Source: Calothrix sp. PCC 7716
GTDB lineage: Bacteria > Cyanobacteriota > Cyanobacteriia > Cyanobacteriales > Nostocaceae
Direction of reading: 5' to 3'
Assembly: GCF_019977735.1 (NCBI RefSeq)
Contig: NZ_AP025019.1
Span: forward strand, 310,001-374,000
Length of the DNA stretch: 64,000 bases
Shown here: one piece after another, positions 1 through 64,000 of the stretch
Layout of the letters: every line of letters starts with the position of its first letter
How positions within the stretch are numbered: position 1 is the stretch's first letter
Program-made: the position numbers and the translations under genes
Notes under the pieces: generated by a model
Seen by the model: the letters and a program-made list of their open reading frames with translations, nothing else
The model's database searches: none
What the model was told of the DNA's origin: nothing

Positions 1-1
1 A

Positions 2-679
2 TATAAGTGGGCATTGAATAGCTCTTTTGTGGGTGGTTCTCTCGTCGGCGCCTCGACCCAGGACTACCCATGCTTCGATGAAGTACTTGGTCATACTAAA
101 CTTGATGTCCCTACACATCAAAAGCTAACAATACATAGATACCATCAAATCAAAAAGCACCTGAAAGACATCCATATTGAATCGACGGTGGAACTACATG
201 CGAGTTTCATGGATTACGCTAACGAGGAATGTGATTATGAACTTGATGATATCTATGACCAAGTTTATGAGGAATTAGATGAACGCGACCTACCGTATGT
301 AATACCCATACTACAAGGTAAAACAGTATTGGACTATCTAAGTCATCTTGCTCAATATGGCGATGCTGTTGCACAAAATGCGTGGGTGGGAGTTGGGGGG
401 TTAAAGAGGCGCCCAAACAGTGAAGTGTCTTCAATACTGACTTCAATCAAAATGCAGCGACCAGATATAAAAATACATGGTTACGGGTTATCAAAAAAGC
501 AGCTTAGTAGCAACGGAATCATCGGATTGCTTTTTAGTGCTGACTCAGCAAGTGGACAGCTAAGTGGTAGCAAAGGCAGCAAATATCAGAATAGTCGCGA
601 CCCGACATTCTCAATAGCATATGCACAAAATATTGACAAATTGACAATTCAAACAAATATTTTCAACGTTTGTTGTTAA
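2..679 (+). CDS. TGT/DpdA-like protein, 5' end outside window
   Basis: The frame is open from the first bases of the window, so the gene almost certainly starts upstream; the TTG at 14 is only the first possible start inside the window. The C-terminal half carries a pattern typical of the tRNA-guanine transglycosylase fold as seen in DpdA-like proteins: WVGVGGL near residue 123, a pI.tight HGYGL segment near 156, and SADSA near 176 at the usual position of the family's DSM/DSA element. TGT-fold enzymes exchange guanine for a 7-deazapurine in tRNA, and DpdA does this in DNA. Which substrate applies here cannot be told. No other dpd or queuosine gene is visible, and the genes downstream are unknown. 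Fold assignment is by motif only. Confidence 0.45.
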   Translation, partial: YKWALNSSFVGGSLVGASTQDYPCFDEVLGHTKLDVPTHQKLTIHRYHQIKKHLKDIHIESTVELHASFMDYANEECDYELDDIYDQVYEELDERDLPYVIPILQGKTVLDYLSHLAQYGDAVAQNAWVGVGGLKRRPNSEVSSILTSIKMQRPDIKIHGYGLSKKQLSSNGIIGLLFSADSASGQLSGSKGSKYQNSRDPTFSIAYAQNIDKLTIQTNIFNVCC

Positions 680-995
680 TGAGAGTCAGTGTAATTACAC
701 CTATCAAATTCATAAACTAATATGTGCTACAATACATCCCGCACCTGCCCCCTTTACTGCATGATGCCGTACTATCTCCAAATTCCGATAGTCCAAAATT
801 ATCAATACAAATAGTAAGTGGCGCCCACTGGTAATTTGATAACTGTTAGAAAAAACTGTCTTTTCATTATCGATTTGATGTGCGGTAGAGAAGCAGCATC
901 ACTTGATAGAATAAATAGGATTATTCAAAATACATTCAAACTAATCGCATATGAATTAGATAAACGCCATTCACAATAACTACATTCAAACACAA
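680..995. other. Gap without a recognised gene
   Basis: AT-rich intergenic stretch between two convergent genes. One GGCGCC site lies near 821. I see no open frame with protein-like composition on either strand and no clear terminator hairpin. Confidence 0.5.
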
Positions 996-1277
996 CTAAC
1001 AGTGCATCTTGCTATTTTTAACTAAATCTGGACTTTCCAGCATCATTAAATCACGTGCTGGATTGTCAATACATACAGGCGCCATGTTTAAACAATAGCG
1101 ATAAGCTGCTAAACCAATATTAGGATTCATGCCGACTATTGCCAAATACTGTTTCTTAATATCCGAACAAGGCTCAGTATTTTTTACAACAACATGCAAC
1201 CACTTGTTAACCTCAGATTCAGTTAAACTCCCATCTGCTAAAATTAATCTAAATTCTTCTATGCTAGGTAAACTCAT
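996..1277 (-). CDS. Hypothetical protein, 93 aa
   Basis: Unrecognised short protein. The first in-frame ATG (1301) gives an implausible eight-residue lead, so the ATG at 1277 is preferred; it begins MSLPSIEEFR. The body is predicted helical, with an ESEVNKWL segment and two conserved-looking cysteines in the second half. It has no signal peptide and no membrane segment. It lies alone on the minus strand, convergent with the partial gene at the window start. Codon composition looks coding, but no family is recognised. Confidence 0.45.
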   Translation of the reverse strand: MSLPSIEEFRLILADGSLTESEVNKWLHVVVKNTEPCSDIKKQYLAIVGMNPNIGLAAYRYCLNMAPVCIDNPARDLMMLESPDLVKNSKMHC

Positions 1278-1425
1278 TATATCTATAAATCTATAGTTCA
1301 ATATACTATGTTGCTAGCCTTTTGGTATGGCTCCTAAGCACCACTCCACAACTTTAGTAAGATTGAGAACATTTAAGCAATCTTTCAGTCATATAAGTTA
1401 ATTGTACTATTACCTACCAATAATT

Positions 1426-1788
1426 ATGATTAAACAATTATTCATTTCCAGCCTTATGCTTGTTTGTATAACACTGCCTGCAAAAGCGCAGTATGATTAC
1501 CTCCCTGGCTCAGATGCAAGTATTTACTTAGACTTGATAAATAATAATTTGAAAAAGGATAATAACCCACTACGCGACTTGCCCGATAAAGATAAATTAG
1601 AATACGGTCGCGGATATTGTGCCAAAAGACAAAATGGCTACACCTTAGCTCAAATTGCTCGCGACGTAATTTACAGTTTGAAAAATAACAACAATCTTGA
1701 TGATGAACAAAAAACCTACATACATAAATACGATGTAGTGGTTTCAGCAGCAGCATTAACGGTATTTTGTCCACAATACGCAAAATAG
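1426..1788 (+). CDS. Secreted DUF732-like small protein
   Basis: The ATG at 1426 gives a textbook Sec signal peptide: a lysine, a hydrophobic core of about 14 residues, then an AKA cleavage box near residue 20. The longer frame from 1402 would bury that signal. The mature part of about 100 residues has a YCAKRQNGYT segment, an IARDV/I helix and a final VFCPQYA segment. This resembles the two-cysteine DUF732 fold of small exported proteins of unknown role. Secretion is well supported; the family link is tentative. No strong Shine-Dalgarno sequence is visible. Confidence 0.55.
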   Translation: MIKQLFISSLMLVCITLPAKAQYDYLPGSDASIYLDLINNNLKKDNNPLRDLPDKDKLEYGRGYCAKRQNGYTLAQIARDVIYSLKNNNNLDDEQKTYIHKYDVVVSAAALTVFCPQYAK

Positions 1789-1913
1789 TACTTGTGCCAA
1801 CACCTTCTCAAAAGCAATAGCAGCAGCGATAAGATGTTATTTATGCTGCTACACATATAACTTTATTCAGGCAGCGTTTCCTTGAGGTTTTAAATTATGG
1901 TGTTGATCCCGCA

Positions 1914-2546
1914 TTGGTTAGTTCAAGTGGTGAACTACATCAATTGTCATTTAATGAACAATTAGTAGAAGTCGCCAAATTAATCAAAATAGAGTGCAAT
2001 GAAAAAAGTGCAAGCTTCGACAGCATAATGCTTGTAATTTCAAGCAAACATCGTAAGCGAACCGATATAATCAATAGACTAATCAATATTAGTGTAAACA
2101 ATTTGTACAATGATAAATTCGTTGAATATGGTGTAGACTATGAACTCAAAAAGCAAATCGCTAAAATTACCAAACAGTATTTCAGTATACAATTAACTAC
2201 ACCCCAGCTTGCCGCTCAATATGTTTTTACACCAAGAAAAGAAAACGTCCTCATTCCACTCATGGCTTACTGCTGGATAAATTACAAATCAAAATCCTTA
2301 AAGTGTAGTTACAAAGACTTACCTACTTCCCTAATTATAATTTGCGTTAGTATACTCGGCGCCGTACCTTGGTTCCAAATCATGAGCGCGTTTTACAATA
2401 ACCGCAAACCTCAATCATCACCAATCAATCCAGACCATTCAATAACAGATGAAGGTTTATTAATTCTGACAAAAGAATTCCACAAACCAATGCCAAAGCA
2501 TAAAGTACAAGGTTTCAGCAATGCGAGCAAGCTAAGAAAACAGTAA
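1914..2546 (+). CDS. Hypothetical protein, start uncertain
   Basis: Unrecognised protein of at least 210 residues. The only canonical start is TTG at 1914, but the frame stays open and protein-like back to about 1833. The upstream residues (FLEVLNYGVDPAL) read naturally into the main frame, so a longer ancestral gene whose start has been lost is possible. The middle is helical and basic, with one hydrophobic patch near residues 140-155 (LIIICVSILGAVPW). The C-terminus is basic and rich in lysine and asparagine. It is followed 77 bp later by the duplicated-domain gene. Confidence 0.45.
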   Translation: MVSSSGELHQLSFNEQLVEVAKLIKIECNEKSASFDSIMLVISSKHRKRTDIINRLINISVNNLYNDKFVEYGVDYELKKQIAKITKQYFSIQLTTPQLAAQYVFTPRKENVLIPLMAYCWINYKSKSLKCSYKDLPTSLIIICVSILGAVPWFQIMSAFYNNRKPQSSPINPDHSITDEGLLILTKEFHKPMPKHKVQGFSNASKLRKQ

Positions 2547-2623
2547 AATAAATAGACCAAATAGCGACACTCAAAAAAACCATAAAGTTATTAACGAAGC
2601 GATTGAAAAAGGAAATTCACGCC

Positions 2624-3139
2624 ATGCGAAGTTTAAATTATTGGGGATGCGATTACGCCAATCCCTTAATTTCTTATATTGCCAAGCATTACAACGAATT
2701 ACAAAACATTGATGAACGTGACCGATTCTGGCTACTTGGGCGCCTCGGCTCTTATTATTGGCTAAGATGGTGCGACTCACCTCCTTCTCCTTTAGCAGAA
2801 AAAGCACGCAACTTCTTAGAAGAATTACCCAAACACCAGTTATATTGCCTAATTCAAGCAATTGGTAACAAATCAGCCGCTAAACCACTTGGCTATTATT
2901 CCTGTGACTACACTATCCCACTCATCAAATTTTTTCATGATTTTTACGGTGACTTACTGCAAAACATGAGTGAGGTTGATCAAACATGGTTACTTGGAAT
3001 GATGGGTGATTTTTACTATCAACTTCACTGCGAAGGTGACATTCCCGCTTCCGATACAGCCGACGAAGTAACAAACAACCTACACCAACTTGACCGCAAT
3101 AACTGTAGTGCCTTAATTCAAGCATTAACAAACATCTGA
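2624..3139 (+). CDS. Duplicated-domain hypothetical protein
   Basis: About 171 residues built from two tandem copies of one domain of roughly 80 residues. Each copy begins with a (W/Y)x(G/S)CDYxxPLI motif, contains a D(R/Q)xWLLGxxGxxYY segment in the middle, and ends with LIQA(I/L)(G/T)N. The duplication is clear by eye at protein level but eroded at DNA level, so it is old. The TTG at 2603 would add seven residues; the ATG at 2624 is preferred. There is no signal peptide or membrane segment. Function is unknown. It is convergent with the DUF5131 gene. Confidence 0.55.
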   Translation: MRSLNYWGCDYANPLISYIAKHYNELQNIDERDRFWLLGRLGSYYWLRWCDSPPSPLAEKARNFLEELPKHQLYCLIQAIGNKSAAKPLGYYSCDYTIPLIKFFHDFYGDLLQNMSEVDQTWLLGMMGDFYYQLHCEGDIPASDTADEVTNNLHQLDRNNCSALIQALTNI

Positions 3140-3215
3140 AAACCAAACGCGCACCGTCAAACCACGATACTTGCAATTGGAGTGACTCTCAAGCTCCACT
3201 CCAATAATTAATCAT

Positions 3216-4043
3216 TTATTGATTTTCTGCTATTACGGGAAACTGCTTTTTTGACCACAGCTCATTATTGATACGTCCTTGCTTGCCGCTGTGGAAGTGT
3301 GAATCTTGCTTGACAAACAAGGGAACTCCAGCTTTATCGCATTGGTTAGCAATACTTTCTAGCCATGTTAAATCCATCATCCGATACCCGGCGCCGCTTT
3401 CTCCACCACAAACTACCCAAGATATGCCATCTAATTTTAAATCTACAGGACCCAACAATGGTTCGATACTAAGCCAACGTAGTTTAGCAGGAATCTGGAG
3501 TAGTAAAGGAATACGCTTATCAGCCATGTCCTGATTCTCAACTGTGGCGCCAATTATGACGTTAGGTAAAGGTATCTTGATATTGATTTCGTTCAAGCCA
3601 TATTTTAATCTCAATTTATTTTCATCACGGAATAAATCACAAGCGCGATGAGTAATCCATCTAGCTCTATTAGGGTAGCTAAAATATTTAACTGCGTTTT
3701 CTGGTCTTTTTGTTAGTACTAAAAAAGTATGGTGTGGGTTAGCCGCCATTACGGCAAAAATATTATCCCGCCAATCATCTAAAACATTGCTGTGGAATAA
3801 ATCACTCATTGAGCAAGGAAATATTCTTTTAGGTTGGCGCCACTTAAATGGCTTTAGTAATTGTGATTCAACATATTTAACTGTGCCATCCCATTTACTG
3901 ACAACCGGATACTGCTCAAACTGCTGTAATTTTGATGATGCTGCTTCTTTTGCTGCATAGCAGTTTGCACAACCAGGACTAACTCGACTACAACCAACTA
4001 CTGCATTCCACGTCTCATCGCACCAACTAATTTTAGTCGCCAT
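3216..4043 (-). CDS. DUF5131 (phage Gp37/Gp68) family protein
   Basis: A 275-residue protein with the hallmarks of the phage Gp37/Gp68 family. The N-terminal segment ISWCDETWNAVVGC is followed by SRVSPGCANCYA, a CxxxxxxCxxC cluster (C18, C25, C28) expected to bind metal or an iron-sulfur cluster. Next come PKRIFPCSMSDLF, TKRPE, and the C-terminal VVCGGESG and FVKQ blocks. Length fits the family. It is widespread on phages and integrative elements, often next to a three-Cys-motif partner (TcmP), which is not visible here. The start has a GAGG ribosome-binding site six bases upstream. The biochemical role is not established. Confidence 0.85.
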   Translation of the reverse strand: MATKISWCDETWNAVVGCSRVSPGCANCYAAKEAASSKLQQFEQYPVVSKWDGTVKYVESQLLKPFKWRQPKRIFPCSMSDLFHSNVLDDWRDNIFAVMAANPHHTFLVLTKRPENAVKYFSYPNRARWITHRACDLFRDENKLRLKYGLNEINIKIPLPNVIIGATVENQDMADKRIPLLLQIPAKLRWLSIEPLLGPVDLKLDGISWVVCGGESGAGYRMMDLTWLESIANQCDKAGVPLFVKQDSHFHSGKQGRINNELWSKKQFPVIAENQ

Positions 4044-4257
4044 TTTTAACCTCGCTCATTATTGATTAATGGATTTTATTAACAAAATAAACTGAGTTAA
4101 TGAATAATAATTGTCATTTTTTATTCATTGTTTTGATTATACCATTATTAAAATTTATTCAAGCGTTTAAGTAACTATATAAAATATTATTTTTTTCAAT
4201 ATTAATTACTAGCATACTCGCTTAAGTAATGGTTCTATATAACTAATCATCACAGTC

Positions 4258-4741
4258 ATGGATATAAAAGCAATAGCGGACGAATATTACTCAAGACATA
4301 TAGAAGAATTGGAACAAACGCATCAGCAAGCCTAAGCAAGAGCAAAGGAAGTTGAAGATAGAGAAATTTACTTGTTTCAGCTTAATTTGTCAGATGCTTT
4401 AAACGAAGAAGCCCAAAAACAACTTGGTATTACATTTTGCTTTAACGGTTCAGAAATTTTTGCAAATTTTATCTACCAAGGGTGCGACTTTTCAATATGC
4501 TACTGGGGTAATAGCTGGAAAATAAAAAGTTTACGCGCAAATATTGAATGTTGCTGCTGGTGATAAATCATTATACAAAACTTTAATGATTCAACTAGGT
4601 AAAATCAATACAACTATGCGTGTATATAAAATATATAACAACATTACAGTTGAAGTTTTGGCGCCTAATCAAAAAGCTGCTCAACTAATTGCTTATGAAA
4701 CAATAACTGCGGCAGGATTCATAGTAAATGTTGATGACTAA
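4258..4741 (+). pseudogene. Broken small gene (nonsense plus frameshift)
   Basis: From ATG 4258 a frame runs MDIKAIADEYY to an in-frame TAA at 4333. It then continues without a break in the same frame (KEVEDREIYLFQLNLSDAL) until 4563. At about 4540 the protein-like reading moves to the next frame (NVAAGDKSLYKTL), which runs to 4741 and ends in TAAGFIVNVDD. The parts read as one gene of about 160 codons with one nonsense and one frameshift lesion. The last 41 codons (from an ATG near 4616) could survive as a separate small protein. No family is recognised. Confidence 0.55.
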
Positions 4742-5222
4742 TTAAACCAAAGCAGCATCAAATAAACATCCAACTTATGCTGACGCAATAAATAAGTGTA
4801 AGCATTAAAATCAAACAAAAAATTCTGGCAACTACTTCTCAAGATAACAATTCCAACGATAATTCTGATAAAGATTCGACCGCAGTAAAAAAATAGTTCT
4901 ACAGTAATACTTGCAATTGCGAGTGTCGCGGCAGGATACAAACCGGATTTAGGGAAGTCAGACCAAACAAAAAACTAGCTAACTAGTTAAAAGCATTAGA
5001 TTATATTGAATATGCCAAAGTGAATACTATATAAATAGGTTGCTTTAACATAAAAATAAATTTAATGCTTTTTAACTTAATACTACCATATATACTGGTA
5101 GTATTTATTTTGTTGAGTTTAATTAGATTTATATAGTAAGTCAATAATTAGTAAATTTAACTAAATATAAACTTGTGCTGACGCATCAATTATGTGTTAT
5201 TAAGATTTAAAACACTACGAGT
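4742..5222. other. AT-rich gap with repeated TGCTGACGCA box
   Basis: No gene seen. The stretch carries two copies of a box reading TGCTGACGCAATAA (4779-4792) and TGCTGACGCATCAA (5176-5189). The second lies about 35 bp upstream of the next start codon. Related boxes precede the genes at 8417 and 9484, so it may be a promoter or regulator site. Confidence 0.4.
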
Positions 5223-5765
5223 ATGGAAGTTCAACTAATATATTTTAAAGCGTCGGGAAAATATTACAGCGACGCATTGCTTGAATTAACGCACGAAGAA
5301 AAAAATGGATATTATTTTAATCTTGGTGACAGAATTCGCAAACTATCTGAGCAAAAAAGCCTTCCTGGCATAATTGGTGACTGGTTAGGTAGCGAAGAAA
5401 ACGGTTTTGCGGTTGTATTTCCAGTGGAAGTTGAAGGCGAATACCATATTGGTTTTCCTATCTTAGTTAAAAAATATAATAATAAAGAAACACTCATCAA
5501 TAATAAAAGCTTTACTCCCGGCGCCAAAACCAACCATATCATGAAGGTGAGGACTTTCAAGCAGCACGGGAAATTCGACGATGTATACGATATGCCGCTT
5601 GATTCAGAATGCATTAGTGAAGGAGTCGCGTTAACATATAAAATTAGCAACATGTTCTGCTCGAATTATCCAAAACGTAGAGGATATATTATGGTGGAAT
5701 GCCCAGAAACGCTTTCTGGTTGCCCACATCTAATTTTACCATCTATCAATCCTTGCGACGACTAA
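5223..5765 (+). CDS. Hypothetical protein, 180 aa
   Basis: Unrecognised soluble protein. It begins MEVQLIYFKASGKYY, which reads like a beta-rich, single-domain start. An alternating hydrophobic segment (GFAVVFPVEVEGEYHIGFPI) lies near residues 60-80, and the C-terminus contains four cysteines, one in SGCPHL. There is no signal peptide. Upstream is the TGCTGACGCATCAA box shared with the genes at 8417 and 9484. It is the first gene of a run of unknown plus-strand genes that reaches 10.3 kb and may be co-expressed in part. Confidence 0.5.
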   Translation: MEVQLIYFKASGKYYSDALLELTHEEKNGYYFNLGDRIRKLSEQKSLPGIIGDWLGSEENGFAVVFPVEVEGEYHIGFPILVKKYNNKETLINNKSFTPGAKTNHIMKVRTFKQHGKFDDVYDMPLDSECISEGVALTYKISNMFCSNYPKRRGYIMVECPETLSGCPHLILPSINPCDD

Positions 5766-5825
5766 AACAATCATGCCAACTATTGATTTGATAGTTGGCA
5801 TCACAAACAAAATCATAACTTATTT

Positions 5826-6158
5826 ATGACTATTAAGTATTTTGAGAGAGTGTACACTGGACACGGTGAAGTATACGAATGCTTTTACGAAATGCCGAAA
5901 ACTAACGGTATTCATATAGCAGAAGATATTGGGGACAAATTGCCAAATAGTGAAAGACTTATTTATTTGGCTGTGTTTGGCAATTACTATGGTGTCGGTT
6001 CCTGCCGAAGGTCGGCACTTATGACATTAAGGAATTGTCCCAAAAAATTTATAAGCATCGATTCAAAAACGTGGTTCGGTGCCGCAGAACAAACAGAAAT
6101 GGAAAGCGAACTCATCAAAATTTGGATAAAAGCCAGAACATTATTATGGACACACTAG
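5826..6158 (+). CDS. Hypothetical protein, 110 aa
   Basis: Unrecognised small protein with a MTIKYFERVYTGHGEVYE start and an ERLIYLAVFGNYYGVGS hydrophobic middle. It overlaps the next gene by 13 bases in another frame, which suggests translational coupling with the paralogue-family protein at 6146. No signal peptide, no motif recognised. Confidence 0.45.
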   Translation: MTIKYFERVYTGHGEVYECFYEMPKTNGIHIAEDIGDKLPNSERLIYLAVFGNYYGVGSCRRSALMTLRNCPKKFISIDSKTWFGAAEQTEMESELIKIWIKARTLLWTH

Positions 6159-6871
6159 TAATATACCATCCACAATGCAAATTCATTAATGGTGCATTTA
6201 CAAGAACAGTATCGAAGAAAGTTTTCTGTCGAGATTCTAAAAGTAAATGGGTGTCACTATCACCCAAAAAAGAAGAAATATCAATAATACCAGTAACCCC
6301 AATTGGGTATGAGGATAAAGCGGCATACCTGACTGAAGCAGGTGCCTTGTCTCACCCACATTGGATGTACGAATATAACGACAAGGGGTATCAAAAACTC
6401 CATCCAGTCTGGGATGTGGAAGATTTTCCCGGTATGGTAGACCTGGAGAAGAACTTTTACTATCCAGTCACTTTAATCGATGGAAAATTAGTCGAAGTTG
6501 GCAGAAGTAACCCAAAATTATATACGCCATATTCAACAGATGTTACTGAGTGGAAAACGAACGTAGAAATTGCGATTGAGGCAATGAAGGCGCCTAACCC
6601 TGATGCTGCCGTGCAATTGCTTGGTTTGATAATAGATATAAACAAGAAATGTCTGAGTGCCAAGTGGGTAGGCGAATATGAATGGGAGTTGCTAGGAATG
6701 TTAGCTGCTGCAAGAAACAGTCCCGGTATACCGCAAAGACATACCGAATACGGTGATTCATGCATAACCGCAACGTGTATGGCAGATTTATATAGACTGC
6801 AAAAACAATCTAACGGATGGTGGATACACGACTCTGACAATGGTGCATTCCTATTTATAGTGTCTCGTTAA
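6146..6871 (+). CDS. Paralogue-family protein A (unknown)
   Basis: First of three related unknown proteins in this region. The ATG at 6146 (241 residues) is preferred over the TTG-led longer frame at 6035, because the extra residues lie inside the preceding gene and are not conserved. Shared blocks are TEAGALSHPHWMYEYND (about 65-80), a PVTLIDGKLVEV segment near 110-120, an IEAMKAPNPDAAVQLLGL helix near 150, and a C-terminal SNGWW followed by acidic residues. Proteins at 7012 and 9484 carry all four blocks in the same order. It has no signal peptide, membrane segment or catalytic motif that I recognise. Confidence 0.55.
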   Translation: MDTLVIYHPQCKFINGAFTRTVSKKVFCRDSKSKWVSLSPKKEEISIIPVTPIGYEDKAAYLTEAGALSHPHWMYEYNDKGYQKLHPVWDVEDFPGMVDLEKNFYYPVTLIDGKLVEVGRSNPKLYTPYSTDVTEWKTNVEIAIEAMKAPNPDAAVQLLGLIIDINKKCLSAKWVGEYEWELLGMLAAARNSPGIPQRHTEYGDSCITATCMADLYRLQKQSNGWWIHDSDNGAFLFIVSR

Positions 6872-7011
6872 CAATTAACGCCTCACTGTCAGCAGTGGGG
6901 CACTTATGGAAGTAACAACAATTACAGTTCACTCCCCAGTTGCCAAAATCCAATTCTAAGAATTTGAATAAAAATCAACAAATCAACAACTCACTAATAA
7001 TTTACTTACAA

Positions 7012-7704
7012 ATGCAACAAACAACACTCACTGTATACTTTCCAATCTGCCTCCAAAATACTGGCGGGCAATGGATAACACTGGCACACTTAAAAAAATA
7101 TATTCAAGACATCATTGAAAATTGGGTTGATTCAAATTATAAACAAGCTAACCCAATTCAGCATGATGTTGAGTACTTGACAGAAATTGGCGCCGCACAA
7201 CATCCGTACTGGATTTACGCTTATAACGATAAAGCGTATCACGTTTACCCAACATCTGATGTAAATGTAATTCCTCATGCAATTTCTAAAATAAGTGCCG
7301 ATTACAAATATATACCTGTCACCATAATTGATGGTAAATTGGTAGAGCTTGATAGCAGCGCGCCACCAATTTGTACAGCTTTTTCAAATTATGAAGCTGA
7401 TTGGGATGACAACATAGCATATGCGCTTGAAGCTATTAAATCACCACAACCCGACGCGGCAATTAAATTGCTCGGTTTAATGAGTGATATAAGCGAGGAA
7501 TGCCATTACGCCAGCTGGATAATGGGGAATGAACACGCTTTGCTCGAAATGATTAAAATCGATACCAACGTAATTAAAAGTGTTAATTACGGCATAGGTA
7601 AAGTTACAGGCGCGCAAATATTGGAGATGCAACGACTACGCGCAAGTAGCGGTGGTTGGTGGTACTGGGATATTGATGACGAACTTAGATTTGTAAAGGA
7701 GTAA
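7012..7704 (+). CDS. Paralogue-family protein B (unknown)
   Basis: Second copy of the family, 230 residues from the ATG at 7012. A TTG at 6940 would add 24 low-complexity Asn/Lys residues and is less likely. Blocks match copy A closely: TEIGAAQHPYWIYAYND, PVTIIDGKLVEL, LEAIKSPQPDAAIKLLGL, and GGWW followed by an acidic end. The N-terminal 60 residues differ between the copies. It is followed eight bases later by the 164-residue gene at 7712, which has a good AGGAG site overlapping the end of this frame, so the two are probably one operon. Confidence 0.55.
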   Translation: MQQTTLTVYFPICLQNTGGQWITLAHLKKYIQDIIENWVDSNYKQANPIQHDVEYLTEIGAAQHPYWIYAYNDKAYHVYPTSDVNVIPHAISKISADYKYIPVTIIDGKLVELDSSAPPICTAFSNYEADWDDNIAYALEAIKSPQPDAAIKLLGLMSDISEECHYASWIMGNEHALLEMIKIDTNVIKSVNYGIGKVTGAQILEMQRLRASSGGWWYWDIDDELRFVKE

Positions 7705-7711
7705 AAATAAT

Positions 7712-8206
7712 ATGAACAGCAAAAAACCTTGTATAATTAACCCAAAATACTATCCACTGCTAGCCAATTTGCTAGAAAAAGCATCAGACGAATACGCCAA
7801 TCGTTCTTGTAATGACTACGATTTAAGCCAAATCCTACCCGACGTAGAAGATAGGCGCCAACTAGCGAAAAGCATGGAGGAACAGAATGGCAGCCCTGAA
7901 GAATTTGACCCAGAAGACGATTACAACACCGTCAACGATTCGTGGTTATTTGGATATTTCGCATCTTTATTCGAGTCTTATACTACAGCAGCAGAAGTTC
8001 CAACAAACTCACAATTACAGCACGCTCATCAAGAATTACTCGCTGCTTACTCAATTATCGGCGCATTGCTTCAATTTATCGAAAAATCGGGCACAAAAGC
8101 AAATAATGAAGTAAGCAAACAAATCAATGACGAAATATTAACTATTAGAGAATGCTTGACGCACGCTGAAAACTGCTTCCCAAAATATCCTGAACAATTC
8201 TCATAA
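7712..8206 (+). CDS. Hypothetical acidic protein, 164 aa
   Basis: Unrecognised helical, acidic protein. Residues 45-75 are rich in Asp and Glu, and the C-terminal half is strongly helical (HQELLAAYSIIGALLQFIEK). The ribosome-binding site AAGGAG lies at the end of paralogue B, which points to translational coupling with it. No signal peptide, no metal motif. Its position between members of the paralogue family suggests a partner role, but that is inference only. Confidence 0.5.
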   Translation: MNSKKPCIINPKYYPLLANLLEKASDEYANRSCNDYDLSQILPDVEDRRQLAKSMEEQNGSPEEFDPEDDYNTVNDSWLFGYFASLFESYTTAAEVPTNSQLQHAHQELLAAYSIIGALLQFIEKSGTKANNEVSKQINDEILTIRECLTHAENCFPKYPEQFS

Positions 8207-8251
8207 CTCTAACTAATTGAACATGTGGCTCTCACGAGCCACCCTAATAAA

Positions 8252-8332
8252 ATGAACAAGTATACTGTATCAAATATATTAAATCAGGTTATTCTTGGTG
8301 ACTGTAAAGAAGTTTATAAATATTACCTGTAA
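8252..8332 (+). pseudogene. Stump of a DNA methyltransferase (N-terminus)
   Basis: A 26-codon frame, MNKYTVSNILNQVILGDCKE followed by six residues and a stop. The VILGDC(K/L)EVL pattern is the standard N-terminal AdoMet-binding lead of beta-class Type II DNA methyltransferases, where it is normally followed by a PDNSIDLIITSPPY-type catalytic block. Here the gene ends just before that block. The missing continuation is found at 52.9 kb, next to a second copy of the gene that follows here. I read this as the surviving 5' end of a methyltransferase whose body was deleted, leaving the partner gene 85 bp downstream. Confidence 0.6.
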
Positions 8333-8416
8333 TTAACGCAGGTAATTAATTTTAATTCATATTGAGTTTATGCCAATGCTTACGCAATAAACAGGTAATC
8401 ACTACAGTGTAAAAGT

Positions 8417-9316
8417 ATGTCACTAACTAAAAAGATAATTGCCAAGTCTCCTATTTTAGAATGGTTTGAAGCGCGCAGCAATGCAGGAATCGATAAAATT
8501 ATCAGTAATGCTAATCAACATTTCGCAACAGCAAACTCTCTACAAAGAGGTGAAACATTAAAGTCCACGAACATTGGATTAATCAAAGCTGCTGCTGTGT
8601 ATGGCTTACTCAAACATATTGGTTACATCAATGGAGATAGGAATTGGATAGCTAATACTTACGCAAGTAAATATATCCAAAAAGATAAATTCGATTATTG
8701 GTTTACGGGAATATTCACTAAATCAATGTCCGAGGAAGCTATTCAATGTCTTATAGCAGGCGCCGGCGATATCTCATATCGAATAGGACGAGAACATAAC
8801 TTTCTCAAAGACATTAGCCAGCACATTGTTGACAACAAAGATATTTTCTCTGCTACATCCAATCAAAGATGGGCTAAAACCTGGAAAAATATTCTTGAAG
8901 ATACTCAATTACTCGTAGGGTATCTTCCCAGATGTTACAAGTGGGAGCCTCGTACATTACCTGTAATAAGTCCAACCTTTGAGCTAAGTAATCAAACTGG
9001 TGGCGCCGATGCCGACCTTATTATTGGAGATTCAGTTGTGAGTGTAGTTCCCGGTAGAGAATTTACACTTACAAACCTATACGAGCTTCTAGCATACACC
9101 TTGCTAGATACAGACGATACTTACTCAATCAAAAAATTAATATGGCTATTTCCTTTACGTCAAACAGCAGTTGTAGTTGAGTGTAACAAACTATTCCACA
9201 ACATTCAACGAACGCGCGAAGAATTTAGAGAAATGGTTGAAGCTAATTACCAAGTTGACGAATTTAACAGCAGTACTGACAGCTTTGACACTCTAAAGTA
9301 CTCATCTCAAAAATAA
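8417..9316 (+). CDS. Restriction-endonuclease-like protein, catalytic core altered
   Basis: A 299-residue protein whose C-terminal half resembles a PD-(D/E)XK nuclease family: a PTFELS lead, GGADADLIIGD near 195-205, then FTLTNLYELLAYTLLD and an FPLRQ block. In related proteins known to me the strand after ADLII carries a D-x-K (DIKTT-like) element. Here it reads SVVPG, so the expected catalytic Asp/Lys pair is absent. The gene follows a methyltransferase stump, consistent with a former R-M pair. A truncated paralogue (53044-53454) shows the same loss (SVVVE). The box TGCTTACGCAATAA lies 27 bp upstream. The protein may be an inactive relic or have another role. Confidence 0.6.
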   Translation: MSLTKKIIAKSPILEWFEARSNAGIDKIISNANQHFATANSLQRGETLKSTNIGLIKAAAVYGLLKHIGYINGDRNWIANTYASKYIQKDKFDYWFTGIFTKSMSEEAIQCLIAGAGDISYRIGREHNFLKDISQHIVDNKDIFSATSNQRWAKTWKNILEDTQLLVGYLPRCYKWEPRTLPVISPTFELSNQTGGADADLIIGDSVVSVVPGREFTLTNLYELLAYTLLDTDDTYSIKKLIWLFPLRQTAVVVECNKLFHNIQRTREEFREMVEANYQVDEFNSSTDSFDTLKYSSQK

Positions 9317-9346
9317 TTTAGTGTACAATCAATATCATATTCATTC

Positions 9347-9377
9347 AACCCATGAACACTCATGGGTTTTATTTTTT
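9347..9377 (+). terminator. Rho-independent terminator after the nuclease-like gene
   Basis: A perfect 9-bp stem (AACCCATGA / TCATGGGTT) with a 4-base loop is followed by a T-rich run. It sits 30 bp after the stop codon at 9316. Confidence 0.8.
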
Positions 9378-9483
9378 CAAACCCTCTATACAAAAAAAAA
9401 TATCAAAATTAATTAATTCTTTTCAATTTAATCGCATATAGCTACGCAAGCAATCGCGAAGCGTAAAACAATCAAAATTAACT

Positions 9484-10320
9484 ATGTGCGACCAAATTAG
9501 TGTTTTCTTTCCAGCGATTATTTATGTAGGTAATCAGTACGTTCAGACGGTTAGGCAAGAAACGTACTTAGAAAATCCAGCCACAAAAAAATGGCATTTA
9601 TTTCAGTTTAATTATCCATCGGGTAAAAGCTGGAGAGCCATAATAAATAACAAACCAAACTTCTGCCCAAAATGCCCAAGCATTTATGTTACTAAATTTG
9701 AAAGTTATGAGCAGTTCTTTGAGGCAACAAGCAGTAAAGCTAAATATTCGCCAATAAACTCAAAATTTGCATATTTATCTTTAATGGGCGCCTCTAGACA
9801 CAACTTGTTTTATGCACTTGATGTAGACGGCAAGTTCCGCCACATTGGTTTGACTCAAATGTTGGACGGCTGGGTAAAACCTGATGCTCAAAAGATTGTA
9901 CCTGTACAATTAACGCCAAATGGCAGGATAATCCCATTGCCGCATGGCACTACTTTACCAAACAGATTTGAAACCGTACACCAACCTTTGGTTAGTTCAA
10001 AGCAAGGCGCCAATAACCTACACCTTGCAAAAGAAGCACTAAAATCAGATTCTCCAGACGGCGCCTTATTACTTCTTGCTTTGATGAGAGAAATATCAAT
10101 TCAGTCATTTGGTAGCGTGCTGCCTGGAGTTGATATAACGCTCGGTGGGTTTGTTGATGCCCAAGTACAAGAAGTCAACAACAATGGCAAGTGGCGAATA
10201 ACAGCTACCCAAACGCGGATGCTGCACTGTTTATTCCGTGAAGCAAACGGATGGTGGGACTGGATTTGGGATGGAAACGGTAACTTTAGACCTATATTCC
10301 AACCAAACATTCCTGCATAA
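9484..10320 (+). CDS. Paralogue-family protein C (unknown)
   Basis: Third and most divergent copy of the unknown family, 278 residues. The matching blocks are LMGASRHNLFYALDVDGKF, VPVQLTPNGRIIPL, AKEALKSDSPDGALLLLALM and the C-terminal EANGWWDW. The N-terminus begins MCDQISVFFPAIIY, close to the TVYFPICL start of copy B. A CPKCP segment near residue 60 is unique to this copy and could bind metal. The gene stands alone after a terminator, with its own GCTACGCAAG box about 35 bp upstream. Function is unknown. Confidence 0.55.
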   Translation: MCDQISVFFPAIIYVGNQYVQTVRQETYLENPATKKWHLFQFNYPSGKSWRAIINNKPNFCPKCPSIYVTKFESYEQFFEATSSKAKYSPINSKFAYLSLMGASRHNLFYALDVDGKFRHIGLTQMLDGWVKPDAQKIVPVQLTPNGRIIPLPHGTTLPNRFETVHQPLVSSKQGANNLHLAKEALKSDSPDGALLLLALMREISIQSFGSVLPGVDITLGGFVDAQVQEVNNNGKWRITATQTRMLHCLFREANGWWDWIWDGNGNFRPIFQPNIPA

Positions 10321-10465
10321 ATATGTGAGTCGGGCAAACACCACGTCCGACTCCAAGCATTATTAATGTTTCACATTAAATTAAAGTTTTCGCAAAGATT
10401 TAGTAAACTAAAGAACATTGTACGAACTGTGCAAGTCAGTAGAATCGACGCTAACTATATTTACT

Positions 10466-10626
10466 TATATAGCAATCCTAAATGAGTTGTAAAAAAATAA
10501 GATATTTTAAACTACTTAATCTTATTTACTAGCAAAACTTAAGCTCGTGACCCCCAAAGGGGGTCACGGCGCCATAAAAATTAAAGAAAAAAGTACTTAG
10601 GAAACTTTAAATATAGAGTTAGTATA
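10466..10626. repeat. Left terminal inverted repeat of the IS
   Basis: Imperfect inverted repeat of about 160 bp that pairs with 12090-12247. Near 10550-10575 it holds a GTGACCCCC / GGGGGTCAC hairpin with a three-base loop, followed directly by a GGCGCC site. The hairpin is present in the right repeat too. A repeat of this length is unusual for IS630 elements, whose ends are usually a few tens of bases. Confidence 0.75.
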
Positions 10627-10974
10627 ACAAAAAGCGCTATGTCTAAGTATAGCGGTGTCTTATTAAGTAAAAATTGCCAAAATGACTTTTTACACGAGAG
10701 TTTGAAGCTTTAACCACTCGTTTTAAACTTTACCATATATGTATTTTGGGACACATATTATGGATGGGTACAGTCTTGCCGACATTAAAGCCTAGATTTA
10801 TCATACAGCAATATTTACGGGCTTTTTGGACCCAATGGAACTCTTAAAGTTGAGTTTAATTGAGGCAACAATTATGGCTATAGAGCGCGCTGGTGCCTAA
10901 ATACACGAGACTTGTCCGCGCGGACAAAACTTTTATCAATACACGCACATAGTTTTAGAGGGTTAATCCAAGTT

Positions 10975-12020
10975 CTAACTTGAATAATGATAAAAAGGTG
11001 AGTCATACATAAACATTTTTGGGAAATCAAATATTTGATGGTGAGTAACGAATTCAAATAAGCTTTTAAGACTAGAAAACGATTTACATAAATGATAAAA
11101 CTCTCTCACAAACTTTTTAGCGTACAGCCAAATATCTTCTACAGGATTTTGCGTTGGGTCATTCGGAGCAAATCTAATACAAGTAACTTTCCATTCGTCT
11201 TCGTTTAAGTCTTTATTGACTGTATTTAAATAGGTCACAAATTCTGCTGAACGATGATAGCTAGCTCCATCCCAAATCAAAGCGATACGGCTTTTAGGAT
11301 ACTGAGAAATTAAATATTCTACAAATGCGATGGCGTTTTTTGAGTCACCTTTCTTACAAGGTTTGATTAAGAATTCTTGTGTATAATAGTTTAAGGCGCC
11401 GAAGTAAGTTTGTTTTTGCCGTTCGTTTAATACTGGAACTTCAATTCTTTGTTTTGTATTACCCCAGATGTAACCACAGATATCTCCCCATAGCAGATGG
11501 CACTCATCTTCAAAGAATACTACAAGTTCTCCAGAAACTATTTGACTTTGATGTGCTTGAAGCCATGCTGTTATTTCTAGTTTTTTTTAGCTACTAAATG
11601 TGGGTCTTTACGAGGATTCTTTTTCTGTGCCTTCTTCCAGCTAATATTAGCTTGTTTAAATAAATCGTAATAACTTTGATTCGATTCAAAAATTACATTA
11701 AAATTGTCTTCAACGTATTCTTTTAATTCCTCTAAATGCCAATAGTTTTTTTGCTTTAACCAACTAATGACTGTTTGTGTTTGGGCGCCATCAAGATAAC
11801 TTCTTGACCCTTTATACTTCAGCTTTAGCCCTTCGATACCTTGTTCTACATACATATATTTCCACTTACTTATAAAGCCTAAAGATACACCTAGGACATT
11901 AGCGATAGTTGAGATATTGCAGTTTTTCATCACCATTTGTACTGCCAGCGCTCTTTTTAACTCTCTGGGGTCAGGATTTGCTTGAATAAAATTTAACAAC
12001 TCTTCCATAAGTACTACCAC
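10975..12020 (-). CDS. IS630-type transposase, -1 frameshifted
   Basis: The N-terminal part (12020-11577, 147 aa) is a helix-turn-helix DNA-binding domain (STIANVLGVSLGFISKWK) followed by a linker ending VAKKN-stop. The stop lies just after a run of eight A residues. A -1 shift on this run opens the frame that continues LEITAWLQAHQ and contains the full DDE catalytic triad: D in VFFEDECHL, D in LIWDGASYHRS and E in NPVEDIW. Both halves are intact, so this looks like programmed slippage rather than decay. The gene reads away from the right inverted repeat. Confidence 0.8.
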
Positions 12021-12089
12021 GCACCCTATTTGTACTATTTTACGTTCAGCATATCAGCAACTGTGATTTTTTACAACTTTTGAACGGAT

Positions 12090-12247
12090 TAGGAACTCTA
12101 AATGTGAAGTTCCCTATATACTCTTTTATTTAATTTTTATGGCGCCGTGACCCCCAAAGGGGGTCACGAGCTTGAGTTTTATTAGTAAATAAGGTTAAAG
12201 ATTCAAAATATTTAACTTTTTTACAACTGATTTAGGATTGCTATATA
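12090..12247. repeat. Right terminal inverted repeat of the IS
   Basis: Partner of the left repeat. It contains the same GTGACCCCC / GGGGGTCAC hairpin flanked by GGCGCC, and the outer tip GGATTGCTATATA. Similarity to the left copy runs inward as far as the TAGAGTT segment near 12100. Confidence 0.75.
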
Positions 12248-12253
12248 CGAGCA

Positions 12254-12415
12254 ATGAAAATACGATTAACCGGAACTGAAGAGGAGATTACAGGGGCCAT
12301 TGCCAAAATCAAAACTTGCTTTGAGGTGAGCGAAGTCTCAAAGTTTTACCTTAATCGTGGTGGCGGCGATCAAGGTCGAGTTTACGTGAAGGTTAAAAAT
12401 GCAGTGGAAAAATAA
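12254..12415 (+). CDS. Small conserved cyanobacterial protein, 53 aa
   Basis: Begins MKIRLTGTEEEITGAIAKIK and continues FEVSEVSKFYLNRGGGDQGR to a final RVYVKVKN strand. The pattern MKIRL.G.E.EL followed by YPNRG and RVYV is familiar from a short protein found repeatedly on cyanobacterial chromosomes and plasmids, with no known role. It starts only seven bases outside the IS right end, so its native promoter may have been displaced. No Shine-Dalgarno sequence is obvious. Confidence 0.6.
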   Translation: MKIRLTGTEEEITGAIAKIKTCFEVSEVSKFYLNRGGGDQGRVYVKVKNAVEK

Positions 12416-12433
12416 TAATCACAATTACACTAA

Positions 12434-12740
12434 AAATCTCTTCTACCCTTTAAAAGAGGGCAGGAGAAGAAACAGGTATATCTTTACACTACTAATTTTA
12501 TTGAAATAAATTATATCACAAAATAAAAAAACCCTTCTATACAATTAGAATTGGATAAAAGGGGTACTGTTGTCTTTTATAATGAACTGAACTCTAGGAA
12601 ATTAGAATTATATAGCCAAGACAAAAAATCTCTCTCACACTTTGGAAAGAGAGACTTTATTAAGTTAATTTTGCGATTTATCAGTCAAATTATAACCGTA
12701 CAATTGAGTATTATTTATAACCGACAGGAACATCTAGCTG
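12434..12740. repeat. Dispersed noncoding element, copy A
   Basis: A stretch of about 300 bp that resembles 17078-17365 over most of its length, including AAATCTCTTC, an AACAGGTA(T/C)ATCT(T/C)TACA segment, and AGTACAATTG/ACAGTACAGTTG near the end. Both copies can fold a similar hairpin: CTCTCTC / GAGAGAG near 12630-12655 here, CCCTCTT / AAGAGGG in copy B. Sequence differs while pairing is kept, which points to a structured RNA or terminator. An open frame at 12551-12790 lies inside it, but the matching frame is closed in copy B, so I do not call it a gene. Confidence 0.5.
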
Positions 12741-12934
12741 TTAAGATCACACGGCTTACAGTACAAGAGAAACATGTCTTTTTGCAATAGGCAATTGAAT
12801 CACAAATTTATCTATCTGGAGTAGGAAGAAGCGAAAAGGTAAAGCTTGGCACACTAGAACTTAACATTTTATTTATTCCGCACCTTCACTACCTTGCCTT
12901 TCATTGATTGGCTTGGGTCGTTGCTCGCTTTATT

Positions 12935-13189
12935 ATGGAAAATTATTCAAAAAACTTAATTGCCGTTATAGAAATGTTGCTGGCTGTGCAAGTGCCTAAC
13001 TCTGACGATTTAGTTATCGTTGATGCCAATGCTGTTCTGGATTTAGCTGAGTTTAATTTAAGCCCTATCGAGATTGAGAAATTTCAAAGAATAATTAGAA
13101 AACTCAATTTCCACCTAGCCGTCTCGCTGCAAGAGCAACACCCTGCCAGTTCTATCATTTCTGAAATTCGCCCTAAATCAAGTGGTTGA
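12935..13189 (+). CDS. Hypothetical protein, 84 aa
   Basis: Unrecognised small protein from ATG 12935 (MENYSKNLIAVIEMLLAVQV). The helical N-terminus is followed by a DLVIVDANAVLDLAEFNLS segment and a basic helix (IEKFQRIIRKLNFHLAVSL). A TTG at 12908 would add nine residues. It sits convergent to a response-regulator gene. No known domain. Confidence 0.4.
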   Translation: MENYSKNLIAVIEMLLAVQVPNSDDLVIVDANAVLDLAEFNLSPIEIEKFQRIIRKLNFHLAVSLQEQHPASSIISEIRPKSSG

Positions 13190-13255
13190 GTGGCTTGACT
13201 CCTAGCTCTTAAATTTAACTAGCACAGATTTATGTATGAAAAACTACTATTAAAA

Positions 13256-13681
13256 TCAAGTATCTTTTGTGTTAATCAAGAAATCCACTAATGAGAATAA
13301 TTGTACTTCATCAATCGGTTTAGCTAGCACCCCATCAACCAACCTACAATCCACATCCTTTAGATCGTCTGTATAAGCCGTTACTAGCACAATGGGAATA
13401 TCTTGCGTGCTGGCTTCCCACCGCAACCAACTGGCCACCTCAAGCCCGTTCATATCCGGCATCATTAAATCCAGCAGTATCAAATTAGGCGGACTGGCTT
13501 TCACTAGCTGCAAAGCTTGCTGACCACAGTTGGCGGTGCTGGTTTGGTAGCCAACCTCTTCCAGCATAAATTGCAGTAAAATGAGATTGTCTGGATTATC
13601 GTCAACTAGCAAAACTTGTGGCTTAATAGTTGATGATAAAGGAGCAAAGAAATTGCTGTTTTCTTTATCTGTTTTTGGCAT
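13256..13681 (-). CDS. Single-domain response regulator
   Basis: A 141-residue CheY-like receiver without an output domain. Visible residues are the acidic pair D27/D28 (VLLVDDN), the phospho-acceptor D71 in LLDLMMPD, T101 in LVTAY and K121 in LAKPI. The 20-residue N-terminal extension is low-complexity. Such stand-alone receivers act in phosphorelays or by protein contact. No histidine kinase is encoded in the window, so the cognate kinase lies elsewhere. It is one of four such genes between 13.2 and 19.7 kb. Confidence 0.9.
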   Translation of the reverse strand: MPKTDKENSNFFAPLSSTIKPQVLLVDDNPDNLILLQFMLEEVGYQTSTANCGQQALQLVKASPPNLILLDLMMPDMNGLEVASWLRWEASTQDIPIVLVTAYTDDLKDVDCRLVDGVLAKPIDEVQLFSLVDFLINTKDT

Positions 13682-14179
13682 ATTTTTTTCTAATTGGGCA
13701 GAAATTTAAGCATCAAAAATTTTCTCAATAATGACTCTAAATCGCTGCCAAAGCCTATATTTTTACTAACTTATATGCCATTTAAGAGAATGGATTACTC
13801 TGCTTTTAGATAGAGATTAAGAGAATATTAAAGTCTTTACCAAACTATTTGAATACAAAGCCCCTGCCACTACTCGATACCCAAGCCACTTGAAATTAAG
13901 TCTGTTTTCTATCTTTCAAGGTCAATAAGTCAAATGCCTACAACTTTTACAAGGCTTCGAGGCGTTTATATAATGAATTTGCTACCTTAAATCTTAAATT
14001 TAGCTGTTTAAAAACTGTAAAGAATGTGTGTAATTATTCATACAATAACAATTTACAATTTTGGAGTTAAGTACAACAATATTTAATATAAAAATCAATC
14101 AAAAGAAAGAGCTTAAAAATGGTTTTTACTAGTCTTATCGTGATATAATTTCTAATTACCCAATTGGAAATTAGAACTT
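13682..14179. other. Divergent intergenic region
   Basis: About 500 bp between the minus-strand response regulator and the plus-strand Crp-like gene; it must hold both promoters. It is AT-rich, and no clear -35/-10 pair or operator stands out. No open frame worth calling. Confidence 0.5.
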
Positions 14180-14881
14180 ATCTTAGTTACCAAAAATCAG
14201 ATACTTGCTGCCCTCTCAACGGCTGATTACCAGTGCCTAGCTCCTCACCTAGAGCCAGTTGAGCTTGACATTAAACAAGTCCTTTACGAAGCAAATGAAC
14301 CAATAACCCACGTTTATTTTCCCCATCAGGGAGTAGTTTCCCTAGTCTGCAACCAACAAGACGGCTCCACTGTTGAAGCTGGTATAGTCAGCAACGATGG
14401 CATGGTGGGGCTACCTGTAATTTGGGGTGGCGGCACGACAACCACCACTGCCTTTGTGCAAGTTGCAGGTAGGGGTATGAGAATGCAGACAGAGCCACTG
14501 ATAGCGGAGTTCAAGCGTGGTGGAGAACTTCAAGATTTGCTTTTGCTTTATACTCAAGCCCTGTTCACCCAAGTCACCCAAACCGCAGCTTGCAACCGCT
14601 TGCATATCATAGAAGAACGACTTGCCCGTTGGCTGTTGATAGTTTCTGACCACATGCAATTGGAGCAATTTGCCCTCACTCAGGAATTTATTGCCCAAAT
14701 GCTGGGCTGTCGCCGCTCAGGTGTCACTGTGGCTGCTGGCACACTTAGCCAAGCTGGAATGATTAGTTACAGACGTGGAAATATTAACATTCTCAATAGG
14801 CAAGAATTGGAGCATACAGCTTGTGAATGTTACCTTATCATCAAAAATGAGTACGCTCGATTACTTAATAAAAGGGGCTAG
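14180..14881 (+). CDS. Crp/Fnr-family regulator, start codon unclear
   Basis: The frame encodes a recognisable Crp/Fnr relative of about 230 residues. It has an N-terminal QILAALSTADYQCLAPHLEP segment, an ITHVYFPHQGVVSLV beta-roll strand, GIVSNDGMVGLP, then a C-terminal helix-turn-helix around AQMLGCRRSGVTVAAGTL. This subgroup is common in cyanobacteria and lacks the usual cAMP-contact pattern. No ATG, GTG or TTG occurs in frame before the ATG at 14402, which would remove a third of the sensor domain. Translation may begin at a near-cognate codon such as ATC 14180, or the start has been lost. Confidence 0.75.
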   Translation: MLVTKNQILAALSTADYQCLAPHLEPVELDIKQVLYEANEPITHVYFPHQGVVSLVCNQQDGSTVEAGIVSNDGMVGLPVIWGGGTTTTTAFVQVAGRGMRMQTEPLIAEFKRGGELQDLLLLYTQALFTQVTQTAACNRLHIIEERLARWLLIVSDHMQLEQFALTQEFIAQMLGCRRSGVTVAAGTLSQAGMISYRRGNINILNRQELEHTACECYLIIKNEYARLLNKRG

Positions 14882-14982
14882 CTTTTGCCTGAAAGACGGT
14901 TGTAACGTGCGATTGCGTACCGACTGCAAAAGTCAAGGGATGTACATTTGAGGAAGGTGTAAATTTTTAGCAGTCTAAGTAA

Positions 14983-15444
14983 ATGCCATCTTTACTTCCC
15001 AATGAAGAGGAAACGCTTCCCAAGCAACCATTTCAAAATCAACTATCTCTTAATGGTTTGCAAGTTTTGGTGGTAGATGACAATGAGGATAACTTGTTTT
15101 TGGCAACTTTTATTTTTGAACAGTGTCAAGCCAAAATTAAAACAGCCACTTGTGTGGATAAAGCTTTAGAAGTCATAGAAGAGTGGCAACCGGATATTAT
15201 AATTTGCGATATTTTTATGCCTGAGAAAGACGGCTATGCACTAATTCGCTGCCTTCGAGATAAAGAAGTAAAAACGGGGGGCTTTATTCCTGCTCTGGCA
15301 CTGACAAGTTATATCTCTCCAGAAACGTTTAGCACAGCAATAGATGCCGGGTTTCAAAAGATTATTCTCAAGCCTTTTGATTTTGATGAGCTTATTGCCG
15401 TTGCAGCGCATCTTATCTATGCCCATCGCCCTGCTGCTTACTAG
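14983..15444 (+). CDS. Single-domain response regulator
   Basis: A 153-residue receiver with a 25-residue lead: VLVVDDN at 28-34, phospho-acceptor D76 in IICDIFMP, T108 in ALTSY and K130 in ILKPF. It has no output domain. It lies 100 bp after the Crp-like gene on the same strand, so it may be co-regulated. The sequence is close to the receivers at 17384 and 19246 (shared DG.ALIR and PA.ALT blocks), which suggests local duplication. Confidence 0.9.
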   Translation: MPSLLPNEEETLPKQPFQNQLSLNGLQVLVVDDNEDNLFLATFIFEQCQAKIKTATCVDKALEVIEEWQPDIIICDIFMPEKDGYALIRCLRDKEVKTGGFIPALALTSYISPETFSTAIDAGFQKIILKPFDFDELIAVAAHLIYAHRPAAY

Positions 15445-15497
15445 TACTGTTAATACTGGCAACAAAATTTACAAATTTTTATAAAAACCATTGTCAA

Positions 15498-15525
15498 CGT
15501 ATTACAATGCGCGCATTGTAATACG
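15498..15525. repeat. 28-bp perfect palindrome
   Basis: The two 14-bp arms are CGTATTACAATGCG and its exact complement CGCATTGTAATACG, with no loop. It lies 53 bp after the stop of the response regulator at 14983-15444. No T-run follows, so it is not a standard terminator. It could be a strong operator for a dimeric regulator or a recombination site. Confidence 0.85.
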
Positions 15526-15910
15526 GTTGTAATTAGGTAGTAATTAGATGACCTTACTTAGAATAAAAGGTTAGAAAAACCACAAACTGCCCCCGCTCGA
15601 TTTGTGGCAGAGAGAATTTCACAATTCAACCAAGCCGCCTAATCTGATGTCCTTGATTTATACGTGCATTCTGCCAGCTAATTCTACCGTGTCTGAGATA
15701 GAGATGATGTATAGAGGTAAAAATCCTATTTGAAGTGCAAAAATAAATCAACTGGCAGGCTTGTCATATTTAATCTAAGTATTGCTGGAAGCGGTGATAG
15801 CTATAAACTACACCAGTCTTTAATTTTACATAATCAGATAGATATTAAATCTCAAATAAGGATTAGTATTGAGGGACAATGACAATCTGTTTCGATTGAA
15901 ACAGTAGATT
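15526..15910. other. Gap with a box shared with 18.9 kb
   Basis: No gene seen. The segment 15663-15722 (GTGCATTCTGCCAGCTAATT and onward through CTACCGTGTCTGAGA) matches 18902-18958 upstream of another response regulator. Both are followed by AATGTATA/GATGTATA. This may be a shared regulatory leader. Confidence 0.4.
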
Positions 15911-16348
15911 ATGAAAAGTCAAGAAAATGAAGAATTACTCGCAGCAAGGGAAGAGATAAAATTTTTAAATGAGGTAGCAGAAAGTCATACCTTGCTAACC
16001 AATACTCTAAAACAGGAATTGCTGCAAGCCATAAAAGAGTTAACTTTTATGAGTGAATCATTAACCAAGGCATCTACCCTAGAGCTTGGTTTGGAGGAAG
16101 CTAAAGTAGTCGCGGGGGCAATGTTGCAAGATGATCCGGGTAGTGGGCAGTTAGTTGCCAGCTTACTGACGGCAATTTATGGCGTATCAATTGAGGCACA
16201 AGATTTAAAAATACCAAATAGATTAGATATTATAGGAAGCAAATTTGGTCATTACTCTGCTAGCAAAACTATTTTAAAATCACAGGAGCTTATAAAATAC
16301 TCCAAAGAATTGCGAAGCCAAATTTTATTGAGAAGTAATCCTTCATGA
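15911..16348 (+). CDS. Hypothetical coiled-coil protein, 145 aa
   Basis: Begins MKSQENEELLAAREEIKFLN and has heptad-like helices to about residue 60, consistent with a coiled coil. It is followed by a small globular part with VASLLTAIYGVSIEAQDLKI. No signal peptide. It lies in the response-regulator cluster and could act as an adaptor, but nothing in the sequence shows this. Confidence 0.5.
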   Translation: MKSQENEELLAAREEIKFLNEVAESHTLLTNTLKQELLQAIKELTFMSESLTKASTLELGLEEAKVVAGAMLQDDPGSGQLVASLLTAIYGVSIEAQDLKIPNRLDIIGSKFGHYSASKTILKSQELIKYSKELRSQILLRSNPS

Positions 16349-16482
16349 TGCGACCTGGGAGAAAAATTTAGGTGTTATCAAATCCTGTAAAGCTTGCCAT
16401 AAGGCAATTGTCTGCCCTTGCTTGTAGCCGTAATAGCTCACTAGCGGCAAGGAATGAGTGACATTTTAAGGAATTAATTCTT

Positions 16483-16659
16483 ATGCAGGTGTCGGGTACT
16501 TTTAAGCAAGTTACCCTTGCCGTTGAGAGGCTTGGAACAGTTTTTGAAGTTCTGAAAACAGTTTATTACGTAAGCGAAGATGAAACGGTACAAGTCTTGG
16601 TCTGTGTGAAGTTGCCAATGGTGCCGTTAGCTGAGAAGCTAATTGACAAGCATTTTTAG
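16483..16659 (+). CDS. Small hypothetical protein, 58 aa
   Basis: Begins MQVSGTFKQVTLAVERLGTV and continues FEVLKTVYYVSEDETVQVLV to a LAEKLIDKHF end. The length, beta-alpha-beta-like pattern and an AAGGAA site 10 bases upstream support a real gene. It recalls the KIRLTG-type small protein at 12254 in size and layout (an FEV segment in the middle), but direct homology is unproven. Confidence 0.45.
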   Translation: MQVSGTFKQVTLAVERLGTVFEVLKTVYYVSEDETVQVLVCVKLPMVPLAEKLIDKHF

Positions 16660-17077
16660 ACATTTTCCCTATTTTATTGACACTTCGGTTTTAAGCGGTT
16701 ATCTTTGAACTCGTGTAAAAGGCCCGACTACGCAGGAAGGCTGCCAATTATAGCTTAAAAGTGCGGGTAATTGCCACCCTAACTGTACTTGGCATCTTAA
16801 GTGTGTGTAGTTAAAAGTAACGCCTGTCTTTTGTGCCTGTGATCAAACCAGAGCCTTGCTGTTTTTTGAATCCAATCCCAATCTCGGTTTAGCTAGTTCA
16901 AACCGTAAGCAATTATTTGATTGTCCAGATTAACCCAAGTCGTCTCGAATAAATAACAGCTTCTCTTATATTACGGTTAAATTTTTTAATTTTATAAATG
17001 GCAAGCAAGTACCTACTCAAAACAAATAGGTATTGAAGCCAGAATTGAATTCAAAAGTAATCAATAAAACTACTACA

Positions 17078-17365
17078 AAAAATCTCTTCCTACTAGTAGG
17101 CGAGATAAGGAAAGAAAATAGGTACATCTCTACAGAAACTGAATTCTATTAAATAAAATTATACCCTTTTTAAGCTTAAAAAATTCTTCCATCAGTAAGC
17201 TAGGTAAAAAGAGAAGGTGCTGTATTGTCCATATACTTGCCTAAATTATAGAACTAAATTCTAAAAAATCCCTCTTAACTTTGGGCAAGAGGGGGAAATC
17301 ATCAGGTTGATTGCATATAATCTACAAGCCAAATTATAACAGTACAGTTGTTTAGTTAGGTTTAT
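17078..17365. repeat. Dispersed noncoding element, copy B
   Basis: Second copy of the element at 12434-12740. It ends about 20 bp from the 3' end of the minus-strand response regulator (17384-17830) and includes the CCCTCTT / AAGAGGG hairpin near 17270-17295 followed by a purine-rich stretch. Read on the minus strand this hairpin precedes T-rich sequence, so it may terminate the regulator transcript. The rest of the 700-bp gap 16660-17383 holds no gene I can support. Confidence 0.5.
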
Positions 17366-17383
17366 TTCAAAGAATTATTTAGC

Positions 17384-17830
17384 CTAAGCAGCACTTTTAG
17401 TATAGAAGCGATATTGCTGAGAGGCAGTTTTACTTTGTAAATTTGAAGCGAAGGTGGCGACGGTTGCTAGAAGCACGTCAGGGTCAAGGGGTTTGCTTAT
17501 ATGGGTAGAAAACCCGGCTTGTAAAGCTAGGTTGCGTTCCTGATCTGAGGCGTGTCCAGTGAGGGCGATGGCGGGAATATTTCCAAGCTCCTGGGTCAGA
17601 TTTCTAACTTGCCTAATTAGCCAATAACCATCTTGTAGGGGCATACTTATATCGCTAATTAGAATATCGGGTTTGACTTGGGTAATGACTTGAAGAGCTT
17701 GACTGGCACAAGTTACAGGTGTTACCTGAGCATTGTGCATCTCCAGAATGAATTGTATCAGTTCGAGACTGTCAGTATTATCATCTACTGCCAGCACCTG
17801 CAACCCGTCTAGGGCTTGGAGGTTATACAT
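17384..17830 (-). CDS. Single-domain response regulator
   Basis: A 148-residue receiver with VLAVDDN at 12-18, phospho-acceptor D60 in LISDISMP, T91 in ALTGH and K113 in HISKPLD. The tail is short and basic. It is very similar in layout to the receivers at 14983 and 19246. There is no output domain and no kinase nearby. Confidence 0.9.
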   Translation of the reverse strand: MYNLQALDGLQVLAVDDNTDSLELIQFILEMHNAQVTPVTCASQALQVITQVKPDILISDISMPLQDGYWLIRQVRNLTQELGNIPAIALTGHASDQERNLALQAGFSTHISKPLDPDVLLATVATFASNLQSKTASQQYRFYTKSAA

Positions 17831-18081
17831 AAATTAGTTTGTCCTGTTGTTTAGAAATCCAAAAGCTCTAGGCAGTGCAGTTGCACCCCTTCTGTTGTAA
17901 GTCCAGTCTAAAGGCTTGCTGAAAAAATACTCCTTGTTTAAAACTCAACTTTCTTAATAAAACATTAAGTTTCTTTACTATACTTCATTTTTCGTGTATA
18001 TGCTCTTCTATCCGCAGGAATAGATACAAAGTCACAAGTTCAAGTAGAATCTAAAGAAAGTATTAAGTTTTAGAGGTAAAT

Positions 18082-18318
18082 ATGAATAATGAGTTAAAGG
18101 CGATTAACACCTCAACCTTGCGTCAATTATGGTCTGTCATTGAGCAGACGCAAAGCAGCCTTTTGCTCAAGCTTAGTGATACAGATTTAGTTCAACAGCT
18201 ACTGGGGCAACTGAACAGCCAAGAAGTTCTCAGCAGCGAGGAAGTTAATAATCTGAGTACCTACCTTCACTCTAAAACTTTATTAATTCGTGATTTAGCC
18301 CAAACCCGTTTAGTGTAA
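18082..18318 (+). CDS. Small conserved hypothetical protein, 78 aa
   Basis: Begins MNNELKAINTSTLRQLWSVI and continues EQTQSSLLLKLSDTDLVQQL in a fully helical, leucine-rich style, ending LLIRDLAQTRLV. Short proteins of this type recur in filamentous cyanobacteria and their plasmids; the role is unknown. An AGAGGTAAAT site lies just upstream of the ATG. Confidence 0.55.
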   Translation: MNNELKAINTSTLRQLWSVIEQTQSSLLLKLSDTDLVQQLLGQLNSQEVLSSEEVNNLSTYLHSKTLLIRDLAQTRLV

Positions 18319-18412
18319 AAACGTTGGTTTTTACTTGTAAAACACCAATCGTGTCAACGTTGGTTCTTGTTTACAAAATACTAATCGTGCAAACGTTAGT
18401 ATTTTTTTACTG
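18319..18412. repeat. Tandem repeat, unit about 36 bp
   Basis: Two full and one partial copy of a unit starting AACGTTGGTTT and ending CACCAATCGTGTC (second copy AATACTAATCGTGCA). Each unit can fold on itself (TTGGT...ACCAA). It starts directly at the stop of the 78-aa gene, and the last part ends in a T-run, so the array may work as a terminator. Confidence 0.6.
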
Positions 18413-18503
18413 CGTGCCATAGATTGGGACAGTTTCAACATGAAAGCACCTTCAATAGCTACTTATATAAGTAAGCACAACAGCTTTTACTCAAGAATTA
18501 GAA

Positions 18504-18692
18504 TCAAAACTTATACATCGAGGGAGGACGTTTCCTGCTTTGGTACTCACTCAAAGCTCCAGAGGAAACTACTCGGCGCCCGTTTCTTCTAAAGCTAGGG
18601 ATTTGTCCTTTTTGCAAAGCCATATATAGCGTGCTTTGACTGACCCCCAAACGTCTTGCCGCTTCTACTAGCGAAATACCATGTTTAACCAT
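18504..18692 (-). CDS. Excisionase/MerR-type HTH protein, 62 aa
   Basis: A compact winged helix-turn-helix of the helix_turn_helix_17/excisionase type. SLVEAARRLGVSQSTLYMAL forms the helix-turn-helix at residues 7-26 and IPSFRRNGRRVVS the wing, followed by a basic tail. Such proteins control recombination directionality or act as small regulators. A tyrosine recombinase lies 2 kb away, but other genes separate them. GGCGCC at 18578 lies inside this gene, the first such site after a 6.3-kb absence. Confidence 0.75.
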   Translation of the reverse strand: MVKHGISLVEAARRLGVSQSTLYMALQKGQIPSFRRNGRRVVSSGALSEYQSRKRPPSMYKF

Positions 18693-19245
18693 AATGTCTA
18701 GTCCTTAGCATCTGTGAGAGAAAAAGTCAAAGTTGACTGCGGTTGAATCTTAAAAAATTGTAACACTTTTTTGATGTATCTCAAATCAGGTGTAAAATTT
18801 ATAGCCCTTCAATATTTTTTTGTGGCTTAGTCATCATATTTAAAGATAAAAGCCACAATCCTGCTCTAGCTTGTGGCTGAATTTACTTGATTTGAGCTAA
18901 AGGTGCATTGCTGTTAATTCTACCGTCTCTGGGAATAAAGCAATGTATAAAAATAAATTGAATTAATAATTTTTGGGGAAAATTCCTAGTAATTAATAAT
19001 AAAGACAAAACTTTCTGTTACCAATTGTTAAGTAACATGTAGAAAAATTGTGAAGTCGTTACCATACTAAACACAAACTGGTCTGTCCAGTAATAAATAT
19101 AAAGTTTTAACTACTTACAAATTAAATTATGTTAAGTGTAATAATATAAGAGTTAAAATAAAAATGCCCGCCAAAAGCCAGTTGGCATCTAGCTTCTAGC
19201 AGGTCTTCCCCAAACCGAAAGCACTCAGTTTGCGACAAGTAAATT
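18693..19245. other. Gap upstream of a response regulator
   Basis: No gene seen. It holds the segment 18902-18958 (GTGCATTGCTGTTAATTCTA, then CCGTCTCTGGGA) shared with 15663-15722, which suggests a common leader or promoter element. The remainder is AT-rich. Confidence 0.4.
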
Positions 19246-19707
19246 ATGATAAATACGGCAAAAGACTGTTATCACTCTTTGGAAAGAAATCAAGCTTTAG
19301 TAGGAGTAAAAGTACTTGTAGTTGATGACGATCAAGATAGTCTGGACTTGACTAGTTTTATTCTTGAGGCTTGTGGAGTTAAAGTTATCACGGCAGTGTC
19401 AGCATTAGACGCTTTAGAAGTGATCGAGCAGTTTCAACCCCAAGTTTTAGTCAGTGATATTGCTATGCCACAGATTGATGGCAACTCTCTAATTCGCAAA
19501 ATCCGACAAGGCAAATCTTTAAATCACGACATTCCCGCCATTGCCGTGACCGCACTAGATAGGGAAGAAATATTTAAATTAACCCTTCAATCTGGATTTC
19601 AAGCTTATCTGAGTAAACCCTTTGAAGGAGATGAATTGATAGATTTGATTGTTTCTCTGCACTTGGAGAAAGAAAATCGAGAAGGGCTTAATGCTTCAGC
19701 TACTTAA
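19246..19707 (+). CDS. Single-domain response regulator
   Basis: A 153-residue receiver: VLVVDDD at 23-29, phospho-acceptor D71 in LVSDIAMP, T102 in AVTAL and K124 in YLSKPF. The last 15 residues are a disordered tail. It has no output domain. It is the fourth stand-alone receiver in this block, and the second preceded by the CCGT(G)TCTG leader element. Confidence 0.9.
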   Translation: MINTAKDCYHSLERNQALVGVKVLVVDDDQDSLDLTSFILEACGVKVITAVSALDALEVIEQFQPQVLVSDIAMPQIDGNSLIRKIRQGKSLNHDIPAIAVTALDREEIFKLTLQSGFQAYLSKPFEGDELIDLIVSLHLEKENREGLNASAT

Positions 19708-19850
19708 ATTAATATTAAAAAAACAATAAATCCTCAATTTTATTCCAAGTTTTGTATCCACTAGCACCAGTAAATTAATAATAGTTTTCTGCTTAGTTGA
19801 TACTTGCTGATTACAGTAAAAATCTTTCCTATCTTTATAATTCGAGTGTT

Positions 19851-20201
19851 TCACAATTCTAGTTTTTCTTTAATATCTTCTTGGTGCCATTTATGTTTTA
19901 AAATGGTTAAGTCCGCATCAATTTGAGTTAAAAGAGAATTGTAAAGGTTGACACCCTTGCGTTTGGCAATTGACTTAGTAGACATTTTATGTTCAGGGGC
20001 GTTTTTATCAATCCAAGCTAGTTGGGCTATGACTGCTTTTCTGACAGCTTCTAAACGTTGTTTGTCTTGCAGATCATAAGCTACGTGCAGACTAGCACAC
20101 AAGGTATGGTAAGCGGCTTCAAAGTAACCATTTTCCATTGCCTCCTGAGTCATGGTCATCAGTCGAGAGTAGAAATCGCCGTCTTGACTTGATTTGGACA
20201 T
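19851..20201 (-). CDS. Conserved cyanobacterial hypothetical, 116 aa
   Basis: The ATG at 20201 (MSKSSQDGDFYSRLMTMTQE) starts the part that looks conserved: helical repeats with AMENGYFEAAYHTLCASLH and a KRLEAVRKAVIAQLAWID-like helix pair, reminiscent of a TPR-like helical hairpin. The 80 residues that a longer frame would add (from 20441) are low quality and include a repeated noncoding hairpin, so they are excluded. Function is unknown. Confidence 0.55.
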   Translation of the reverse strand: MSKSSQDGDFYSRLMTMTQEAMENGYFEAAYHTLCASLHVAYDLQDKQRLEAVRKAVIAQLAWIDKNAPEHKMSTKSIAKRKGVNLYNSLLTQIDADLTILKHKWHQEDIKEKLEL

Positions 20202-20302
20202 AAGCTTTTTGGTATCCGACTGAGTAATCAATGCTTTCAGTCTAAAGCTATTTATCTTGGGAATAACTAAATACCTATGTTTAATACTCAAGAGCAACGC
20301 CT

Positions 20303-20350
20303 CAACACTTCCACAGTAGACAACCACCGCAGAAGTGTTAAAGTGCTTTA
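20303..20350. repeat. Dispersed hairpin element, copy 1
   Basis: The segment AACACTTCCACAGTA...CCGCAGAAGTGTTAAAGTGC can fold through AACACTTC / GAAGTGTT. A second copy lies at 32655-32690 with a different loop but kept ends. Both sit in noncoding DNA. Confidence 0.5.
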
Positions 20351-20501
20351 TATTCAAGGTCTTTATAGTGGCTGACCCCGTTTTAATTAAGAAATGTAAT
20401 CTTTTATTTAGATTCTCATTAAAGTGGTAACTTGTCTTCACATTTAAGATTTTCTTAAGATTTAGAGAATTTATCTCTTAACTTGCCGATTCCTCTAACC
20501 A

Positions 20502-21503
20502 TTACACTAAATCCGCCAACACATCAGAGATTTCGCGTTGCTGCTGCTGACGATTACGGTTATCGTCGTACTTTTGAATGGTGTCAATGTTGGCGTGGCG
20601 GGACAAGTTCTATACCTTACGATAATTGCCGTTGCTGTGGTCAAGGGCGGTGGTGATCGATCTGTGGCGTATTCGGTGCGGGGACATATGTTTGGTGATA
20701 CCTGCTTTTTTACATAACTTAACCACTAGGCGCCTGATTGATTCCCCTATAAGACGGTCTTCAATGTCCCCTTTGCGTGGCGACAGTGAACCAAACAGAG
20801 GTGTATATTCTTGATTGGTTTTCTTACTGGCTTTAATCCAGTCGATGATAGCCTCGGTAGTTTTTTGAGTTAACTCAATCACCGTCTTTTGCGTACCTTT
20901 ACCTTTACCGTAAATAGTTATGGTTTTGGCTTGCGGGTTGAAATCATCTACATCGAGGGAATAAATCTCATTTCTTCTCAAAGCGTTATCCCACAAAAGG
21001 CGTAAAATTGCGTAGTCCCGTTTACCTTTCAAAGTACTGCGGTCAACTAAGCTCAAGACTTTGGCAAATTCGCGGGCTTCAATACCTGATGTATCTCTGT
21101 ATTTTTGGACTATCTCAGATTTCACATCATCGAGGGCAAAAGCATAGACTCCCAATTTTCTGCCCATAGTTACCATTGACCTGATAGCTGCGAGTTTTCT
21201 ATTGACCGTGTTTTCGGCAAACCTACGCTCATTCATCAAATAGCTCTTAAAATCAAGAACCAAAGCTACTGCTTGTCCTTGGGTGAGGTGTAAAAATTCT
21301 AATACTGTATCCCGATTGGGTTCTTTCCCAGTAGAAAAGCAAAAGAAATCACGTAAATCTTTTTCGTAGCAGCGCCTTGTTCCTTCACAGCGGGTATCTC
21401 TTAGAAGTTGCTTGATGACATCGGGATTTTTTTCAAGGGTTTTAAAACTGTCGCCTATGGTGAGGGTGTAGGATTTCTCTAAACTGTAGGTGTGTTTCGC
21501 CAT
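20502..21503 (-). pseudogene. Tyrosine recombinase interrupted by an amber codon
   Basis: A phage-integrase protein of about 333 residues from ATG 21503. It has an N-terminal SAM-like core-binding domain (CEGTRRCYEKDLRDFF), the first catalytic Arg in LLWDNALRRNEI and the HxxR box in MSPHRIRHRS. At 20610 an in-frame TAG stands where homologous sequence would read Gln (NYRKV-stop-NLSRHANID). The frame then continues to TAA 20502 and includes the second His box and the nucleophile Tyr in TIQKYDD. The lesion therefore removes the active-site Tyr unless the amber is read through. Everything else is well kept, so the mutation looks recent. Confidence 0.85.
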
Positions 21504-21639
21504 AGGGAGCAAATTGCTTTGTGTAGAGCCAAAAACTAGATTCTCACTCTTTATAATACATAATTATTAATATACTATATTTTTGTAGGTTTGCAGACTA
21601 TTTAACTCGAAGGGTGACTCTTCCACCGATGCATTATAT

Positions 21640-21900
21640 GTGTTGGATGTGTTTTTGATTGACAGCCCAATCACGGAGAAATTTGTTGCTAAAAACCCAG
21701 TGATATCTCGAACTATTGAGATTAAAGGTAGCAACACACTTTCAGAGCTTCATAAGATTATCTTTAAAGCATTTGACCGTCACGATGAACATATGTACGA
21801 ATTTCAAGTTGGAGGTCGTGGCCCGCAGTTCAAAGTGGCGCCAGAGTATTTAATAAATCATGGATTTTTAAGTATCGTTAATGCTGGCGAAATAGTTTAA
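21640..21900 (+). CDS. pRiA4b ORF-3-like protein, truncated
   Basis: The frame reads LYVLDVFLIDSPITEKFV, then NPVISRTIEIKGSNTLSELH and IFKAFDRHDEHMYEFQVGG. This is the standard N-terminal half of the plasmid pRiA4b ORF-3 family (PF07929), common on plasmids and mobile elements. Family members continue with a long C-terminal part (with a FDFGD.W block) that is missing here; the frame ends in an unrelated tail. GTG 21640 is a possible start, but conserved residues extend slightly upstream (DALYV). Probably a decayed gene. Confidence 0.55.
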   Translation: MLDVFLIDSPITEKFVAKNPVISRTIEIKGSNTLSELHKIIFKAFDRHDEHMYEFQVGGRGPQFKVAPEYLINHGFLSIVNAGEIV

Positions 21901-21965
21901 TTGCCCCCTATTCTTGTATTAAGTCAGCACGCCTACTTAAAAATTATTTATGTTAAAGTATAACT

Positions 21966-22295
21966 TTACATAACCTTTTTTGGTGCCCTTTTTGATTTCT
22001 TGGCACCGTCCGGTAAATCAAACTCAACCGCTGAGTTGAAATCAACTCCTAGTACTTCCAATTTCTTCACAACATCGGAAACATTAACTTGTGTAAGCGC
22101 TGCAAAGTCTTTTGCTAGTCCATGTAGTGTAGGTCTTGAGTGCCTTATATTACTTTTGTGAGTAACATCGTTTATACGGTCGGCAGCTTCCGAGCAATCA
22201 AGTATAAATTCTGCCAAGCGATGAATATCACCAGGAAATAAAACAGCTATCTCTTTGAGTTGCGATAAGTATACATTTGTTCTTATTACTCTCAT
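21966..22295 (-). CDS. Hypothetical protein, 109 aa
   Basis: Unrecognised. ATG 22295 starts MRVIRTNVYLSQLKEIAVLF, followed by a helical part (HRLAEFILDCSEAADRINDV) and a basic C-terminal tail rich in Lys and Arg that could bind nucleic acid. No domain recognised. The upstream frame to 22319 is less likely. Confidence 0.45.
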   Translation of the reverse strand: MRVIRTNVYLSQLKEIAVLFPGDIHRLAEFILDCSEAADRINDVTHKSNIRHSRPTLHGLAKDFAALTQVNVSDVVKKLEVLGVDFNSAVEFDLPDGAKKSKRAPKKVM

Positions 22296-22462
22296 AGTCA
22301 ACAAGTAGCTAACGAACAATACTGATTTTACTCTGTAGGCGGGGTGCCGATATTTTTGTTCTATAACTCATCAAAGTGCGTAAATTTTAGTTAAATTTGT
22401 TGCAAATATACTAAAAATAGCGATACTTTAACTGTAAATACACGTAAATTGGACGATGCTTT

Positions 22463-22618
22463 ATGGGCGTGAGAGTGCTATATATTAAAGCTTTATCGGC
22501 AGTTGCATCTTTTTTCTTATTTGTATTAAATATAACTAAGACTTTAGCTGCAACAACATTTAACCCTTCTCCTATATTTACAGACGTTACAAGTTATACA
22601 ATAAATGCATCAATGTAA
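22463..22618 (+). CDS. Short exported peptide, possible remnant
   Basis: A 51-codon frame starting MGVRVLYIKALSAVASFFLF with a clear signal peptide ending near LAA (residue 29-31) and only about 20 residues after it (FNPSPIFTDVTSYTINASM). The signal is convincing; the short mature part suggests the 5' end of a longer exported protein that has been cut off. No Shine-Dalgarno sequence visible. Confidence 0.35.
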   Translation: MGVRVLYIKALSAVASFFLFVLNITKTLAATTFNPSPIFTDVTSYTINASM

Positions 22619-22997
22619 TAAATAATGAGCATTTATTGAATTGAGTACGGAGGTTAAGAGTTGATAGTTATAATTATGGAGCGCTAATTTTGTCTGAATG
22701 CACCGTGACAATTTTATAAATTGTGATAACTTATATACTTCAGGCAAGCAATTGAATTTAGAGTAGACGCCTGACAATCATGTATAAAAGTTTTGGACTT
22801 TCCTATTTCTGCCGGGTGCGTCTAACGCTTTTAAATCACCCTAATAATTTATCTACGGTGATGCAAAATATACTTTACTTGAATAATGAATTCGATATAA
22901 GCAGGCGCCACAAGCAACCAAGCAATGATTAATTTCCTAAGTTGTCTTCAAACTTAAATCAATGGCAGTTTATTGAATTCCTTTACGATGAAGCAAA
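22619..22997. other. Gap without a recognised gene
   Basis: AT-rich noncoding stretch of about 380 bp with one GGCGCC near 22904. Nothing else stands out. Confidence 0.45.
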
Positions 22998-23549
22998 CTA
23001 TTTTAAAATCTGCCAAGTTGGGTTATCAATTATGTTGTGTCCGACTTCGCCGTAATAGTCATCTCTATACATGTGAAATAAGCTTCTACTACTTTGGTCA
23101 TAAATTTGAAACGTCTCTATTTGACTATCAATTATTGAGCAATCGAGACTAAATCCATAGCTATATCTTGATGTTAGCGCTTCTTCCACATTCCAGTTTT
23201 TCCATTCCATAAGATAGGGATAAATTTCCGCATCAATATTAAAAATTATTGGATTATTTTGATTTTTTCTCTCGTAATACATATCCCATGTCGTCTTGGA
23301 AGGAATTAAACTCTTTAAAGTTGAGGACTTCTCTGAAAAGCTAACGTCGTTAACTGTTAACAAAATAATATCACTACTAACTACATTGAAGTTAAAAACT
23401 AAGCTTAGACCACCTCTTATTATAGCCATAATATTTACAGCATCTAAAGGTAGCTTTCCGCACTCACGAAGCCGTGCAACAATTCGTTTATTTAAATCTA
23501 TATCAAACGCAAAGGCTATATTACTGTTATCTGTTTGGTAATAAATCAT
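22998..23549 (-). CDS. Hypothetical protein, 183 aa
   Basis: Unrecognised protein with normal codon composition. It starts MIYYQTDNSNIAFAFDIDLN, has alternating strands in the first half (DIILLTVNDVSF) and an aromatic-rich second half (TTWDMYYERK, WKNWNVEEAL, SLFHMYRDDYYGEVGH). No signal peptide or known motif. Isolated gene. Confidence 0.5.
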   Translation of the reverse strand: MIYYQTDNSNIAFAFDIDLNKRIVARLRECGKLPLDAVNIMAIIRGGLSLVFNFNVVSSDIILLTVNDVSFSEKSSTLKSLIPSKTTWDMYYERKNQNNPIIFNIDAEIYPYLMEWKNWNVEEALTSRYSYGFSLDCSIIDSQIETFQIYDQSSRSLFHMYRDDYYGEVGHNIIDNPTWQILK

Positions 23550-23863
23550 ACAGTTAAAGTTTTTTCAATAGACCAGGTTTCTATATTTCTATAACTATAT
23601 ACTCCCGTCTATGTAATAGTTATGCAATCTTAGAGAAAACAATCTTCAAACTAAAAACTTGAGTAAATGGCGCCATTGTTAGATTTGAGGAACTGATTTT
23701 TACATGGTTTTAAGTCGAAATTGATACAAACGGAGACTTTTTGTGGTGAGTAGCGGTTGAACTACAGGCGCTACTCAATTTAAGGATGAATGTAAAAAAT
23801 ACTTATTGAGCAATTGCAGGCGCTTTTAATTTGTCTAGCTTTAACACAACGAGTGGCGCCCCT

Positions 23864-24349
23864 TTACTGTCTATTGAATAAACCAAGCAAGACTTTGAGT
23901 GGATTGTTGTCTTTTTTAAACGAAGTTGTTTCTTGAGAAATATGCTGCTGAATAAAATTAAGATACCCCCGTCTTCCTTCCTTTTTTGTCCACAATTTGA
24001 CAGAGGATTTAATCCGTTTCAGACAAGCAACCATTTTCGATACGGTCAAAATTTCAACATCTAGATTTACGCTCTTCGGGATTTCCTTTTTTATCTGTTA
24101 CTGGCAATGCTTCTCGTCCCAGGCGCCAGTCACAAACTACTTTAAGAGCCGATACTAGTCCGGCTGAGTTTCCTTTTAGCTGTCGAGAAGAACTGGTAAA
24201 ACCTTGAGATGAAGCATTATAATACTGAATTAACGACTCCAACGCTGCATAATCTCAGCATCAATGAAATCAGGATGTTCTCTATAATACATTACTATAG
24301 TGCTTTCAATATTATGCAGCACATCAAGATATTTATCTTCAAAACTCAT
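23864..24349 (-). pseudogene. Conserved cyanobacterial gene with two frameshifts
   Basis: Three frames join into one recognisable protein. 24349 to about 24245 gives MSFEDKYLDVLHNIESTIVM and the EHPDFIDAEIMQ segment. 24242-24054 gives LESLIQYYNASSQGF through CDWRLGREALPV. 24049-23864 gives LTVSKMVACLKRIKSS, VKLWTKKEGRRGYLNFI. This order matches a common cyanobacterial protein of about 160 residues with unknown role. Single-base shifts near 24245 and 24052 break it. The 5' end keeps a GAGG site followed by TTAAAAACG. Sequencing indels are an alternative to true decay. Confidence 0.7.
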
Positions 24350-24395
24350 CGTTTTTAACCTCGTGTTGTATGGTTTTCACAGGCGCCATCAAAAA

Positions 24396-26123
24396 TTATC
24401 TCATTAAAATCAACTGCTGGTTCCAATCAGCACATGAAGGTTTGAGTCGAGTAGTTTGCGGTAAAACTTTTAAAATGGCGCCTGCTATTTCTTCTCCATC
24501 AGTATCTGAATCATAAGCGGCAACTACATTCTTTATATAAGCTAAAAATTCAGTTGGCATACAACGAGGGCTGTCCGCCACAATATAAATAGTTTTCGTA
24601 AGCAGCGAGTAGTTTAGGGCTGCGACAGAGAGCGCTTCGATTGGAGACTTTGCCAAAAATGCACGAGTTATCTTGTCCTCACCTTGTCCGCCGGCAGTAA
24701 AATGAAACCAACCTTTACTGCGTTTACTACCCTTGGCTAAACCATAAAAAGTATTGTTATATCCATAAGTTCCACGCAAAAAGGCGCCTGTAACTTTATT
24801 CTCCATCGACCGCATCACAAAAACAGCATTCGCACGTGCGTCACTATATATCAACCCAGCCATATGAAGGTTATCAATAAAATTTCCAGGTAACTTTCTT
24901 ACAGCAACCAAATAATCCCTCACCGCATCCCAACGACTTTCATCTCTGTCTGGCGCCACAAACTGCGGCGCTAATTCTTGGGAAATAATTTCTTGTGCTT
25001 CGGTTCGTGCGCGGTGGGTGACGGCACGCAAGCAATCAGACTCTCCAAAAATTTCATGTAACCAAGCAACAGCTTGCCGAAAGTTACATTGTAATAAATG
25101 CATTGCCAAATCAATGGCACCACCACTACCATATTGGGCGCCGCTGTAATCATAAAATTTAGTGCCGACTATTCGTAATGAAAAACCATTGCCCGACCAA
25201 ATTCCTTTACTATTTAGATGCAGCCCTAAATGATAGGCGACCTCTTCTAAAGGTAAGTCGCGTAACAAGTTAGCTTGCGCTTGCCATAATTCTAAAGTCC
25301 AGGCTAAGTTTTGCACGCGCGATTCTAACTTTTGCCTTTCACGCTCGCTAGCTTGTGCCGTCTGCTCAATATGTTTTTTCTCTCGTAGTTGTAAATCACG
25401 GTCATTGATTTGATGATTCAGAATATCCAGTTGGGGTTGGAGAATTTCTTTGATTAACTCACGGTATGCGAAAGCCGATTGATTATCGTTTGGTATCGGC
25501 AGTACATCATCTAAATTAATGTGGAGTGACTTGCAGTTTACAGCAGCGTAATATTTTTTTATATCAAGGTGTTTGGCTTTACTTCCTTTGACTCCACGTT
25601 TGATACCTAGGTGTTCAACCGCGCGGGCAAAACTATCTAATAATTCTGAGAGTTTATGGCGCCCGTGGAATAATCCCTTCGCATTAAGTTTTCCTCTATT
25701 ATCCAGGGGTACTATATAAGCGTGGATATGTGGAGTCGATTCATCCAAGTGCATTGTAGCTTGGACAACTTTACCGTAATAACGAGTCAGTAACCAATCG
25801 GTACAAGCAGCAGCAAAATTATCTACTCGTTCTTGGATGTAGAACCCAGCTTGGTCTGGATTATCAGGTCGGAAGTATTGGGGACTAGCGGTCAAGAGCA
25901 TTTCGATGCCCAGCACTGCATTCGAGCGTATCTTCTGGGCACCGATTTTTTCCATAAACATTTCCTTGATGTCCTTACCCTCGGCACCATCAATTAAGGA
26001 AACATTTTTTATTGATAAATCAGCGTTCTCGATTTCATGCGCGCGTGCTACGTGCATCGCACTGTTAATTAGCGATGCCCAGCTTTTTATCTTTTGGATT
26101 CGGCAAACTGCAAAGTTAGTCAT
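24396..26123 (-). CDS. MobV-family relaxase with Toprim domain
   Basis: ATG 26123 gives a 575-residue protein. Residues 1-200 form a MobV/Pre relaxase: MTNFAVCRIQKIKSW, then HLDESTPHIHAYIVP at 125-139, which supplies the metal-binding His cluster, and LNAKGLFHGRHKLSELLD. A coiled coil follows (about 225-290). Residues 300-375 resemble a DUF3991/zinc-ribbon-like segment, and the C-terminus (about 490-560) is Toprim-like with a YIVADSPR and an AYDSDTDGEE segment. Relaxases nick oriT and lead plasmid transfer; a primase-like tail could support strand synthesis. Its presence marks the replicon as mobilisable. Confidence 0.9.
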   Translation of the reverse strand: MTNFAVCRIQKIKSWASLINSAMHVARAHEIENADLSIKNVSLIDGAEGKDIKEMFMEKIGAQKIRSNAVLGIEMLLTASPQYFRPDNPDQAGFYIQERVDNFAAACTDWLLTRYYGKVVQATMHLDESTPHIHAYIVPLDNRGKLNAKGLFHGRHKLSELLDSFARAVEHLGIKRGVKGSKAKHLDIKKYYAAVNCKSLHINLDDVLPIPNDNQSAFAYRELIKEILQPQLDILNHQINDRDLQLREKKHIEQTAQASERERQKLESRVQNLAWTLELWQAQANLLRDLPLEEVAYHLGLHLNSKGIWSGNGFSLRIVGTKFYDYSGAQYGSGGAIDLAMHLLQCNFRQAVAWLHEIFGESDCLRAVTHRARTEAQEIISQELAPQFVAPDRDESRWDAVRDYLVAVRKLPGNFIDNLHMAGLIYSDARANAVFVMRSMENKVTGAFLRGTYGYNNTFYGLAKGSKRSKGWFHFTAGGQGEDKITRAFLAKSPIEALSVAALNYSLLTKTIYIVADSPRCMPTEFLAYIKNVVAAYDSDTDGEEIAGAILKVLPQTTRLKPSCADWNQQLILMR

Positions 26124-26389
26124 ACCAAGCATCTTCCCACCATTCACACAGCACCGCTACTAACTATATTATTTTGTCAACAAATGTTCTCACTTCTTCA
26201 AAATACTACTTGAAAAGTTACCTGTAGTCTTTATATATTGGTGCCGGAATCCATTACAAAGTGTATTAAGTTATTACTTACACAAAAAATTAATAAGCAG
26301 TACGGAGGATAAGATAGAAATGAATTATATCATACATTGTAAAAAGTAAAACATCACAAACAATTATAAGTTATTAAATTACAACATAG

Positions 26390-26409
26390 CTAATTAATAT
26401 ATTAATTAG
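26390..26409. other. 20-bp perfect palindrome, candidate oriT/operator
   Basis: The arms CTAATTAATA / TATTAATTAG pair without a loop. It lies about 270 bp upstream of the relaxase start, in a noncoding AT-rich stretch (26124-26569). MobV origins of transfer are usually inverted repeats close upstream of mob, so this is the best candidate here; a repressor operator is the alternative. Confidence 0.4.
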
Positions 26410-26569
26410 TTCGAGTATAAACTGAACTATTTTATGTACTATAAAACATAAAATTTTATAAGCACTATGACCACCAAAGAAAAAATAGAAATAAACACAC
26501 AGCTACGGCATAACATGTTGCTATGAGATAAGAATAAACATTTAACTAACTGGAAATATACCCTATTTA

Positions 26570-26943
26570 TCAACACTTACCTTTTGACTTAGTTCGCAGC
26601 GCATGTGCAATACCATTAGTCGCGACATAATGAATATATTTAGCAGTAGTGGCTAGAGATACATGTTCCAAAAAAGACTGTAGATCAAAATTAGAGGCAC
26701 CATATTTCTTTGCTACTGTTGCATGAGTATGCCTTAAAAAATGGGCACTAAACTTAATTCCAGCTAGCTAATTCAGAAATATCCTGCATAATTTTTCGCA
26801 ATGCTCTATCACTGAGAAATTTACCCTATCCAACACGAAGGACTAGGAAATACTGGCTGATTATCAGCCGCATCGGCTATATTAAATCGCGATGCCATGA
26901 ATTCAACCACCTCGCAACTACTTTGAGAATACACTCGTTGCAT
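26570..26943 (-). pseudogene. Decayed tyrosine recombinase C-terminus
   Basis: Pieces in different frames read MQRVYSQSSCEVVEFMASRF, then FLSDRALRKIMQDISELA, then IKFSAHFLRHTHATVAKKYG and LEHVSLATTAKYIHYV. These are the C-terminal half of an integrase, with the HxxRH box, the LGH-like LEH and the nucleophile Tyr in KYIHY. Stops and frameshifts separate them, and no N-terminal domain remains. It lies between the relaxase and unknown plasmid genes. Confidence 0.7.
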
Positions 26944-26979
26944 TTACTCGCTTTTGATGGTATTCGACCGCACTTTTAA

Positions 26980-27711
26980 TCAAGCGCCACTCTCACCAAT
27001 AACCAAAATCTCAGAAGAGTAGAATTTACAGCTATACTCCTCGTAACTACTAAAGTCATCTGCATTTAGACAATTAGAGCGTAAACAAAACCCACCTAAT
27101 AATAAACCTAACCAAACTTCAACAGGCACCAAATCCAAGTCTTGCATAATCATGCTGACTAAAGTAGTACTTTTATCGGTAATATATTTGGTGATTGTAT
27201 CAACCCAAGCACCAACGTTTTCGCTATGGGCTATATTGAGAACTGACTCCCGCTGCTGTTCTATGGTAGTTTCTTCTATTTCTTGTACCGCTTCGAGTAA
27301 AACTTGCTTATCGACAAATTCTGCTATCGAGTTATTTTCTAAAAAACCCAAAGGGTTGTCACTATATTCATAGGGTTTGCGGTATGAGTTTTGGGGCGCC
27401 TCAACAAACTGGTCAAAATCTATGCTCATACTTTGGCGAATAAACGGGGCAAAGTGAGCATCACCCATGACTGGGCCATCATCACTAACAACTGCGTCTA
27501 TTTCTTCAAAGGTATCAGCACTGCGCGCTTTAAAAATTTCAACCAAACTTGAAAGTGCTTGGGCTGCAACAACAAGCTGTTCGTTCAAATCTAAATCTTC
27601 GAGTGCTAAGTCAAGACTATGCCACAACTGATGCCACTCAACTTCCATTGGCACCTGTGAAGCTTCTTCAAGCAAACTCCATATTTCTAGTTGTATTATT
27701 TTATCGTTCAC
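26980..27711 (-). CDS. Hypothetical plasmid protein, 243 aa
   Basis: GTG 27711 (VNDKIIQLEIWSLLEEASQV) is preferred because the longer frame from 27768 overlaps the previous gene with out-of-frame residues. It is acidic and helical, with FEEIDAVVSDDGPVMG, SIAEFVDKQVLLEAVQEIEE and a C-terminal hydrophobic helix (VEVWLGLLLGGFCL). It starts nine bases after the stop of the 27719-28255 gene, so the two form an operon. No domain recognised. Confidence 0.55.
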   Translation of the reverse strand: MNDKIIQLEIWSLLEEASQVPMEVEWHQLWHSLDLALEDLDLNEQLVVAAQALSSLVEIFKARSADTFEEIDAVVSDDGPVMGDAHFAPFIRQSMSIDFDQFVEAPQNSYRKPYEYSDNPLGFLENNSIAEFVDKQVLLEAVQEIEETTIEQQRESVLNIAHSENVGAWVDTITKYITDKSTTLVSMIMQDLDLVPVEVWLGLLLGGFCLRSNCLNADDFSSYEEYSCKFYSSEILVIGESGA

Positions 27712-27718
27712 GTGTTGC

Positions 27719-28255
27719 TTAAGGATGATGGGGGCATGGACGAATAGTACAACGCCACGGGTCAACACGTTCTATTGAAGCAAATTTTTTAATACCGTAA
27801 CTGGCACCAAGTGCAAATAATATTTTTTTAACGTAAGCGATAACTTGTGTAGGAGTCCAGCCAATACAATGTATTGCTTCAACTGAGGCACATTTTTTTT
27901 GACCTTTCCATAGAGAGGCGCCAATAGCATGAACCGGAGATTCGGCACCTGGTGGTCGATATACAACCAAAACTGCACTAACAATTTCTTCAAACTCATC
28001 AACTGGGATTGCTATGTACTCTACTAAACCAGCTTGGCGTTTACGATTACGGGTTTGGTTTCTCCTGTCCCGATGTCGAATGTACGACCGTTTGCTATGG
28101 CAGACTTCTGGTTTCCAACAACCATCACCTTCTTCTCCATGCAACTCCTTTGCCTGGTCAGCCGTTAGCATCGCACACTTTTTGCACTTTTCGGGGATAT
28201 GGCGACGAGCCTCTGAAGGCACCGATTTTTGTGGTTTCGACTTGCGTTTGCTCAT
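27719..28255 (-). CDS. Cys-rich hypothetical plasmid protein, 178 aa
   Basis: ATG 28255 starts MSKRKSKPQKSVPSEARRHI, followed by a cysteine cluster (CKKCAM, DGCWKPEVC) that may form a zinc finger and a strongly basic stretch (RSYIRHRDRRNQTRNRKRQ). The C-terminal half is a mixed fold with VVYRPPGAESPVHAIGASLW and GWTPTQVIAYVKKIL. Basic plus metal-binding parts suggest nucleic-acid contact. It is the first gene of the pair with 26980-27711. Not recognised as a named family. Confidence 0.55.
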   Translation of the reverse strand: MSKRKSKPQKSVPSEARRHIPEKCKKCAMLTADQAKELHGEEGDGCWKPEVCHSKRSYIRHRDRRNQTRNRKRQAGLVEYIAIPVDEFEEIVSAVLVVYRPPGAESPVHAIGASLWKGQKKCASVEAIHCIGWTPTQVIAYVKKILFALGASYGIKKFASIERVDPWRCTIRPCPHHP

Positions 28256-28505
28256 TTTAAGGAATAAAAAAGCCTTAACCAAAAAGCATTGTAGCATTTT
28301 TGTGATCAAAACTTTATATTTGATACCTGTAACTTCGAGCTTGGCAGGTGGGTGAATTAGTCAAGTTTGCCACCAAGATTAATGATATTGGCTCAAATCC
28401 TTAACGGATAAGTTTTCCAACCATTCTTGATTATCTAACTCCTGCCAAAAGTCAGGTTCTAAAACGTATATGACTCTTTAAATTTGGTAATTATCGCCAG
28501 AAATT

Positions 28506-29144
28506 TTAAGACCGATAGCTTGTTAAGCTAAATAAATTCTCACTTAATCGGGTTTGAGCTTCTGTGACTGCTGTGACTAACTCACCGCTTTGCAGAACGC
28601 TTATAAAAAAAACAGCTAGTTCGCTTTTAAACCTATTGTTTATCTGCGAACTGTCTTGAGAGAAATGCTCTAAAGCACTCAATACATTTTTTTCTGCTAT
28701 TTCACAAAATGAATGAACACTGTCTATTTCAAGCTCATCTTGAGCTATCTGGCGCAACTCTAATTTTTTCAAGGGGCTAGCCGTTTCCAGAAACAGTAAA
28801 CTTTCGTACTTGACTAAATAAATAAAGTCATCGCTGCGGTCGGTCGTTTCACTTTGTTCCTGTGGTGGAATGGTGATAGCTACTATCTCGTTGCTGTTAA
28901 GCAATCGATTAAGGTTGTTGAGATGGCTAATGATTGTGTTTTTATACCCAAACATTAGAGACCGTTTATAAGCCATAATCGCAAGAGCGTAGAATAAATT
29001 TAGACTGCGAGTCAAATAGTCAAAGTATTCTACTGTCCGCCCACGCTTTGTACGCACTTTTTGATAGATTAGCTTTAATCCTGCTGCTTTATCCTGTACG
29101 TAGTGATAATCTTGACCTTCTTCTAGTAAATGTGGAATTTTCAC
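28506..29144 (-). CDS. Hypothetical helical protein, 212 aa
   Basis: GTG start at 29144 with a strong GGAGG site eight bases upstream. The protein starts MKIPHLLEEGQDYHYVQDKA and is almost entirely helical, with IYLVKYESLLFLETASPL and an LSALEHFSQD helix in the second half. No membrane segment or known motif. It has no GGCGCC site inside. Confidence 0.5.
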   Translation of the reverse strand: MKIPHLLEEGQDYHYVQDKAAGLKLIYQKVRTKRGRTVEYFDYLTRSLNLFYALAIMAYKRSLMFGYKNTIISHLNNLNRLLNSNEIVAITIPPQEQSETTDRSDDFIYLVKYESLLFLETASPLKKLELRQIAQDELEIDSVHSFCEIAEKNVLSALEHFSQDSSQINNRFKSELAVFFISVLQSGELVTAVTEAQTRLSENLFSLTSYRS

Positions 29145-31234
29145 AAACTTTGCCTCCGTTGTTTGGACAACGATAAACTATTTAGCATAAAGGTGTACTT
29201 TTGTAAAATTAATTTTTGTTCAAGAAAAGAAACTGCTTGATAGACGTGCTAAAAGTAAAAACTGCTTTACTACTGTAAAAATTCTAAAAAATAGGATAGT
29301 AATTGCGTTTCCAGCTTCTATATAGATAAAATCCTAAAAAATTATAAGGAATATGCTAAAAACCCTGACTCTTTAGAATACTGCTGGCGATTCGGGGGTG
29401 GATTGAGGAGCGGAAACAGCTGAAGGATTTAATCAGGGTTGTAGCTTATAATTCAAATGTACTTACGTTGCAAATTGGCGCCAGTCACCCGGTTATAAGT
29501 TGCCGAAATCCCTACATTGTTATGTAGTGCTGTGTATTACAAAATTGATACGAGTGAAGTAGAGACACCAAAGCTTCAAGCAGTTAAGTTGGAAACTAGG
29601 ATTTTCTAGGCGCCGACCCTGATAAGGCACTGGAAATAATTGTTTATGCAAAAGCAGATGAAACCGAATCGCTAGGCAGTTTTTATTTGCTTGGCAAGCA
29701 TTTCAGCATTTCATTCGGTGTAAGATTATTGAGGGATAAATTTTTACACCGAATAAATTTGTAGGTCGGCACCATTGCAGCCTATTGATTCACGTTAGTA
29801 ATGCTGCCGCAACTGTATCGAAACCTCAAGTATTAAACATAGAACAAATGTATGTATCAAAACTGAGTTATTAGTTTTTATACAATGGCACCGATTAAGT
29901 CAATTTACCGAAACAATTCGCAAACAGGTCTTCAAAGAAAGCACATATCCTGGCTATTGAGAATAGATGGCGCGAAAAAGGAAATCTGTACGTTAAGAAT
30001 CCCGGAGCTGATGTGATTGTCTTTAGCACTAGCAGTGATTTTTATCACTCATTATTTTCCGGTTACTCTCCACCCCAGTTGATAAACTAAAAAAGTTTTA
30101 CACCGAATGATGCGACTAATGTACTAACAAGCGTCGGCTATAAAATCAGGTTTGAGGCGCCGCAAAACGGGTGAATTGTACGCTAAGACAAAACTTTAAA
30201 TGCTCAAATGCTTGCCTAACAATGCTTTCAGTAATTGTGTAAAAAATTAAAAATCTTCTTACTTAGCAGATAGCGCAGGCGCCTTTGCAATAGATTAGAG
30301 TTAATCTCAAAGAGCATTTAATTTGCCCAAAATTATCTCTGTATAAGACTTTTAGCATCGAGTTCACATTTTGCATAAACCTATAGGTTCGCACAAAAGA
30401 TGCTAATCATTAAACGTGATTACGTTGTTTAAGGCGCCTCTAAACGCACAACCTGGTTAATTTTTTCGCATATGCGCTAATTTCCAGAAAAATTCGCTTT
30501 TGGGGTGCAAATTCCAGGATTTGACTGGCACGGAGTTCAAAAGCATTGTGGTAGATACTGGAGAGCGCTTTTACTTATATCATGCTTGGATTTCCCCTTG
30601 GGCAATATTCCTTGCAGTATAAAGCTTACAGCGAAAAATTTGCAGATTCTGCGCGACAATTTGCAGCTTCAGTGCGAACCGACAATAAAAACGATACGTA
30701 TTGTTTAGTTTTTTAAATAAAAATTGTGTCAATGTTGTATTAGACTGAATAATGATTGTTATCTGGAATGTATACGTAAATAATATTTGACTAAATGTTT
30801 TATGCTTTTGAGAGATATACCTGAACCAAAGTTAATAATGCTGGATGGCGGGAAAACTGCTACTCCATCAGAGAGTACCGATATTCGAGCTTTATAAGGG
30901 CTAACAGTGAGGCTGCAACCAGCCGCCACGCAAAGCTTATGTAGCAACAGTTTTAAGGCTTGAAGGTCAGTTGAGTAGCGAGAATGCCACAAATTTTTCT
31001 GAAACCCTTTCCCAGAGAGTTTTTCCAACTTTACATGGCGGCTGGTGACAGCTTGGCCACTGTTAGCCCTACCGCAAAGACAACCATTTCCAATCTGTTA
31101 ACCTAAAACCCTTACCAAATTTACAATACCTTCGCCAAATTTAAGAACTGGTAGAGCAAGTACTAGGCAGGAACGTGCCAAAACGGGTTACAGATATTTT
31201 TTAGCTAAAACAGTTTTATAGCTATCCGTGTACA
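29145..31234. other. Decayed 2-kb region
   Basis: No intact gene. Short protein-like pieces appear, for example 29955-30080 plus (AIENRWREKGNLYVKNPGAD, then VIVFSTSSDFYHSLFSGYS) without a start codon. An 11-bp inverted repeat ATTCGGTGTAA / TTACACCGAAT lies at 29713-29723 and 29744-29754, with a third copy of the arm at 30098-30108. Six GGCGCC sites are spread through it. The region reads as worn-out coding DNA next to an integrase gene. Confidence 0.5.
30759..31028 (-). CDS. Possible hypothetical protein, 89 aa
   Basis: This frame has a better coding look than the rest of the decayed region: MEKLSGKGFQKNLWHSRYST, LQALKLLLHKLCVAAGCSL, ISVLSDGVAVFPPSSIINFG. It has no recognisable domain and no clear Shine-Dalgarno sequence, and may be the tail of a larger lost gene. 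Confidence 0.3.
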   Translation of the reverse strand: MEKLSGKGFQKNLWHSRYSTDLQALKLLLHKLCVAAGCSLTVSPYKARISVLSDGVAVFPPSSIINFGSGISLKSIKHLVKYYLRIHSR

Positions 31235-32260
31235 ATGCCAAATGTACTCATCAAAAAAACAATGTCGCGATTTAGAACTGTTCCTGACCCTGTAATTATT
31301 CAAATCAATCACAGTGCGCCAGTGCCGATTAATAAAGTTAAGGATTTAAGGGAGTTAAGGATTGACGAATTTTTAGCAGCTCGTAACCTGGCGCCAAAAT
31401 CCGAGAAAGCGTACCGCCAAGATTTGAAATATTTTCTTGAGTGGTGTGATACTTCGTGGGTCGAGGTTGAGCCAAGGCAAATCGCAAACTTTAAATTATA
31501 TTTACAGCGAGGGTCAGAGAATAAGCGCGCGTTGAAAGAAGCTACGGTGCGACGGGTGCTTGGAACTCTGAAAAATTTTTATAACTGGATGTTTCGCTCA
31601 GGATACGTTAAGAGTGACCCGACTTTGGCAGTTGATTTACCTAAAGTAAAAGAACCTGGAGCCAATAATCTTAACGAAAAAATTGTTGCTGATATTTTCG
31701 GTGCCGCTGGAGAAACTAATCATCCGGAACGTAATCTAGCAATAGTGGGAGTATTGCTGCATGGGCTACGAGCTAGTGAGGTTTGTAATTTAAATTTTGG
31801 TGATTACGATGGCGAGTGTTTGGAGGTTAGAATTGCTAAGTCAGGCTCTGTGGGAACAGTGCCTTTAGAACAATGGTGCTTAGATTTAATTGAAAATTAT
31901 TTGAACTGGCGCCGGGGAATGCCCGGTTATAAAAAAGAAAGCGAGAAACCAGAGGTGCCGTTGTTCACTTCTTGTTCATATCGCAACAAGGGAGAAAGGA
32001 TTACTTACGATACTATAAATAAACTTTGCCACCAACTAAAAAAAGAGACAGGACATAATTTTCACGCGCACCAGTTTCGACATACTTTCGGGACTAATTT
32101 GATACTAGCAGGTATTAACCCTTACCATGCGATGACGTTAATGCGGCATAAATCAGTATCTAATTTTAGAAGATACACAAAAGCCGCTGACAGTAAAGCA
32201 GCAATTAAGGAATTTCACGGTGCATCTCAGAAGGGAAGCATACTTCGCCCTGAATTATAA
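31235..32260 (+). CDS. XerC/D-like tyrosine recombinase
   Basis: A 341-residue recombinase with all catalytic residues: R179 in LLHGLRASE, K202 in RIAKSGS, H279/R282 in HAHQFRHTFG, H305 in LMRHKSVS and Y314 in FRRYTKA. The N-terminal core-binding domain runs from about 42 to 130 (LAPKSEKAYRQDLKYFLEWC). It is the only intact integrase in the window; two others are broken. Such enzymes resolve plasmid dimers or integrate elements. The ATG at 31262 is an alternative start. It follows the decayed 2-kb region, a possible landing site. Confidence 0.9.
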   Translation: MPNVLIKKTMSRFRTVPDPVIIQINHSAPVPINKVKDLRELRIDEFLAARNLAPKSEKAYRQDLKYFLEWCDTSWVEVEPRQIANFKLYLQRGSENKRALKEATVRRVLGTLKNFYNWMFRSGYVKSDPTLAVDLPKVKEPGANNLNEKIVADIFGAAGETNHPERNLAIVGVLLHGLRASEVCNLNFGDYDGECLEVRIAKSGSVGTVPLEQWCLDLIENYLNWRRGMPGYKKESEKPEVPLFTSCSYRNKGERITYDTINKLCHQLKKETGHNFHAHQFRHTFGTNLILAGINPYHAMTLMRHKSVSNFRRYTKAADSKAAIKEFHGASQKGSILRPEL

Positions 32261-32791
32261 AACTACCACCAACAGTTAAGGGATTTTTAGAAGCAGAATG
32301 CAGAGAATAGGCGCCAAAACCAAGACATACGTTAATATTCCTCATTTTTAATCTCGCTGCTTAAGGCTCGTCAACTGTATAGCAATTAACTTCATGATAA
32401 ATTTACGCCGTATAAAGGAATTAAACACGTCATTTTATATTTTCAACATCTGATATACCTATACGCGGCACGATTACGTTTTATTCAATCCCTTTACAAT
32501 TTCCATTTATATCAAAACATATGTATTATGAACAGACAGTTTCTAGCTTTAGGCACCTGCACAAGATTGCATAACATACATTAATCTATATATAACTATA
32601 GTATTTTCTTGGAATAACAACCAAATGCCAAGCCTAAATTTAAGACTTACGCTTTAACACTTCCACAGTAAAAGCCGTAGAAGTGCCAAATAGGATAGTA
32701 AATGAGTTTCAGCTAAAAAAAGAAAAGATGTATACTAGCTACACTACAATACTTGTATTTACCGTCATTCCTCTGTAGGGTCTTAGGGACT
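32261..32791. repeat. Gap with dispersed hairpin element, copy 2
   Basis: No gene seen. 32655-32690 repeats the AACACTTCCACAGTA ... GAAGTG element found at 20303-20350. A 46-codon minus frame from 32356 starts well but overlaps the recombinase end and is not called. Confidence 0.45.
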
Positions 32792-33148
32792 ATGAGCAAA
32801 GTCAGACAGAAAAAACCTACTAAACTTCGGTTGGATAATGTCTCAGTCAAGTTTTGGACTACCCTTTTTACCTCTGATGCTCTAGCAGGTCTTTTGTACT
32901 TACAGCCATTACCTAAAAACTTTCAGTCTCCAAAGAATAAAACAGTCAACGGTGTGATTGTCAATGTGGAAGGAGCAGTGGCAGAAGATTTTCGCAAGGC
33001 AGACCAAAAATATTTCCAGCAGCACCCTCAAGAAAAAGTCTATGTGCGTTCTCCGTTTCCAAATGAATTTCAAGAAACCGTTCAACCAAGAAAGGTTGAA
33101 GTTCGCCAGATTGAGGCAGGAACTAGAATCAGAATGCCGATTTGGTAG
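32792..33148 (+). CDS. Hypothetical protein, 118 aa
   Basis: ATG 32792 gives a basic protein starting MSKVRQKKPTKLRLDNVSVK. The middle reads NGVIVNVEGAVAEDFRKADQ, followed by a KVYVRSPFPNEF segment. A TTG at 32753 would add 13 residues. It lies upstream of the primase-like gene, separated by an 11-bp hairpin. No domain recognised. This part of the window is poor in GGCGCC. Confidence 0.45.
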   Translation: MSKVRQKKPTKLRLDNVSVKFWTTLFTSDALAGLLYLQPLPKNFQSPKNKTVNGVIVNVEGAVAEDFRKADQKYFQQHPQEKVYVRSPFPNEFQETVQPRKVEVRQIEAGTRIRMPIW

Positions 33149-33241
33149 CCTAAAACAGTAAAACTAAAAAATAGTTAAGGACAAGGGAAGGAAAAAATCC
33201 TACTCTAGAAGTATTTTTAAAAAACAATTTCTTAAAAACAG

Positions 33242-33276
33242 CATACCCTTGAGAAGCAGTGCCTTTCAAGGGTATG
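33242..33276. other. Strong hairpin between two genes
   Basis: An 11-bp perfect stem CATACCCTTGA / TCAAGGGTATG with a 13-base loop, 94 bp after the stop of the gene ending at 33148. There is no T-run after it, so it may be a processing site or replication-control structure rather than a terminator. The rest of 33149-33630 holds no gene. Confidence 0.55.
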
Positions 33277-33630
33277 ATGCTAGTTACACAATTAAGTGTC
33301 CCTAAGATATTTAATTGTTCTAATTACTCACGGGCAAAGGATTTTTGTTAGTTTGGCGACTCATCAATCCGAATGCCGTAAATCAGACAGAAAGGAGACT
33401 ACAGACCGACTAGATAAAAGCGAAGACACCGCAAGCAGTGATAAAAGCAGTTAAATAGAGGCTTTAGACCTAACTTTAGTGAACTAAAAGCAGGGAACTG
33501 GCAAGAGGTAAACCTATCACCTTGTCCGCTTCTTGTTGCTTTTAAGTTTATCACACAAGTTTTGTCACTGTCACTGCTGCAAAAAATTTGTTCCGATTTT
33601 GTACCCGAACGTATCTTTTTGTATCCAGTC

Positions 33631-36027
33631 ATGACACCAGCAGCAAATAATAATCATTATCATCAGGATAAGTCAAACAGTAAGCGAATACTCCCCCAAG
33701 ACTTTATAGGGCAGCATTTTGTCCACTATTTCAATCACGGCTGGAGCTTTATAGAAGCCAAAGTCCCGACGGAAGGGGAAAAAGCCCAGTGGCGTACTGA
33801 ATGCTATTATCCTTTAGAGTTACCTGTTTTATGGTCAAAGTACTTAGAAGAAGAGACTATCTTAGGTCTGCGGTTTGGCTCTTTTACCAATTACTTTCTA
33901 CTGGATATAGACAGATGGAGTTGTTATCACCCGTTAAACAATAAGCAGCGGTTTAACGACATATCAAAGGCAATGGAAGAGATAGGAGGTAGGCACCCAG
34001 TGATTGTCCAGTCTAGCGACAGTGGAGGCATACATATTTACTATTTTTTGCCAGAGCATGTTCACACCTTTACTTTGGCTCTAACGGTTAAGAGAGCCTT
34101 GAATAAGCATAAGCTAATTTTAGTACCAGGAAGGCTTGAAATATTTCCAAACGTAAAGGGCTGGAGAAGCGATAAAGTCAGCAACTACAATGGTCACAGA
34201 CTGCCTTTGCAGTATGGTTCATACTTATTAGATGTAGATTTAGAGCCAATCTCTCAAGATGTGTACTTATTTCTGGAGCAGGCAGACTATTCAGCCGAAA
34301 ATCAAAATATGCTTCAGCTAAACGCAGCGATGGCAGAAGCTAGGAAGCAAAAGTTTTACATTATTCAACAAGAAAGAAGCAGAGGGGAGGAATGGCGCTT
34401 AGAGTTACAGCGGTTAATTTCTATCGGCTGGACGGGACTGCATCAAACTAACGACCAGTTAATTGTACTGGGTAAGTATGGAGTTATCTTTTTAAGATTA
34501 ACTGGTGAAGAATTAAGAAATTACATGTTCCAGACTGCTATAAACTCTCCAGGCTATATAACTTATTGCAGGCACCAACACGAGATAACTAAAAGAGTTG
34601 AAGACGTAGCTAGGTGGGCAGAAGGGTACTATGAGCCTTACGCAAATAAACCGATAAGGAACAAAACTTACCGAGAGCAGTTTTACAGTGCGGAAGTAAT
34701 CTATATTCAAGACCCAAGCCAGCGAAGACATCAAGACGGATTATACAGGGCACAGGCAGTAATAACGATGCTTAAGTCTCAAGGACTTTTCCCTGATACG
34801 GTGATGGGGAGGCAAAATGCCATTATTGAGAAGGCTAAAGAATTGTTCAATATGGGTTTTAGTCCAAATACTTTGCATAAAGACGAGTACAAGTATCTAT
34901 GGCATCCGTTATGGGAGGTAGTAGAAGAGGAGCCAATAGAGACAAAAAATGAAGCAGCTGTAAATGCTGATTTTAGCGTAGAGTCGAACGGAGAAATAAG
35001 GTTTTCTGTAAGTGAACCAAAAAAAGAGGGAAAAATAGAAGTAAGCCAGGAAGAGGGTTTACAGGTTGTCAGTATATATGAAGGTATATGGGTCGTACCC
35101 GACTGTGAGACAGAAGCCAATAAGAGTACTACTCCAATAAGTGAGGAGTTCGAGACCGAAGCCAAGGGCGAGGGCGAGGGAGATTATGAGGCGCCTGAAC
35201 TGGTTGTTACGAATAATCAATCTCATAGCAGAATCAGTTTGGTTCTAGATAAATTAATTACTCTCAGTCTCTGTTCCATTATAACAAATTCAAGTACAGC
35301 AAACAATTCAATTAATTTAACTAATTCCGAGACATTAAGTTATTTGCTTAAAGAACTTCATGCTAATTCTTTAAGCCAATTAGTTAATTCCAATAGTCCT
35401 GATTCAATCAATTGCTTAATTTCTTTAATGGAAGTATTAGAGGCTAATCAGAACCAACCAGAAGTACAGGAAGTAATTAATTACTTAACACAGGTTTTTA
35501 ATCAGTGTGATCAGTGTTTACAATGTTCAAATACTCTAAAGGCGCCTGTAAGTAATACAATTTTACGATTTAAGCAGAACTTATTTGTATTTTTGGCTGC
35601 CGCCAATAGACATGTACTACTTTGTTCGACTCGAAGCGTTACTGCGGTTCAAGAAGCTTTGCCAAGCCAAGAGGTAGGAGGTTCAGATACCAACGCGAAT
35701 CTTGAAGAAGACGATCAAGAAGCTGATAAGGACAGCGATAACGAGGAAGTCTCACGCCAGCAGTGGAACAGTATGAAGTTTAAGCTAGAGGCAGCGCAAA
35801 AAGCTAAGAAGCTATTCAAGCAGTTCTGCAACAGTTTAAGTTTCAGCTTACCTGTGAGGGAACGAGAAGCAATGGAGAAATTCTTACGCTATTGCTTACT
35901 GGCTCAATCTTCTTATCAGTCTCTAAGAGAAGAAGCAAGAGAATGGTTTGAGGCAAGCAGTGAGCTTATTAATCAGATTGGCAGCTTTACTTGCTTTTGG
36001 CAATATTTTGAAGCCTTGACTTTTTAA
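33631..36027 (+). CDS. AEP-primase-like protein, candidate replication initiator
   Basis: A 798-residue protein from ATG 33631. The N-terminal third matches the archaeo-eukaryotic primase pattern: LLDIDRW near residues 90-96 (metal-binding hDhD), SGGIHIYYF near 131-139 (the s-x-H motif), and LEIFPN followed by HRLPLQYGSYLLD near 170-200. The middle is helical and basic; residues from about 430 to 700 are acidic, Ser/Asn/Gln-rich and probably disordered; the end is helical. Primase-polymerases of this style act as plasmid replication proteins. No Rep, DnaA-like or other initiator is seen, so this is the leading candidate. Helicase motifs are absent. Confidence 0.6.
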   Translation: MTPAANNNHYHQDKSNSKRILPQDFIGQHFVHYFNHGWSFIEAKVPTEGEKAQWRTECYYPLELPVLWSKYLEEETILGLRFGSFTNYFLLDIDRWSCYHPLNNKQRFNDISKAMEEIGGRHPVIVQSSDSGGIHIYYFLPEHVHTFTLALTVKRALNKHKLILVPGRLEIFPNVKGWRSDKVSNYNGHRLPLQYGSYLLDVDLEPISQDVYLFLEQADYSAENQNMLQLNAAMAEARKQKFYIIQQERSRGEEWRLELQRLISIGWTGLHQTNDQLIVLGKYGVIFLRLTGEELRNYMFQTAINSPGYITYCRHQHEITKRVEDVARWAEGYYEPYANKPIRNKTYREQFYSAEVIYIQDPSQRRHQDGLYRAQAVITMLKSQGLFPDTVMGRQNAIIEKAKELFNMGFSPNTLHKDEYKYLWHPLWEVVEEEPIETKNEAAVNADFSVESNGEIRFSVSEPKKEGKIEVSQEEGLQVVSIYEGIWVVPDCETEANKSTTPISEEFETEAKGEGEGDYEAPELVVTNNQSHSRISLVLDKLITLSLCSIITNSSTANNSINLTNSETLSYLLKELHANSLSQLVNSNSPDSINCLISLMEVLEANQNQPEVQEVINYLTQVFNQCDQCLQCSNTLKAPVSNTILRFKQNLFVFLAAANRHVLLCSTRSVTAVQEALPSQEVGGSDTNANLEEDDQEADKDSDNEEVSRQQWNSMKFKLEAAQKAKKLFKQFCNSLSFSLPVREREAMEKFLRYCLLAQSSYQSLREEAREWFEASSELINQIGSFTCFWQYFEALTF

Positions 36028-36333
36028 GGTGCCGTTGAGCATTAGCAGAGTATCTGTTTTTGTGGTGATGGCTAATTGCTACTTGGTCACTAGCCAATTA
36101 CCGATAGAAATTTTGACGGTGGGAGAGCCAAATGTTTAAAGAGGGTAATTGTTTGAACTCTCTTGCAGTCCGTGCTGCTCTGAGTTTAACTGGTTAGCTG
36201 AGATTAGAGACCAACGGCTGCCTTAAGTTTTGGTAGCTCAAAGGAAAGCTGCAAACAAAGTTTATGTTCTTCGATAGCCGTATAGTTCAAAATAAAAAGT
36301 GCTGTAACTGTCGGTTGAGCGGTTTTGGGTATT

Positions 36334-37095
36334 ATGGCTAAGAAGAACACTTTGCGGGAAGTAAAGAGCTTGGGTAACAGTAAAGGCAAAGCTGGGAACC
36401 AAGTAGAACCTAAAAATCTGACTACCACTACGGAGACTAATCGGTGGGAAGCATGGCAATGTCTGGGTACTAATAGTCCTGAAAACTGGCATCAAGTTTG
36501 GGAAGGTAGTTTTGCAGATTGCTTTGAAGAGTTACAAGAGTCTATTGATTGTGAACTTGGAGAGTCAATCTTGACAGGCGAGGTTATAGAAAAACTAGAG
36601 ATTGAATATCAGCACAAACCCGAATTAATTCCTCAAGTAATGGAGCAGATGCTTAAACCTGCACGAGATAAGGTAAAAGTCCAGTGTTTAGAGAACAAGG
36701 AGTGTGAGGGTCAAAATTGGTATATTGCTCAATCTCCCTCCAAGTTCAAACGTCAAAGCGATTACTATCCCTTCAGCTTTAGCACCGACTGGGAGGGTTG
36801 GGAGATAGATGAAACTGGGCAAGGACAATTAGTAGTCGATGGCTCGCTAGAAGAGTGCCTGCAAGAGATGATGTTTTATTTCACTCTAGATATTGATAAA
36901 AAGGCAGAGGCAGAAATAAAGTACATGGACACTCAAACGGCTTTTGGTTATAAAAATGTCTTACGCTCCCAAATGCTAGCCAAAGCTAAATCCACTTGTT
37001 TGGCTAAAGGTGAGTACAAGGGAATTTTTTGGACAATTCGCTCTATTTTGACTAGGGAGCAATGTGAGTGGATAGCCAAAAACGGTAAGCCCTAG
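36334..37095 (+). CDS. Duplicated-motif hypothetical protein, 253 aa
   Basis: ATG 36334 begins MAKKNTLREVKSLGNSKGKA. Two halves look related: WEAWQCLGTNSPENWHQVWE with GSFADCFEELQESI, and DWEGWEIDETGQGQLVVDGS with LEECLQEMMFYF. Each is followed by an acidic helix and a (Q/G)(N/I)(W/F)(Y/W).I strand. A repeat of a roughly 110-residue domain is likely. Role unknown; same strand as the primase-like gene, 306 bp downstream of it. Confidence 0.5.
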   Translation: MAKKNTLREVKSLGNSKGKAGNQVEPKNLTTTTETNRWEAWQCLGTNSPENWHQVWEGSFADCFEELQESIDCELGESILTGEVIEKLEIEYQHKPELIPQVMEQMLKPARDKVKVQCLENKECEGQNWYIAQSPSKFKRQSDYYPFSFSTDWEGWEIDETGQGQLVVDGSLEECLQEMMFYFTLDIDKKAEAEIKYMDTQTAFGYKNVLRSQMLAKAKSTCLAKGEYKGIFWTIRSILTREQCEWIAKNGKP

Positions 37096-37252
37096 GTTTT
37101 TAATTAAGCAACTGTACCAAACCCTGTACAATCAGCCTAGAGCTTATAGATTGGGCTAGCAAAGCCGAAAGTACCACTGAAACGTTCCTAGCCATTAAAA
37201 TCTATTAATAAGTACTACAATATTCTAAAAATTGAGCGCGCGATAAAGGTAT

Positions 37253-37720
37253 TTACAATGATTGAGTATTTTCTAATAGGCGCCCAACAGTTCGAGGAGA
37301 CAACTGTGCCAAACCTTTCGATTTAACGGTTTCAGCAACAGCCTTGTTGTGTTGATGCTTGGAACGACAGGGTGAGTGCGTTTTATTCCACTCACTGATT
37401 TCAATTATCTTAGTAATTTCCTTGTTATCTTTTACCTTTTTCGGGCGCCCTATTTTGTCACCAAGAACTACGTATGTTTTGGCAAGCGCTTCATCCCAAG
37501 TTTGAGATATTGCCTCATGTGATAACCATCTTTTTTTCCATTCACCAACAGTATTCTTAGACACACCGAGTTTTTCTGCAATACCTCTCTCTGTATGTCC
37601 ACTGTTTATTGCTAATAGTACAGTAGCTCTTTTTACCACTTCCGGCGCCTCGGTTGCGGCTATATGTGTCAATACCTGTTCTTCAATAGAATTTAGTATT
37701 TTATCCTTATGACGAGGCAT
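37253..37720 (-). CDS. Transposase-derived HTH protein (IS630-type N-terminus)
   Basis: ATG 37720 gives 155 residues that match only the DNA-binding half of an IS630-type transposase: TERGIAEKLGVSKNTVGEWK is the first helix-turn-helix and LSPRTVGRLLE the second. The protein ends there; no DDE domain follows. No inverted repeats flank it. It is either a truncated transposase or a domesticated DNA-binding protein. It stands divergent from the ParB-like gene, about 310 bp away, which fits a regulator position. Confidence 0.65.
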   Translation of the reverse strand: MPRHKDKILNSIEEQVLTHIAATEAPEVVKRATVLLAINSGHTERGIAEKLGVSKNTVGEWKKRWLSHEAISQTWDEALAKTYVVLGDKIGRPKKVKDNKEITKIIEISEWNKTHSPCRSKHQHNKAVAETVKSKGLAQLSPRTVGRLLENTQSL

Positions 37721-38031
37721 TCTTGCCCTCTCCTTTATTTTGCCCCAGACTTTTGCCAAAAGTTTTGATATTTGATATACTTTGCTGTAATGTACGTTCT
37801 GCAAGGTAAATCACCTAAGTACTGCGGCTAACAGTACTTTAAGCAATCGAGCACAACTTCCTGTCGTCAAACAGGAAACGTTGCTTCGTGCATTTCATTT
37901 AATTAAATCACTGTCATCATAACATGAATAAATTTTATTTTGCACGTCTGTCTGAGGATAGATGCTTTTTTGTCGTAGATAGTACTCATTATTTCGTCAC
38001 TTTTTAACAAATATATTAGTGGGTGCAATTC

Positions 38032-39165
38032 ATGAATATTCATTCGTCATCTAACATCTTATATTTTCCTCCTTCTAACTTGGTTGTACATCCTAAACTC
38101 ATCCAAATCTATGGAGAACATGAAACTAGACCTGATTTGGAGCAAGACATAGCCAATCGAGGTATTATTGTGACACCGTTGGTTGTTTCATCTCTCAACA
38201 ATTTATTACTTTCTGGTAAATGTCGTCGTGCGATTGCAATAAAGTTAGGTTGGGACAGTGTACCAGTGCAATATGTTGATTGTGCATCCGATGCTGAAGA
38301 AGAAGCATGGGTATTATCACTCAACCTTAACCGCGATGGTAAAACTAACTACCAGAAAATGGTCGAGGCAAAACACTGGGAAAGCCACCTTAGACCATTA
38401 GCTTCTAAAAATCAGGCAGCAGGCGCCGAGTATATGAGAAAATTCCTCCTTCCGTCGAATTCGACGGAACAAGACTTGACAGATTTAGACATTCATAAAA
38501 TAGACGTTCGGAACACCGTAGCAAAGAAATTAAAGATGGGCGCCGGACCATATTCCAACTCAAAGCAAGTCTACAAGCGAATTCTGGAATTACTTGAGGG
38601 AGGTAAACTTATTGCAGCCGCAGCATTAGAGAAAGAATTAAACCGCAGTATTGACGCAGCGTACAAATTTATTCGCAGTTCCGACTACAATCAAGCTATT
38701 AACATTCTCGAATTAGGAGACGTTAAAACTGTGGGTGAAGTACTTGGTTTGGTAAATAGTGGGGAGCGTAACCCTTTCCGTAAATATAAACAGTGGGATG
38801 TATATAGATTTACTGAAGAGGCACGACCAAAGGATTGTACCTTAGTCGGTCGTGTAATCGATATAACCAACGAGTTCGTGGTATTTGGATTTAGGGGTAT
38901 GAGTAACTGGCGCCTGAAAGTCGTCCATTTACGCCCACGGGATATACGCGCGGAAGTTATTACTGACTCAGAAACACAAAGGCGCCTTCGTATTCATGCG
39001 TTGATGGAGAAATACAGTTGCATAGAGCCAATTGCTGTATCATTGGAGACTTTACTAAAACTTCCAGATTTGACTTACCAAGAAGAGGCTTATTTGCAAA
39101 CCTTAGAATTGAACTACGATAGCAATGTTAAAGAAGTGCAACGCTCTTTATTTACAGCAGTTTGA
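38032..39165 (+). CDS. ParB-like nuclease-domain protein
   Basis: A 377-residue protein. Residues 10-110 form a ParB/sulfiredoxin-type domain: LVVHPKLIQIYGE, RPDLEQDIANRGIIVTPLVV, LLLSGKCRRAIAIKLGWDSV, and LNLNRDGKTNYQ. A helical part follows (LEKELNRSIDAAYKFIRSSD). No ParA-type ATPase is visible in the window, so a classic ParAB pair is not shown. The role could be centromere binding, CTP-linked regulation or nuclease-like action. GTG 38023 is an alternative start. A 20-bp palindrome lies inside the gene. Confidence 0.75.
   Translation: MNIHSSSNILYFPPSNLVVHPKLIQIYGEHETRPDLEQDIANRGIIVTPLVVSSLNNLLLSGKCRRAIAIKLGWDSVPVQYVDCASDAEEEAWVLSLNLNRDGKTNYQKMVEAKHWESHLRPLASKNQAAGAEYMRKFLLPSNSTEQDLTDLDIHKIDVRNTVAKKLKMGAGPYSNSKQVYKRILELLEGGKLIAAAALEKELNRSIDAAYKFIRSSDYNQAINILELGDVKTVGEVLGLVNSGERNPFRKYKQWDVYRFTEEARPKDCTLVGRVIDITNEFVVFGFRGMSNWRLKVVHLRPRDIRAEVITDSETQRRLRIHALMEKYSCIEPIAVSLETLLKLPDLTYQEEAYLQTLELNYDSNVKEVQRSLFTAV
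38450..38469. other. Perfect palindrome inside the ParB-like gene
   Basis: The arms TTCCGTCGAA / TTCGACGGAA pair exactly and are centred on GAATTC. It falls in codons for LPSNSTE. ParB proteins bind palindromic parS sites that are often close to or within par genes, so this is a candidate site; chance cannot be excluded. Confidence 0.4.
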
Positions 39166-39227
39166 GTAATTATCACCGAAAGCATCCGCCACTATAGTAA
39201 GCACGACAATTTGTAAACGGAATACGT

Positions 39228-39437
39228 TTATATATTGGGATTAACAGCTTGAAGGTTGTAGTTCCTTGCTTCAATTTCACCGCGTGTAACAGTCCAACTT
39301 CTTTCACTGTTTTCTTGTCCTGATAGCAGTGCAAGAGTATCTTTAAAGTTTTTGTGGGTAAATGATTTATGTTTGGTGACTGTTATAATTGAACCCCATA
39401 AGGCGCCAATAGTAAGTTTGAAATTTATTTATGATAG
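39228..39437 (-). pseudogene. Possible type I methyltransferase (HsdM) C-terminal remnant
   Basis: An open stretch without a start codon reads FKDTLALLSGQENSERSWTV then TRGEIEARNYNLQAVNPNI-stop. The SERSWTV and EIEARNY(D/N)L...NPN ending is familiar from type I or N6-adenine DNA methylase C-termini. Nothing of the catalytic domain remains. The rest of 39166-39776 has three GGCGCC sites and no gene. Confidence 0.4.
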
Positions 39438-39776
39438 CAGGAGGTGTAGTTTGCTAGCCAACGGCGCCAATACACATCTATAAATCGAAACGAATTGTAT
39501 CGCTGCACAGGAACGTGCGTATCGGAGGCGCCACCATTCAGATTTATGCCAACTGTCAGTTCCTTCAAATAATATCTGTAATATTTTCCAGCAAAGTCAG
39601 AATCATAGCATCACAGCCCAACAATTAATAAAGAATAATCTATGTTTACCTATACTTTAAAAATATTTATTAAAAATTTATTGAAGATTTATATGGTAGA
39701 CTACTAAATTTTATTTTTGTGGATAAAAATAACTATAAGTATTGTGAATACTTTTTAAGTAAAGGAGATAAATATA

Positions 39777-39965
39777 ATGGAACCTTCAATCACAGCGGTA
39801 TTATTAGGACTAGCTCAAGCAGGTGCAACAGCAGCAGTTAACGCAGCTGGTGGAAAATGCGGTGAGTACGTAGCTGATAAAGCGATAGAAGCTTACGAAG
39901 CAGGTTGGGATAGAGATAGGCAAGCAGGTGGAATTTCTTTTTGGAGTGCAATACTGCTCGGTTAA
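39777..39965 (+). CDS. Small Gly/Ala-rich peptide, bacteriocin-like
   Basis: A 62-residue peptide with an excellent start: AAAGGAGAT nine bases before the ATG. It begins MEPSITAVLLGLAQAGATAA and contains one AAGG step followed by KCGEYVADKAIEAYEAGWD and a hydrophobic GISFWSAILLG end. Size, Gly/Ala content and the possible GG cleavage site recall class II bacteriocins, but the leader does not match the usual ELS..EL..V.GG pattern. A frameshifted CTB-type bacteriocin lies 2.8 kb away. The 3' end of the gene forms one arm of an 18-bp inverted repeat. Confidence 0.5.
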   Translation: MEPSITAVLLGLAQAGATAAVNAAGGKCGEYVADKAIEAYEAGWDRDRQAGGISFWSAILLG

Positions 39966-40039
39966 GGAGATAACGTAGGCTGAAACTCTTATAATATCAT
40001 TGTTTATCATGCCGAAAAAAGCTTAACCGAGCAGTATTG
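39949..40039. repeat. 18-bp inverted repeat at the end of the peptide gene
   Basis: CAATACTGCTCGGTTAAG (39949-39966) and its exact complement (40022-40039) flank 55 bp. The left arm covers the last codons and stop of the 62-aa peptide. It can form a long hairpin in the transcript, or it marks an inverted duplication. A second hairpin (CAATGGC / GCCATTG, 40104-40130) follows. Confidence 0.8.
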
Positions 40040-40103
40040 TTTTGGGGTGGCAATTCACAAACTGCTCCTGCTACTCCTTGAAATTCAAAATTAGACATAA
40101 GTC

Positions 40104-40130
40104 CAATGGCAATAATTTTTATCGCCATTG
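40104..40130 (+). terminator. Hairpin, possible terminator
   Basis: A 7-bp stem CAATGGC / GCCATTG with additional A-T pairing in the loop. The downstream run is A-rich rather than T-rich, so it fits a terminator for either strand only weakly. Confidence 0.35.
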
Positions 40131-40231
40131 CGACTAAAAAAACAATAAAAGATAATTTCTATCATCCTTGTTAGCCTGTTCATTTCCAAGCAACATAGTG
40201 CCTGGATATTGTAATAAATATTAAACGTTGG

Positions 40232-40636
40232 TTGCGTAATTTATGGATTATTCTATCATATAATTTGAAGATAATTGAAAGAGGGAAACCTGACGTAATC
40301 AATATCGATTACTCGTTAAACAAGCGATGGCGCCATCGCTCTGAGCATGAAAGTAGTATTGCCTTTGCTTTTACGACAATTGAAAATATCAACGGCGAAC
40401 AAATGTTGATGGTAGATGAATTGCACGTCGTCCGCGACCAAGATAAAGATAAAGGATTAGGTTCGTATTTGATACGTAAAATTATCAAATATGCTGACAA
40501 GCGTCATTTGCCTGTAGGTTTATTTGCAGACCCTGGTGGCGCCGGAGGAATCAGGTTTAATCAGGAAGAATTAACCAATTGGTACGCGCGATACGGGTTT
40601 GTAAAAGAAGGTGGTCTTCTTATAAAAAGACATTAA
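40232..40636 (+). CDS. GNAT-family acetyltransferase
   Basis: A 134-residue protein with a GNAT core: a MLMVDELHVV strand, RDQDKDKGLGSYLIRKIIKY (the acetyl-CoA loop and helix of motif A), and ELTNWYARYGFV (motif B). The start is a TTG at 40232; no ATG occurs in frame before residue 58, so the true start is uncertain and the first 20 residues may not be real. GNAT enzymes transfer an acetyl group from acetyl-CoA to an amine; the substrate is unknown. Confidence 0.7.
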   Translation: MRNLWIILSYNLKIIERGKPDVINIDYSLNKRWRHRSEHESSIAFAFTTIENINGEQMLMVDELHVVRDQDKDKGLGSYLIRKIIKYADKRHLPVGLFADPGGAGGIRFNQEELTNWYARYGFVKEGGLLIKRH

Positions 40637-40725
40637 GAAATTATAAATATATATTCAAAATGGAATAGCAGACGTTTAATCAAACGTAGATTAGACTGGA
40701 TTCGGTATTATCTATCAAAATAATC

Positions 40726-41175
40726 GTGAATAGTAGACGTGGGCTAGAAATAGCAGAATATGTAGCATTAATTATTATAGCACTTTGTTTATTAGCTGCT
40801 GTGTGGGTGAATATTATTTATATTGCTTTCGCTGTCGTTGGGTGTGTTTTGTTCAATTTGGTGAGTCGCTATCAAATTTATAGACAGATGCAACGCAGTA
40901 ACCATGCTGCTTCTATTGAATCACGTATTACCGCTTTATCGGAAGAAATAAGTTCGCTGCGGTCTATAATTCTAGATTTACCGCAACAATTAAATAATAG
41001 TAGTAGCGTTAATAGTAAAGATAAGTTACTACCTATGGCGCCGGATATTATACAATTGAAACAACAGTGTACTGATGTACAGGATTTACTATCAGATTTG
41101 ATTTACAAAATGATTTACAAAATGTTATTAGATGGTCAATTAAGTGGATATAATTTATCTGAAAATGAACTGTAA
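40726..41175 (+). CDS. Membrane-anchored coiled-coil protein, 149 aa
   Basis: GTG start. Residues 10-45 are one long or two short transmembrane helices (VALIIIALCLLAAVWVNIIY, then IAFAVVGCVLFNLV). A coiled-coil stretch follows (SIESRITALSEEISSLRSII) and a helical tail. It is probably an inner-membrane protein with a cytoplasmic coiled coil. Function unknown. It lies 90 bp after the acetyltransferase on the same strand. Confidence 0.5.
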   Translation: MNSRRGLEIAEYVALIIIALCLLAAVWVNIIYIAFAVVGCVLFNLVSRYQIYRQMQRSNHAASIESRITALSEEISSLRSIILDLPQQLNNSSSVNSKDKLLPMAPDIIQLKQQCTDVQDLLSDLIYKMIYKMLLDGQLSGYNLSENEL

Positions 41176-41448
41176 ATAACTAGGCACCTCAAATTGTTCT
41201 AGCATCAACGAAGGAGTGAAAAAGCAAACTATATATTTTATAATTCATAAGTACTATAAGTATCGAGTGAAATTTAAGAACTATTGGCTCTTATTCTCAG
41301 AGTCAGGGCGCCTCAAATACCAATGGAGTTTGAGAAAGACACCAAAATTGTTAATTATTTACTTCAAATGGGAACAATAATCATAACACGTATTAAGAGT
41401 ATCACGTCTAATAAATTTATGTCAGAACGAAAAAATGAAGGAGTTATT

Positions 41449-41998
41449 TTGCTAAAACGATTTTTAGCTATTTTAGCTGTTGCTTCAATCTCAAATTGTT
41501 TGTGGATTGAAAAACCAGCCTACGCGCGTCCTGCATTCCCAATATCAGAAATTTCTTTTGAAGACCGCACTGACTTAGGGGATGGTGATGTTTATTTAAA
41601 GGCAACCCTAACAGTTCCAGACAAAAATACTACCCGCAATGTCGCAGGTCGTTTAAGAAGATATGACCTTCATATTGCTAAAATGTTTGAAGTTACCGAT
41701 TACCAATGTCGAAATTGGCAAAATAGCCCTATACCTTATGAAGGAGAAAAAGGGATTGTTTGGGTTTATTCAGCGGGTGATGGTAATAAATGGATGGGAA
41801 TTTTTACAATTGATTGTGAGAAAGCACGAAATGTAATGAATAGCTTCACTTTAGGTGGAGAGCGAAAACACAAAGATATTTTACTATGAAGCTAGACATT
41901 TTAAAAATGTACCAAGCCTAGCATTAACTACATCCAAAAAAGAAATGGCTAGATGGGTTGAGTTTGTAAAAAGTGTTCCACCTCAGCAATCACCATAG
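41449..41998 (+). pseudogene. Exported protein gene with a late frameshift
   Basis: A TTG at 41449, preceded by AAGGAG at the right distance, starts LLKRFLAILAVASISNCLWI followed by an AYA signal-peptidase box, so the signal peptide decides this start over the longer frames from 41284 or 41419. The mature part reads FPISEISFEDRTDLGDGDVY with ATLTVPDKN. The frame ends at 41889, but near 41870 the next frame continues naturally: KIFYYEARHFKNVPSLALTT through ARWVEFVKSVPP to TAG 41996. One missing or extra base therefore cuts about 35 residues. No family is recognised. Confidence 0.55.
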
Positions 41999-42608
41999 TT
42001 AAAAGTTATTTTTTTACATATTAAGCTTTTGATTGTTATAACAAGTAGGAATTAAGGTTTGAAACACTTACCCTACTTGATTATGTGTAAAATCGTTGTG
42101 GGTAATTAAAAATAAAGCATACGGGCGCCACCATTTCCGTTATCGCCTGTATATAAAGTCGTTACAATTCTGATTTGGGAAAGGCACCGCATATATTTTT
42201 TGTACGGTAAACCGAACCTTTGTATTGAAAACTGCGAGTTATGAAATAGTACATATATAGTTAAAGCACGATAAGACAAGCAGTTAGGAGTGCATCCAAA
42301 ACGGGTTTATTGTACTTAAGGAATTATCGGAACCCTCCAAAAGCGGACTATACAATAGTTTCAACCAACAAAGGTTTCAATTTTTTAGGAGTTACGGTCG
42401 AATGGTGCAGTAATACCAAACGCGAACAACAAGCTTCCAAACTATAGCCTTGCGTTGTTCGCGTTCGATAATTATATAGTGATTGAGACGAATTAAATAG
42501 TAGAACAACACCAAGGTTAATTTAAACGCGCGCTATATGAATCATTAATATCGAGTATTGGCGCCTTCACGCATTTGGATGTTAAAAAGCGGCGCCATTA
42601 CGGTAAGC
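41999..42608. other. Gap without a recognised gene
   Basis: About 600 bp of AT-rich DNA with three GGCGCC sites. I see no convincing frame on either strand. Confidence 0.45.
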
Positions 42609-42858
42609 TTATTTAGCAGCGATGGATTGACCAGCTTTGCTGAATATTTCTTGAAAGTTGGTAACAGAACCAGTGTAGCTACCACCAGGACCAGCGAAGG
42701 TTTGTTGACCTACAGCCAAGTTCTTCTGTGAGAAAGTGTTACCTGCATAGTCACGTAAATCCACCGACATCACCCAAGGTAATAGCCAAGCCACCTGCAA
42801 CAGTATCAAGTTCATCAATAGATAGTTCAATTGCATTAGTGCTGATTTCGTTACTCAT
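42609..42858 (-). pseudogene. CTB-family bacteriocin precursor, frameshifted
   Basis: ATG 42858, with GGAGAT seven bases upstream, starts MSNEISTNAIELSIDELDTV followed by AGG, a typical double-glycine leader (LSxDELDTVAGG) cut by C39-type peptidase transporters. The core begins LAITLGDVGGFT and meets TGA at 42751. One base off, the frame continues FSQKNLAVGQQTFAGPGGSY and GSVTNFQEIFSKAGQSIAAK, the conserved C-terminus of cyanobacterial CTB bacteriocins. The two halves fit one precursor of about 83 residues with a single-base shift. No transporter gene is present in the window. Confidence 0.8.
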
Positions 42859-43152
42859 AGTTTTATCTCCGTAATATAATCGTTATTTGTATTGGGAGCA
42901 GCGTTGTTTTGCTGCTATGTGTAAATAATATGAATTCTGCTTACTCAAAAACATCGGAATAAAGTTTGGATTGCAATTGATTATTTCTACACCTATTCAT
43001 GGTCATCCTAAAGTTGGAGAGATTCAAAAAAAGTATTATTATGTAGGCGCCTCGGAAATGCACTATTACAGTTGATAGTATTAATGAAGCAGGGGATTAT
43101 GTAATTGGAAGGCGCCTATAAGCGAAAACAGTATCATAAGGAAGCACGCTTA

Positions 43153-43929
43153 ATGATAAATAAGAAACGTAGCGATTCGTTTAATGAAGTAGCAGAAATA
43201 TATGATGAAGCGCGCCCAGGCTATCCACCTGAATTAATTGAAGATGTAATAAAATTAGCTAACATAAAGGAATCAGCAACAATTTTGGATGTCGGTGCCG
43301 GAACAGGAAAAGGGACACTACCATTCGCCGAAAAAGGTTACACTATTCACTGTGTCGAGCCAGGTGAGAAACTTGTTGCAGTGGCAAGTAATAACCTACG
43401 CTCGTATCCCAAGGTTACATTTGATACTACAACGTTTGAAGATTGGGATTTAAAAGCAGGCACCTATGATTTGATAATATCCGCCCAAGCTTTCCACTGG
43501 GTTAACCGGGATATTGGGTATATTAAAGCAGCACAAGCTTTGAAAGAGAATGGTTATATTGCGTTGTTCTGGAATTTTTCTCCGGCACCGGATACACCAG
43601 TATTCAATGCACTTAACGAAGCTTTTCAAAAATATGTACCATCGATGGTGTATAACCCTCCCTCAATACCTTCACTTGTAGAAAAGCGAGAGAAATGGAT
43701 AGTTAATAGTAAATGTTTTAAAAATTTAATAATCAAGGAATATCCTTGGGCAATTAATTATAAAACACAGGAATACTTAAATCTTCTAAAGACTCAAACT
43801 ACTTATCAAGCATTTACTGAAGAAGAAAAGCAGAGTTTATCTAATATTGTAGCAGAAATATTAAATGCTAATGGTGGCTACGTAACTAAACCTTATTTAT
43901 CGGTTTTGTTTCTTGCTCAGAAGATTTAA
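43153..43929 (+). CDS. Class I SAM-dependent methyltransferase
   Basis: ATG 43153 gives 258 residues starting MINKKRSDSFNEVAEIYDEA, the familiar lead of this group. Motif I ILDVGAGTGKGTLPFAEKG lies near 45-63, the acidic motif II in HCVEPGEKL, and motif IV/post-I AYDLIISAQAFHWV-like (YDLIISAQAFHWVN) near 110. It methylates a small molecule or protein of unknown identity. A TTG at 43105 would add 16 residues. It stands divergent from the bacteriocin gene 295 bp away. Confidence 0.85.
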   Translation: MINKKRSDSFNEVAEIYDEARPGYPPELIEDVIKLANIKESATILDVGAGTGKGTLPFAEKGYTIHCVEPGEKLVAVASNNLRSYPKVTFDTTTFEDWDLKAGTYDLIISAQAFHWVNRDIGYIKAAQALKENGYIALFWNFSPAPDTPVFNALNEAFQKYVPSMVYNPPSIPSLVEKREKWIVNSKCFKNLIIKEYPWAINYKTQEYLNLLKTQTTYQAFTEEEKQSLSNIVAEILNANGGYVTKPYLSVLFLAQKI

Positions 43930-44009
43930 AGTAGCTTCTCTTTGAATACTTATATAAAACAGGCGCCATTTTCTGGTAAACTGCGCTTGCCCAAAAAACG
44001 GAATATTCG

Positions 44010-44432
44010 ATGACAAACTTCAAACAAACACCCAATTGGCAACCAATCAGTATGTTGCCTGTTATCGCTCATCTGATTGACGATGGTATAATTGATACCC
44101 AGCAACAGCTATCTACCTTAATAGAAGCTGAGGGTAAACCATATACTTTGGATGATTACACGGTAGAAAGGGTAGTAAAAGTATATACAGAGCAGAAAGA
44201 ATTCTTAAATCTTTACACAGAACAATTAAAGAAATGGAAGCTTTCATCACCCTCGGTTAGCCAAAATCAGGAAATTGAGAGATTGGAGAAACAGCTTATT
44301 AAATTTCGTGAATTGAATACAAAGATTTTAGGTTTAGTTGACGAACTTAAAGAACAGACTATTGAAAAATTGTTCGCCAAGTCTGATGAAGAAATTGGGC
44401 TAGAAGCATTATTGGGTAAACTAAAATACTAA
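44010..44432 (+). CDS. Conserved hypothetical protein, 140 aa
   Basis: Begins MTNFKQTPNWQPISMLPVIA, followed by HLIDDGIIDTQQQLSTL, a helical dimer-like stretch, then a coiled coil (QEIERLEKQLIKFRELNTKI) to the end. The start pattern NWQPIS.LP.IA..IDG is known from small cyanobacterial proteins of unknown role. No motif for catalysis. Separate promoter probable. Confidence 0.5.
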   Translation: MTNFKQTPNWQPISMLPVIAHLIDDGIIDTQQQLSTLIEAEGKPYTLDDYTVERVVKVYTEQKEFLNLYTEQLKKWKLSSPSVSQNQEIERLEKQLIKFRELNTKILGLVDELKEQTIEKLFAKSDEEIGLEALLGKLKY

Positions 44433-44513
44433 CGCTAACGATTTTTACATATATGAGGCACCTCATTGTTGGTTCAAACCAAATGTTAAAATATAGGCGC
44501 CAAAACACTACAA

Positions 44514-44864
44514 TTATTTCACGAGTTCGAGCAAACCGGACATATCTAATACTTTTTTGCTCCAAGTCGCACTCATTTCGGTAACTTTTAAAAGTTCGGC
44601 TTCATTACTGGTAATGGTTGACCAATTATGGCGCGCTTGAAGTAGTAGTTTTTGAAGTTCGCTTAATTCTGGAATCAAACTTTCTTTTTGTATGAGAGAT
44701 AGGTATAAAATACTTTCATCGAGGACAACTGAAGCTACCTCACGGTTTGCTTGACCAGCAAGTGCCCATGCTTTGAAGCGCGACAAAGACGATGCAAGCT
44801 CACCTAACTGTCGTTGATGACTGATACATAAAAATGATTTTTCGATTGAAGTCCAATCTGGCAT
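44514..44864 (-). CDS. Helical partner of the DUF5674 protein, 116 aa
   Basis: Begins MPDWTSIEKSFLCISHQRQL and is entirely helical, with QANREVASVVLDESILYLSL and LSELQKLLLQARHNW. Its ATG overlaps the stop of the upstream DUF5674 gene (TAATG), with AGGAG inside that gene, so the two are translationally coupled. Short, coupled and plasmid-borne, the pair resembles a toxin-antitoxin operon, but neither protein is a known toxin. Confidence 0.5.
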   Translation of the reverse strand: MPDWTSIEKSFLCISHQRQLGELASSLSRFKAWALAGQANREVASVVLDESILYLSLIQKESLIPELSELQKLLLQARHNWSTITSNEAELLKVTEMSATWSKKVLDMSGLLELVK

Positions 44865-45199
44865 TACATTTCTCCTAGTAACCTAGTTATAATTTGGGTT
44901 ATTCTCTCTCTTAGCTCTGGAGACTGTATTATCATTGTACGATTATTTTGACTTGGGCGTATGTTAATTATTGATTCAAAATACATTGTCTGTGTGTAAG
45001 GATTCCAATCGGCGCCCCATAAATCACGTTGTCTGCTTCCCGAAGCTAGTAACACTTCCTCACATTGATAATGTTTTTCGCTACCTCCTGCTAATATTTC
45101 ACGTTCAATATCAACAACTATTTTAATATACACTCCCCAAATCTTTAACATTTCTTCCATTTGTTCACGAGTCGCACGTGTCCGAATAATTAAAATCAT
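44864..45199 (-). CDS. DUF5674 family protein
   Basis: A 111-residue protein matching DUF5674 along its length: MILIIRTRATREQMEEMLKI, YIKIVVDIEREILAGGSEKH, YQCEEVLLASGSRQRDLWGA, NIRPSQNNRTM and a final VEI-like helix. The conserved LAGG, C and WGAD residues suggest an active or binding site, yet no function is published to my knowledge. First gene of a two-gene coupled operon. Confidence 0.75.
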   Translation of the reverse strand: MILIIRTRATREQMEEMLKIWGVYIKIVVDIEREILAGGSEKHYQCEEVLLASGSRQRDLWGADWNPYTQTMYFESIINIRPSQNNRTMIIQSPELRERITQIITRLLGEM

Positions 45200-45415
45200 T
45201 GCATTACCTAATATGCACCTAAATAATTATATTATTTAATGCAGTTTTATGAAAGTAATTTATTTAATAAAGTAATGATTAAAGTTGAATCTTTATTACA
45301 AAAATATGCTTATATAAGTATAGTTTTGTACATGCAATAAATAGAAAGTAATTATATTCGGATGCTGAATACTTCGGTGCCTGCTAATATATAATATATT
45401 AGCCAAACTCGTAAT

Positions 45416-46063
45416 ATGTCAGATAGTATAAATCAACCTGGGGAACATGACGCGGTTCTGGGGAACAAAAAGGTTAATACATTCGGCGCCGTATTGGGAG
45501 GAATACAAGGAGTAAAGCACCGATTAACTTCTGAAGTTGTTGAACATCGAATAACTGCTTTGGATGAAGCACTTAAATATGAACATGAAGGATTAAATTG
45601 TGTTATAAAAGCTTTGAATGACCCAGATGAGTTAGTGAGAGTTCATGCATATGAACTTTTGAAGAAAATAGAGGCATTGGAAATTAATATAATATTAGAT
45701 ACATTTCGTCAAAAATATTACCTGGTTCATTTTGACGGTGTTTATCAAAGGGAAAAATATAATGGTTGCTACGGCTATATTCGATTTTATGTTGATGGAA
45801 CAGTTATCACCGTAGGCTCTACAGGCAATCCTGAACAAATATCAAAATGGTTTAACAAGGAATCTGAAAATCAATATTTAGGTAGAGGCAGTTACACCGT
45901 TAACGATAAAATAATTAAATTCTCATCAAATTCTGCTTGTGGAATAATCGATTATTCGGGAGAAATTGATGTAGAGAAGAAAGCAATTTTTATTGAATGG
46001 CATAGTCATATTAACGGTCGTAGTGGAAATGATGAATATTATTTTGTGAAACTATCATCTTAA
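45416..46063 (+). CDS. HEAT-like cyanobacterial protein, 215 aa
   Basis: The N-terminus follows a known cyanobacterial pattern: EHDAVLGN...FGAVLGGIQGVKHRL, SEVVEHRITALDEALKYEHE, then ALNDPDELVRVHAYELLKKI, a single HEAT-type repeat. The C-terminal 110 residues are different, with a YLVHFDGVYQREKYNGCYGY beta part that looks like a separate domain (GTVITVGSTGNPEQI...GRGSYTVNDKIIKFS). The combination suggests a fusion of a scaffold module to a small beta domain of unknown function. Confidence 0.55.
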   Translation: MSDSINQPGEHDAVLGNKKVNTFGAVLGGIQGVKHRLTSEVVEHRITALDEALKYEHEGLNCVIKALNDPDELVRVHAYELLKKIEALEINIILDTFRQKYYLVHFDGVYQREKYNGCYGYIRFYVDGTVITVGSTGNPEQISKWFNKESENQYLGRGSYTVNDKIIKFSSNSACGIIDYSGEIDVEKKAIFIEWHSHINGRSGNDEYYFVKLSS

Positions 46064-46102
46064 ACGGCGTTACTTTCCCCATCCTTAACTTTTTCCCAAA
46101 CT

Positions 46103-46273
46103 TTACCATAATCTTTGTACAACATTACAGTAGTAAATTATAAGCGGAAAATCATCCCACTTACAACGAACTCCTTTATCGGTCATGCGAATGCATGTAC
46201 CATAATACTTTTTATCGTCGTCGAGATAACGCCAAACTCGGTCATTAATTTTTACTGATGGGTGTTTAGGCAT
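46103..46273 (-). CDS. Small hypothetical protein, 56 aa
   Basis: A short frame starting MPKHPSVKINDRVWRYLDDD and continuing KKYYGTCIRMTDKGVRCKWD, then ending in a less natural tail. A neighbouring frame continues VMLYKDYGKVWEKVKDG to about 46064, so a frameshift near 46130 may have shortened a protein of about 70 residues. No family recognised. Confidence 0.4.
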   Translation of the reverse strand: MPKHPSVKINDRVWRYLDDDKKYYGTCIRMTDKGVRCKWDDFPLIIYYCNVVQRLW

Positions 46274-46373
46274 AATCAATATACTTATTATAACTGCTAC
46301 GATTTGTCACCATAGAAGCATATCAAAATATGTAGGCGCCACTGAACGGTTACGTACAAAAAAGGGATGTATT

Positions 46374-47348
46374 TTAACTATCATATTCATCTGATGTCAA
46401 TGATTCTAAAATATCACGAGGTGTTTGTGAATTTATCATAAGATTTGTATGAAATGAATAGTTGTTTTTCTTGGCTAAAGCTCTAATAATGTGTATGGGT
46501 GTTTTTTTATTATAAGCCATTTTTGTTAAGACTGACCCAGATTTATCTTTTAATAAAATTTCTAAAATTTTTATACTAACATTTGGATTGGCTGCAACCG
46601 TTTCTCTAATGCGTTTAGACTTATTTTTTGCTAACATTTTTAAAATTTCTTCAGGCGTATTTATATTACTAGCAACACTAATACGAACATCTACATATTT
46701 ATCTTGTGATAACAGTGATAAAGCATTCTTTGGCGTATTAAAGTTTTTAGCGGTTGCTTCGCGTACTTCCTTATGTTCGTCAAATGCTAATTTTTCTAAA
46801 ATATCACCAGGTGTATATTCGTTTACAGCAACATAAGTTCTCACACGTAGATTATCATCTTTTGCACATATTTCCAATAAAAATGCTGATTTTATTTTCA
46901 AAGCAGCACGTTGACGAATCGATATATTCTCGTTATATACCCCCCATTCTTGAAAAAATAATGGTGCATCATCCATCCCAAAAACTTTATAACTATCTGG
47001 GTAAGTATTATACATCTCTTCAAGAAAACTAGGGTTTTCCAAAAGTATTAAACTCAAAGCAATATTGTTTAGTACTTCAACGGGACAACAATCAAAATCA
47101 AATAATTCTTTTAATGTATCTGGTGCTGTATTGGGGTTTTTAGCAATCGCGCTCAGAATACTTTTGGACTTTTCATACTGCGGTGGCATTACTTCCGAGT
47201 ATGGGTCAGCATCATAAAAAGACAGTAACATTGCTGATTTTTCTTTTAATGCCAATTCTCGAAGAACTTCTGCGGGTGTGTTCTCATCTAATGCCACTTC
47301 CATATTGTTACTCAAACTAACGGCGCCTTTCTGTGAATCATGATACAT
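46374..47348 (-). CDS. Leucine-rich-repeat-variant (LRV) protein
   Basis: A 324-residue protein with repeats of about 23 residues in the LRV style: NTPAEVLRELALKEK, AIAKNPNTAPDTLKELF, YTPGDILEKLAFDEHKEVRE, NTPEEILKMLAKNKSKRIRE, NPNVSIKILEILLKDKSG and others. The repeated NP/NTP...IL..LA....VR signature forms a superhelix used for protein contact. It has no signal peptide. ATG 47303 is an alternative start. The middle (residues 120-160) is less regular. Confidence 0.8.
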   Translation of the reverse strand: MYHDSQKGAVSLSNNMEVALDENTPAEVLRELALKEKSAMLLSFYDADPYSEVMPPQYEKSKSILSAIAKNPNTAPDTLKELFDFDCCPVEVLNNIALSLILLENPSFLEEMYNTYPDSYKVFGMDDAPLFFQEWGVYNENISIRQRAALKIKSAFLLEICAKDDNLRVRTYVAVNEYTPGDILEKLAFDEHKEVREATAKNFNTPKNALSLLSQDKYVDVRISVASNINTPEEILKMLAKNKSKRIRETVAANPNVSIKILEILLKDKSGSVLTKMAYNKKTPIHIIRALAKKNNYSFHTNLMINSQTPRDILESLTSDEYDS

Positions 47349-47764
47349 GAACTGGCGCGTATAATCGTAAACACTCAGATAATTGAATTACAGGTGTCTA
47401 TTTTCCACTTTTACTTACATATAGTTATGTAAAGATATAAACGAATGGGTATGCCGAGTTTAATATAGTACAATAAATGGATAATTACGGTGCCAACATC
47501 CACGATATATTTAATTCAATAAGCAATAAGTTATGATGTTTGGGGTAAGAAATAAACATCGCACCCACTTATACACAGCAGTAGATTATTATTACGTGCG
47601 CTTATAGGAAGTGTTGAGGGTGTTGCGGCGCCACCGTTTGAACTTGCCAGTATTCGGATTGGTCAGCGTACCAAACAAACCAGTAGATTATGATAAATTG
47701 CAACAGCGCATTATAAATCTCATAACTCAAAATTATGATAATTAACATTAGCATCAATAAAGCA

Positions 47765-47861
47765 TTGGCGCCATTCAATGAAAAAACCTCGAACGATTAA
47801 TTCGAGGCGCATTCAATTAAATAAGCGTAGTGTCAATGTAATAGTGGGAAATCATGGCGCC
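47765..47861. repeat. Direct repeat, copy 1 (gene tail plus terminator)
   Basis: About 97 bp closely similar to 49305-49404. It contains the CCTCGAA / TTCGAGG terminator and, at its right end, a TCATGGCGCC that in copy 2 is the stop and last codons of a gene. Copy 1 therefore looks like a duplicated gene tail next to a different gene. Confidence 0.75.
47781..47807 (-). terminator. Rho-independent terminator (minus strand)
   Basis: Read on the minus strand, a 7-bp stem CCTCGAA / TTCGAGG with a 7-base loop is followed by TTTTTT. It lies 111 bp beyond the stop of the gene ending at 47918. Confidence 0.8.
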
Positions 47862-47917
47862 GATGCAATATTTAACAATCACAACGAAAGGTGCCAATTT
47901 TAGTGTTTTATAGTTGT

Positions 47918-48436
47918 TTAAAGTAAAGCTTCTTGCATAAAGTTGAGTTGAGAGACAATTCGCGTGCGTATCAAACTGGCGCCTGCCGCTGCAATTTCTT
48001 CTCTATCTGAGTCAGTCAGAAGTTCTTTGAGTAAAGATTTTAGTACTTGCCTATTGGATATAAATTCTTCGGTGTATAAATCATCTTGTGATAAAACAGC
48101 TTTGATATGAGGAATCGCTGTATCTGTTGGCGCCAATAATCTATTTTTTATACAAGCTCTCGCAACTCGCGTAATTTGCTTGGTGCCGTCTCCTAAGTTC
48201 AAGGCTTCAATATTTAATCGTGCTTCGCGGTTCAGGGATATACGCAAAGTAGTCAGGCGCCCAAGCAAAGGTAAGTCTGATAATAGTTTACCTATTAGTG
48301 GAGTCCAATCCAAGCCGGCGCCGATATTTCCCCCTACCTCATCTTCGGCTGCAATCGCTTGCTGCATATACTCAGGGTCGAGCATTAAATCAAGGGGATT
48401 AGAAACATCGTGGATTTGTTCTTTTAAGTTGTTCAT
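47918..48436 (-). CDS. Hypothetical protein coupled to a GNAT gene, 172 aa
   Basis: ATG 48436 (MNNLKEQIHDVSNPLDLMLD) has GGAGG placed exactly at the stop codon of the upstream GNAT gene, so the two are translationally coupled. The protein has an EDEVGGNIGAGLDWTPLIGK segment and a helical, leucine-rich rest (RLTTLRISLNREARLNIEAL). No recognised domain. The longer frame from 48478 lies inside the GNAT gene and is rejected. Confidence 0.5.
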   Translation of the reverse strand: MNNLKEQIHDVSNPLDLMLDPEYMQQAIAAEDEVGGNIGAGLDWTPLIGKLLSDLPLLGRLTTLRISLNREARLNIEALNLGDGTKQITRVARACIKNRLLAPTDTAIPHIKAVLSQDDLYTEEFISNRQVLKSLLKELLTDSDREEIAAAGASLIRTRIVSQLNFMQEALL

Positions 48437-48437
48437 T

Positions 48438-48998
48438 TTAACCTCCTTGTAAACGTCGGCGCCAAACAGGGTACTCAAAGTATACTAGCTCATCATAATC
48501 TTCATCGGGTTCCAAGTCGTACATTCCCCGGTTGTCATAAAACTTTTCAGAACCTGGGAGAGCATGTAACCCAACTCTCCCTTCGTAACCAAGTTCTAAG
48601 CTTCTTTCTCTGGTAAATAATAGTAGATTAGTTCCAACGCCTCGAAGTTTTGGGGGATTTTGAATATCTTTCCTGTTTAATGGCGCCGTAGCGATGTAGT
48701 AAATATAAACTAAACGCTTTCCACGTGTAATTTGTGAACCGTGCATGGTTGTTTCGATAACCAGCAAGCCTTCAGTTTGGTTTTCACACTCAACCGCATA
48801 GCCTTCGTAATTATCGTACCTAGAAATCATTCTAAGTTTTACCATTAAATCCCATAATTTATCTTCCTGTTTGTACTGTGTGAGCAACGCAACCCATTCA
48901 TTTTCAAAATCTCCAACATGCTTAGTAGTTAAATTGACAATTGTTGCCTCTACAGTTGAGTTGTCGATACTCCTATTTAAATAAATATTTTTTGACAT
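48438..48998 (-). CDS. GNAT-like acetyltransferase
   Basis: A 186-residue protein. The second half has a GNAT layout: VYIYYIATAPLNRKD (strand beta-4), LRGVGTNLLLFTRERSLELG (motif A), RVGLHALPGSEKFYDNRGM (motif B). The first half (AVECENQTEGLLVIETT) fits the N-terminal strands. Substrate unknown. First gene of a two-gene coupled operon with 47918-48436 and ended by the terminator at 47781. Confidence 0.65.
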   Translation of the reverse strand: MSKNIYLNRSIDNSTVEATIVNLTTKHVGDFENEWVALLTQYKQEDKLWDLMVKLRMISRYDNYEGYAVECENQTEGLLVIETTMHGSQITRGKRLVYIYYIATAPLNRKDIQNPPKLRGVGTNLLLFTRERSLELGYEGRVGLHALPGSEKFYDNRGMYDLEPDEDYDELVYFEYPVWRRRLQGG

Positions 48999-49304
48999 TT
49001 ACTACCCCTGATGTTCGTTATTTATATTAAAAATAATAATATCAATAAAATTTTACCTTCTAAAAGCATATGCTAATAATGCGATTAAGTCAATCAAGCA
49101 ATAATAATATTCAATATTAATTATCATCAATATAAAGATAGCAAAAAATGGTAAATAATATTCTAATATTGATATTAATCTTACTGGCAGCAAAGCCCTC
49201 AACTATTATAAAAAGCATAACTACAACAATTGTAATAAAAATATAATTCAATATTATAAAAAAGCATATTGATACAAATTCGATGTGGTGCTTAAATATC
49301 AAAA
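48999..49304. other. AT-rich gap
   Basis: Very AT-rich. A minus-strand hydrophobic frame (49117-49314) occurs here but has low-complexity composition and no ribosome site, so it is not called as a gene. Confidence 0.45.
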
Positions 49305-49404
49305 TTGGTGCCACTCAATGATAAAACCTCGAACGATTAATTCGAGGCGCATTCAATAAAATAAACTACGTGTCAATTGATTAATGGCAGAAAATCATGG
49401 CGCC
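49305..49404. repeat. Direct repeat, copy 2
   Basis: Original-looking copy of the 47765 repeat: it spans the terminator and the last codons of the gene at 49395-50249. Confidence 0.75.
49321..49347 (-). terminator. Rho-independent terminator (minus strand)
   Basis: Same CCTCGAA / TTCGAGG stem as at 47787, followed on the minus strand by TTTTAT. It lies 48 bp after the stop of the gene ending at 49395. Confidence 0.8.
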
Positions 49405-50249
49405 TCCATAATTTCAAGTACCGACTCGAACCACCTCAAATGTTGCACTGTTTTATCACGCCCCTTCGCTGTGCCAAGTGTTAGCTGTGAATGTGGTTTA
49501 CCTTTATCAGTAGCGAGATAATCAGGATTGCCCTCTGGGTTACGCACTTGAAAACCCTGTTCAATCAATAATTTATTCACACGTTGTGATGACCAGGTAT
49601 CACCAGTGCGTTCTGCGAGTATCTCACCTAATTGTTTCGGTGCCAACAATTTTTCTTCCACTGGGACTAGCAGCATTGACTTCGCTTCTTCCGCTTCTGG
49701 TAACAAGTGAGGATACCTTTTACTCATCGCGTTGAGTTTGGCGCCTGCTACTAATTTTATGTCAAGTCCCGCTTTACCGAGTGTCAAATCAAGCAAGTTT
49801 GATATTTCTTCTAAGGTCGGTATTGGGAGTTGTGGTTGTGGTTGAGGTTGTGGCGCCTGTTTTTCCTGTTGTTCCCACCCTTTAATTTGCTGCATCCATT
49901 TACGAATACCAAAAGTCCGAAACGCTTGGCATACTAACTTGGCTTGCCGTGTACAATATCTTCCAGCATCATATCCGTAGTACTCTAAGATAATCCCAAC
50001 AGCAATATCTGGAATACCAGCAGTTAACCAATCATTTAGGTTTGCGGATTCAAACCCTTGCTGCATGAGCTTTTTAGCTAATTCTGATGGTTCCAGGTTT
50101 GCACTACTAAATGCTTTTCTTAATGCTGTATCACTTACACCTGCTAGCCTACCCGCTGCGCGAACACTAGCTTTTCCTCTTCCCTGAATATCGACTTCAA
50201 TCTCTGATTGTATTTGCTCAACAACCGATGCTATTTCTATCTGCCCCAT
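49395..50249 (-). CDS. Hypothetical plasmid/phage protein with HTH-like start, 284 aa
   Basis: AGGAG ten bases upstream selects ATG 50249 (MGQIEIASVVEQIQSEIEVD) over the longer frame from 50351. Residues 20-55 (GKASVRAAGRLAGVSDTALR) look like a DNA-binding helix-turn-helix. A cysteine-containing helix follows (YCTRQAKLVCQAFRTFGIRK), then a Pro/Gln linker (QAPQPQPQPQLPIP). The C-terminal domain (LLAPKQLGEILAERTGDTWS through HSQLTLGTAKGR) resembles phage antirepressor C-termini. Probably a regulator; the antirepressor reading is tentative. Confidence 0.55.
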   Translation of the reverse strand: MGQIEIASVVEQIQSEIEVDIQGRGKASVRAAGRLAGVSDTALRKAFSSANLEPSELAKKLMQQGFESANLNDWLTAGIPDIAVGIILEYYGYDAGRYCTRQAKLVCQAFRTFGIRKWMQQIKGWEQQEKQAPQPQPQPQLPIPTLEEISNLLDLTLGKAGLDIKLVAGAKLNAMSKRYPHLLPEAEEAKSMLLVPVEEKLLAPKQLGEILAERTGDTWSSQRVNKLLIEQGFQVRNPEGNPDYLATDKGKPHSQLTLGTAKGRDKTVQHLRWFESVLEIMEAP

Positions 50250-50418
50250 AATCAAAGATGCTCCTATACATGTGTTTTGGGCTGCCTGCACCGAAACGTA
50301 GAACGTGCATACACTCTTGGGTAAGTCGTCACGAACGAGAGCGTCACTCATGCATTAGCTCATAAATAAAAGAAAGAAAGAGACGTAGCTAATACGTCTC
50401 AAACAGTGATGGAAAATC

Positions 50419-50721
50419 TTAAGCAGTTTGTTGTAATTGCGGGTTTGAATCAATTGCAATAATCAGCAGAATTACTTGGTTGCTAGTATTGAATCTACCG
50501 TTGACGGTGGCATTGACGGGTTGTACTATCCATTTACCATCGAGCGCTTTGTAAAAAGTTCCAAGCAAGCGATAACTCTTCCAAACACGGTACAACTTGC
50601 CAAAATCCTTATCAAAAACGCTGTCTATCTCATAAGGTGGCACCAGTTCATTGGACTTTTTGGTATATTTGCACTGGTCGAATTGCATCAAAAATTGAGG
50701 CTGAATCGTTTTTTGAGTCAT
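50419..50721 (-). CDS. Hypothetical protein, 100 aa
   Basis: Begins MTQKTIQPQFLMQFDQCKYT with KSNELVPPYEIDSVFDKDFG and a beta-rich centre (YRLLGTFYKALDGKWIVQPV). Its stop lies 170 bp upstream of the next gene on the same strand. No recognised domain; a real gene by composition. Confidence 0.45.
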   Translation of the reverse strand: MTQKTIQPQFLMQFDQCKYTKKSNELVPPYEIDSVFDKDFGKLYRVWKSYRLLGTFYKALDGKWIVQPVNATVNGRFNTSNQVILLIIAIDSNPQLQQTA

Positions 50722-50824
50722 AATCAGTGTATTCCTATGTGTTTATGGGATTAGAGAGGCGCTTCAGATTGGTAGTCGGGGGCGCCTTCTCTATATACAT
50801 AATTGTAAACTTGTTAATTAACAC

Positions 50825-50847
50825 TTGTCAAAATGTCTAGTTGACAA
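50825..50847. promoter_or_regulatory. Inverted repeat upstream of the XRE regulator
   Basis: TTGTCAA (50825-50831) and TTGACAA (50841-50847) form a perfect 7-bp inverted repeat with a 9-base spacer, 36 bp before the ATG of the regulator. The right arm overlaps a TTGACA -35-like box. This is a likely operator for autoregulation. Confidence 0.6.
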
Positions 50848-50882
50848 TTAACATATACTTGTAGAGTTGGTTTATAGTGCTT

Positions 50883-51131
50883 ATGGCGGTGAAGGTAAGG
50901 CGAATTATCAAACATGAGATTGATGTCCCTGGATTGGGGGAACGCATTAAAATTGCAAGGGAGGCTAGTAACCGTCCAGTTACAAAACTTTGCAAAGAAG
51001 TGGGTATTTCAAGAAACTATTGGTATCAGTTGGAGGCTGAAGCAGTGTTGGGTGGTGTAGCTATTGACACGCTTCGCAAAATTGAGTCTGTTTTGGGTAT
51101 TGACTTAGGGGTACAGTTTGACGAGGAATAA
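50883..51131 (+). CDS. XRE-family transcriptional regulator
   Basis: An 82-residue protein with a helix-turn-helix of the XRE/Cro type: LGERIKIAREASNRPVTKLC, KEVGISRNYWYQLEAE, IDTLRKIESVLGIDLG. ATG 50883 is preferred; an ATG-like GTG at 50877 would add two residues. It probably binds the TTGTCAA/TTGACAA inverted repeat just upstream and represses itself. It stands divergent from the 100-aa gene, which may be under the same control. Confidence 0.8.
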   Translation: MAVKVRRIIKHEIDVPGLGERIKIAREASNRPVTKLCKEVGISRNYWYQLEAEAVLGGVAIDTLRKIESVLGIDLGVQFDEE

Positions 51132-51462
51132 TTGCACAGGAATTAATACATCTGGTGGCAACAAGCCGAAACATTTGTAGAATAGGCACACTATTACAAC
51201 TCTTACACGGAAACGGTGACTTTCATTTACCTACATCCAAGGTTGACTCATACTCGATGACTTTGACGATGACAATAGTGACAATATCGTCAGTAAGAAA
51301 GTTTACTGTGCTAGCTAAGATATTTTTAATGGCGCCGACTGACTTATGTGTTTAGTCATTATGAGGTTTTCAGTAGTAACGCGCTTATCGAGTGGCGCCG
51401 TACTTTATATTTTTGCAATGATAGTGATTAGTAGTAAAACTTGCGCTCTTAAATAAAACACT
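51132..51462. other. Gap without a recognised gene
   Basis: A plus frame (51155-51355) starts plausibly but turns into low-complexity Thr/Ser/Val residues. Two GGCGCC sites. Nothing supported. Confidence 0.4.
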
Positions 51463-51720
51463 ATGACAACTAATTTACCTATTAAATTAGAACATTTACC
51501 CAATAATTTACCATTAGATGGCGCCGTTCGCATCGAATTGGTGGAAGGTGTACCGATTTTTCGCGCTTCTGCTACTGTAATTGAACGCATTGAAACATTA
51601 ATGGCACGCAGTCGTGAGTCGTCATTAACTCTTGATGAAGAAAACGAATTAGATCGGTATGGGGAGTTAGACGACTATCTAAGCTTAGTTAACCGTATAA
51701 TGCGCGCGCGTGACTTATGA
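51463..51720 (+). CDS. Conserved cyanobacterial small protein, 85 aa
   Basis: Begins MTTNLPIKLEHLPNNLPLDG and continues AVRIELVEGVPIFRASATVI, ERIETLMARSRESSLTLDEE and DRYGELDDYLSLVNRIMR. This is a common cyanobacterial type, with a beta N-terminal part and a helical, acidic end, resembling antitoxin-like proteins that often come as the first gene of a pair. The usual HNH/toxin-like partner is not visible downstream. Ends 28 bp before the next frame opens. Confidence 0.6.
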   Translation: MTTNLPIKLEHLPNNLPLDGAVRIELVEGVPIFRASATVIERIETLMARSRESSLTLDEENELDRYGELDDYLSLVNRIMRARDL

Positions 51721-51787
51721 CGGTGCCAACATCGCTGTTATATAATTAATAAAAAAAATTCGCGAGTCAGACAATCAAGAAAAACGG

Positions 51788-52516
51788 GTGCTACCACCAA
51801 TCATCAAGCCTAAAAAGAATATAGAAATTACCCCTCCTGTAGAACCCACAGAAGAAAATTCTGATAAACCTGCAAGAGAATTATTGTTTACAGCAGTAGG
51901 TATAATTTCAGGTGCAGTAGAGTTCGTAGAAGATACAAGGTCTGCCACCGTCACAGTTGGTGGTAATAAATACCCATTATTCTACATACCCAATAATAAA
52001 GGCTCAGTAGCTTTTGACGCGCTAAGAAAGAATATAGCTTCAACTGGAAATAATAATTATCGTTTAATAGTTTATCCCAAAGTAACTCACTTCCCAGGAC
52101 GAGATAAACCACATCAAATAGGATTCCAGCTTGTAGCATTTGACTCTGGTAATAATGAAGGGATGTATGGGGAATTAAAAGACCTGCAATTTAAACTTAG
52201 TGGGATATGGCAATTTATCCCTGTGTGCCAAACTCCTTGTATTTCCATCTTCAAAAACTTTACAGAACAAAGATTAGAATATATCAAAAAGTCAGATGTT
52301 ACCAAACGGGTTAAATTCATGAAAGCTAGTCATCTTCCTTTATTTTGGAAGGATGCACTTGTACCCCCGTTTAGATTTAATCCCAAGGTGCCGAAGGAAG
52401 AGCAGGGACGACCATACTTTGTTTCTATCATAGCTAAGTTCCTTCCTTACAAAAATGCATTCGGCTTCGAGTCACTTGCAAGGGATGCCATTACAAGAGG
52501 CGCCGAAGTTTCTTAA
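51788..52516 (+). CDS. Hypothetical protein with lost ATG and possible late frameshift
   Basis: GTG 51788 gives 242 residues, but conserved-looking residues run upstream in frame to an ATA at 51749 (IKKIRESDNQEKRVLPPIIK), so an ATG may have mutated to ATA. The centre is beta-rich (AVGIISGAVEFVEDTRSATV, SGIWQFIPVCQTPCISIF). After about 52495 a neighbouring frame reads QEAPKFLKASKKMKAEALSL to 52658, a plausible native C-terminus; the switch point falls on a GGCGCC. Nucleic-acid binding is conceivable from the basic tail. No family recognised. Confidence 0.5.
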   Translation: MLPPIIKPKKNIEITPPVEPTEENSDKPARELLFTAVGIISGAVEFVEDTRSATVTVGGNKYPLFYIPNNKGSVAFDALRKNIASTGNNNYRLIVYPKVTHFPGRDKPHQIGFQLVAFDSGNNEGMYGELKDLQFKLSGIWQFIPVCQTPCISIFKNFTEQRLEYIKKSDVTKRVKFMKASHLPLFWKDALVPPFRFNPKVPKEEQGRPYFVSIIAKFLPYKNAFGFESLARDAITRGAEVS

Positions 52517-52658
52517 AGCTAGTAAGAAGATGAAAGCAGAAGCTCTCTCACTGCGTAAAGGGGAAGCGGCGCCGAAGAAAGAAGCGGTTACAGAAAATAC
52601 CCAATCCGGTAGTAAGTTTGCTATGCCTATTAAACGCAACAAGGCGGATTGTAATTGA

Positions 52659-52906
52659 AGATGGTGTTGGGAGGCACCTGTCATTTTAAATTGTCATTCA
52701 TAGTTATTAGGGAAGTGGGATAATAAAAAGGTGTTAATCTTCTAGTAAAGTATAATAAATTAAATTGGCACCACTATTTATAAACTAGTGAGGCGAATTA
52801 AAACTAAGTCTGTGAGCACGCTTGCTCGGAATGCGAATACTGACATGCATCCGAACAGTGGCAATATATTCCTTTTACCGTAGACGATGTAATTCCTTGT
52901 ATGTAG
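52659..52906. other. Gap before the methyltransferase remnant
   Basis: Noncoding. No hairpin or frame worth calling. Confidence 0.35.
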
Positions 52907-53057
52907 AATGAAAGTAAACAAATGCCTTCACAATGTATCGATTTAATCATTACTTCTCCCCCTTACTGTGTTGACGCAGTTTGTCCGTAGGACGAAAAAC
53001 GTAAAAGTTCCTATAGGGGAATAAAACCAGACAAGTACGTAGAATGGTTTATACCCT
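52907..53057 (+). pseudogene. DNA methyltransferase catalytic-block remnant
   Basis: The frame reads SKQMPSQCIDLIITSPPYCV, then after an in-frame stop DEKRKSSYRGIKPDKYVEWF and IP. SIDLIITSPPY is motif IV of beta-class DNA methyltransferases (N4-cytosine or N6-adenine), and the GIKPDKYVEWF.P continuation is equally typical. It begins where the 26-codon stump at 8252 ends, so the two loci hold complementary pieces of one ancestral gene. At 53057 it is joined directly to the middle of the nuclease-like gene, which marks a deletion. Confidence 0.75.
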
Positions 53058-53454
53058 TGGGTATCTTCCCAGGTGCCATAAGTGGGAACCACATAACATC
53101 CCAGTAATAAGCCCAACATTTGATTTATCCGCGCGTATCGGTGGCGCCGAAGCCGACTTAATTGTTGGAAACTCGATTATTAGCGTAGTTGTTGAGCGTG
53201 AATTTACGCTCACAAATCTCTACGAGCTACTAACATATACACTGCTCGATACAAACGACATGTACTCCATCCAAAAGTTAGTTTGGTTGTTCCCACTGCG
53301 TCAAACATCAGTAGTACTTGAGTGTAGCAAATTATTCCACAACATTCAGAATACACGCAAACAGTTCAAAGCAATGATTGACGAAAACTATCCTATTGAC
53401 GAGTTTAACAGTGTAAGTGACAGCATTGATACCTTAAAGTATTCATCGCACTAA
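53044..53454 (+). pseudogene. Truncated copy of the nuclease-like gene
   Basis: Corresponds to the C-terminal 45% of the protein at 8417-9316: GYLPRCHKWEPHNIPVISPT, GGAEADLIVGN, FTLTNLYELLTYTLLDTNDM, FPLRQTSVVLECSKLFHNIQ. The first 165 residues are gone, replaced by the methyltransferase remnant in another frame. Like the full copy it lacks the D-x-K catalytic element (SVVVE). The ATG at 53044 could start a 136-aa product. Confidence 0.7.
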
Positions 53455-53540
53455 ACAAAAGTAATAGCAACGTTTTGATATTGGCTTAAATGCTATTGCT
53501 AGTACTGAAGGAGGGATAATACATTAACTTATCTAGACAT

Positions 53541-53708
53541 ATGGAAAAAACAAAGATTTGGATAACACAAAAACTTGTCACCGCTTATAACGACTTTCAG
53601 GGTAATTGGGATGACCCAAGAACATGGGTCTTTAATAATAACCCAAGTACTAGCACAATGCGTGCCATCCGGCTCTTCCGTACTTTACGTGCTAAAATGT
53701 TAAGGTAA
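53541..53708 (+). CDS. Small hypothetical protein, 55 aa
   Basis: Begins MEKTKIWITQKLVTAYNDFQ with GNWDDPRTWVFNNNPSTSTM and a basic end (RAIRLFRTLRAKMLR). An AGGAGGG lies 26 bases upstream, too far to be ideal. Short but with a good start and sensible composition. No family. Confidence 0.35.
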   Translation: MEKTKIWITQKLVTAYNDFQGNWDDPRTWVFNNNPSTSTMRAIRLFRTLRAKMLR

Positions 53709-53913
53709 TTATCTTTCGTTTCAGTGAAATCAGTTAGGAAAAGGGTTTTAACCGAGCTGTTAAATTTGCCTGACGTAGTAGTATAATCCAGTCTACAAGA
53801 GGGTAAAACCTTAATTTTATCAGTAACTAAAAAGACTAAAAGTGCAGTATGCCGTTATTTGCGGTAAAAAGTCAGACCATCTACACCAAAATCAAAATTA
53901 CTTAATTAAAGAT

Positions 53914-54268
53914 TTACCGCGCTTGAGACAAGGATGTTGCGCGCGCTATTCTGTGAAATCCCAACCCAAACATATTAGCTACGGAAGCTGTACTAATACC
54001 TGCATCCGCAATTGCCGAAATAATCGCTGTTGTTACATCTTGATGACTGTATGCAATACGGTCAAACCCTTTAACTGCTGATGGTGACACATGCTCTAGT
54101 TTCATTTGTCTTTCTAGAACCATTCGACTATCGGCGCCAATTTCACGGTCAACAATAGTCACTTTTGCTTTGACCACATCTTTAATTGTTCTGATACCTA
54201 ACGGATTTCCTTGTGGTACTAACAGTCCTTCTTGCCAAGGTAAAAGGTGATTTACTCCGAAACATTAC
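53914..54268 (-). pseudogene. Periplasmic-binding-like domain fragment
   Basis: An open stretch without a start codon reads LLPWQEGLLVPQGNPLGIRT, then VKAKVTIVDREIGADSRMVL, GFDRIAYSHQDVTTAIISAI and ADAGISTASVANMFGLGF. This is the PBP-like domain seen in molybdate-type regulators and binding proteins (COG1910), with the NREIGAxSR(M)L and SHxDVAxAI...ADAGI signatures. Both ends of the domain are missing, and the frame closes after FGLGF. A relic. Confidence 0.6.
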
Positions 54269-54578
54269 TTATATTTAAAGGTTAACAAAAACATCGGTTT
54301 GACTATAAAAACATTTAGTAAGTTAGCTTTAGTGTTCAATGAACAAAAATATATAGAATATATGATTAATATTTTATTTGCTTTTACCCTGTTAAAAAAA
54401 ATACCGATTGATTAAAAACCAGGACTCTGCGTCATATATATGGTGTAAACACTAAAAGATAAATACTTAATGAAAGCAATCTTTTCGAGTTCTTTATTTT
54501 TCTTATTTAAAGTAGACGATATAAATTTATCTGACCAGTCTGAACAAGAAAAATTATATTTTATTAGAGGAAAGTAGA
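54269..54578. other. Intergenic region before the PsiE-like gene
   Basis: AT-rich noncoding stretch of about 310 bp. It should hold the promoter of the PsiE-like gene; no clear box is visible. Confidence 0.4.
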
Positions 54579-55040
54579 ATGGGTAAGTACAAGTTAAGAT
54601 GGTTTAAGCGCACTAGTATTATTAACAATCTCATTTTTTTTCAAGACTTGATTGTTATATGTGTATGCTTTGCTCTGTTTGGGGCAATGATAGTCCAGTT
54701 AGCAGATATGTTTCATGCCTTAATATATATTCGCAATCCCCAAGAGGTTACATCTGACACTTTAATTTTATTGATTTTAGTGGAATTATTTCGGCTTTTA
54801 GTAACTTATCTTGAGGAGCATCGTATTTCTGTTGAAGTAGCAGTAGAGGTAGCAATAGTCTCGATATTACGAGAAGTCATTGTTCGAGGTTTGCTCGAAT
54901 TTGCCACAGGTAAGATTGTTGCAATTGGAGTTTTCTTGCTTGCTTTAGCAATATTGTTACGAGCTAGACCTTGGTCTTTCCTTGATGAGAAAATTGATGG
55001 TCATAATAGTGATGCAATGGACGAAGAAAATTCAAAATAA
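54579..55040 (+). CDS. PsiE-like phosphate-starvation membrane protein
   Basis: A 153-residue membrane protein with an AGAGGAAAGTAG ribosome site. Four hydrophobic helices: about 20-42 (FFQDLIVICVCFALFGAMIV), 62-80, 93-110 and 115-130. The centre carries LVELFRLLVTYLEEHRISVE followed by VAIVSILREVIVRGLLE, the pattern of the PsiE family (phosphate-starvation-inducible). The real function is not known. It lies in a segment with an alkaline phosphatase, which fits a phosphate theme. Confidence 0.85.
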   Translation: MGKYKLRWFKRTSIINNLIFFQDLIVICVCFALFGAMIVQLADMFHALIYIRNPQEVTSDTLILLILVELFRLLVTYLEEHRISVEVAVEVAIVSILREVIVRGLLEFATGKIVAIGVFLLALAILLRARPWSFLDEKIDGHNSDAMDEENSK

Positions 55041-55065
55041 TTTTTATTTGTGGAGACTGTAGATG

Positions 55066-55095
55066 TGTAGAGACGTGATTAATCACGTCGCTACA
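55066..55095. repeat. 30-bp near-perfect palindrome
   Basis: TGTAGAGACGTGATT and AATCACGTCGCTACA are complementary with one A/G mismatch. Elements of this TGTAGAGACG...CGTCTCTACA type are dispersed in many cyanobacterial genomes. It lies 26 bp after the PsiE-like stop and can serve as its hairpin terminator. Confidence 0.75.
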
Positions 55096-55374
55096 TTAAG
55101 CCATAAAGGGGTTATAGCTTGGAAAAACTTTCCCGAAATTTTACAGTTTGCAATTGTTGCTTAAATTTCGCCTGTGGCTATTAATTAAAAAAGTCTTGTG
55201 TTTTGTGTTTTTTACGGTAGTGTAATGGTGCCGACCAAGTTACCATCTTATTGATTTAGAACTAAATTTGCAGGATGCTTTTTTCCAGTTGTAAATTAAT
55301 TAAGAAAATTTATGAATGTGTAAGTGAACACAGGTATATTGGTAAATCTGCTGAACATTTATTGTCAGAACAAC

Positions 55375-56173
55375 CTATGTAAGCTTACGTAAAATATCTG
55401 TAATTTGGTGCTGTTTATTAAATAAGGACAAAAACGCCAAAATCACAACCCCGATTGTTGCTATTGCAGTTCCGCAGGCTTGGGCAAAGATAATGATAAT
55501 CTGGTAGCGTATTGCATCGTTAGGATTGGCGCCTGCAAGTATTTGTCCTGTCATCATTCCTGGTAAACTGACTAATCCCATTACCATCATTGAGTTTATT
55601 GTGGGAGTCATACCAATTCTTAAAGCGTCGCGAATAATTTGATGCGCTGCTTCCGCTCCGAGTGGCGCCCAACGTTAGTAAAGCTTCTACTTGCTGTCGC
55701 TTACTCGTTAAATCTTCCATAAATCTATCTAATGTTAAAGATGTACCAGTTAGGGCATTTCCCAAAACCATGCCAAAAAAAGGAATTAGATATTGTGGGT
55801 CATACCAAGGATGAACTCGAATTATTCCGCTTACGGTTATTCCTGTGACTAAAAACGAAGCACTCAACAGAGATACAAAGTTATTCCAGTAAATACTTTG
55901 AAATCGTCTACGGGTACGGCTGATACTTGATATACCTGCTATTGTTGTCATTCCCAAAGCTACAAGTATTACTAAAAAAGGATTTTGCAGTGTGAATACC
56001 CATTCAAGCACGTAGCCGACAAGTAATAATTGCAGCACCATCCTAACTGAGGCGATGAAAAGACTTCGCTCTAATCCTAAACGTAGTACTAACGAAAGTA
56101 CTATATTAATGAGAATGAACAGAATTGATAATGTAAGTTGCCCGTAACTAATTGAGATATAATTGGCTTCCAT
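55375..56173 (-). pseudogene. fetB: Iron-export ABC permease FetB, frameshifted
   Basis: ATG 56173 starts a UPF0014/FetB permease: MEANYISISYGQLTLSILFI, LRLGLERSLFIASVRMVLQL, GMTTIAGISSISRTRRRF, GMVLGNALTGTSLTLDRFME and VEALLTLGAT. At about 55665, at a GGCGCC, the proper frame moves by one base: AAHQIIRDALRIGMTPTINS, MMVMGLVSLPGMMTGQILAG, then a last membrane helix to 55375. All conserved parts are present in two frames, so the lesion is a single indel, biological or technical. Its ATG overlaps the stop of fetA. Confidence 0.8.
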
Positions 56174-56874
56174 TATTTATTTTCCTGCAAACTAATTTGG
56201 CGCCTGGTAACACGTTGAAGCTGAACTGGGTTATGACTTGTCCAAATGTACGCGCGTTGTTGGTCTTCACTTTGCCAAGCAGTTACTAAAGCTTCCAAAC
56301 ACTTTTCAGTTTCCGCATCGAGTGAAGCGGTGGGTTCATCTAAAAGTAAAATCGAAGCTTGTAGCTGCAACGCACGTAAAAACGCCACAATTTGACCCTC
56401 ACCACCAGAAAGAGCATTTACAGGAGTTTGCAAAAAATCGGCGCCGCGATTAAAAAGCTGTAAGTAATCTAATATTCTATTACGGTCATACCTTTGATGA
56501 CGGTGAGTAGCCAAACGATAAACTTGCTTTATATTCTCTTCGACTGTTCCTTCCCACAAAGCAGGTCGCTGCTGCACATAAATTATTTGAGAACGGTATT
56601 GTGGCATAAAGTGGGAATTTATTGATTTTCCCTGAAAGATAATTTCTCCCGACTGCACAGAGTCAAGACCAGCTAGCGCGCGTAGCAGTAAACTTTTTCC
56701 CGAACCCGAAGCACCGACCACTGCTACTTGCTCCCCTGCCTGCAACTCAAAACTCAAATTACGCCATACCCATCTATCCTGCACTTTTCTACCTAAAGAA
56801 AGTACTGACAAAATTGGATTTGTGCCAGATAGTTCTCTTGAACTAAATTGGTTTGTAGTTAATTGATTTGTCAT
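56173..56874 (-). CDS. fetA: Iron-export ABC ATP-binding protein FetA
   Basis: A 233-residue ABC ATPase with Walker A GASGSGKS (about 54-61), Q-loop VQQRPALWEGTVEENI, signature LSGGEGQ, Walker B ILLLDEPTASLD and H-loop WTSHNPVQ. The permease starts at the last base of this gene (TAATG overlap), the usual FetA-FetB arrangement that exports iron or protects against oxidative stress. If fetB is truly frameshifted, the transporter is inactive. The N-terminal 20 residues are an unconserved lead. Confidence 0.85.
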   Translation of the reverse strand: MTNQLTTNQFSSRELSGTNPILSVLSLGRKVQDRWVWRNLSFELQAGEQVAVVGASGSGKSLLLRALAGLDSVQSGEIIFQGKSINSHFMPQYRSQIIYVQQRPALWEGTVEENIKQVYRLATHRHQRYDRNRILDYLQLFNRGADFLQTPVNALSGGEGQIVAFLRALQLQASILLLDEPTASLDAETEKCLEALVTAWQSEDQQRAYIWTSHNPVQLQRVTRRQISLQENK

Positions 56875-57304
56875 GATCTATTGATACTTCTGAGTCTATT
56901 TTTTGAAATTCGGTTTATATCGATTTCATTAGTTATGGCAAGTCATTAGTCATTTAGGCTTTCTTTTTGTTTTTTTAGCTATTGGTATTAATAGATTTCG
57001 TAGCCAATTGTAACCAAACCCAAAATTTATCCAGTTTGGAAGCATAAGCAGACAAATGTAACTGAAACTACTATGCTTAATAGTACAACAAGCTAGTACT
57101 TATTCATAACTATAATTTGAAAAAGAGAGTTTAAAACACTTTCAAATCTTATTACTTAACATCTTTTTAATAAAAAATGCACTCTTTTCTTAACCTATAG
57201 GTGAAAAACTTAGAAATACTGAGTATAGAGTTTTATCTATATATCACGGTGGCAATAGTGTAAATGAACTGATTTCACCGCAATAAGAAAGGAAATACAT
57301 TTTT
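56875..57304. promoter_or_regulatory. Divergent control region, possible Pho-box halves
   Basis: Intergenic region between fetA and the alkaline phosphatase. CTTAACAT-CTT-TTTAATAA (about 57155) and CTTAACCT (about 57193) resemble cyanobacterial Pho-box half-sites (CTTAACCT with 3-base spacers), but the array is incomplete. An AAAGGAAATA site precedes the phosphatase ATG. Confidence 0.35.
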
Positions 57305-59665
57305 ATGACAAAGAATGTCATTATCATGATTGGTGATGGCATGGGCTGGGAAATGGCTCGTGCTGCTGCAATTTATAAACAAATTCAAGCTGGTAAGCAA
57401 GGTACTAACTTAAGTGATTATTATACGGCGGGCGAAGGTAAAGGACTTAGCTATCAAGATTTGTCAGGCTATACACTCGCTACAACATACGGTACAACAA
57501 TAGCTGACAGTAAAGGAGTTTACAGCACTAATAATTCTGCGTTAGATGGCTCAGACCCCGTAACAGGAGGTAGTGGCGTTCGTCCAGGTTTTGAATTTAA
57601 CCCTACTTTTAATCCTGGGGCTACTGCTGCTGGAGGTGCTTTAATTGCTGATGGTGTAGTCGGTAACTTGGTTGGATATGACCCTGTGCGTGGTGGCGCC
57701 ACTCCTTGGACTCCCGGAACAGATAAAGAGTATATCAAGTACAGTTATCCAGATTCTGCGAATACTGCAACGACTTTATATACAGGTGTCAAAAGCTATA
57801 ACAACGCTATCGGTGTTGATATTTATGAACAACCTTTAGAAACAATCTTGGTAAGTGCAAACTTACAGGGTAAGTCAACAGGTTTGGTGACATCAGTACC
57901 TATAGACCATGCTACCCCTGGCGCCGCAGCGGCAGCTGTGAACCGTAGAAGTAAGTACGACGGCGAATATCCAAATATAGATAACATTCTTCAGCAAGAG
58001 TTAAGAGTTTATCAGCCTACCGTATTGCTAGGTGGTGGACATCCTTTATCGAATACAAAAGACCCATTACCCGAAGGTGTAGAACCACCTCGCACTGAAG
58101 ACTTTGTTACTGAAGAAACTTACAACGAACTTAGCAAAAACCCAAATAGTAATATTTACGATTACACCTTTTTGGAAAGAGGCGCCAATGCTGCTGCAAC
58201 GTTAGCTGAGACTGCAAACAATCTTGACCCGAATAAAGGTGAACGTTTATTCGGTTTATATGGTGCGCGCGGGCAAAATGGTAATTTACCTGTAAGTTCA
58301 GCAAATGGAGATTACAGCACGACTGGGCTCGATATGTTCAGCGTGTTTTCAACCAAAGGGGAGAAGGTTGATACTAAACGTCCTTTACTTCCGGGAGAAA
58401 CAGACGCATCTTTCATTGCTACAGAACGCAACGAAAACCCTACACTCAAAGAGTTAACCGATGCAGCATTAAATGTATTAAGTAAAGACAAAGATGGTTT
58501 TTGGTTAATGGTCGAAGCTGGTGACATTGACTGGTCAGCACACGACAACAACATGGATAACTTAATAGGTACTATGTTGGATTTTGATAAAACTGTTACT
58601 TCCACGATTAACTGGATTGAGAATAATGGTGGTTGGGAAGAAAACCTGCTAATTGTCACTGCTGACCACGACCATTATCTAACACTCAACCCAGATTTCC
58701 CTGGTTTGGTACAATCGCTTGGGGGTCAAGCGTTGACTGATTTGGACACACCGGAAGAAGTTGGTCATTACTGGGGTTCAGATCCAAATGTGAAATACGG
58801 TTGGGGAAACCATTCTAACCGTCCCGTACCAGTTTATTATCAAGGTGCAGGCGCCGATGTTTTGACAAATTATATTGGTGCTGGTTACGAAAGCTATGGT
58901 TATCAAGTTCCTGGAAACCCAGGTCTTGTAGACCAGTCGCAAATTTACAAAACAATGTATGCTGCGGTTACTGGTTCTGCTGATAAACCAACACTAAAAG
59001 GTTCTCAAACCTATTATGGTGACAGCAAAGATGACATCTTCTATGGTGGAGCAGATAATGATACTTTCTACGCTGGAGAAGGTAATAACTATATCTTTGC
59101 TAACCAAGGTGATAATAAAGTATACACTGGTGTAGGTAATGACCTTATTTACTCAGGTACAGGTAAAGACCTTATTTATGCAGGCGAAGGAATTAACAAT
59201 ATCTTCTCCGGTGCTGGCGATGATACAATTTATACTGGTGCTGGTGACGACCAAATATATGCAGGTGCAGGAAACAATTTAATTTACGCTGGCGAAGGTA
59301 ATAACTATATTACTGCTGCTGGTAGTGGTAACAATATTGTTTATACAGGCGCCGGCAACGATGAAATTCGCACTGGTGCAGGAAATGATTTAATCTACGC
59401 TGGTGAAGGTAAGAATATTATTGCAGCAGGTACTGGTAATGATACTGTATATGCAGGTAGTGGTGCCGATAAATTTATCTTAGATGCAGGCGCCGATTCT
59501 GTAACCATTTATGGATATTCAACAAATGACCAGCTTGCACGTGGTAGTACTCTCAAAGCAACAGATTTACTTTCTGTTAGCTTAAGTGGCAACGATACTT
59601 TAATTCGTGTCGGTAGTGACTTACTTGCAACTGTGAAAAATACCACTTCTGTAACAATCGCTTAA
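57305..59665 (+). CDS. Alkaline phosphatase with calcium-binding repeats
   Basis: A 786-residue PhoA-type phosphatase. Metal and active-site blocks: IMIGDGMGW (D11), the nucleophile Ser in YPDSANTATTLYTGVKSYNN, SVPIDHATPGAAAA, EAGDIDWSAHDNNMDN, VTADHDHY and WGNHSNRPVPV. From about residue 575 the tail holds many nonapeptide-type GxGxDxIY repeats (GAGDDTIYTGAGDDQIYAG style), which bind calcium. There is no N-terminal signal; the repeat tail fits type I secretion. It releases phosphate from organic esters outside the cell. With PsiE nearby, phosphate-starvation control is likely. Confidence 0.9.
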   Translation: MTKNVIIMIGDGMGWEMARAAAIYKQIQAGKQGTNLSDYYTAGEGKGLSYQDLSGYTLATTYGTTIADSKGVYSTNNSALDGSDPVTGGSGVRPGFEFNPTFNPGATAAGGALIADGVVGNLVGYDPVRGGATPWTPGTDKEYIKYSYPDSANTATTLYTGVKSYNNAIGVDIYEQPLETILVSANLQGKSTGLVTSVPIDHATPGAAAAAVNRRSKYDGEYPNIDNILQQELRVYQPTVLLGGGHPLSNTKDPLPEGVEPPRTEDFVTEETYNELSKNPNSNIYDYTFLERGANAAATLAETANNLDPNKGERLFGLYGARGQNGNLPVSSANGDYSTTGLDMFSVFSTKGEKVDTKRPLLPGETDASFIATERNENPTLKELTDAALNVLSKDKDGFWLMVEAGDIDWSAHDNNMDNLIGTMLDFDKTVTSTINWIENNGGWEENLLIVTADHDHYLTLNPDFPGLVQSLGGQALTDLDTPEEVGHYWGSDPNVKYGWGNHSNRPVPVYYQGAGADVLTNYIGAGYESYGYQVPGNPGLVDQSQIYKTMYAAVTGSADKPTLKGSQTYYGDSKDDIFYGGADNDTFYAGEGNNYIFANQGDNKVYTGVGNDLIYSGTGKDLIYAGEGINNIFSGAGDDTIYTGAGDDQIYAGAGNNLIYAGEGNNYITAAGSGNNIVYTGAGNDEIRTGAGNDLIYAGEGKNIIAAGTGNDTVYAGSGADKFILDAGADSVTIYGYSTNDQLARGSTLKATDLLSVSLSGNDTLIRVGSDLLATVKNTTSVTIA

Positions 59666-60348
59666 ATATTAACTACAATGATAGGCTTAGACTCCAGCTT
59701 TAAATGGTGGAGAACTGAGCCTGCCATATCAAACTTCTCATGCAAAATACCTGACCTGAATTATAAAACGCTTTTTAACTATTGTGACTAATCTTTATAT
59801 TAATATTCATTCCTTTCATCTAAGAACTCATATATATTAACAGAGCATAGATAAAAACAGCAACACCGAGCGTCCTAGAAACTCTTCAATCGTTGTAAAC
59901 ACATTGCAAATTATATTCGACGGACTATACAAATCCGTATAGTAGCCACTAACCATTTCTATACGAAGGGCGCCGCTGTTGTATTTGGGATTATTCCATT
60001 TAAAGTTTACGTTACGCAACCGCGTATGCAACGAGGATGTGTATTGCTCCCGTAGTGACTGAGCTGTTTTACAGCAAAGAAATCTGATTTCATCTAGACC
60101 AGTCAACGAATGTAAAAATCGTTTAAATACTTTTGCCTTTACAGAAAAGTTAGAAAACTCATCACAAATCTCTTGTATTTACCCAAAAGATGCTGCTGTT
60201 AGCTTATTTTTGACTCAAGCGAATCCAACCGCAGCTACTCAATAAATAATTATACCTTTGTACTAACACAGAACAACATCACAATTATTAACAATAGTAT
60301 CAGAATTAGAATTGATGCTGACACTATTCATGACTGGCGCCGAATGAT
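59666..60348. other. Gap, one doubtful minus-strand frame
   Basis: The frame 59837-60106 (minus; LRNVNFKWNNPKYNSGALRI, TTIEEFLGRSVLLF) has some coding look but no start region or family, and may be a remnant. Otherwise noncoding. Confidence 0.35.
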
Positions 60349-62925
60349 CTAAGCGTTTAACTTATTATCCTTAACCTTAAACAGTCGCATTCCATTTGCT
60401 GTAACTAGCAAAGAGCTTCCAGTATCTGCCAAGACTGCAACTGCTAACCCAACAAAACCAAAAGTACCCAACAATAAAAATAATCCTTTGGTAACAAGCG
60501 AAAACACAACGTTTTGTTGAATTACAGATAATGTACGACGGCTTAAATCAACTGCGTAAGGAAGCTTTCTTAAGTCACTTCCCGCAAGCACTACATCAGC
60601 AGTTTCTAACGCGATATCAATAGTACCAAGCGCAAAACTAATATCAGCAGCAGCCAACGCAGGAGCGTCATTTATTCCATCACCAACCATACCAACAATT
60701 CCAGTACGTCGCAGATGTTGGATTTCATTTAACTTATCTTGCGGTAGTAGTTCCGCGCGATACTCATTAATTCCTACTGATTGAGCAATTTGTTGAGCCA
60801 CTGCATTTCTGTCTCCTGTGAGCATCACCAATTGTTTTAACCCAAGTCGTTTGAGTTGCCGTAGCGCGACAGTAGCTTCTAATCTTAATCCATCAGCCAA
60901 TGCAATGGCGCCTAAAAATTCCTTATCATTCCCTACTAATACAGGAGTTTGCCCAAGGGCTTCAATTTTAATTAACATAGATTCGGCTTCACCTGAAATT
61001 GGAATACCAACTTCTTTAAACAGACGACGGTTGCCGACTACGTAAATTCGTTCTCCCAAGCTTGCCCAAATTCCCTGTCCTGTAAATGACTTAAAGTTAT
61101 CGGGTGTCGCTAAATCCATCCCTTTATTTTTTGCTTCTGTTACTATTGCTTTCGCTAAAGGATGTTCAGATTGTACCTCTAACGATGCAGCAATTAATAG
61201 CACCATTTCCGCACTAATTTTATCAGTTTTATAAATTCCTTGTACAATTGGCAATCCCCGTGTAATTGTACCTGTTTTATCAAATGCAAGAGCTTGCAAC
61301 CTTCCAGCTGTTTCAAGTGCATGACCACCTTTAAATAAGACACCGTTACGAGTTGCGGCGCCGATTGCACTTACAATAGAAACTGGTGTAGAAATTACCA
61401 GTGAACACGGGCAAGCAATTACCAACATTACCAACGCGCGATATATCCAAACATCCGAAGGTTGAGCAAATGCCAAGGGTGGAATAAAAGCAATGGCAAG
61501 CGCTATTACAATCACAATCGGCGTATAAATTGCTGCAAACTTATCTACCCATTGCTGCGAAGGCGCCCGACTTTCTTGTGCTTCTTCAACTAAATGAATA
61601 ATTTTTGCTACCGTAGTATCGCTTGCTGCATGGGTAACTTTTACTTCTAAAAATCCAGTTTGGTTCATTGTCCCCGCATAAACTGTATCACCAATCTCTT
61701 TATCTTCAGGTATTGATTCTCCTGTAATTGGTGATTGGTCAACGGCACTACTACCAGAAACAACTAAACCATCTAATGCAATGCGCTGTCCTGGTCGAAT
61801 TGTAATAATTTCGTTAATTTGAACGCTTTCGATATTAACTGTTTCTTCTCTACCATTACGTTTAACAGTCGCTGTTGCTGGCGTTAAGTCCATCAAAGCA
61901 CGAATTGCGTTGCGGGTACGACCAATACTGAAAAGTTGTAGTGTGCTACCCAAGGAAAATAGAAAAACTACCAAAGCCCCTTCAAACCAGTCTCCCAGAA
62001 TAATGGCGCCGATAACTGAAATACTCATTAGTAAATTCATGTCGGCACGCCGTAAACGTAATTCAAACAAACCCGCGCGTGCTATAGGATAACCAGCAAC
62101 AATGATTCCAACGCCATAAAACGCGCGTGCTATCCAAATCGGTAATGCTAGTTTTTGAGCAATCAAACCCAAAACTAATCCCGCTCCTGCCAAAATGACA
62201 CTTTGCGCGCGACGGTTATAAAGAAAGAATTGCCAGTTTGTTGCCGTTTGTTGTGTAGGTTTGGAATTTTTGTGAGAATGGTTGTGTGAGTGATGACTAT
62301 GATGATGAGAATTTATCTCAACAGATTGCTCAACCGTGTAACCTAAATGCTTAATCCGTTCGCAAATCGTTTCTTCCTGAATTAAGCTCGGTTCATAAGA
62401 TAATTGTAATCGTTCAGTGGCAAAGCTAACCGATACATCCAAAACACCCGCAAGTTGCTGCAAACCAGCTTCTACAGTTTTTGCACAACTTCCGCAGTCC
62501 ATTCCATGAATCAAAGCACTAAAAGTTTTTGCCCCAGCCACTTTGACATGATTATGCTCGTGGTTATGGTCGCAGGCTTCACTATGAACATGCTTATGGT
62601 TTGGTTTATGATGTTCATGGTCGCAGCAAGCATCACTATGAGTGTGCTCATGCTTATGGTCATGAACATTAGAATGTACGTCTTTATCAACTGTACTACT
62701 CTGCTCAACCGTAAAACCCAAAGCTTTAATCCGACTATAAATAGCTTCTTGGCTAACTTTAGCAGAGTCGTAGGAAACCTTGACTTTTTCTGTAGCGAAG
62801 CTCACAGAAGCGGATGCGACTCCATCCAACTGCTGTAAACCGACTTCTATCGTTTTCGCGCAGCTTCCGCAGTCCATGCCAGTCACTCGAAATTGTTGGG
62901 ATTTAAGGGAAGGTGTTTGACTCAT
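60349..62925 (-). CDS. aztA: Zn/Cd/Pb-type P1B ATPase (AztA-like)
   Basis: ATG 62925 gives 858 residues. Two heavy-metal-associated domains, each with a GMDCGSCAKT motif, lie near 17-80 and 140-205, with His-rich linkers (HDHKHEHTHSDACCDHEHH and another near 215-235). The P-type core has TGES, the CPC motif in ACPCSL, DKTGT with the phosphorylated Asp, SEHPLAKA and GDGINDAP. It exports soft divalent metals from the cytoplasm. The divergent ArsR gene and shared operator make this the Anabaena azt-type arrangement; zinc, cadmium and lead are the usual substrates. The longer frame from 62967 is rejected. Confidence 0.85.
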   Translation of the reverse strand: MSQTPSLKSQQFRVTGMDCGSCAKTIEVGLQQLDGVASASVSFATEKVKVSYDSAKVSQEAIYSRIKALGFTVEQSSTVDKDVHSNVHDHKHEHTHSDACCDHEHHKPNHKHVHSEACDHNHEHNHVKVAGAKTFSALIHGMDCGSCAKTVEAGLQQLAGVLDVSVSFATERLQLSYEPSLIQEETICERIKHLGYTVEQSVEINSHHHSHHSHNHSHKNSKPTQQTATNWQFFLYNRRAQSVILAGAGLVLGLIAQKLALPIWIARAFYGVGIIVAGYPIARAGLFELRLRRADMNLLMSISVIGAIILGDWFEGALVVFLFSLGSTLQLFSIGRTRNAIRALMDLTPATATVKRNGREETVNIESVQINEIITIRPGQRIALDGLVVSGSSAVDQSPITGESIPEDKEIGDTVYAGTMNQTGFLEVKVTHAASDTTVAKIIHLVEEAQESRAPSQQWVDKFAAIYTPIVIVIALAIAFIPPLAFAQPSDVWIYRALVMLVIACPCSLVISTPVSIVSAIGAATRNGVLFKGGHALETAGRLQALAFDKTGTITRGLPIVQGIYKTDKISAEMVLLIAASLEVQSEHPLAKAIVTEAKNKGMDLATPDNFKSFTGQGIWASLGERIYVVGNRRLFKEVGIPISGEAESMLIKIEALGQTPVLVGNDKEFLGAIALADGLRLEATVALRQLKRLGLKQLVMLTGDRNAVAQQIAQSVGINEYRAELLPQDKLNEIQHLRRTGIVGMVGDGINDAPALAAADISFALGTIDIALETADVVLAGSDLRKLPYAVDLSRRTLSVIQQNVVFSLVTKGLFLLLGTFGFVGLAVAVLADTGSSLLVTANGMRLFKVKDNKLNA

Positions 62926-62983
62926 AAGCTTTTGAGAAATTTTAACAAAAAGATATTTACTTACCAAAACTTTATCACAAAAG

Positions 62984-62999
62984 TTGAATAACTGTTCAA
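62984..62999. promoter_or_regulatory. SmtB/ArsR-type operator between aztA and aztR
   Basis: TTGAATAACTGTTCAA matches the SmtB-family operator half-site pattern TGAACAnnnATTCA (read on the minus strand as TGAACAGTTATTCA). It lies 58 bp from the aztA start and 66 bp from the aztR start, in the only common control region. Confidence 0.75.
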
Positions 63000-63065
63000 G
63001 TATTATATTTATTTACTAAAGATGATATAATGTAGAGTGATAATTATTCTTTAAAACTAAGGTAA

Positions 63066-63485
63066 GTGGTGAAAAAAGCTGTTTATAAGAAAAACGTAGA
63101 CAAGTATCAAGACGACGGCGCCTCCCTTGAACAGATACACTGTGATGAGCATTTAGTCCACCTCGATAGTGTACGTGCATCAATGCCAAAGCTTTTGCCC
63201 TTAGATAAAGCAAAGGAGATGGCATCCGTTTATGCAGTGCTGGCAGACCCAAATCGCTTACGATTAGTCTCTGCACTAGCTTCACAGGAGTTATGCGTTT
63301 GCGATTTGGCTGCATTGACTCATATGAGCGAATCTGCGGTTTGTCATCAACTGCGTCTATTTAAAGTAATGCGTTTAGTTAAATATCGTCGTGAAGGAAG
63401 AAAAATTTATTATAGTTTAGCGGGTAGCACTATTTTTAATCTTTACAGCGTTTTGGCAGAGGATTTAGGAGACTCACAAGCCTAA
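63066..63485 (+). CDS. aztR: ArsR/SmtB-family metal sensor (AztR-like)
   Basis: A 139-residue winged-helix repressor. The alpha-3 metal-site motif ELCVCDLA is present, and the N-terminal arm carries the extra ligands IHCDEHLVHLD, giving an alpha-3N site. The alpha-5 ligands (D-x-H...H-x-x-E) of SmtB/ZiaR are replaced by AGSTIFN and AEDLGD, so only the alpha-3N site should work, as described for Anabaena AztR. Recognition helix: MSESAVCHQLRLFKVMRLVK. Metal binding should release the operator and allow aztA expression. GTG 63066 start, AAGGTAAG site just upstream. Confidence 0.9.
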   Translation: MVKKAVYKKNVDKYQDDGASLEQIHCDEHLVHLDSVRASMPKLLPLDKAKEMASVYAVLADPNRLRLVSALASQELCVCDLAALTHMSESAVCHQLRLFKVMRLVKYRREGRKIYYSLAGSTIFNLYSVLAEDLGDSQA

Positions 63486-63517
63486 TTTTTGATAGGTTTT
63501 TAGGATAACTAAAGTTG

Positions 63518-63640
63518 CTACTGTATTTCCTGATTAATCGAACGTTCTAACTCCTGGTCTTGCCAGGAAACAGGGTCTTCTACAGGTTCTAGGTGAGTTG
63601 TAACGTGGGTTAAAGGCAATGCTCCACTAGATAAGACAAA
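63518..63640 (-). pseudogene. Cation-efflux (CDF) transporter C-terminal remnant
   Basis: An open stretch without a start ends LSSGALPLTHVTTHLEPVED, PVSWQDQELERSINQEIQ-stop. HVTTHLEP is the usual C-terminal cytoplasmic segment of cation diffusion facilitators. The membrane part is missing. It sits 3' of aztR on the opposite strand and downstream of the riboswitch-like element, so a metal-transporter gene was probably deleted here. Confidence 0.6.
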
Positions 63641-63837
63641 ATTAATAAAAAAATAAGCTCAAGTGATTAAAATTACCTTGTTGCATTAGCATATTATTTT
63701 TAAATATCTTAATTATTTATTTCAGGGGTGATCTTGTTTAAGGGAAAATATTGTCTAGTCAAATATTAACAACAAGTTATATTCAATTTTCTCCACTTAT
63801 TTATTGGTGGAATTTTTGCTAAAATTCCCTTTTTCAG

Positions 63838-64000
63838 AGGCTCATGGCGTTGTGACCAAGGCAATAAACCATCGTACTTGACGTAGTATTGGCTCGCACA
63901 TTGCAGTATTGGGTTGCAGGACAGCGTCGGATTTACACCAAACTTTCCCCGTTACCTCTAGCGGCTGTTCCCCACTAGAACCGAAACTGATTAGATATTT
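63838..64000 (-). promoter_or_regulatory. Cobalamin-riboswitch-like element
   Basis: On the minus strand the sequence reads GGGGAACAGCCGCTAGAGGT, then AACGGGGAAAGTTTGGTGTA, AATCCGACGCTGTCCTGCAA, CCCAATACTGCAATG and GAGCCA. The GGGAA...GGTG.AAATCC...GC(T/G)GTCC(C/T)GCAAC core is the cobalamin (B12) riboswitch consensus. The B12-box/kissing-loop part downstream is less regular, and the 5' end may lie beyond the window. Downstream on this strand there is only noncoding DNA and a CDF remnant, so the switch seems to have lost its gene. Confidence 0.65.

What the first reader, a model, noticed from the sequence alone, without database searches (positions are those of the whole stretch)
1..64000. 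GGCGCC is a hyper-iterated palindrome here, in place of HIP1
By hand count about 110 GGCGCC sites occur; at 38-40% GC about 3 are expected. They fall in genes and in gaps alike. GCGATCGC, the usual cyanobacterial HIP1, was not seen. The near-variants GGTGCC/GGCACC are also frequent. A second, lineage-specific iterated palindrome, perhaps tied to an orphan methyltransferase or DNA topology, is suggested.
Basis: partly seen in the sequence, partly recalled or inferred. Interest (0 to 1): 0.75.

Follow-up and report, generated by a model that had tools for sequence, protein, structure and literature searches.

The report
GGCGCC replaces HIP1 across a genus
A six-letter DNA word, GGCGCC, is sprinkled through this cyanobacterium about every 600 letters in place of the usual cyanobacterial word; the swap was reported in 2015 in a relative, and here it proves shared by all seven sequenced genomes of the genus looked at and actively kept, together with an unpartnered DNA-marking enzyme.

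Summary
The window holds 110 GGCGCC where about 3-5 are expected, and no HIP1. It is part of a 384,612-base secondary contig of a 12.37-Mb cyanobacterial genome with 20,380 GGCGCC. It is not a new kind: Elhai 2015 (PMC4390886) described GGCGCC as an alternative HIP in Calothrix PCC 7103 and linked it to GrCGyC methyltransferases. New here: (1) all 7 held genomes of the genus have 7,475-20,380 copies, the other 210 of the family at most 1,053, and HIP1 is down to 31-163 in the 7; (2) the 7 share a C5 methyltransferase of the BsaHI/HindV (GRCGYC) type, and none shows the matching restriction enzyme that 39 of 55 non-genus carriers have; (3) sites are kept at silent codon positions; (4) near-variants GGTGCC/GGCACC look like decayed sites, in excess on plasmids and most in this window. 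Best reading: an orphan methyltransferase marks GG(m5C)GCC and a methylation-coupled process (biased repair, or selection on the mark) keeps the sites. Methylation was not measured; repair bias and selection cannot be separated here.

The parts
1..64000 (.). 110 GGCGCC sites (palindrome, both strands). First bases: 47, 408, 820, 1078, 2358, 2739, 3390, 3546, 3836, 4660, 5520, 6589, 7189, 7854, 8759, 9002, 9787, 10006, 10060, 10568, 11395, 11784, 12141, 18575, 20729, 21837, 22904, 23669, 23855, 24122, 24382, 24477, 24783, 24952, 25137, 25658, 27395, 27917, 29477, 29609, 30156, 30278, 30433, 31390, 31908, 32310, 35190, 35541, 37279, 37444, 37644, 38422, 38539, 38909, 38981, 39402, 39463, 39527, 40329, 40538, 41037, 41307, 42124, 42560, 42591, 43046, 43111, 43962, 44496, 45011, 45485, 46335, 47322, 47627, 47767, 47856, 47978, 48129, 48256, 48317, 48458, 48682, 49399, 49740, 49852, 50781, 51331, 51394, 51520, 52499, 52568, 53143, 54133, 55528, 55664, 56199, 56440, 57695, 57920, 58181, 58850, 59348, 59489, 59969, 60336, 60907, 61357, 61562, 62005, 63117
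   Evidence: list printed
6078..59467 (.). 46 one-step variants GGTGCC (23) and GGCACC (23), first bases 6078 to 59462; read here as mostly decayed sites (C to T at the third base on one strand or the other)
   Evidence: positions; ratio to intact sites 0.42 in the window against 0.11 on 400 kb of chromosome
12147..18574 (.). longest site-free gap in the window (between the sites at 12141 and 18575)
   Evidence: site list; not followed further

Best explanation
GGCGCC is the resident highly iterated palindrome of this cyanobacterial genus, standing where HIP1 stands in its relatives. A C5-cytosine methyltransferase of the GRCGYC (BsaHI/HgiDI/HindV) type, left without its restriction enzyme, marks the third base, GG(m5C)GCC, on both strands. 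The mark is used by a methylation-coupled process, most likely strand choice in mismatch repair as Elhai proposed, so that changes away from the site are reversed or purged and changes toward it favoured. Sites thereby stay at about one per 600 bp on chromosome and plasmids; the commonest one-step relative is the C-to-T product GGTGCC/GGCACC. SHOWN: abundance, distribution over the genus, near-absence of HIP1, presence of the methyltransferase in 7 of 7 genomes, no detectable restriction partner, maintenance at silent positions, C3-to-T excess on the plasmids. INFERRED: that this enzyme is active and acts on GGCGCC, which base it methylates (from the homologue M.BsaHI), and that repair rather than selection does the keeping.
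For: Distribution: GGCGCC 7,475-20,380 in 7 of 7 genus genomes (control word 1-8), 0-1,053 in the other 210 family genomes; HIP1 31-163 in the 7, 30-8,803 in the 210. Enzyme: L010 protein (331-aa query) 83-100% identical in 7 of 7. In 6 of 7 it lies between the same two neighbours, a RuBisCO-like gene (Pfam PF00016) and a gene I read by eye as SLH plus glycosidase-like; not in G341. Partner: the ORF before the enzyme outside the genus is Pfam RE_HindVP (one ORF scanned, E 2e-154); relatives of that ORF are in 39 of 55 non-genus carriers and 0 of 7 genus genomes. Specificity: the 11 loci with that ORF hold no GGCGCC. [quoted passage not shown] A second C5 enzyme type (L232), possibly the CGATCG one, is in 202 of 210 non-genus genomes and 0 of 7 (E <= 1e-90). 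Maintenance at four-fold sites (relatives G339, G340, G342): third base of GCC in GGC|GCC changed in 9/167, 11/197, 5/95 against 85/440, 121/520, 97/213 for other GCC; third base of GGC in 11/172, 25/204, 8/97 against 22/101, 38/118, 17/50. Where this genome has GGT|GCC the relatives' Gly codon is GGC in 8/12, 12/14, 4/4. Polarised counts: losses 34 against 69-75 expected; gains 6 against 0.6, 4 of the 6 from GGTGCC/GGCACC. GGCGCC has the highest observed/expected conservation of the 35 (G340) and 21 (G342) palindromic hexamers with enough aligned copies.
Against: No methylation data. Five C5 methyltransferases of this genome (L009, L010, L013, L017, L019) have open-frame orthologues in the smallest genus genome G343, so another could be responsible. 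The GRCGYC-type enzyme is not sufficient: none of 55 non-genus carriers has the abundance, and the 16 of them without a detected restriction partner have 2-277 sites. Its recognition domain shows no genus-wide change from the homologues outside, so it does not explain why GGCGCC rises while GGCGTC, GACGCC and GACGTC stay rare (0.03-0.39 of expectation). Taken at face value polarised losses outnumber gains 34 to 6, which is a net decline, not equilibrium; parsimony may misplace fast sites. Kilobase-scale saturation, part of Elhai's model, is not clear: spacing is near random (CV 0.99; gaps over 2 kb 2.9% against 3.1% expected), with only mild under-dispersion (variance/mean 0.85-0.96), and conservation does not depend significantly on distance to the next site (P 0.10-0.22). 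On the chromosome C3-to-T loss is not raised: fitted rate 2.26 for two targets, 1.13 each by my division, against 1.01 for the general and 1.39 for the GC-rich control; the regain rate is too imprecise to use (95% interval 0-11.8).
Confidence: 0.5

Rival explanations
1. Selection on function: the (methylated) GGCGCC sites do something useful, such as marking self DNA, aiding transformation, conjugation or recombination, or organising the chromosome, and individual losses are weakly selected against; repair bias plays no part.
For: Silent-site maintenance fits weak selection as well as repair bias. PMC6604393 (passages) reports reduced conjugation without CGATCG methylation in Synechocystis and cites Xu et al. 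2018 for selection on HIP1 (that paper is not held).
Against: C3-to-T variants are in excess on the plasmids while C6-to-T variants are not; uniform selection on the whole word would be expected to raise both where it is relaxed. Sites lie in all frames, in and outside ORFs and on every contig sampled; a positional pattern along the chromosome was not tested.
Confidence: 0.32
2. GGCGCC is an uptake-sequence-like word, maintained by preferential uptake and recombination of DNA that carries it, as with the DNA uptake sequences of Haemophilus and Neisseria (recalled comparison).
For: Similar order of density (one per ~600 bp), presence in genes and gaps, maintenance at silent sites.
Against: Known uptake sequences are longer and not palindromic (recalled). 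The shared methyltransferase and the loss of HIP1 would be unexplained.
Confidence: 0.08
3. A different methyltransferase of the genus (L009, L013, L019, or an enzyme outside PF00145) makes the mark, and the GRCGYC-type enzyme is a passenger.
For: L009, L013 and L019 orthologues (87%, 90%, 80%) occur in G343 too. Enzymes outside PF00145 were not searched.
Against: Only L010 was tied, by a restriction partner in its relatives and a characterised system, to a motif that contains GGCGCC. L009, L013 and L019 were not tested for specificity.
Confidence: 0.15
4. By-product of base composition, codon usage or repeats.
For: Two genomes of the order (G059, G116) exceed 1,000 GGCGCC per Mb and are also rich in the control word, so composition can give high raw counts.
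Against: Order-1 observed/expected is 17.6-21.6 in four genus genomes; codon shuffling gives 32 +/- 5 against 584 in 400 kb; the window has only four self-similar blastn pairs over 80 bp.
Confidence: 0.01

Closest known systems
GGCGCC alternative HIP of Calothrix PCC 7103 and Calothrix D253 (Elhai 2015, PMC4390886)
   Different: Elhai had one genome plus 19 kb of D253, called exceptional HIPs sporadic and not in clades, thought a second methyltransferase copy may have been critical, and wrote that the methylated base was known for no enzyme of this specificity. Here 7 of 7 genus genomes have it; G343 has a single copy; PMC2413257 gives the methylated base for M.BsaHI.
HIP1 (GCGATCGC) of most cyanobacteria
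   Same: Dense palindrome tied to orphan methyltransferases; m5C on its CGATCG core in Synechocystis (PMC6604393, passages).
   Different: Different word and enzyme; HIP1 sits at background here (66 against control 64).
BsaHI / HgiDI / HindV restriction-modification systems (GRCGYC)
   Same: The methyltransferase is homologous to those that sit beside RE_HindVP-family genes.
   Different: No restriction partner detected in any of the 7 genus genomes; GGCGCC enriched, not avoided.

Membership tests
Highly iterated palindrome (HIP), alternative form GGCGCC | Palindrome over-represented far beyond composition, genome-wide | tested here: met
Highly iterated palindrome (HIP), alternative form GGCGCC | HIP1 at or near background in the same genome | tested here: met
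   66 against control 64; genus 31-163 against controls 37-75
Highly iterated palindrome (HIP), alternative form GGCGCC | A methyltransferase whose motif covers the word | tested here: inconclusive
   homologue of GRCGYC-type enzymes in 7 of 7; motif of this protein not measured
Highly iterated palindrome (HIP), alternative form GGCGCC | Sites methylated in the cell | not testable with these tools
   no methylome data
GRCGYC type II restriction-modification system | Cognate endonuclease (RE_HindVP family) present | tested here: not met
   0 of 7 genus genomes at E <= 1e-10, all first-look candidates scored
GRCGYC type II restriction-modification system | Recognition domain like the homologues that have the partner | tested here: met
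   7 genus against 30 other sequences: three positions differ by the criterion used (48, 243, 306); the stretch IDEPSPTIR is the same in all 7
G-meC-directed mismatch-repair ratchet (Elhai model) | Gain bias toward the word | tested here: inconclusive
   6 gains against 0.6 expected (P 4e-5), 5 of the 6 on one branch, and losses 34
G-meC-directed mismatch-repair ratchet (Elhai model) | Saturation at a kilobase-scale spacing | tested here: not met
   near-random spacing, no significant distance effect. Sites with a neighbour under 50 bp are less conserved in G340 (14/24 against 351/439, P 0.02), not significantly in G339 (P 0.055) or G342 (P 0.71)
G-meC-directed mismatch-repair ratchet (Elhai model) | A G-meC-specific nicking factor | not tested
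   factor is hypothetical in the paper

The most novel reading that the evidence does not exclude
A whole genus has exchanged its genome-wide epigenetic word: an orphaned restriction-type methyltransferase took over a role that the CGATCG enzyme and HIP1 play in the rest of the family, and rewrote some 7,000-20,000 sites per genome through methylation-directed repair, so that the repair-guiding mark of a bacterium can be swapped for another and the new word re-evolves at a matching density.
Probability: 0.3. Interest if true: 0.8.

Novelty: new member of a known kind. Interest (0 to 1): 0.5.

Why it matters
HIP1 has been known for decades without an agreed function (recalled). A genus that lost HIP1 and keeps another word at silent positions, with several cultured and sequenced members, makes the repair-bias and selection models testable by removing one methyltransferase. 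It also weakens one argument in Elhai 2015 for HIP1-specific function, that alternative HIPs occur sporadically and only HIP1 persists.

Tried and rejected
A second GGCGCC lineage in family f9 (G170, G008, G037, G060, G193; 1,031-3,403 sites): samples of three of the five (G170, G008, G060) have 43-50% GC and at most a mild excess (G170 58 against 36; GGCGCC not among the five most enriched palindromes in G008 and G060), with HIP1 present; all five lack a close relative of the GRCGYC-type enzyme (best matches at most 41% identical). Rejected; G037 and G193 were not sampled.

G059 (9,489 sites) and G136 (872), which carry a 55% and a 61% relative of the enzyme: G059 is GC-rich (54.8%; 86 against 25.8 expected in 41 kb); the G136 sample (54 kb) has 3 GGCGCC and a GCCGGC excess instead. 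Not the same phenomenon. G116 was not sampled.

Narrowed enzyme specificity (GRCGYC to GGCGCC) as the reason that only GGCGCC rises: no genus-wide change in the recognition domain.

Raised C3-to-T mutation at chromosomal sites: not seen per target. alone would suggest that C3-to-T losses are unprotected (25 against 24 expected); its context control is not codon-matched, and at four-fold sites they are reduced too. (200 kb) are superseded (400 kb).

Loss of the L232-type enzyme as sufficient cause of HIP1 loss: 8 non-genus genomes lack it at the cut-off used and still have 2,878-6,883 HIP1. Calling it CGATCG-specific is my inference, not a test. In genomes with many candidates only the best 8 were scored; for this genome and G343 the absence is borne out, where the closest own protein to L232 is 34% identical and no G343 protein was compared as its relative.

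Orphan enzyme = enrichment as a general rule: the 16 non-genus carriers without a detected partner range from 2 to 277 sites. Not supported.

Conserved neighbourhood in all genus members: fails for G341 (Calothrix HK-06), where the 83% copy lies on a 16.8-kb contig without those neighbours, next to a 63% copy, and a further 88% fragment lies at a contig end.

Literature: searches. In that library only PMC4390886 holds both Calothrix and GGCGCC; I found no later extension there. Most subscription papers are not held.
Full report
WHAT IS THERE. The window has 110 GGCGCC (2.9 expected from composition, 4.8 order-1, 5.1 order-2), first among palindromic hexamers, and no HIP1. With synonymous codons shuffled, 4.4 +/- 2.0 are expected against 61 in window ORFs, and 32 +/- 5 against 584 in ORFs of 400 kb of chromosome. 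The window is bases 310,001-374,000 of contig C2, 384,612 bases, of a 12,367,066-base genome in 10 contigs; C1 is 11.42 Mb. C2 is probably a plasmid: a Mob_Pre relaxase-like gene and two integrases lie in the window. Genome-wide there are 20,380 GGCGCC; density in 20 sampled stretches, on C1 and all nine smaller contigs, is 0.55-2.25 per kb.

PRIOR WORK. Elhai 2015 (PMC4390886; outline, passages and section 18 part 1 seen) reported GGCGCC as an alternative HIP in Calothrix PCC 7103 and in 19 kb of Calothrix D253, associated it with two GrCGyC methyltransferases, noted very low GATC, and proposed a G-meC-directed mismatch-repair ratchet.

A GENUS TRAIT. Of 217 family genomes, the 7 of this genus have 7,475-20,380 GGCGCC; the other 210 have 0-1,053. 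HIP1 shows the reverse: 31-163 in the 7, 30-8,803 in the 210. Of 291 genomes drawn from the order (this genome included, the other 6 of its genus not drawn) two others, G059 and G116, exceed 1,000 per Mb, and both are rich in the control word too. The outliers I sampled (G170, G008, G060, G136, G059) show a mild excess or none. By coordinates of the methyltransferase the genus includes Dulcicalothrix desertica PCC 7102 (G339), Calothrix PCC 7103 (G340), HK-06 (G341), NIES-4105 (G342) and the MAGs C42_A2020_038 (G343) and FI2-JRJ7 (G344). Elhai's statement that alternative HIPs occur sporadically and not in clades therefore does not hold for this one.

THE METHYLTRANSFERASE. This genome has 16 PF00145 matches, some of them fragments. 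One, L010, has an 83-100% relative in 7 of 7 genus genomes, between the same neighbours in 6 of 7; in G341 it lies elsewhere. Outside the genus 55 of 210 family genomes have a homologue at E <= 1e-50, at most 73% identical. In many loci there an ORF of about 366 aa precedes it; the one scanned is Pfam RE_HindVP. Relatives of that ORF are in 39 of the 55, some broken, and in 0 of 7 in the genus. In the 11 loci with that ORF the DNA around holds no GGCGCC; seven loci of other organisms without a detected ORF have 0, 0, 0, 2, 10, 1 and 0. PMC2413257 (passages and section 6; [quoted passage not shown] The genus enzymes keep the recognition domain of their homologues. G343 has one copy only, so a second copy is not required; G339 also shows one, with 10 of 21 candidates scored. 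Another C5 enzyme (L232), perhaps the CGATCG one, is in 202 of 210 non-genus genomes and 0 of 7; the 8 non-genus genomes without it keep HIP1.

SITES ARE KEPT. I aligned 400 kb of chromosome with syntenic regions of G339, G340 and G342 (108-258 kb aligned, 88-94% identity). At four-fold degenerate positions in ORFs of at least 150 codons, the third base of GCC in GGC|GCC changed in 9/167, 11/197 and 5/95 against 85/440, 121/520 and 97/213 for other GCC codons; the third base of GGC in 11/172, 25/204 and 8/97 against 22/101, 38/118 and 17/50 for GGC before other G-starting codons (P from 0.0004 to 7e-14). Protein constraint cannot cause this. Where this genome has GGT|GCC the relatives' Gly codon is GGC in 8/12, 12/14 and 4/4. 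Polarised counts: 34 losses against 69-75 expected and 6 gains against 0.6. The gains are few, 5 of 6 on this genome's own branch, and losses exceed gains, which would mean decline unless parsimony misplaces fast sites.

DECAY SPECTRUM. One-step variants by C3-to-T (GGTGCC/GGCACC) per intact site: 0.11 on the 400-kb chromosome stretch, 0.26 in the other C2 stretches, 0.22 on C3-C10 and 0.42 in the window; C6-to-T variants are 0.06-0.07 in all groups of this genome (window against chromosome P 3e-9 for C3-to-T and 1.0 for C6-to-T). Against it: on the chromosome the C3-to-T rate per target is not above background, and G340's chromosome stands at 0.20.

MECHANISM. Weak selection on each site and biased repair both fit; the data do not separate them. 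Near-random spacing and no significant dependence of conservation on distance to the next site speak against the kilobase saturation in Elhai's version. The other three GRCGYC words remain rare (0.03-0.39 of expectation in four genomes), which his model foresees for the half-sites (turned into GGCGCC) but not directly for GACGTC; a relic of past restriction is possible (inference).

VERDICT. A real, strong and already published kind of feature; this genome is a new member, with a better-resolved distribution and a silent-site test that I did not find in print for this word (library searches).

Noticed in passing
G000:C2:308900-309777, about 220 bases before window base 1: A decayed paralogue of the GRCGYC-type methyltransferase, in two pieces (199-aa frame, then a second frame), sits on the same contig just outside the window.
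   Followed up: partly
window and genus loci: CGCGCG (23 against 3.8 expected in the window) and GCGCGC (19 against 5.6) are also over-represented in genus genomes and absent from 40-kb samples of G353 and G461; conservation is modest (46/73 against 34.6 in G342; at expectation in G340).
   Followed up: partly
window 1-64000: GATC (22 against 147, order-1) and GGCC (6 against 112) are strongly depleted; both also in three relatives.
   Followed up: no
window 24396-26144 (-), 20613-21512 (-), 31235-32257 (+): Mob_Pre relaxase-like protein and two phage-type integrases: plasmid character.
   Followed up: no
window 57305-59662 (+), 60352-62967 (-): Alkaline phosphatase with RTX-type repeats; heavy-metal P-type ATPase.
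   Followed up: no
L034 (C2:1-20000) and L042 (C8:1-20000): GGCGCC density only 0.65 and 0.55 per kb against 1.35-2.25 in nine chromosome stretches; possibly recently acquired DNA, so site density might serve as a residence clock.
   Followed up: no
G136 loci L221-L223: GCCGGC is the enriched palindrome (58 against 11.6) with no HIP1 in 54 kb: resembles the rCCGGy case of Oscillatoria PCC 10802 in Elhai 2015.
   Followed up: no
G461 loci L229-L230: Family member with low HIP1 (535 in 10.7 Mb) and only 4 GATC in 40 kb but no GGCGCC there: a genome without an evident dominant HIP.
   Followed up: no
G341 contigs C60 and C207: Two adjacent copies of the GRCGYC-type methyltransferase (83% and 63%) on one 16.8-kb contig, plus an 88% fragment at a contig end.
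   Followed up: no
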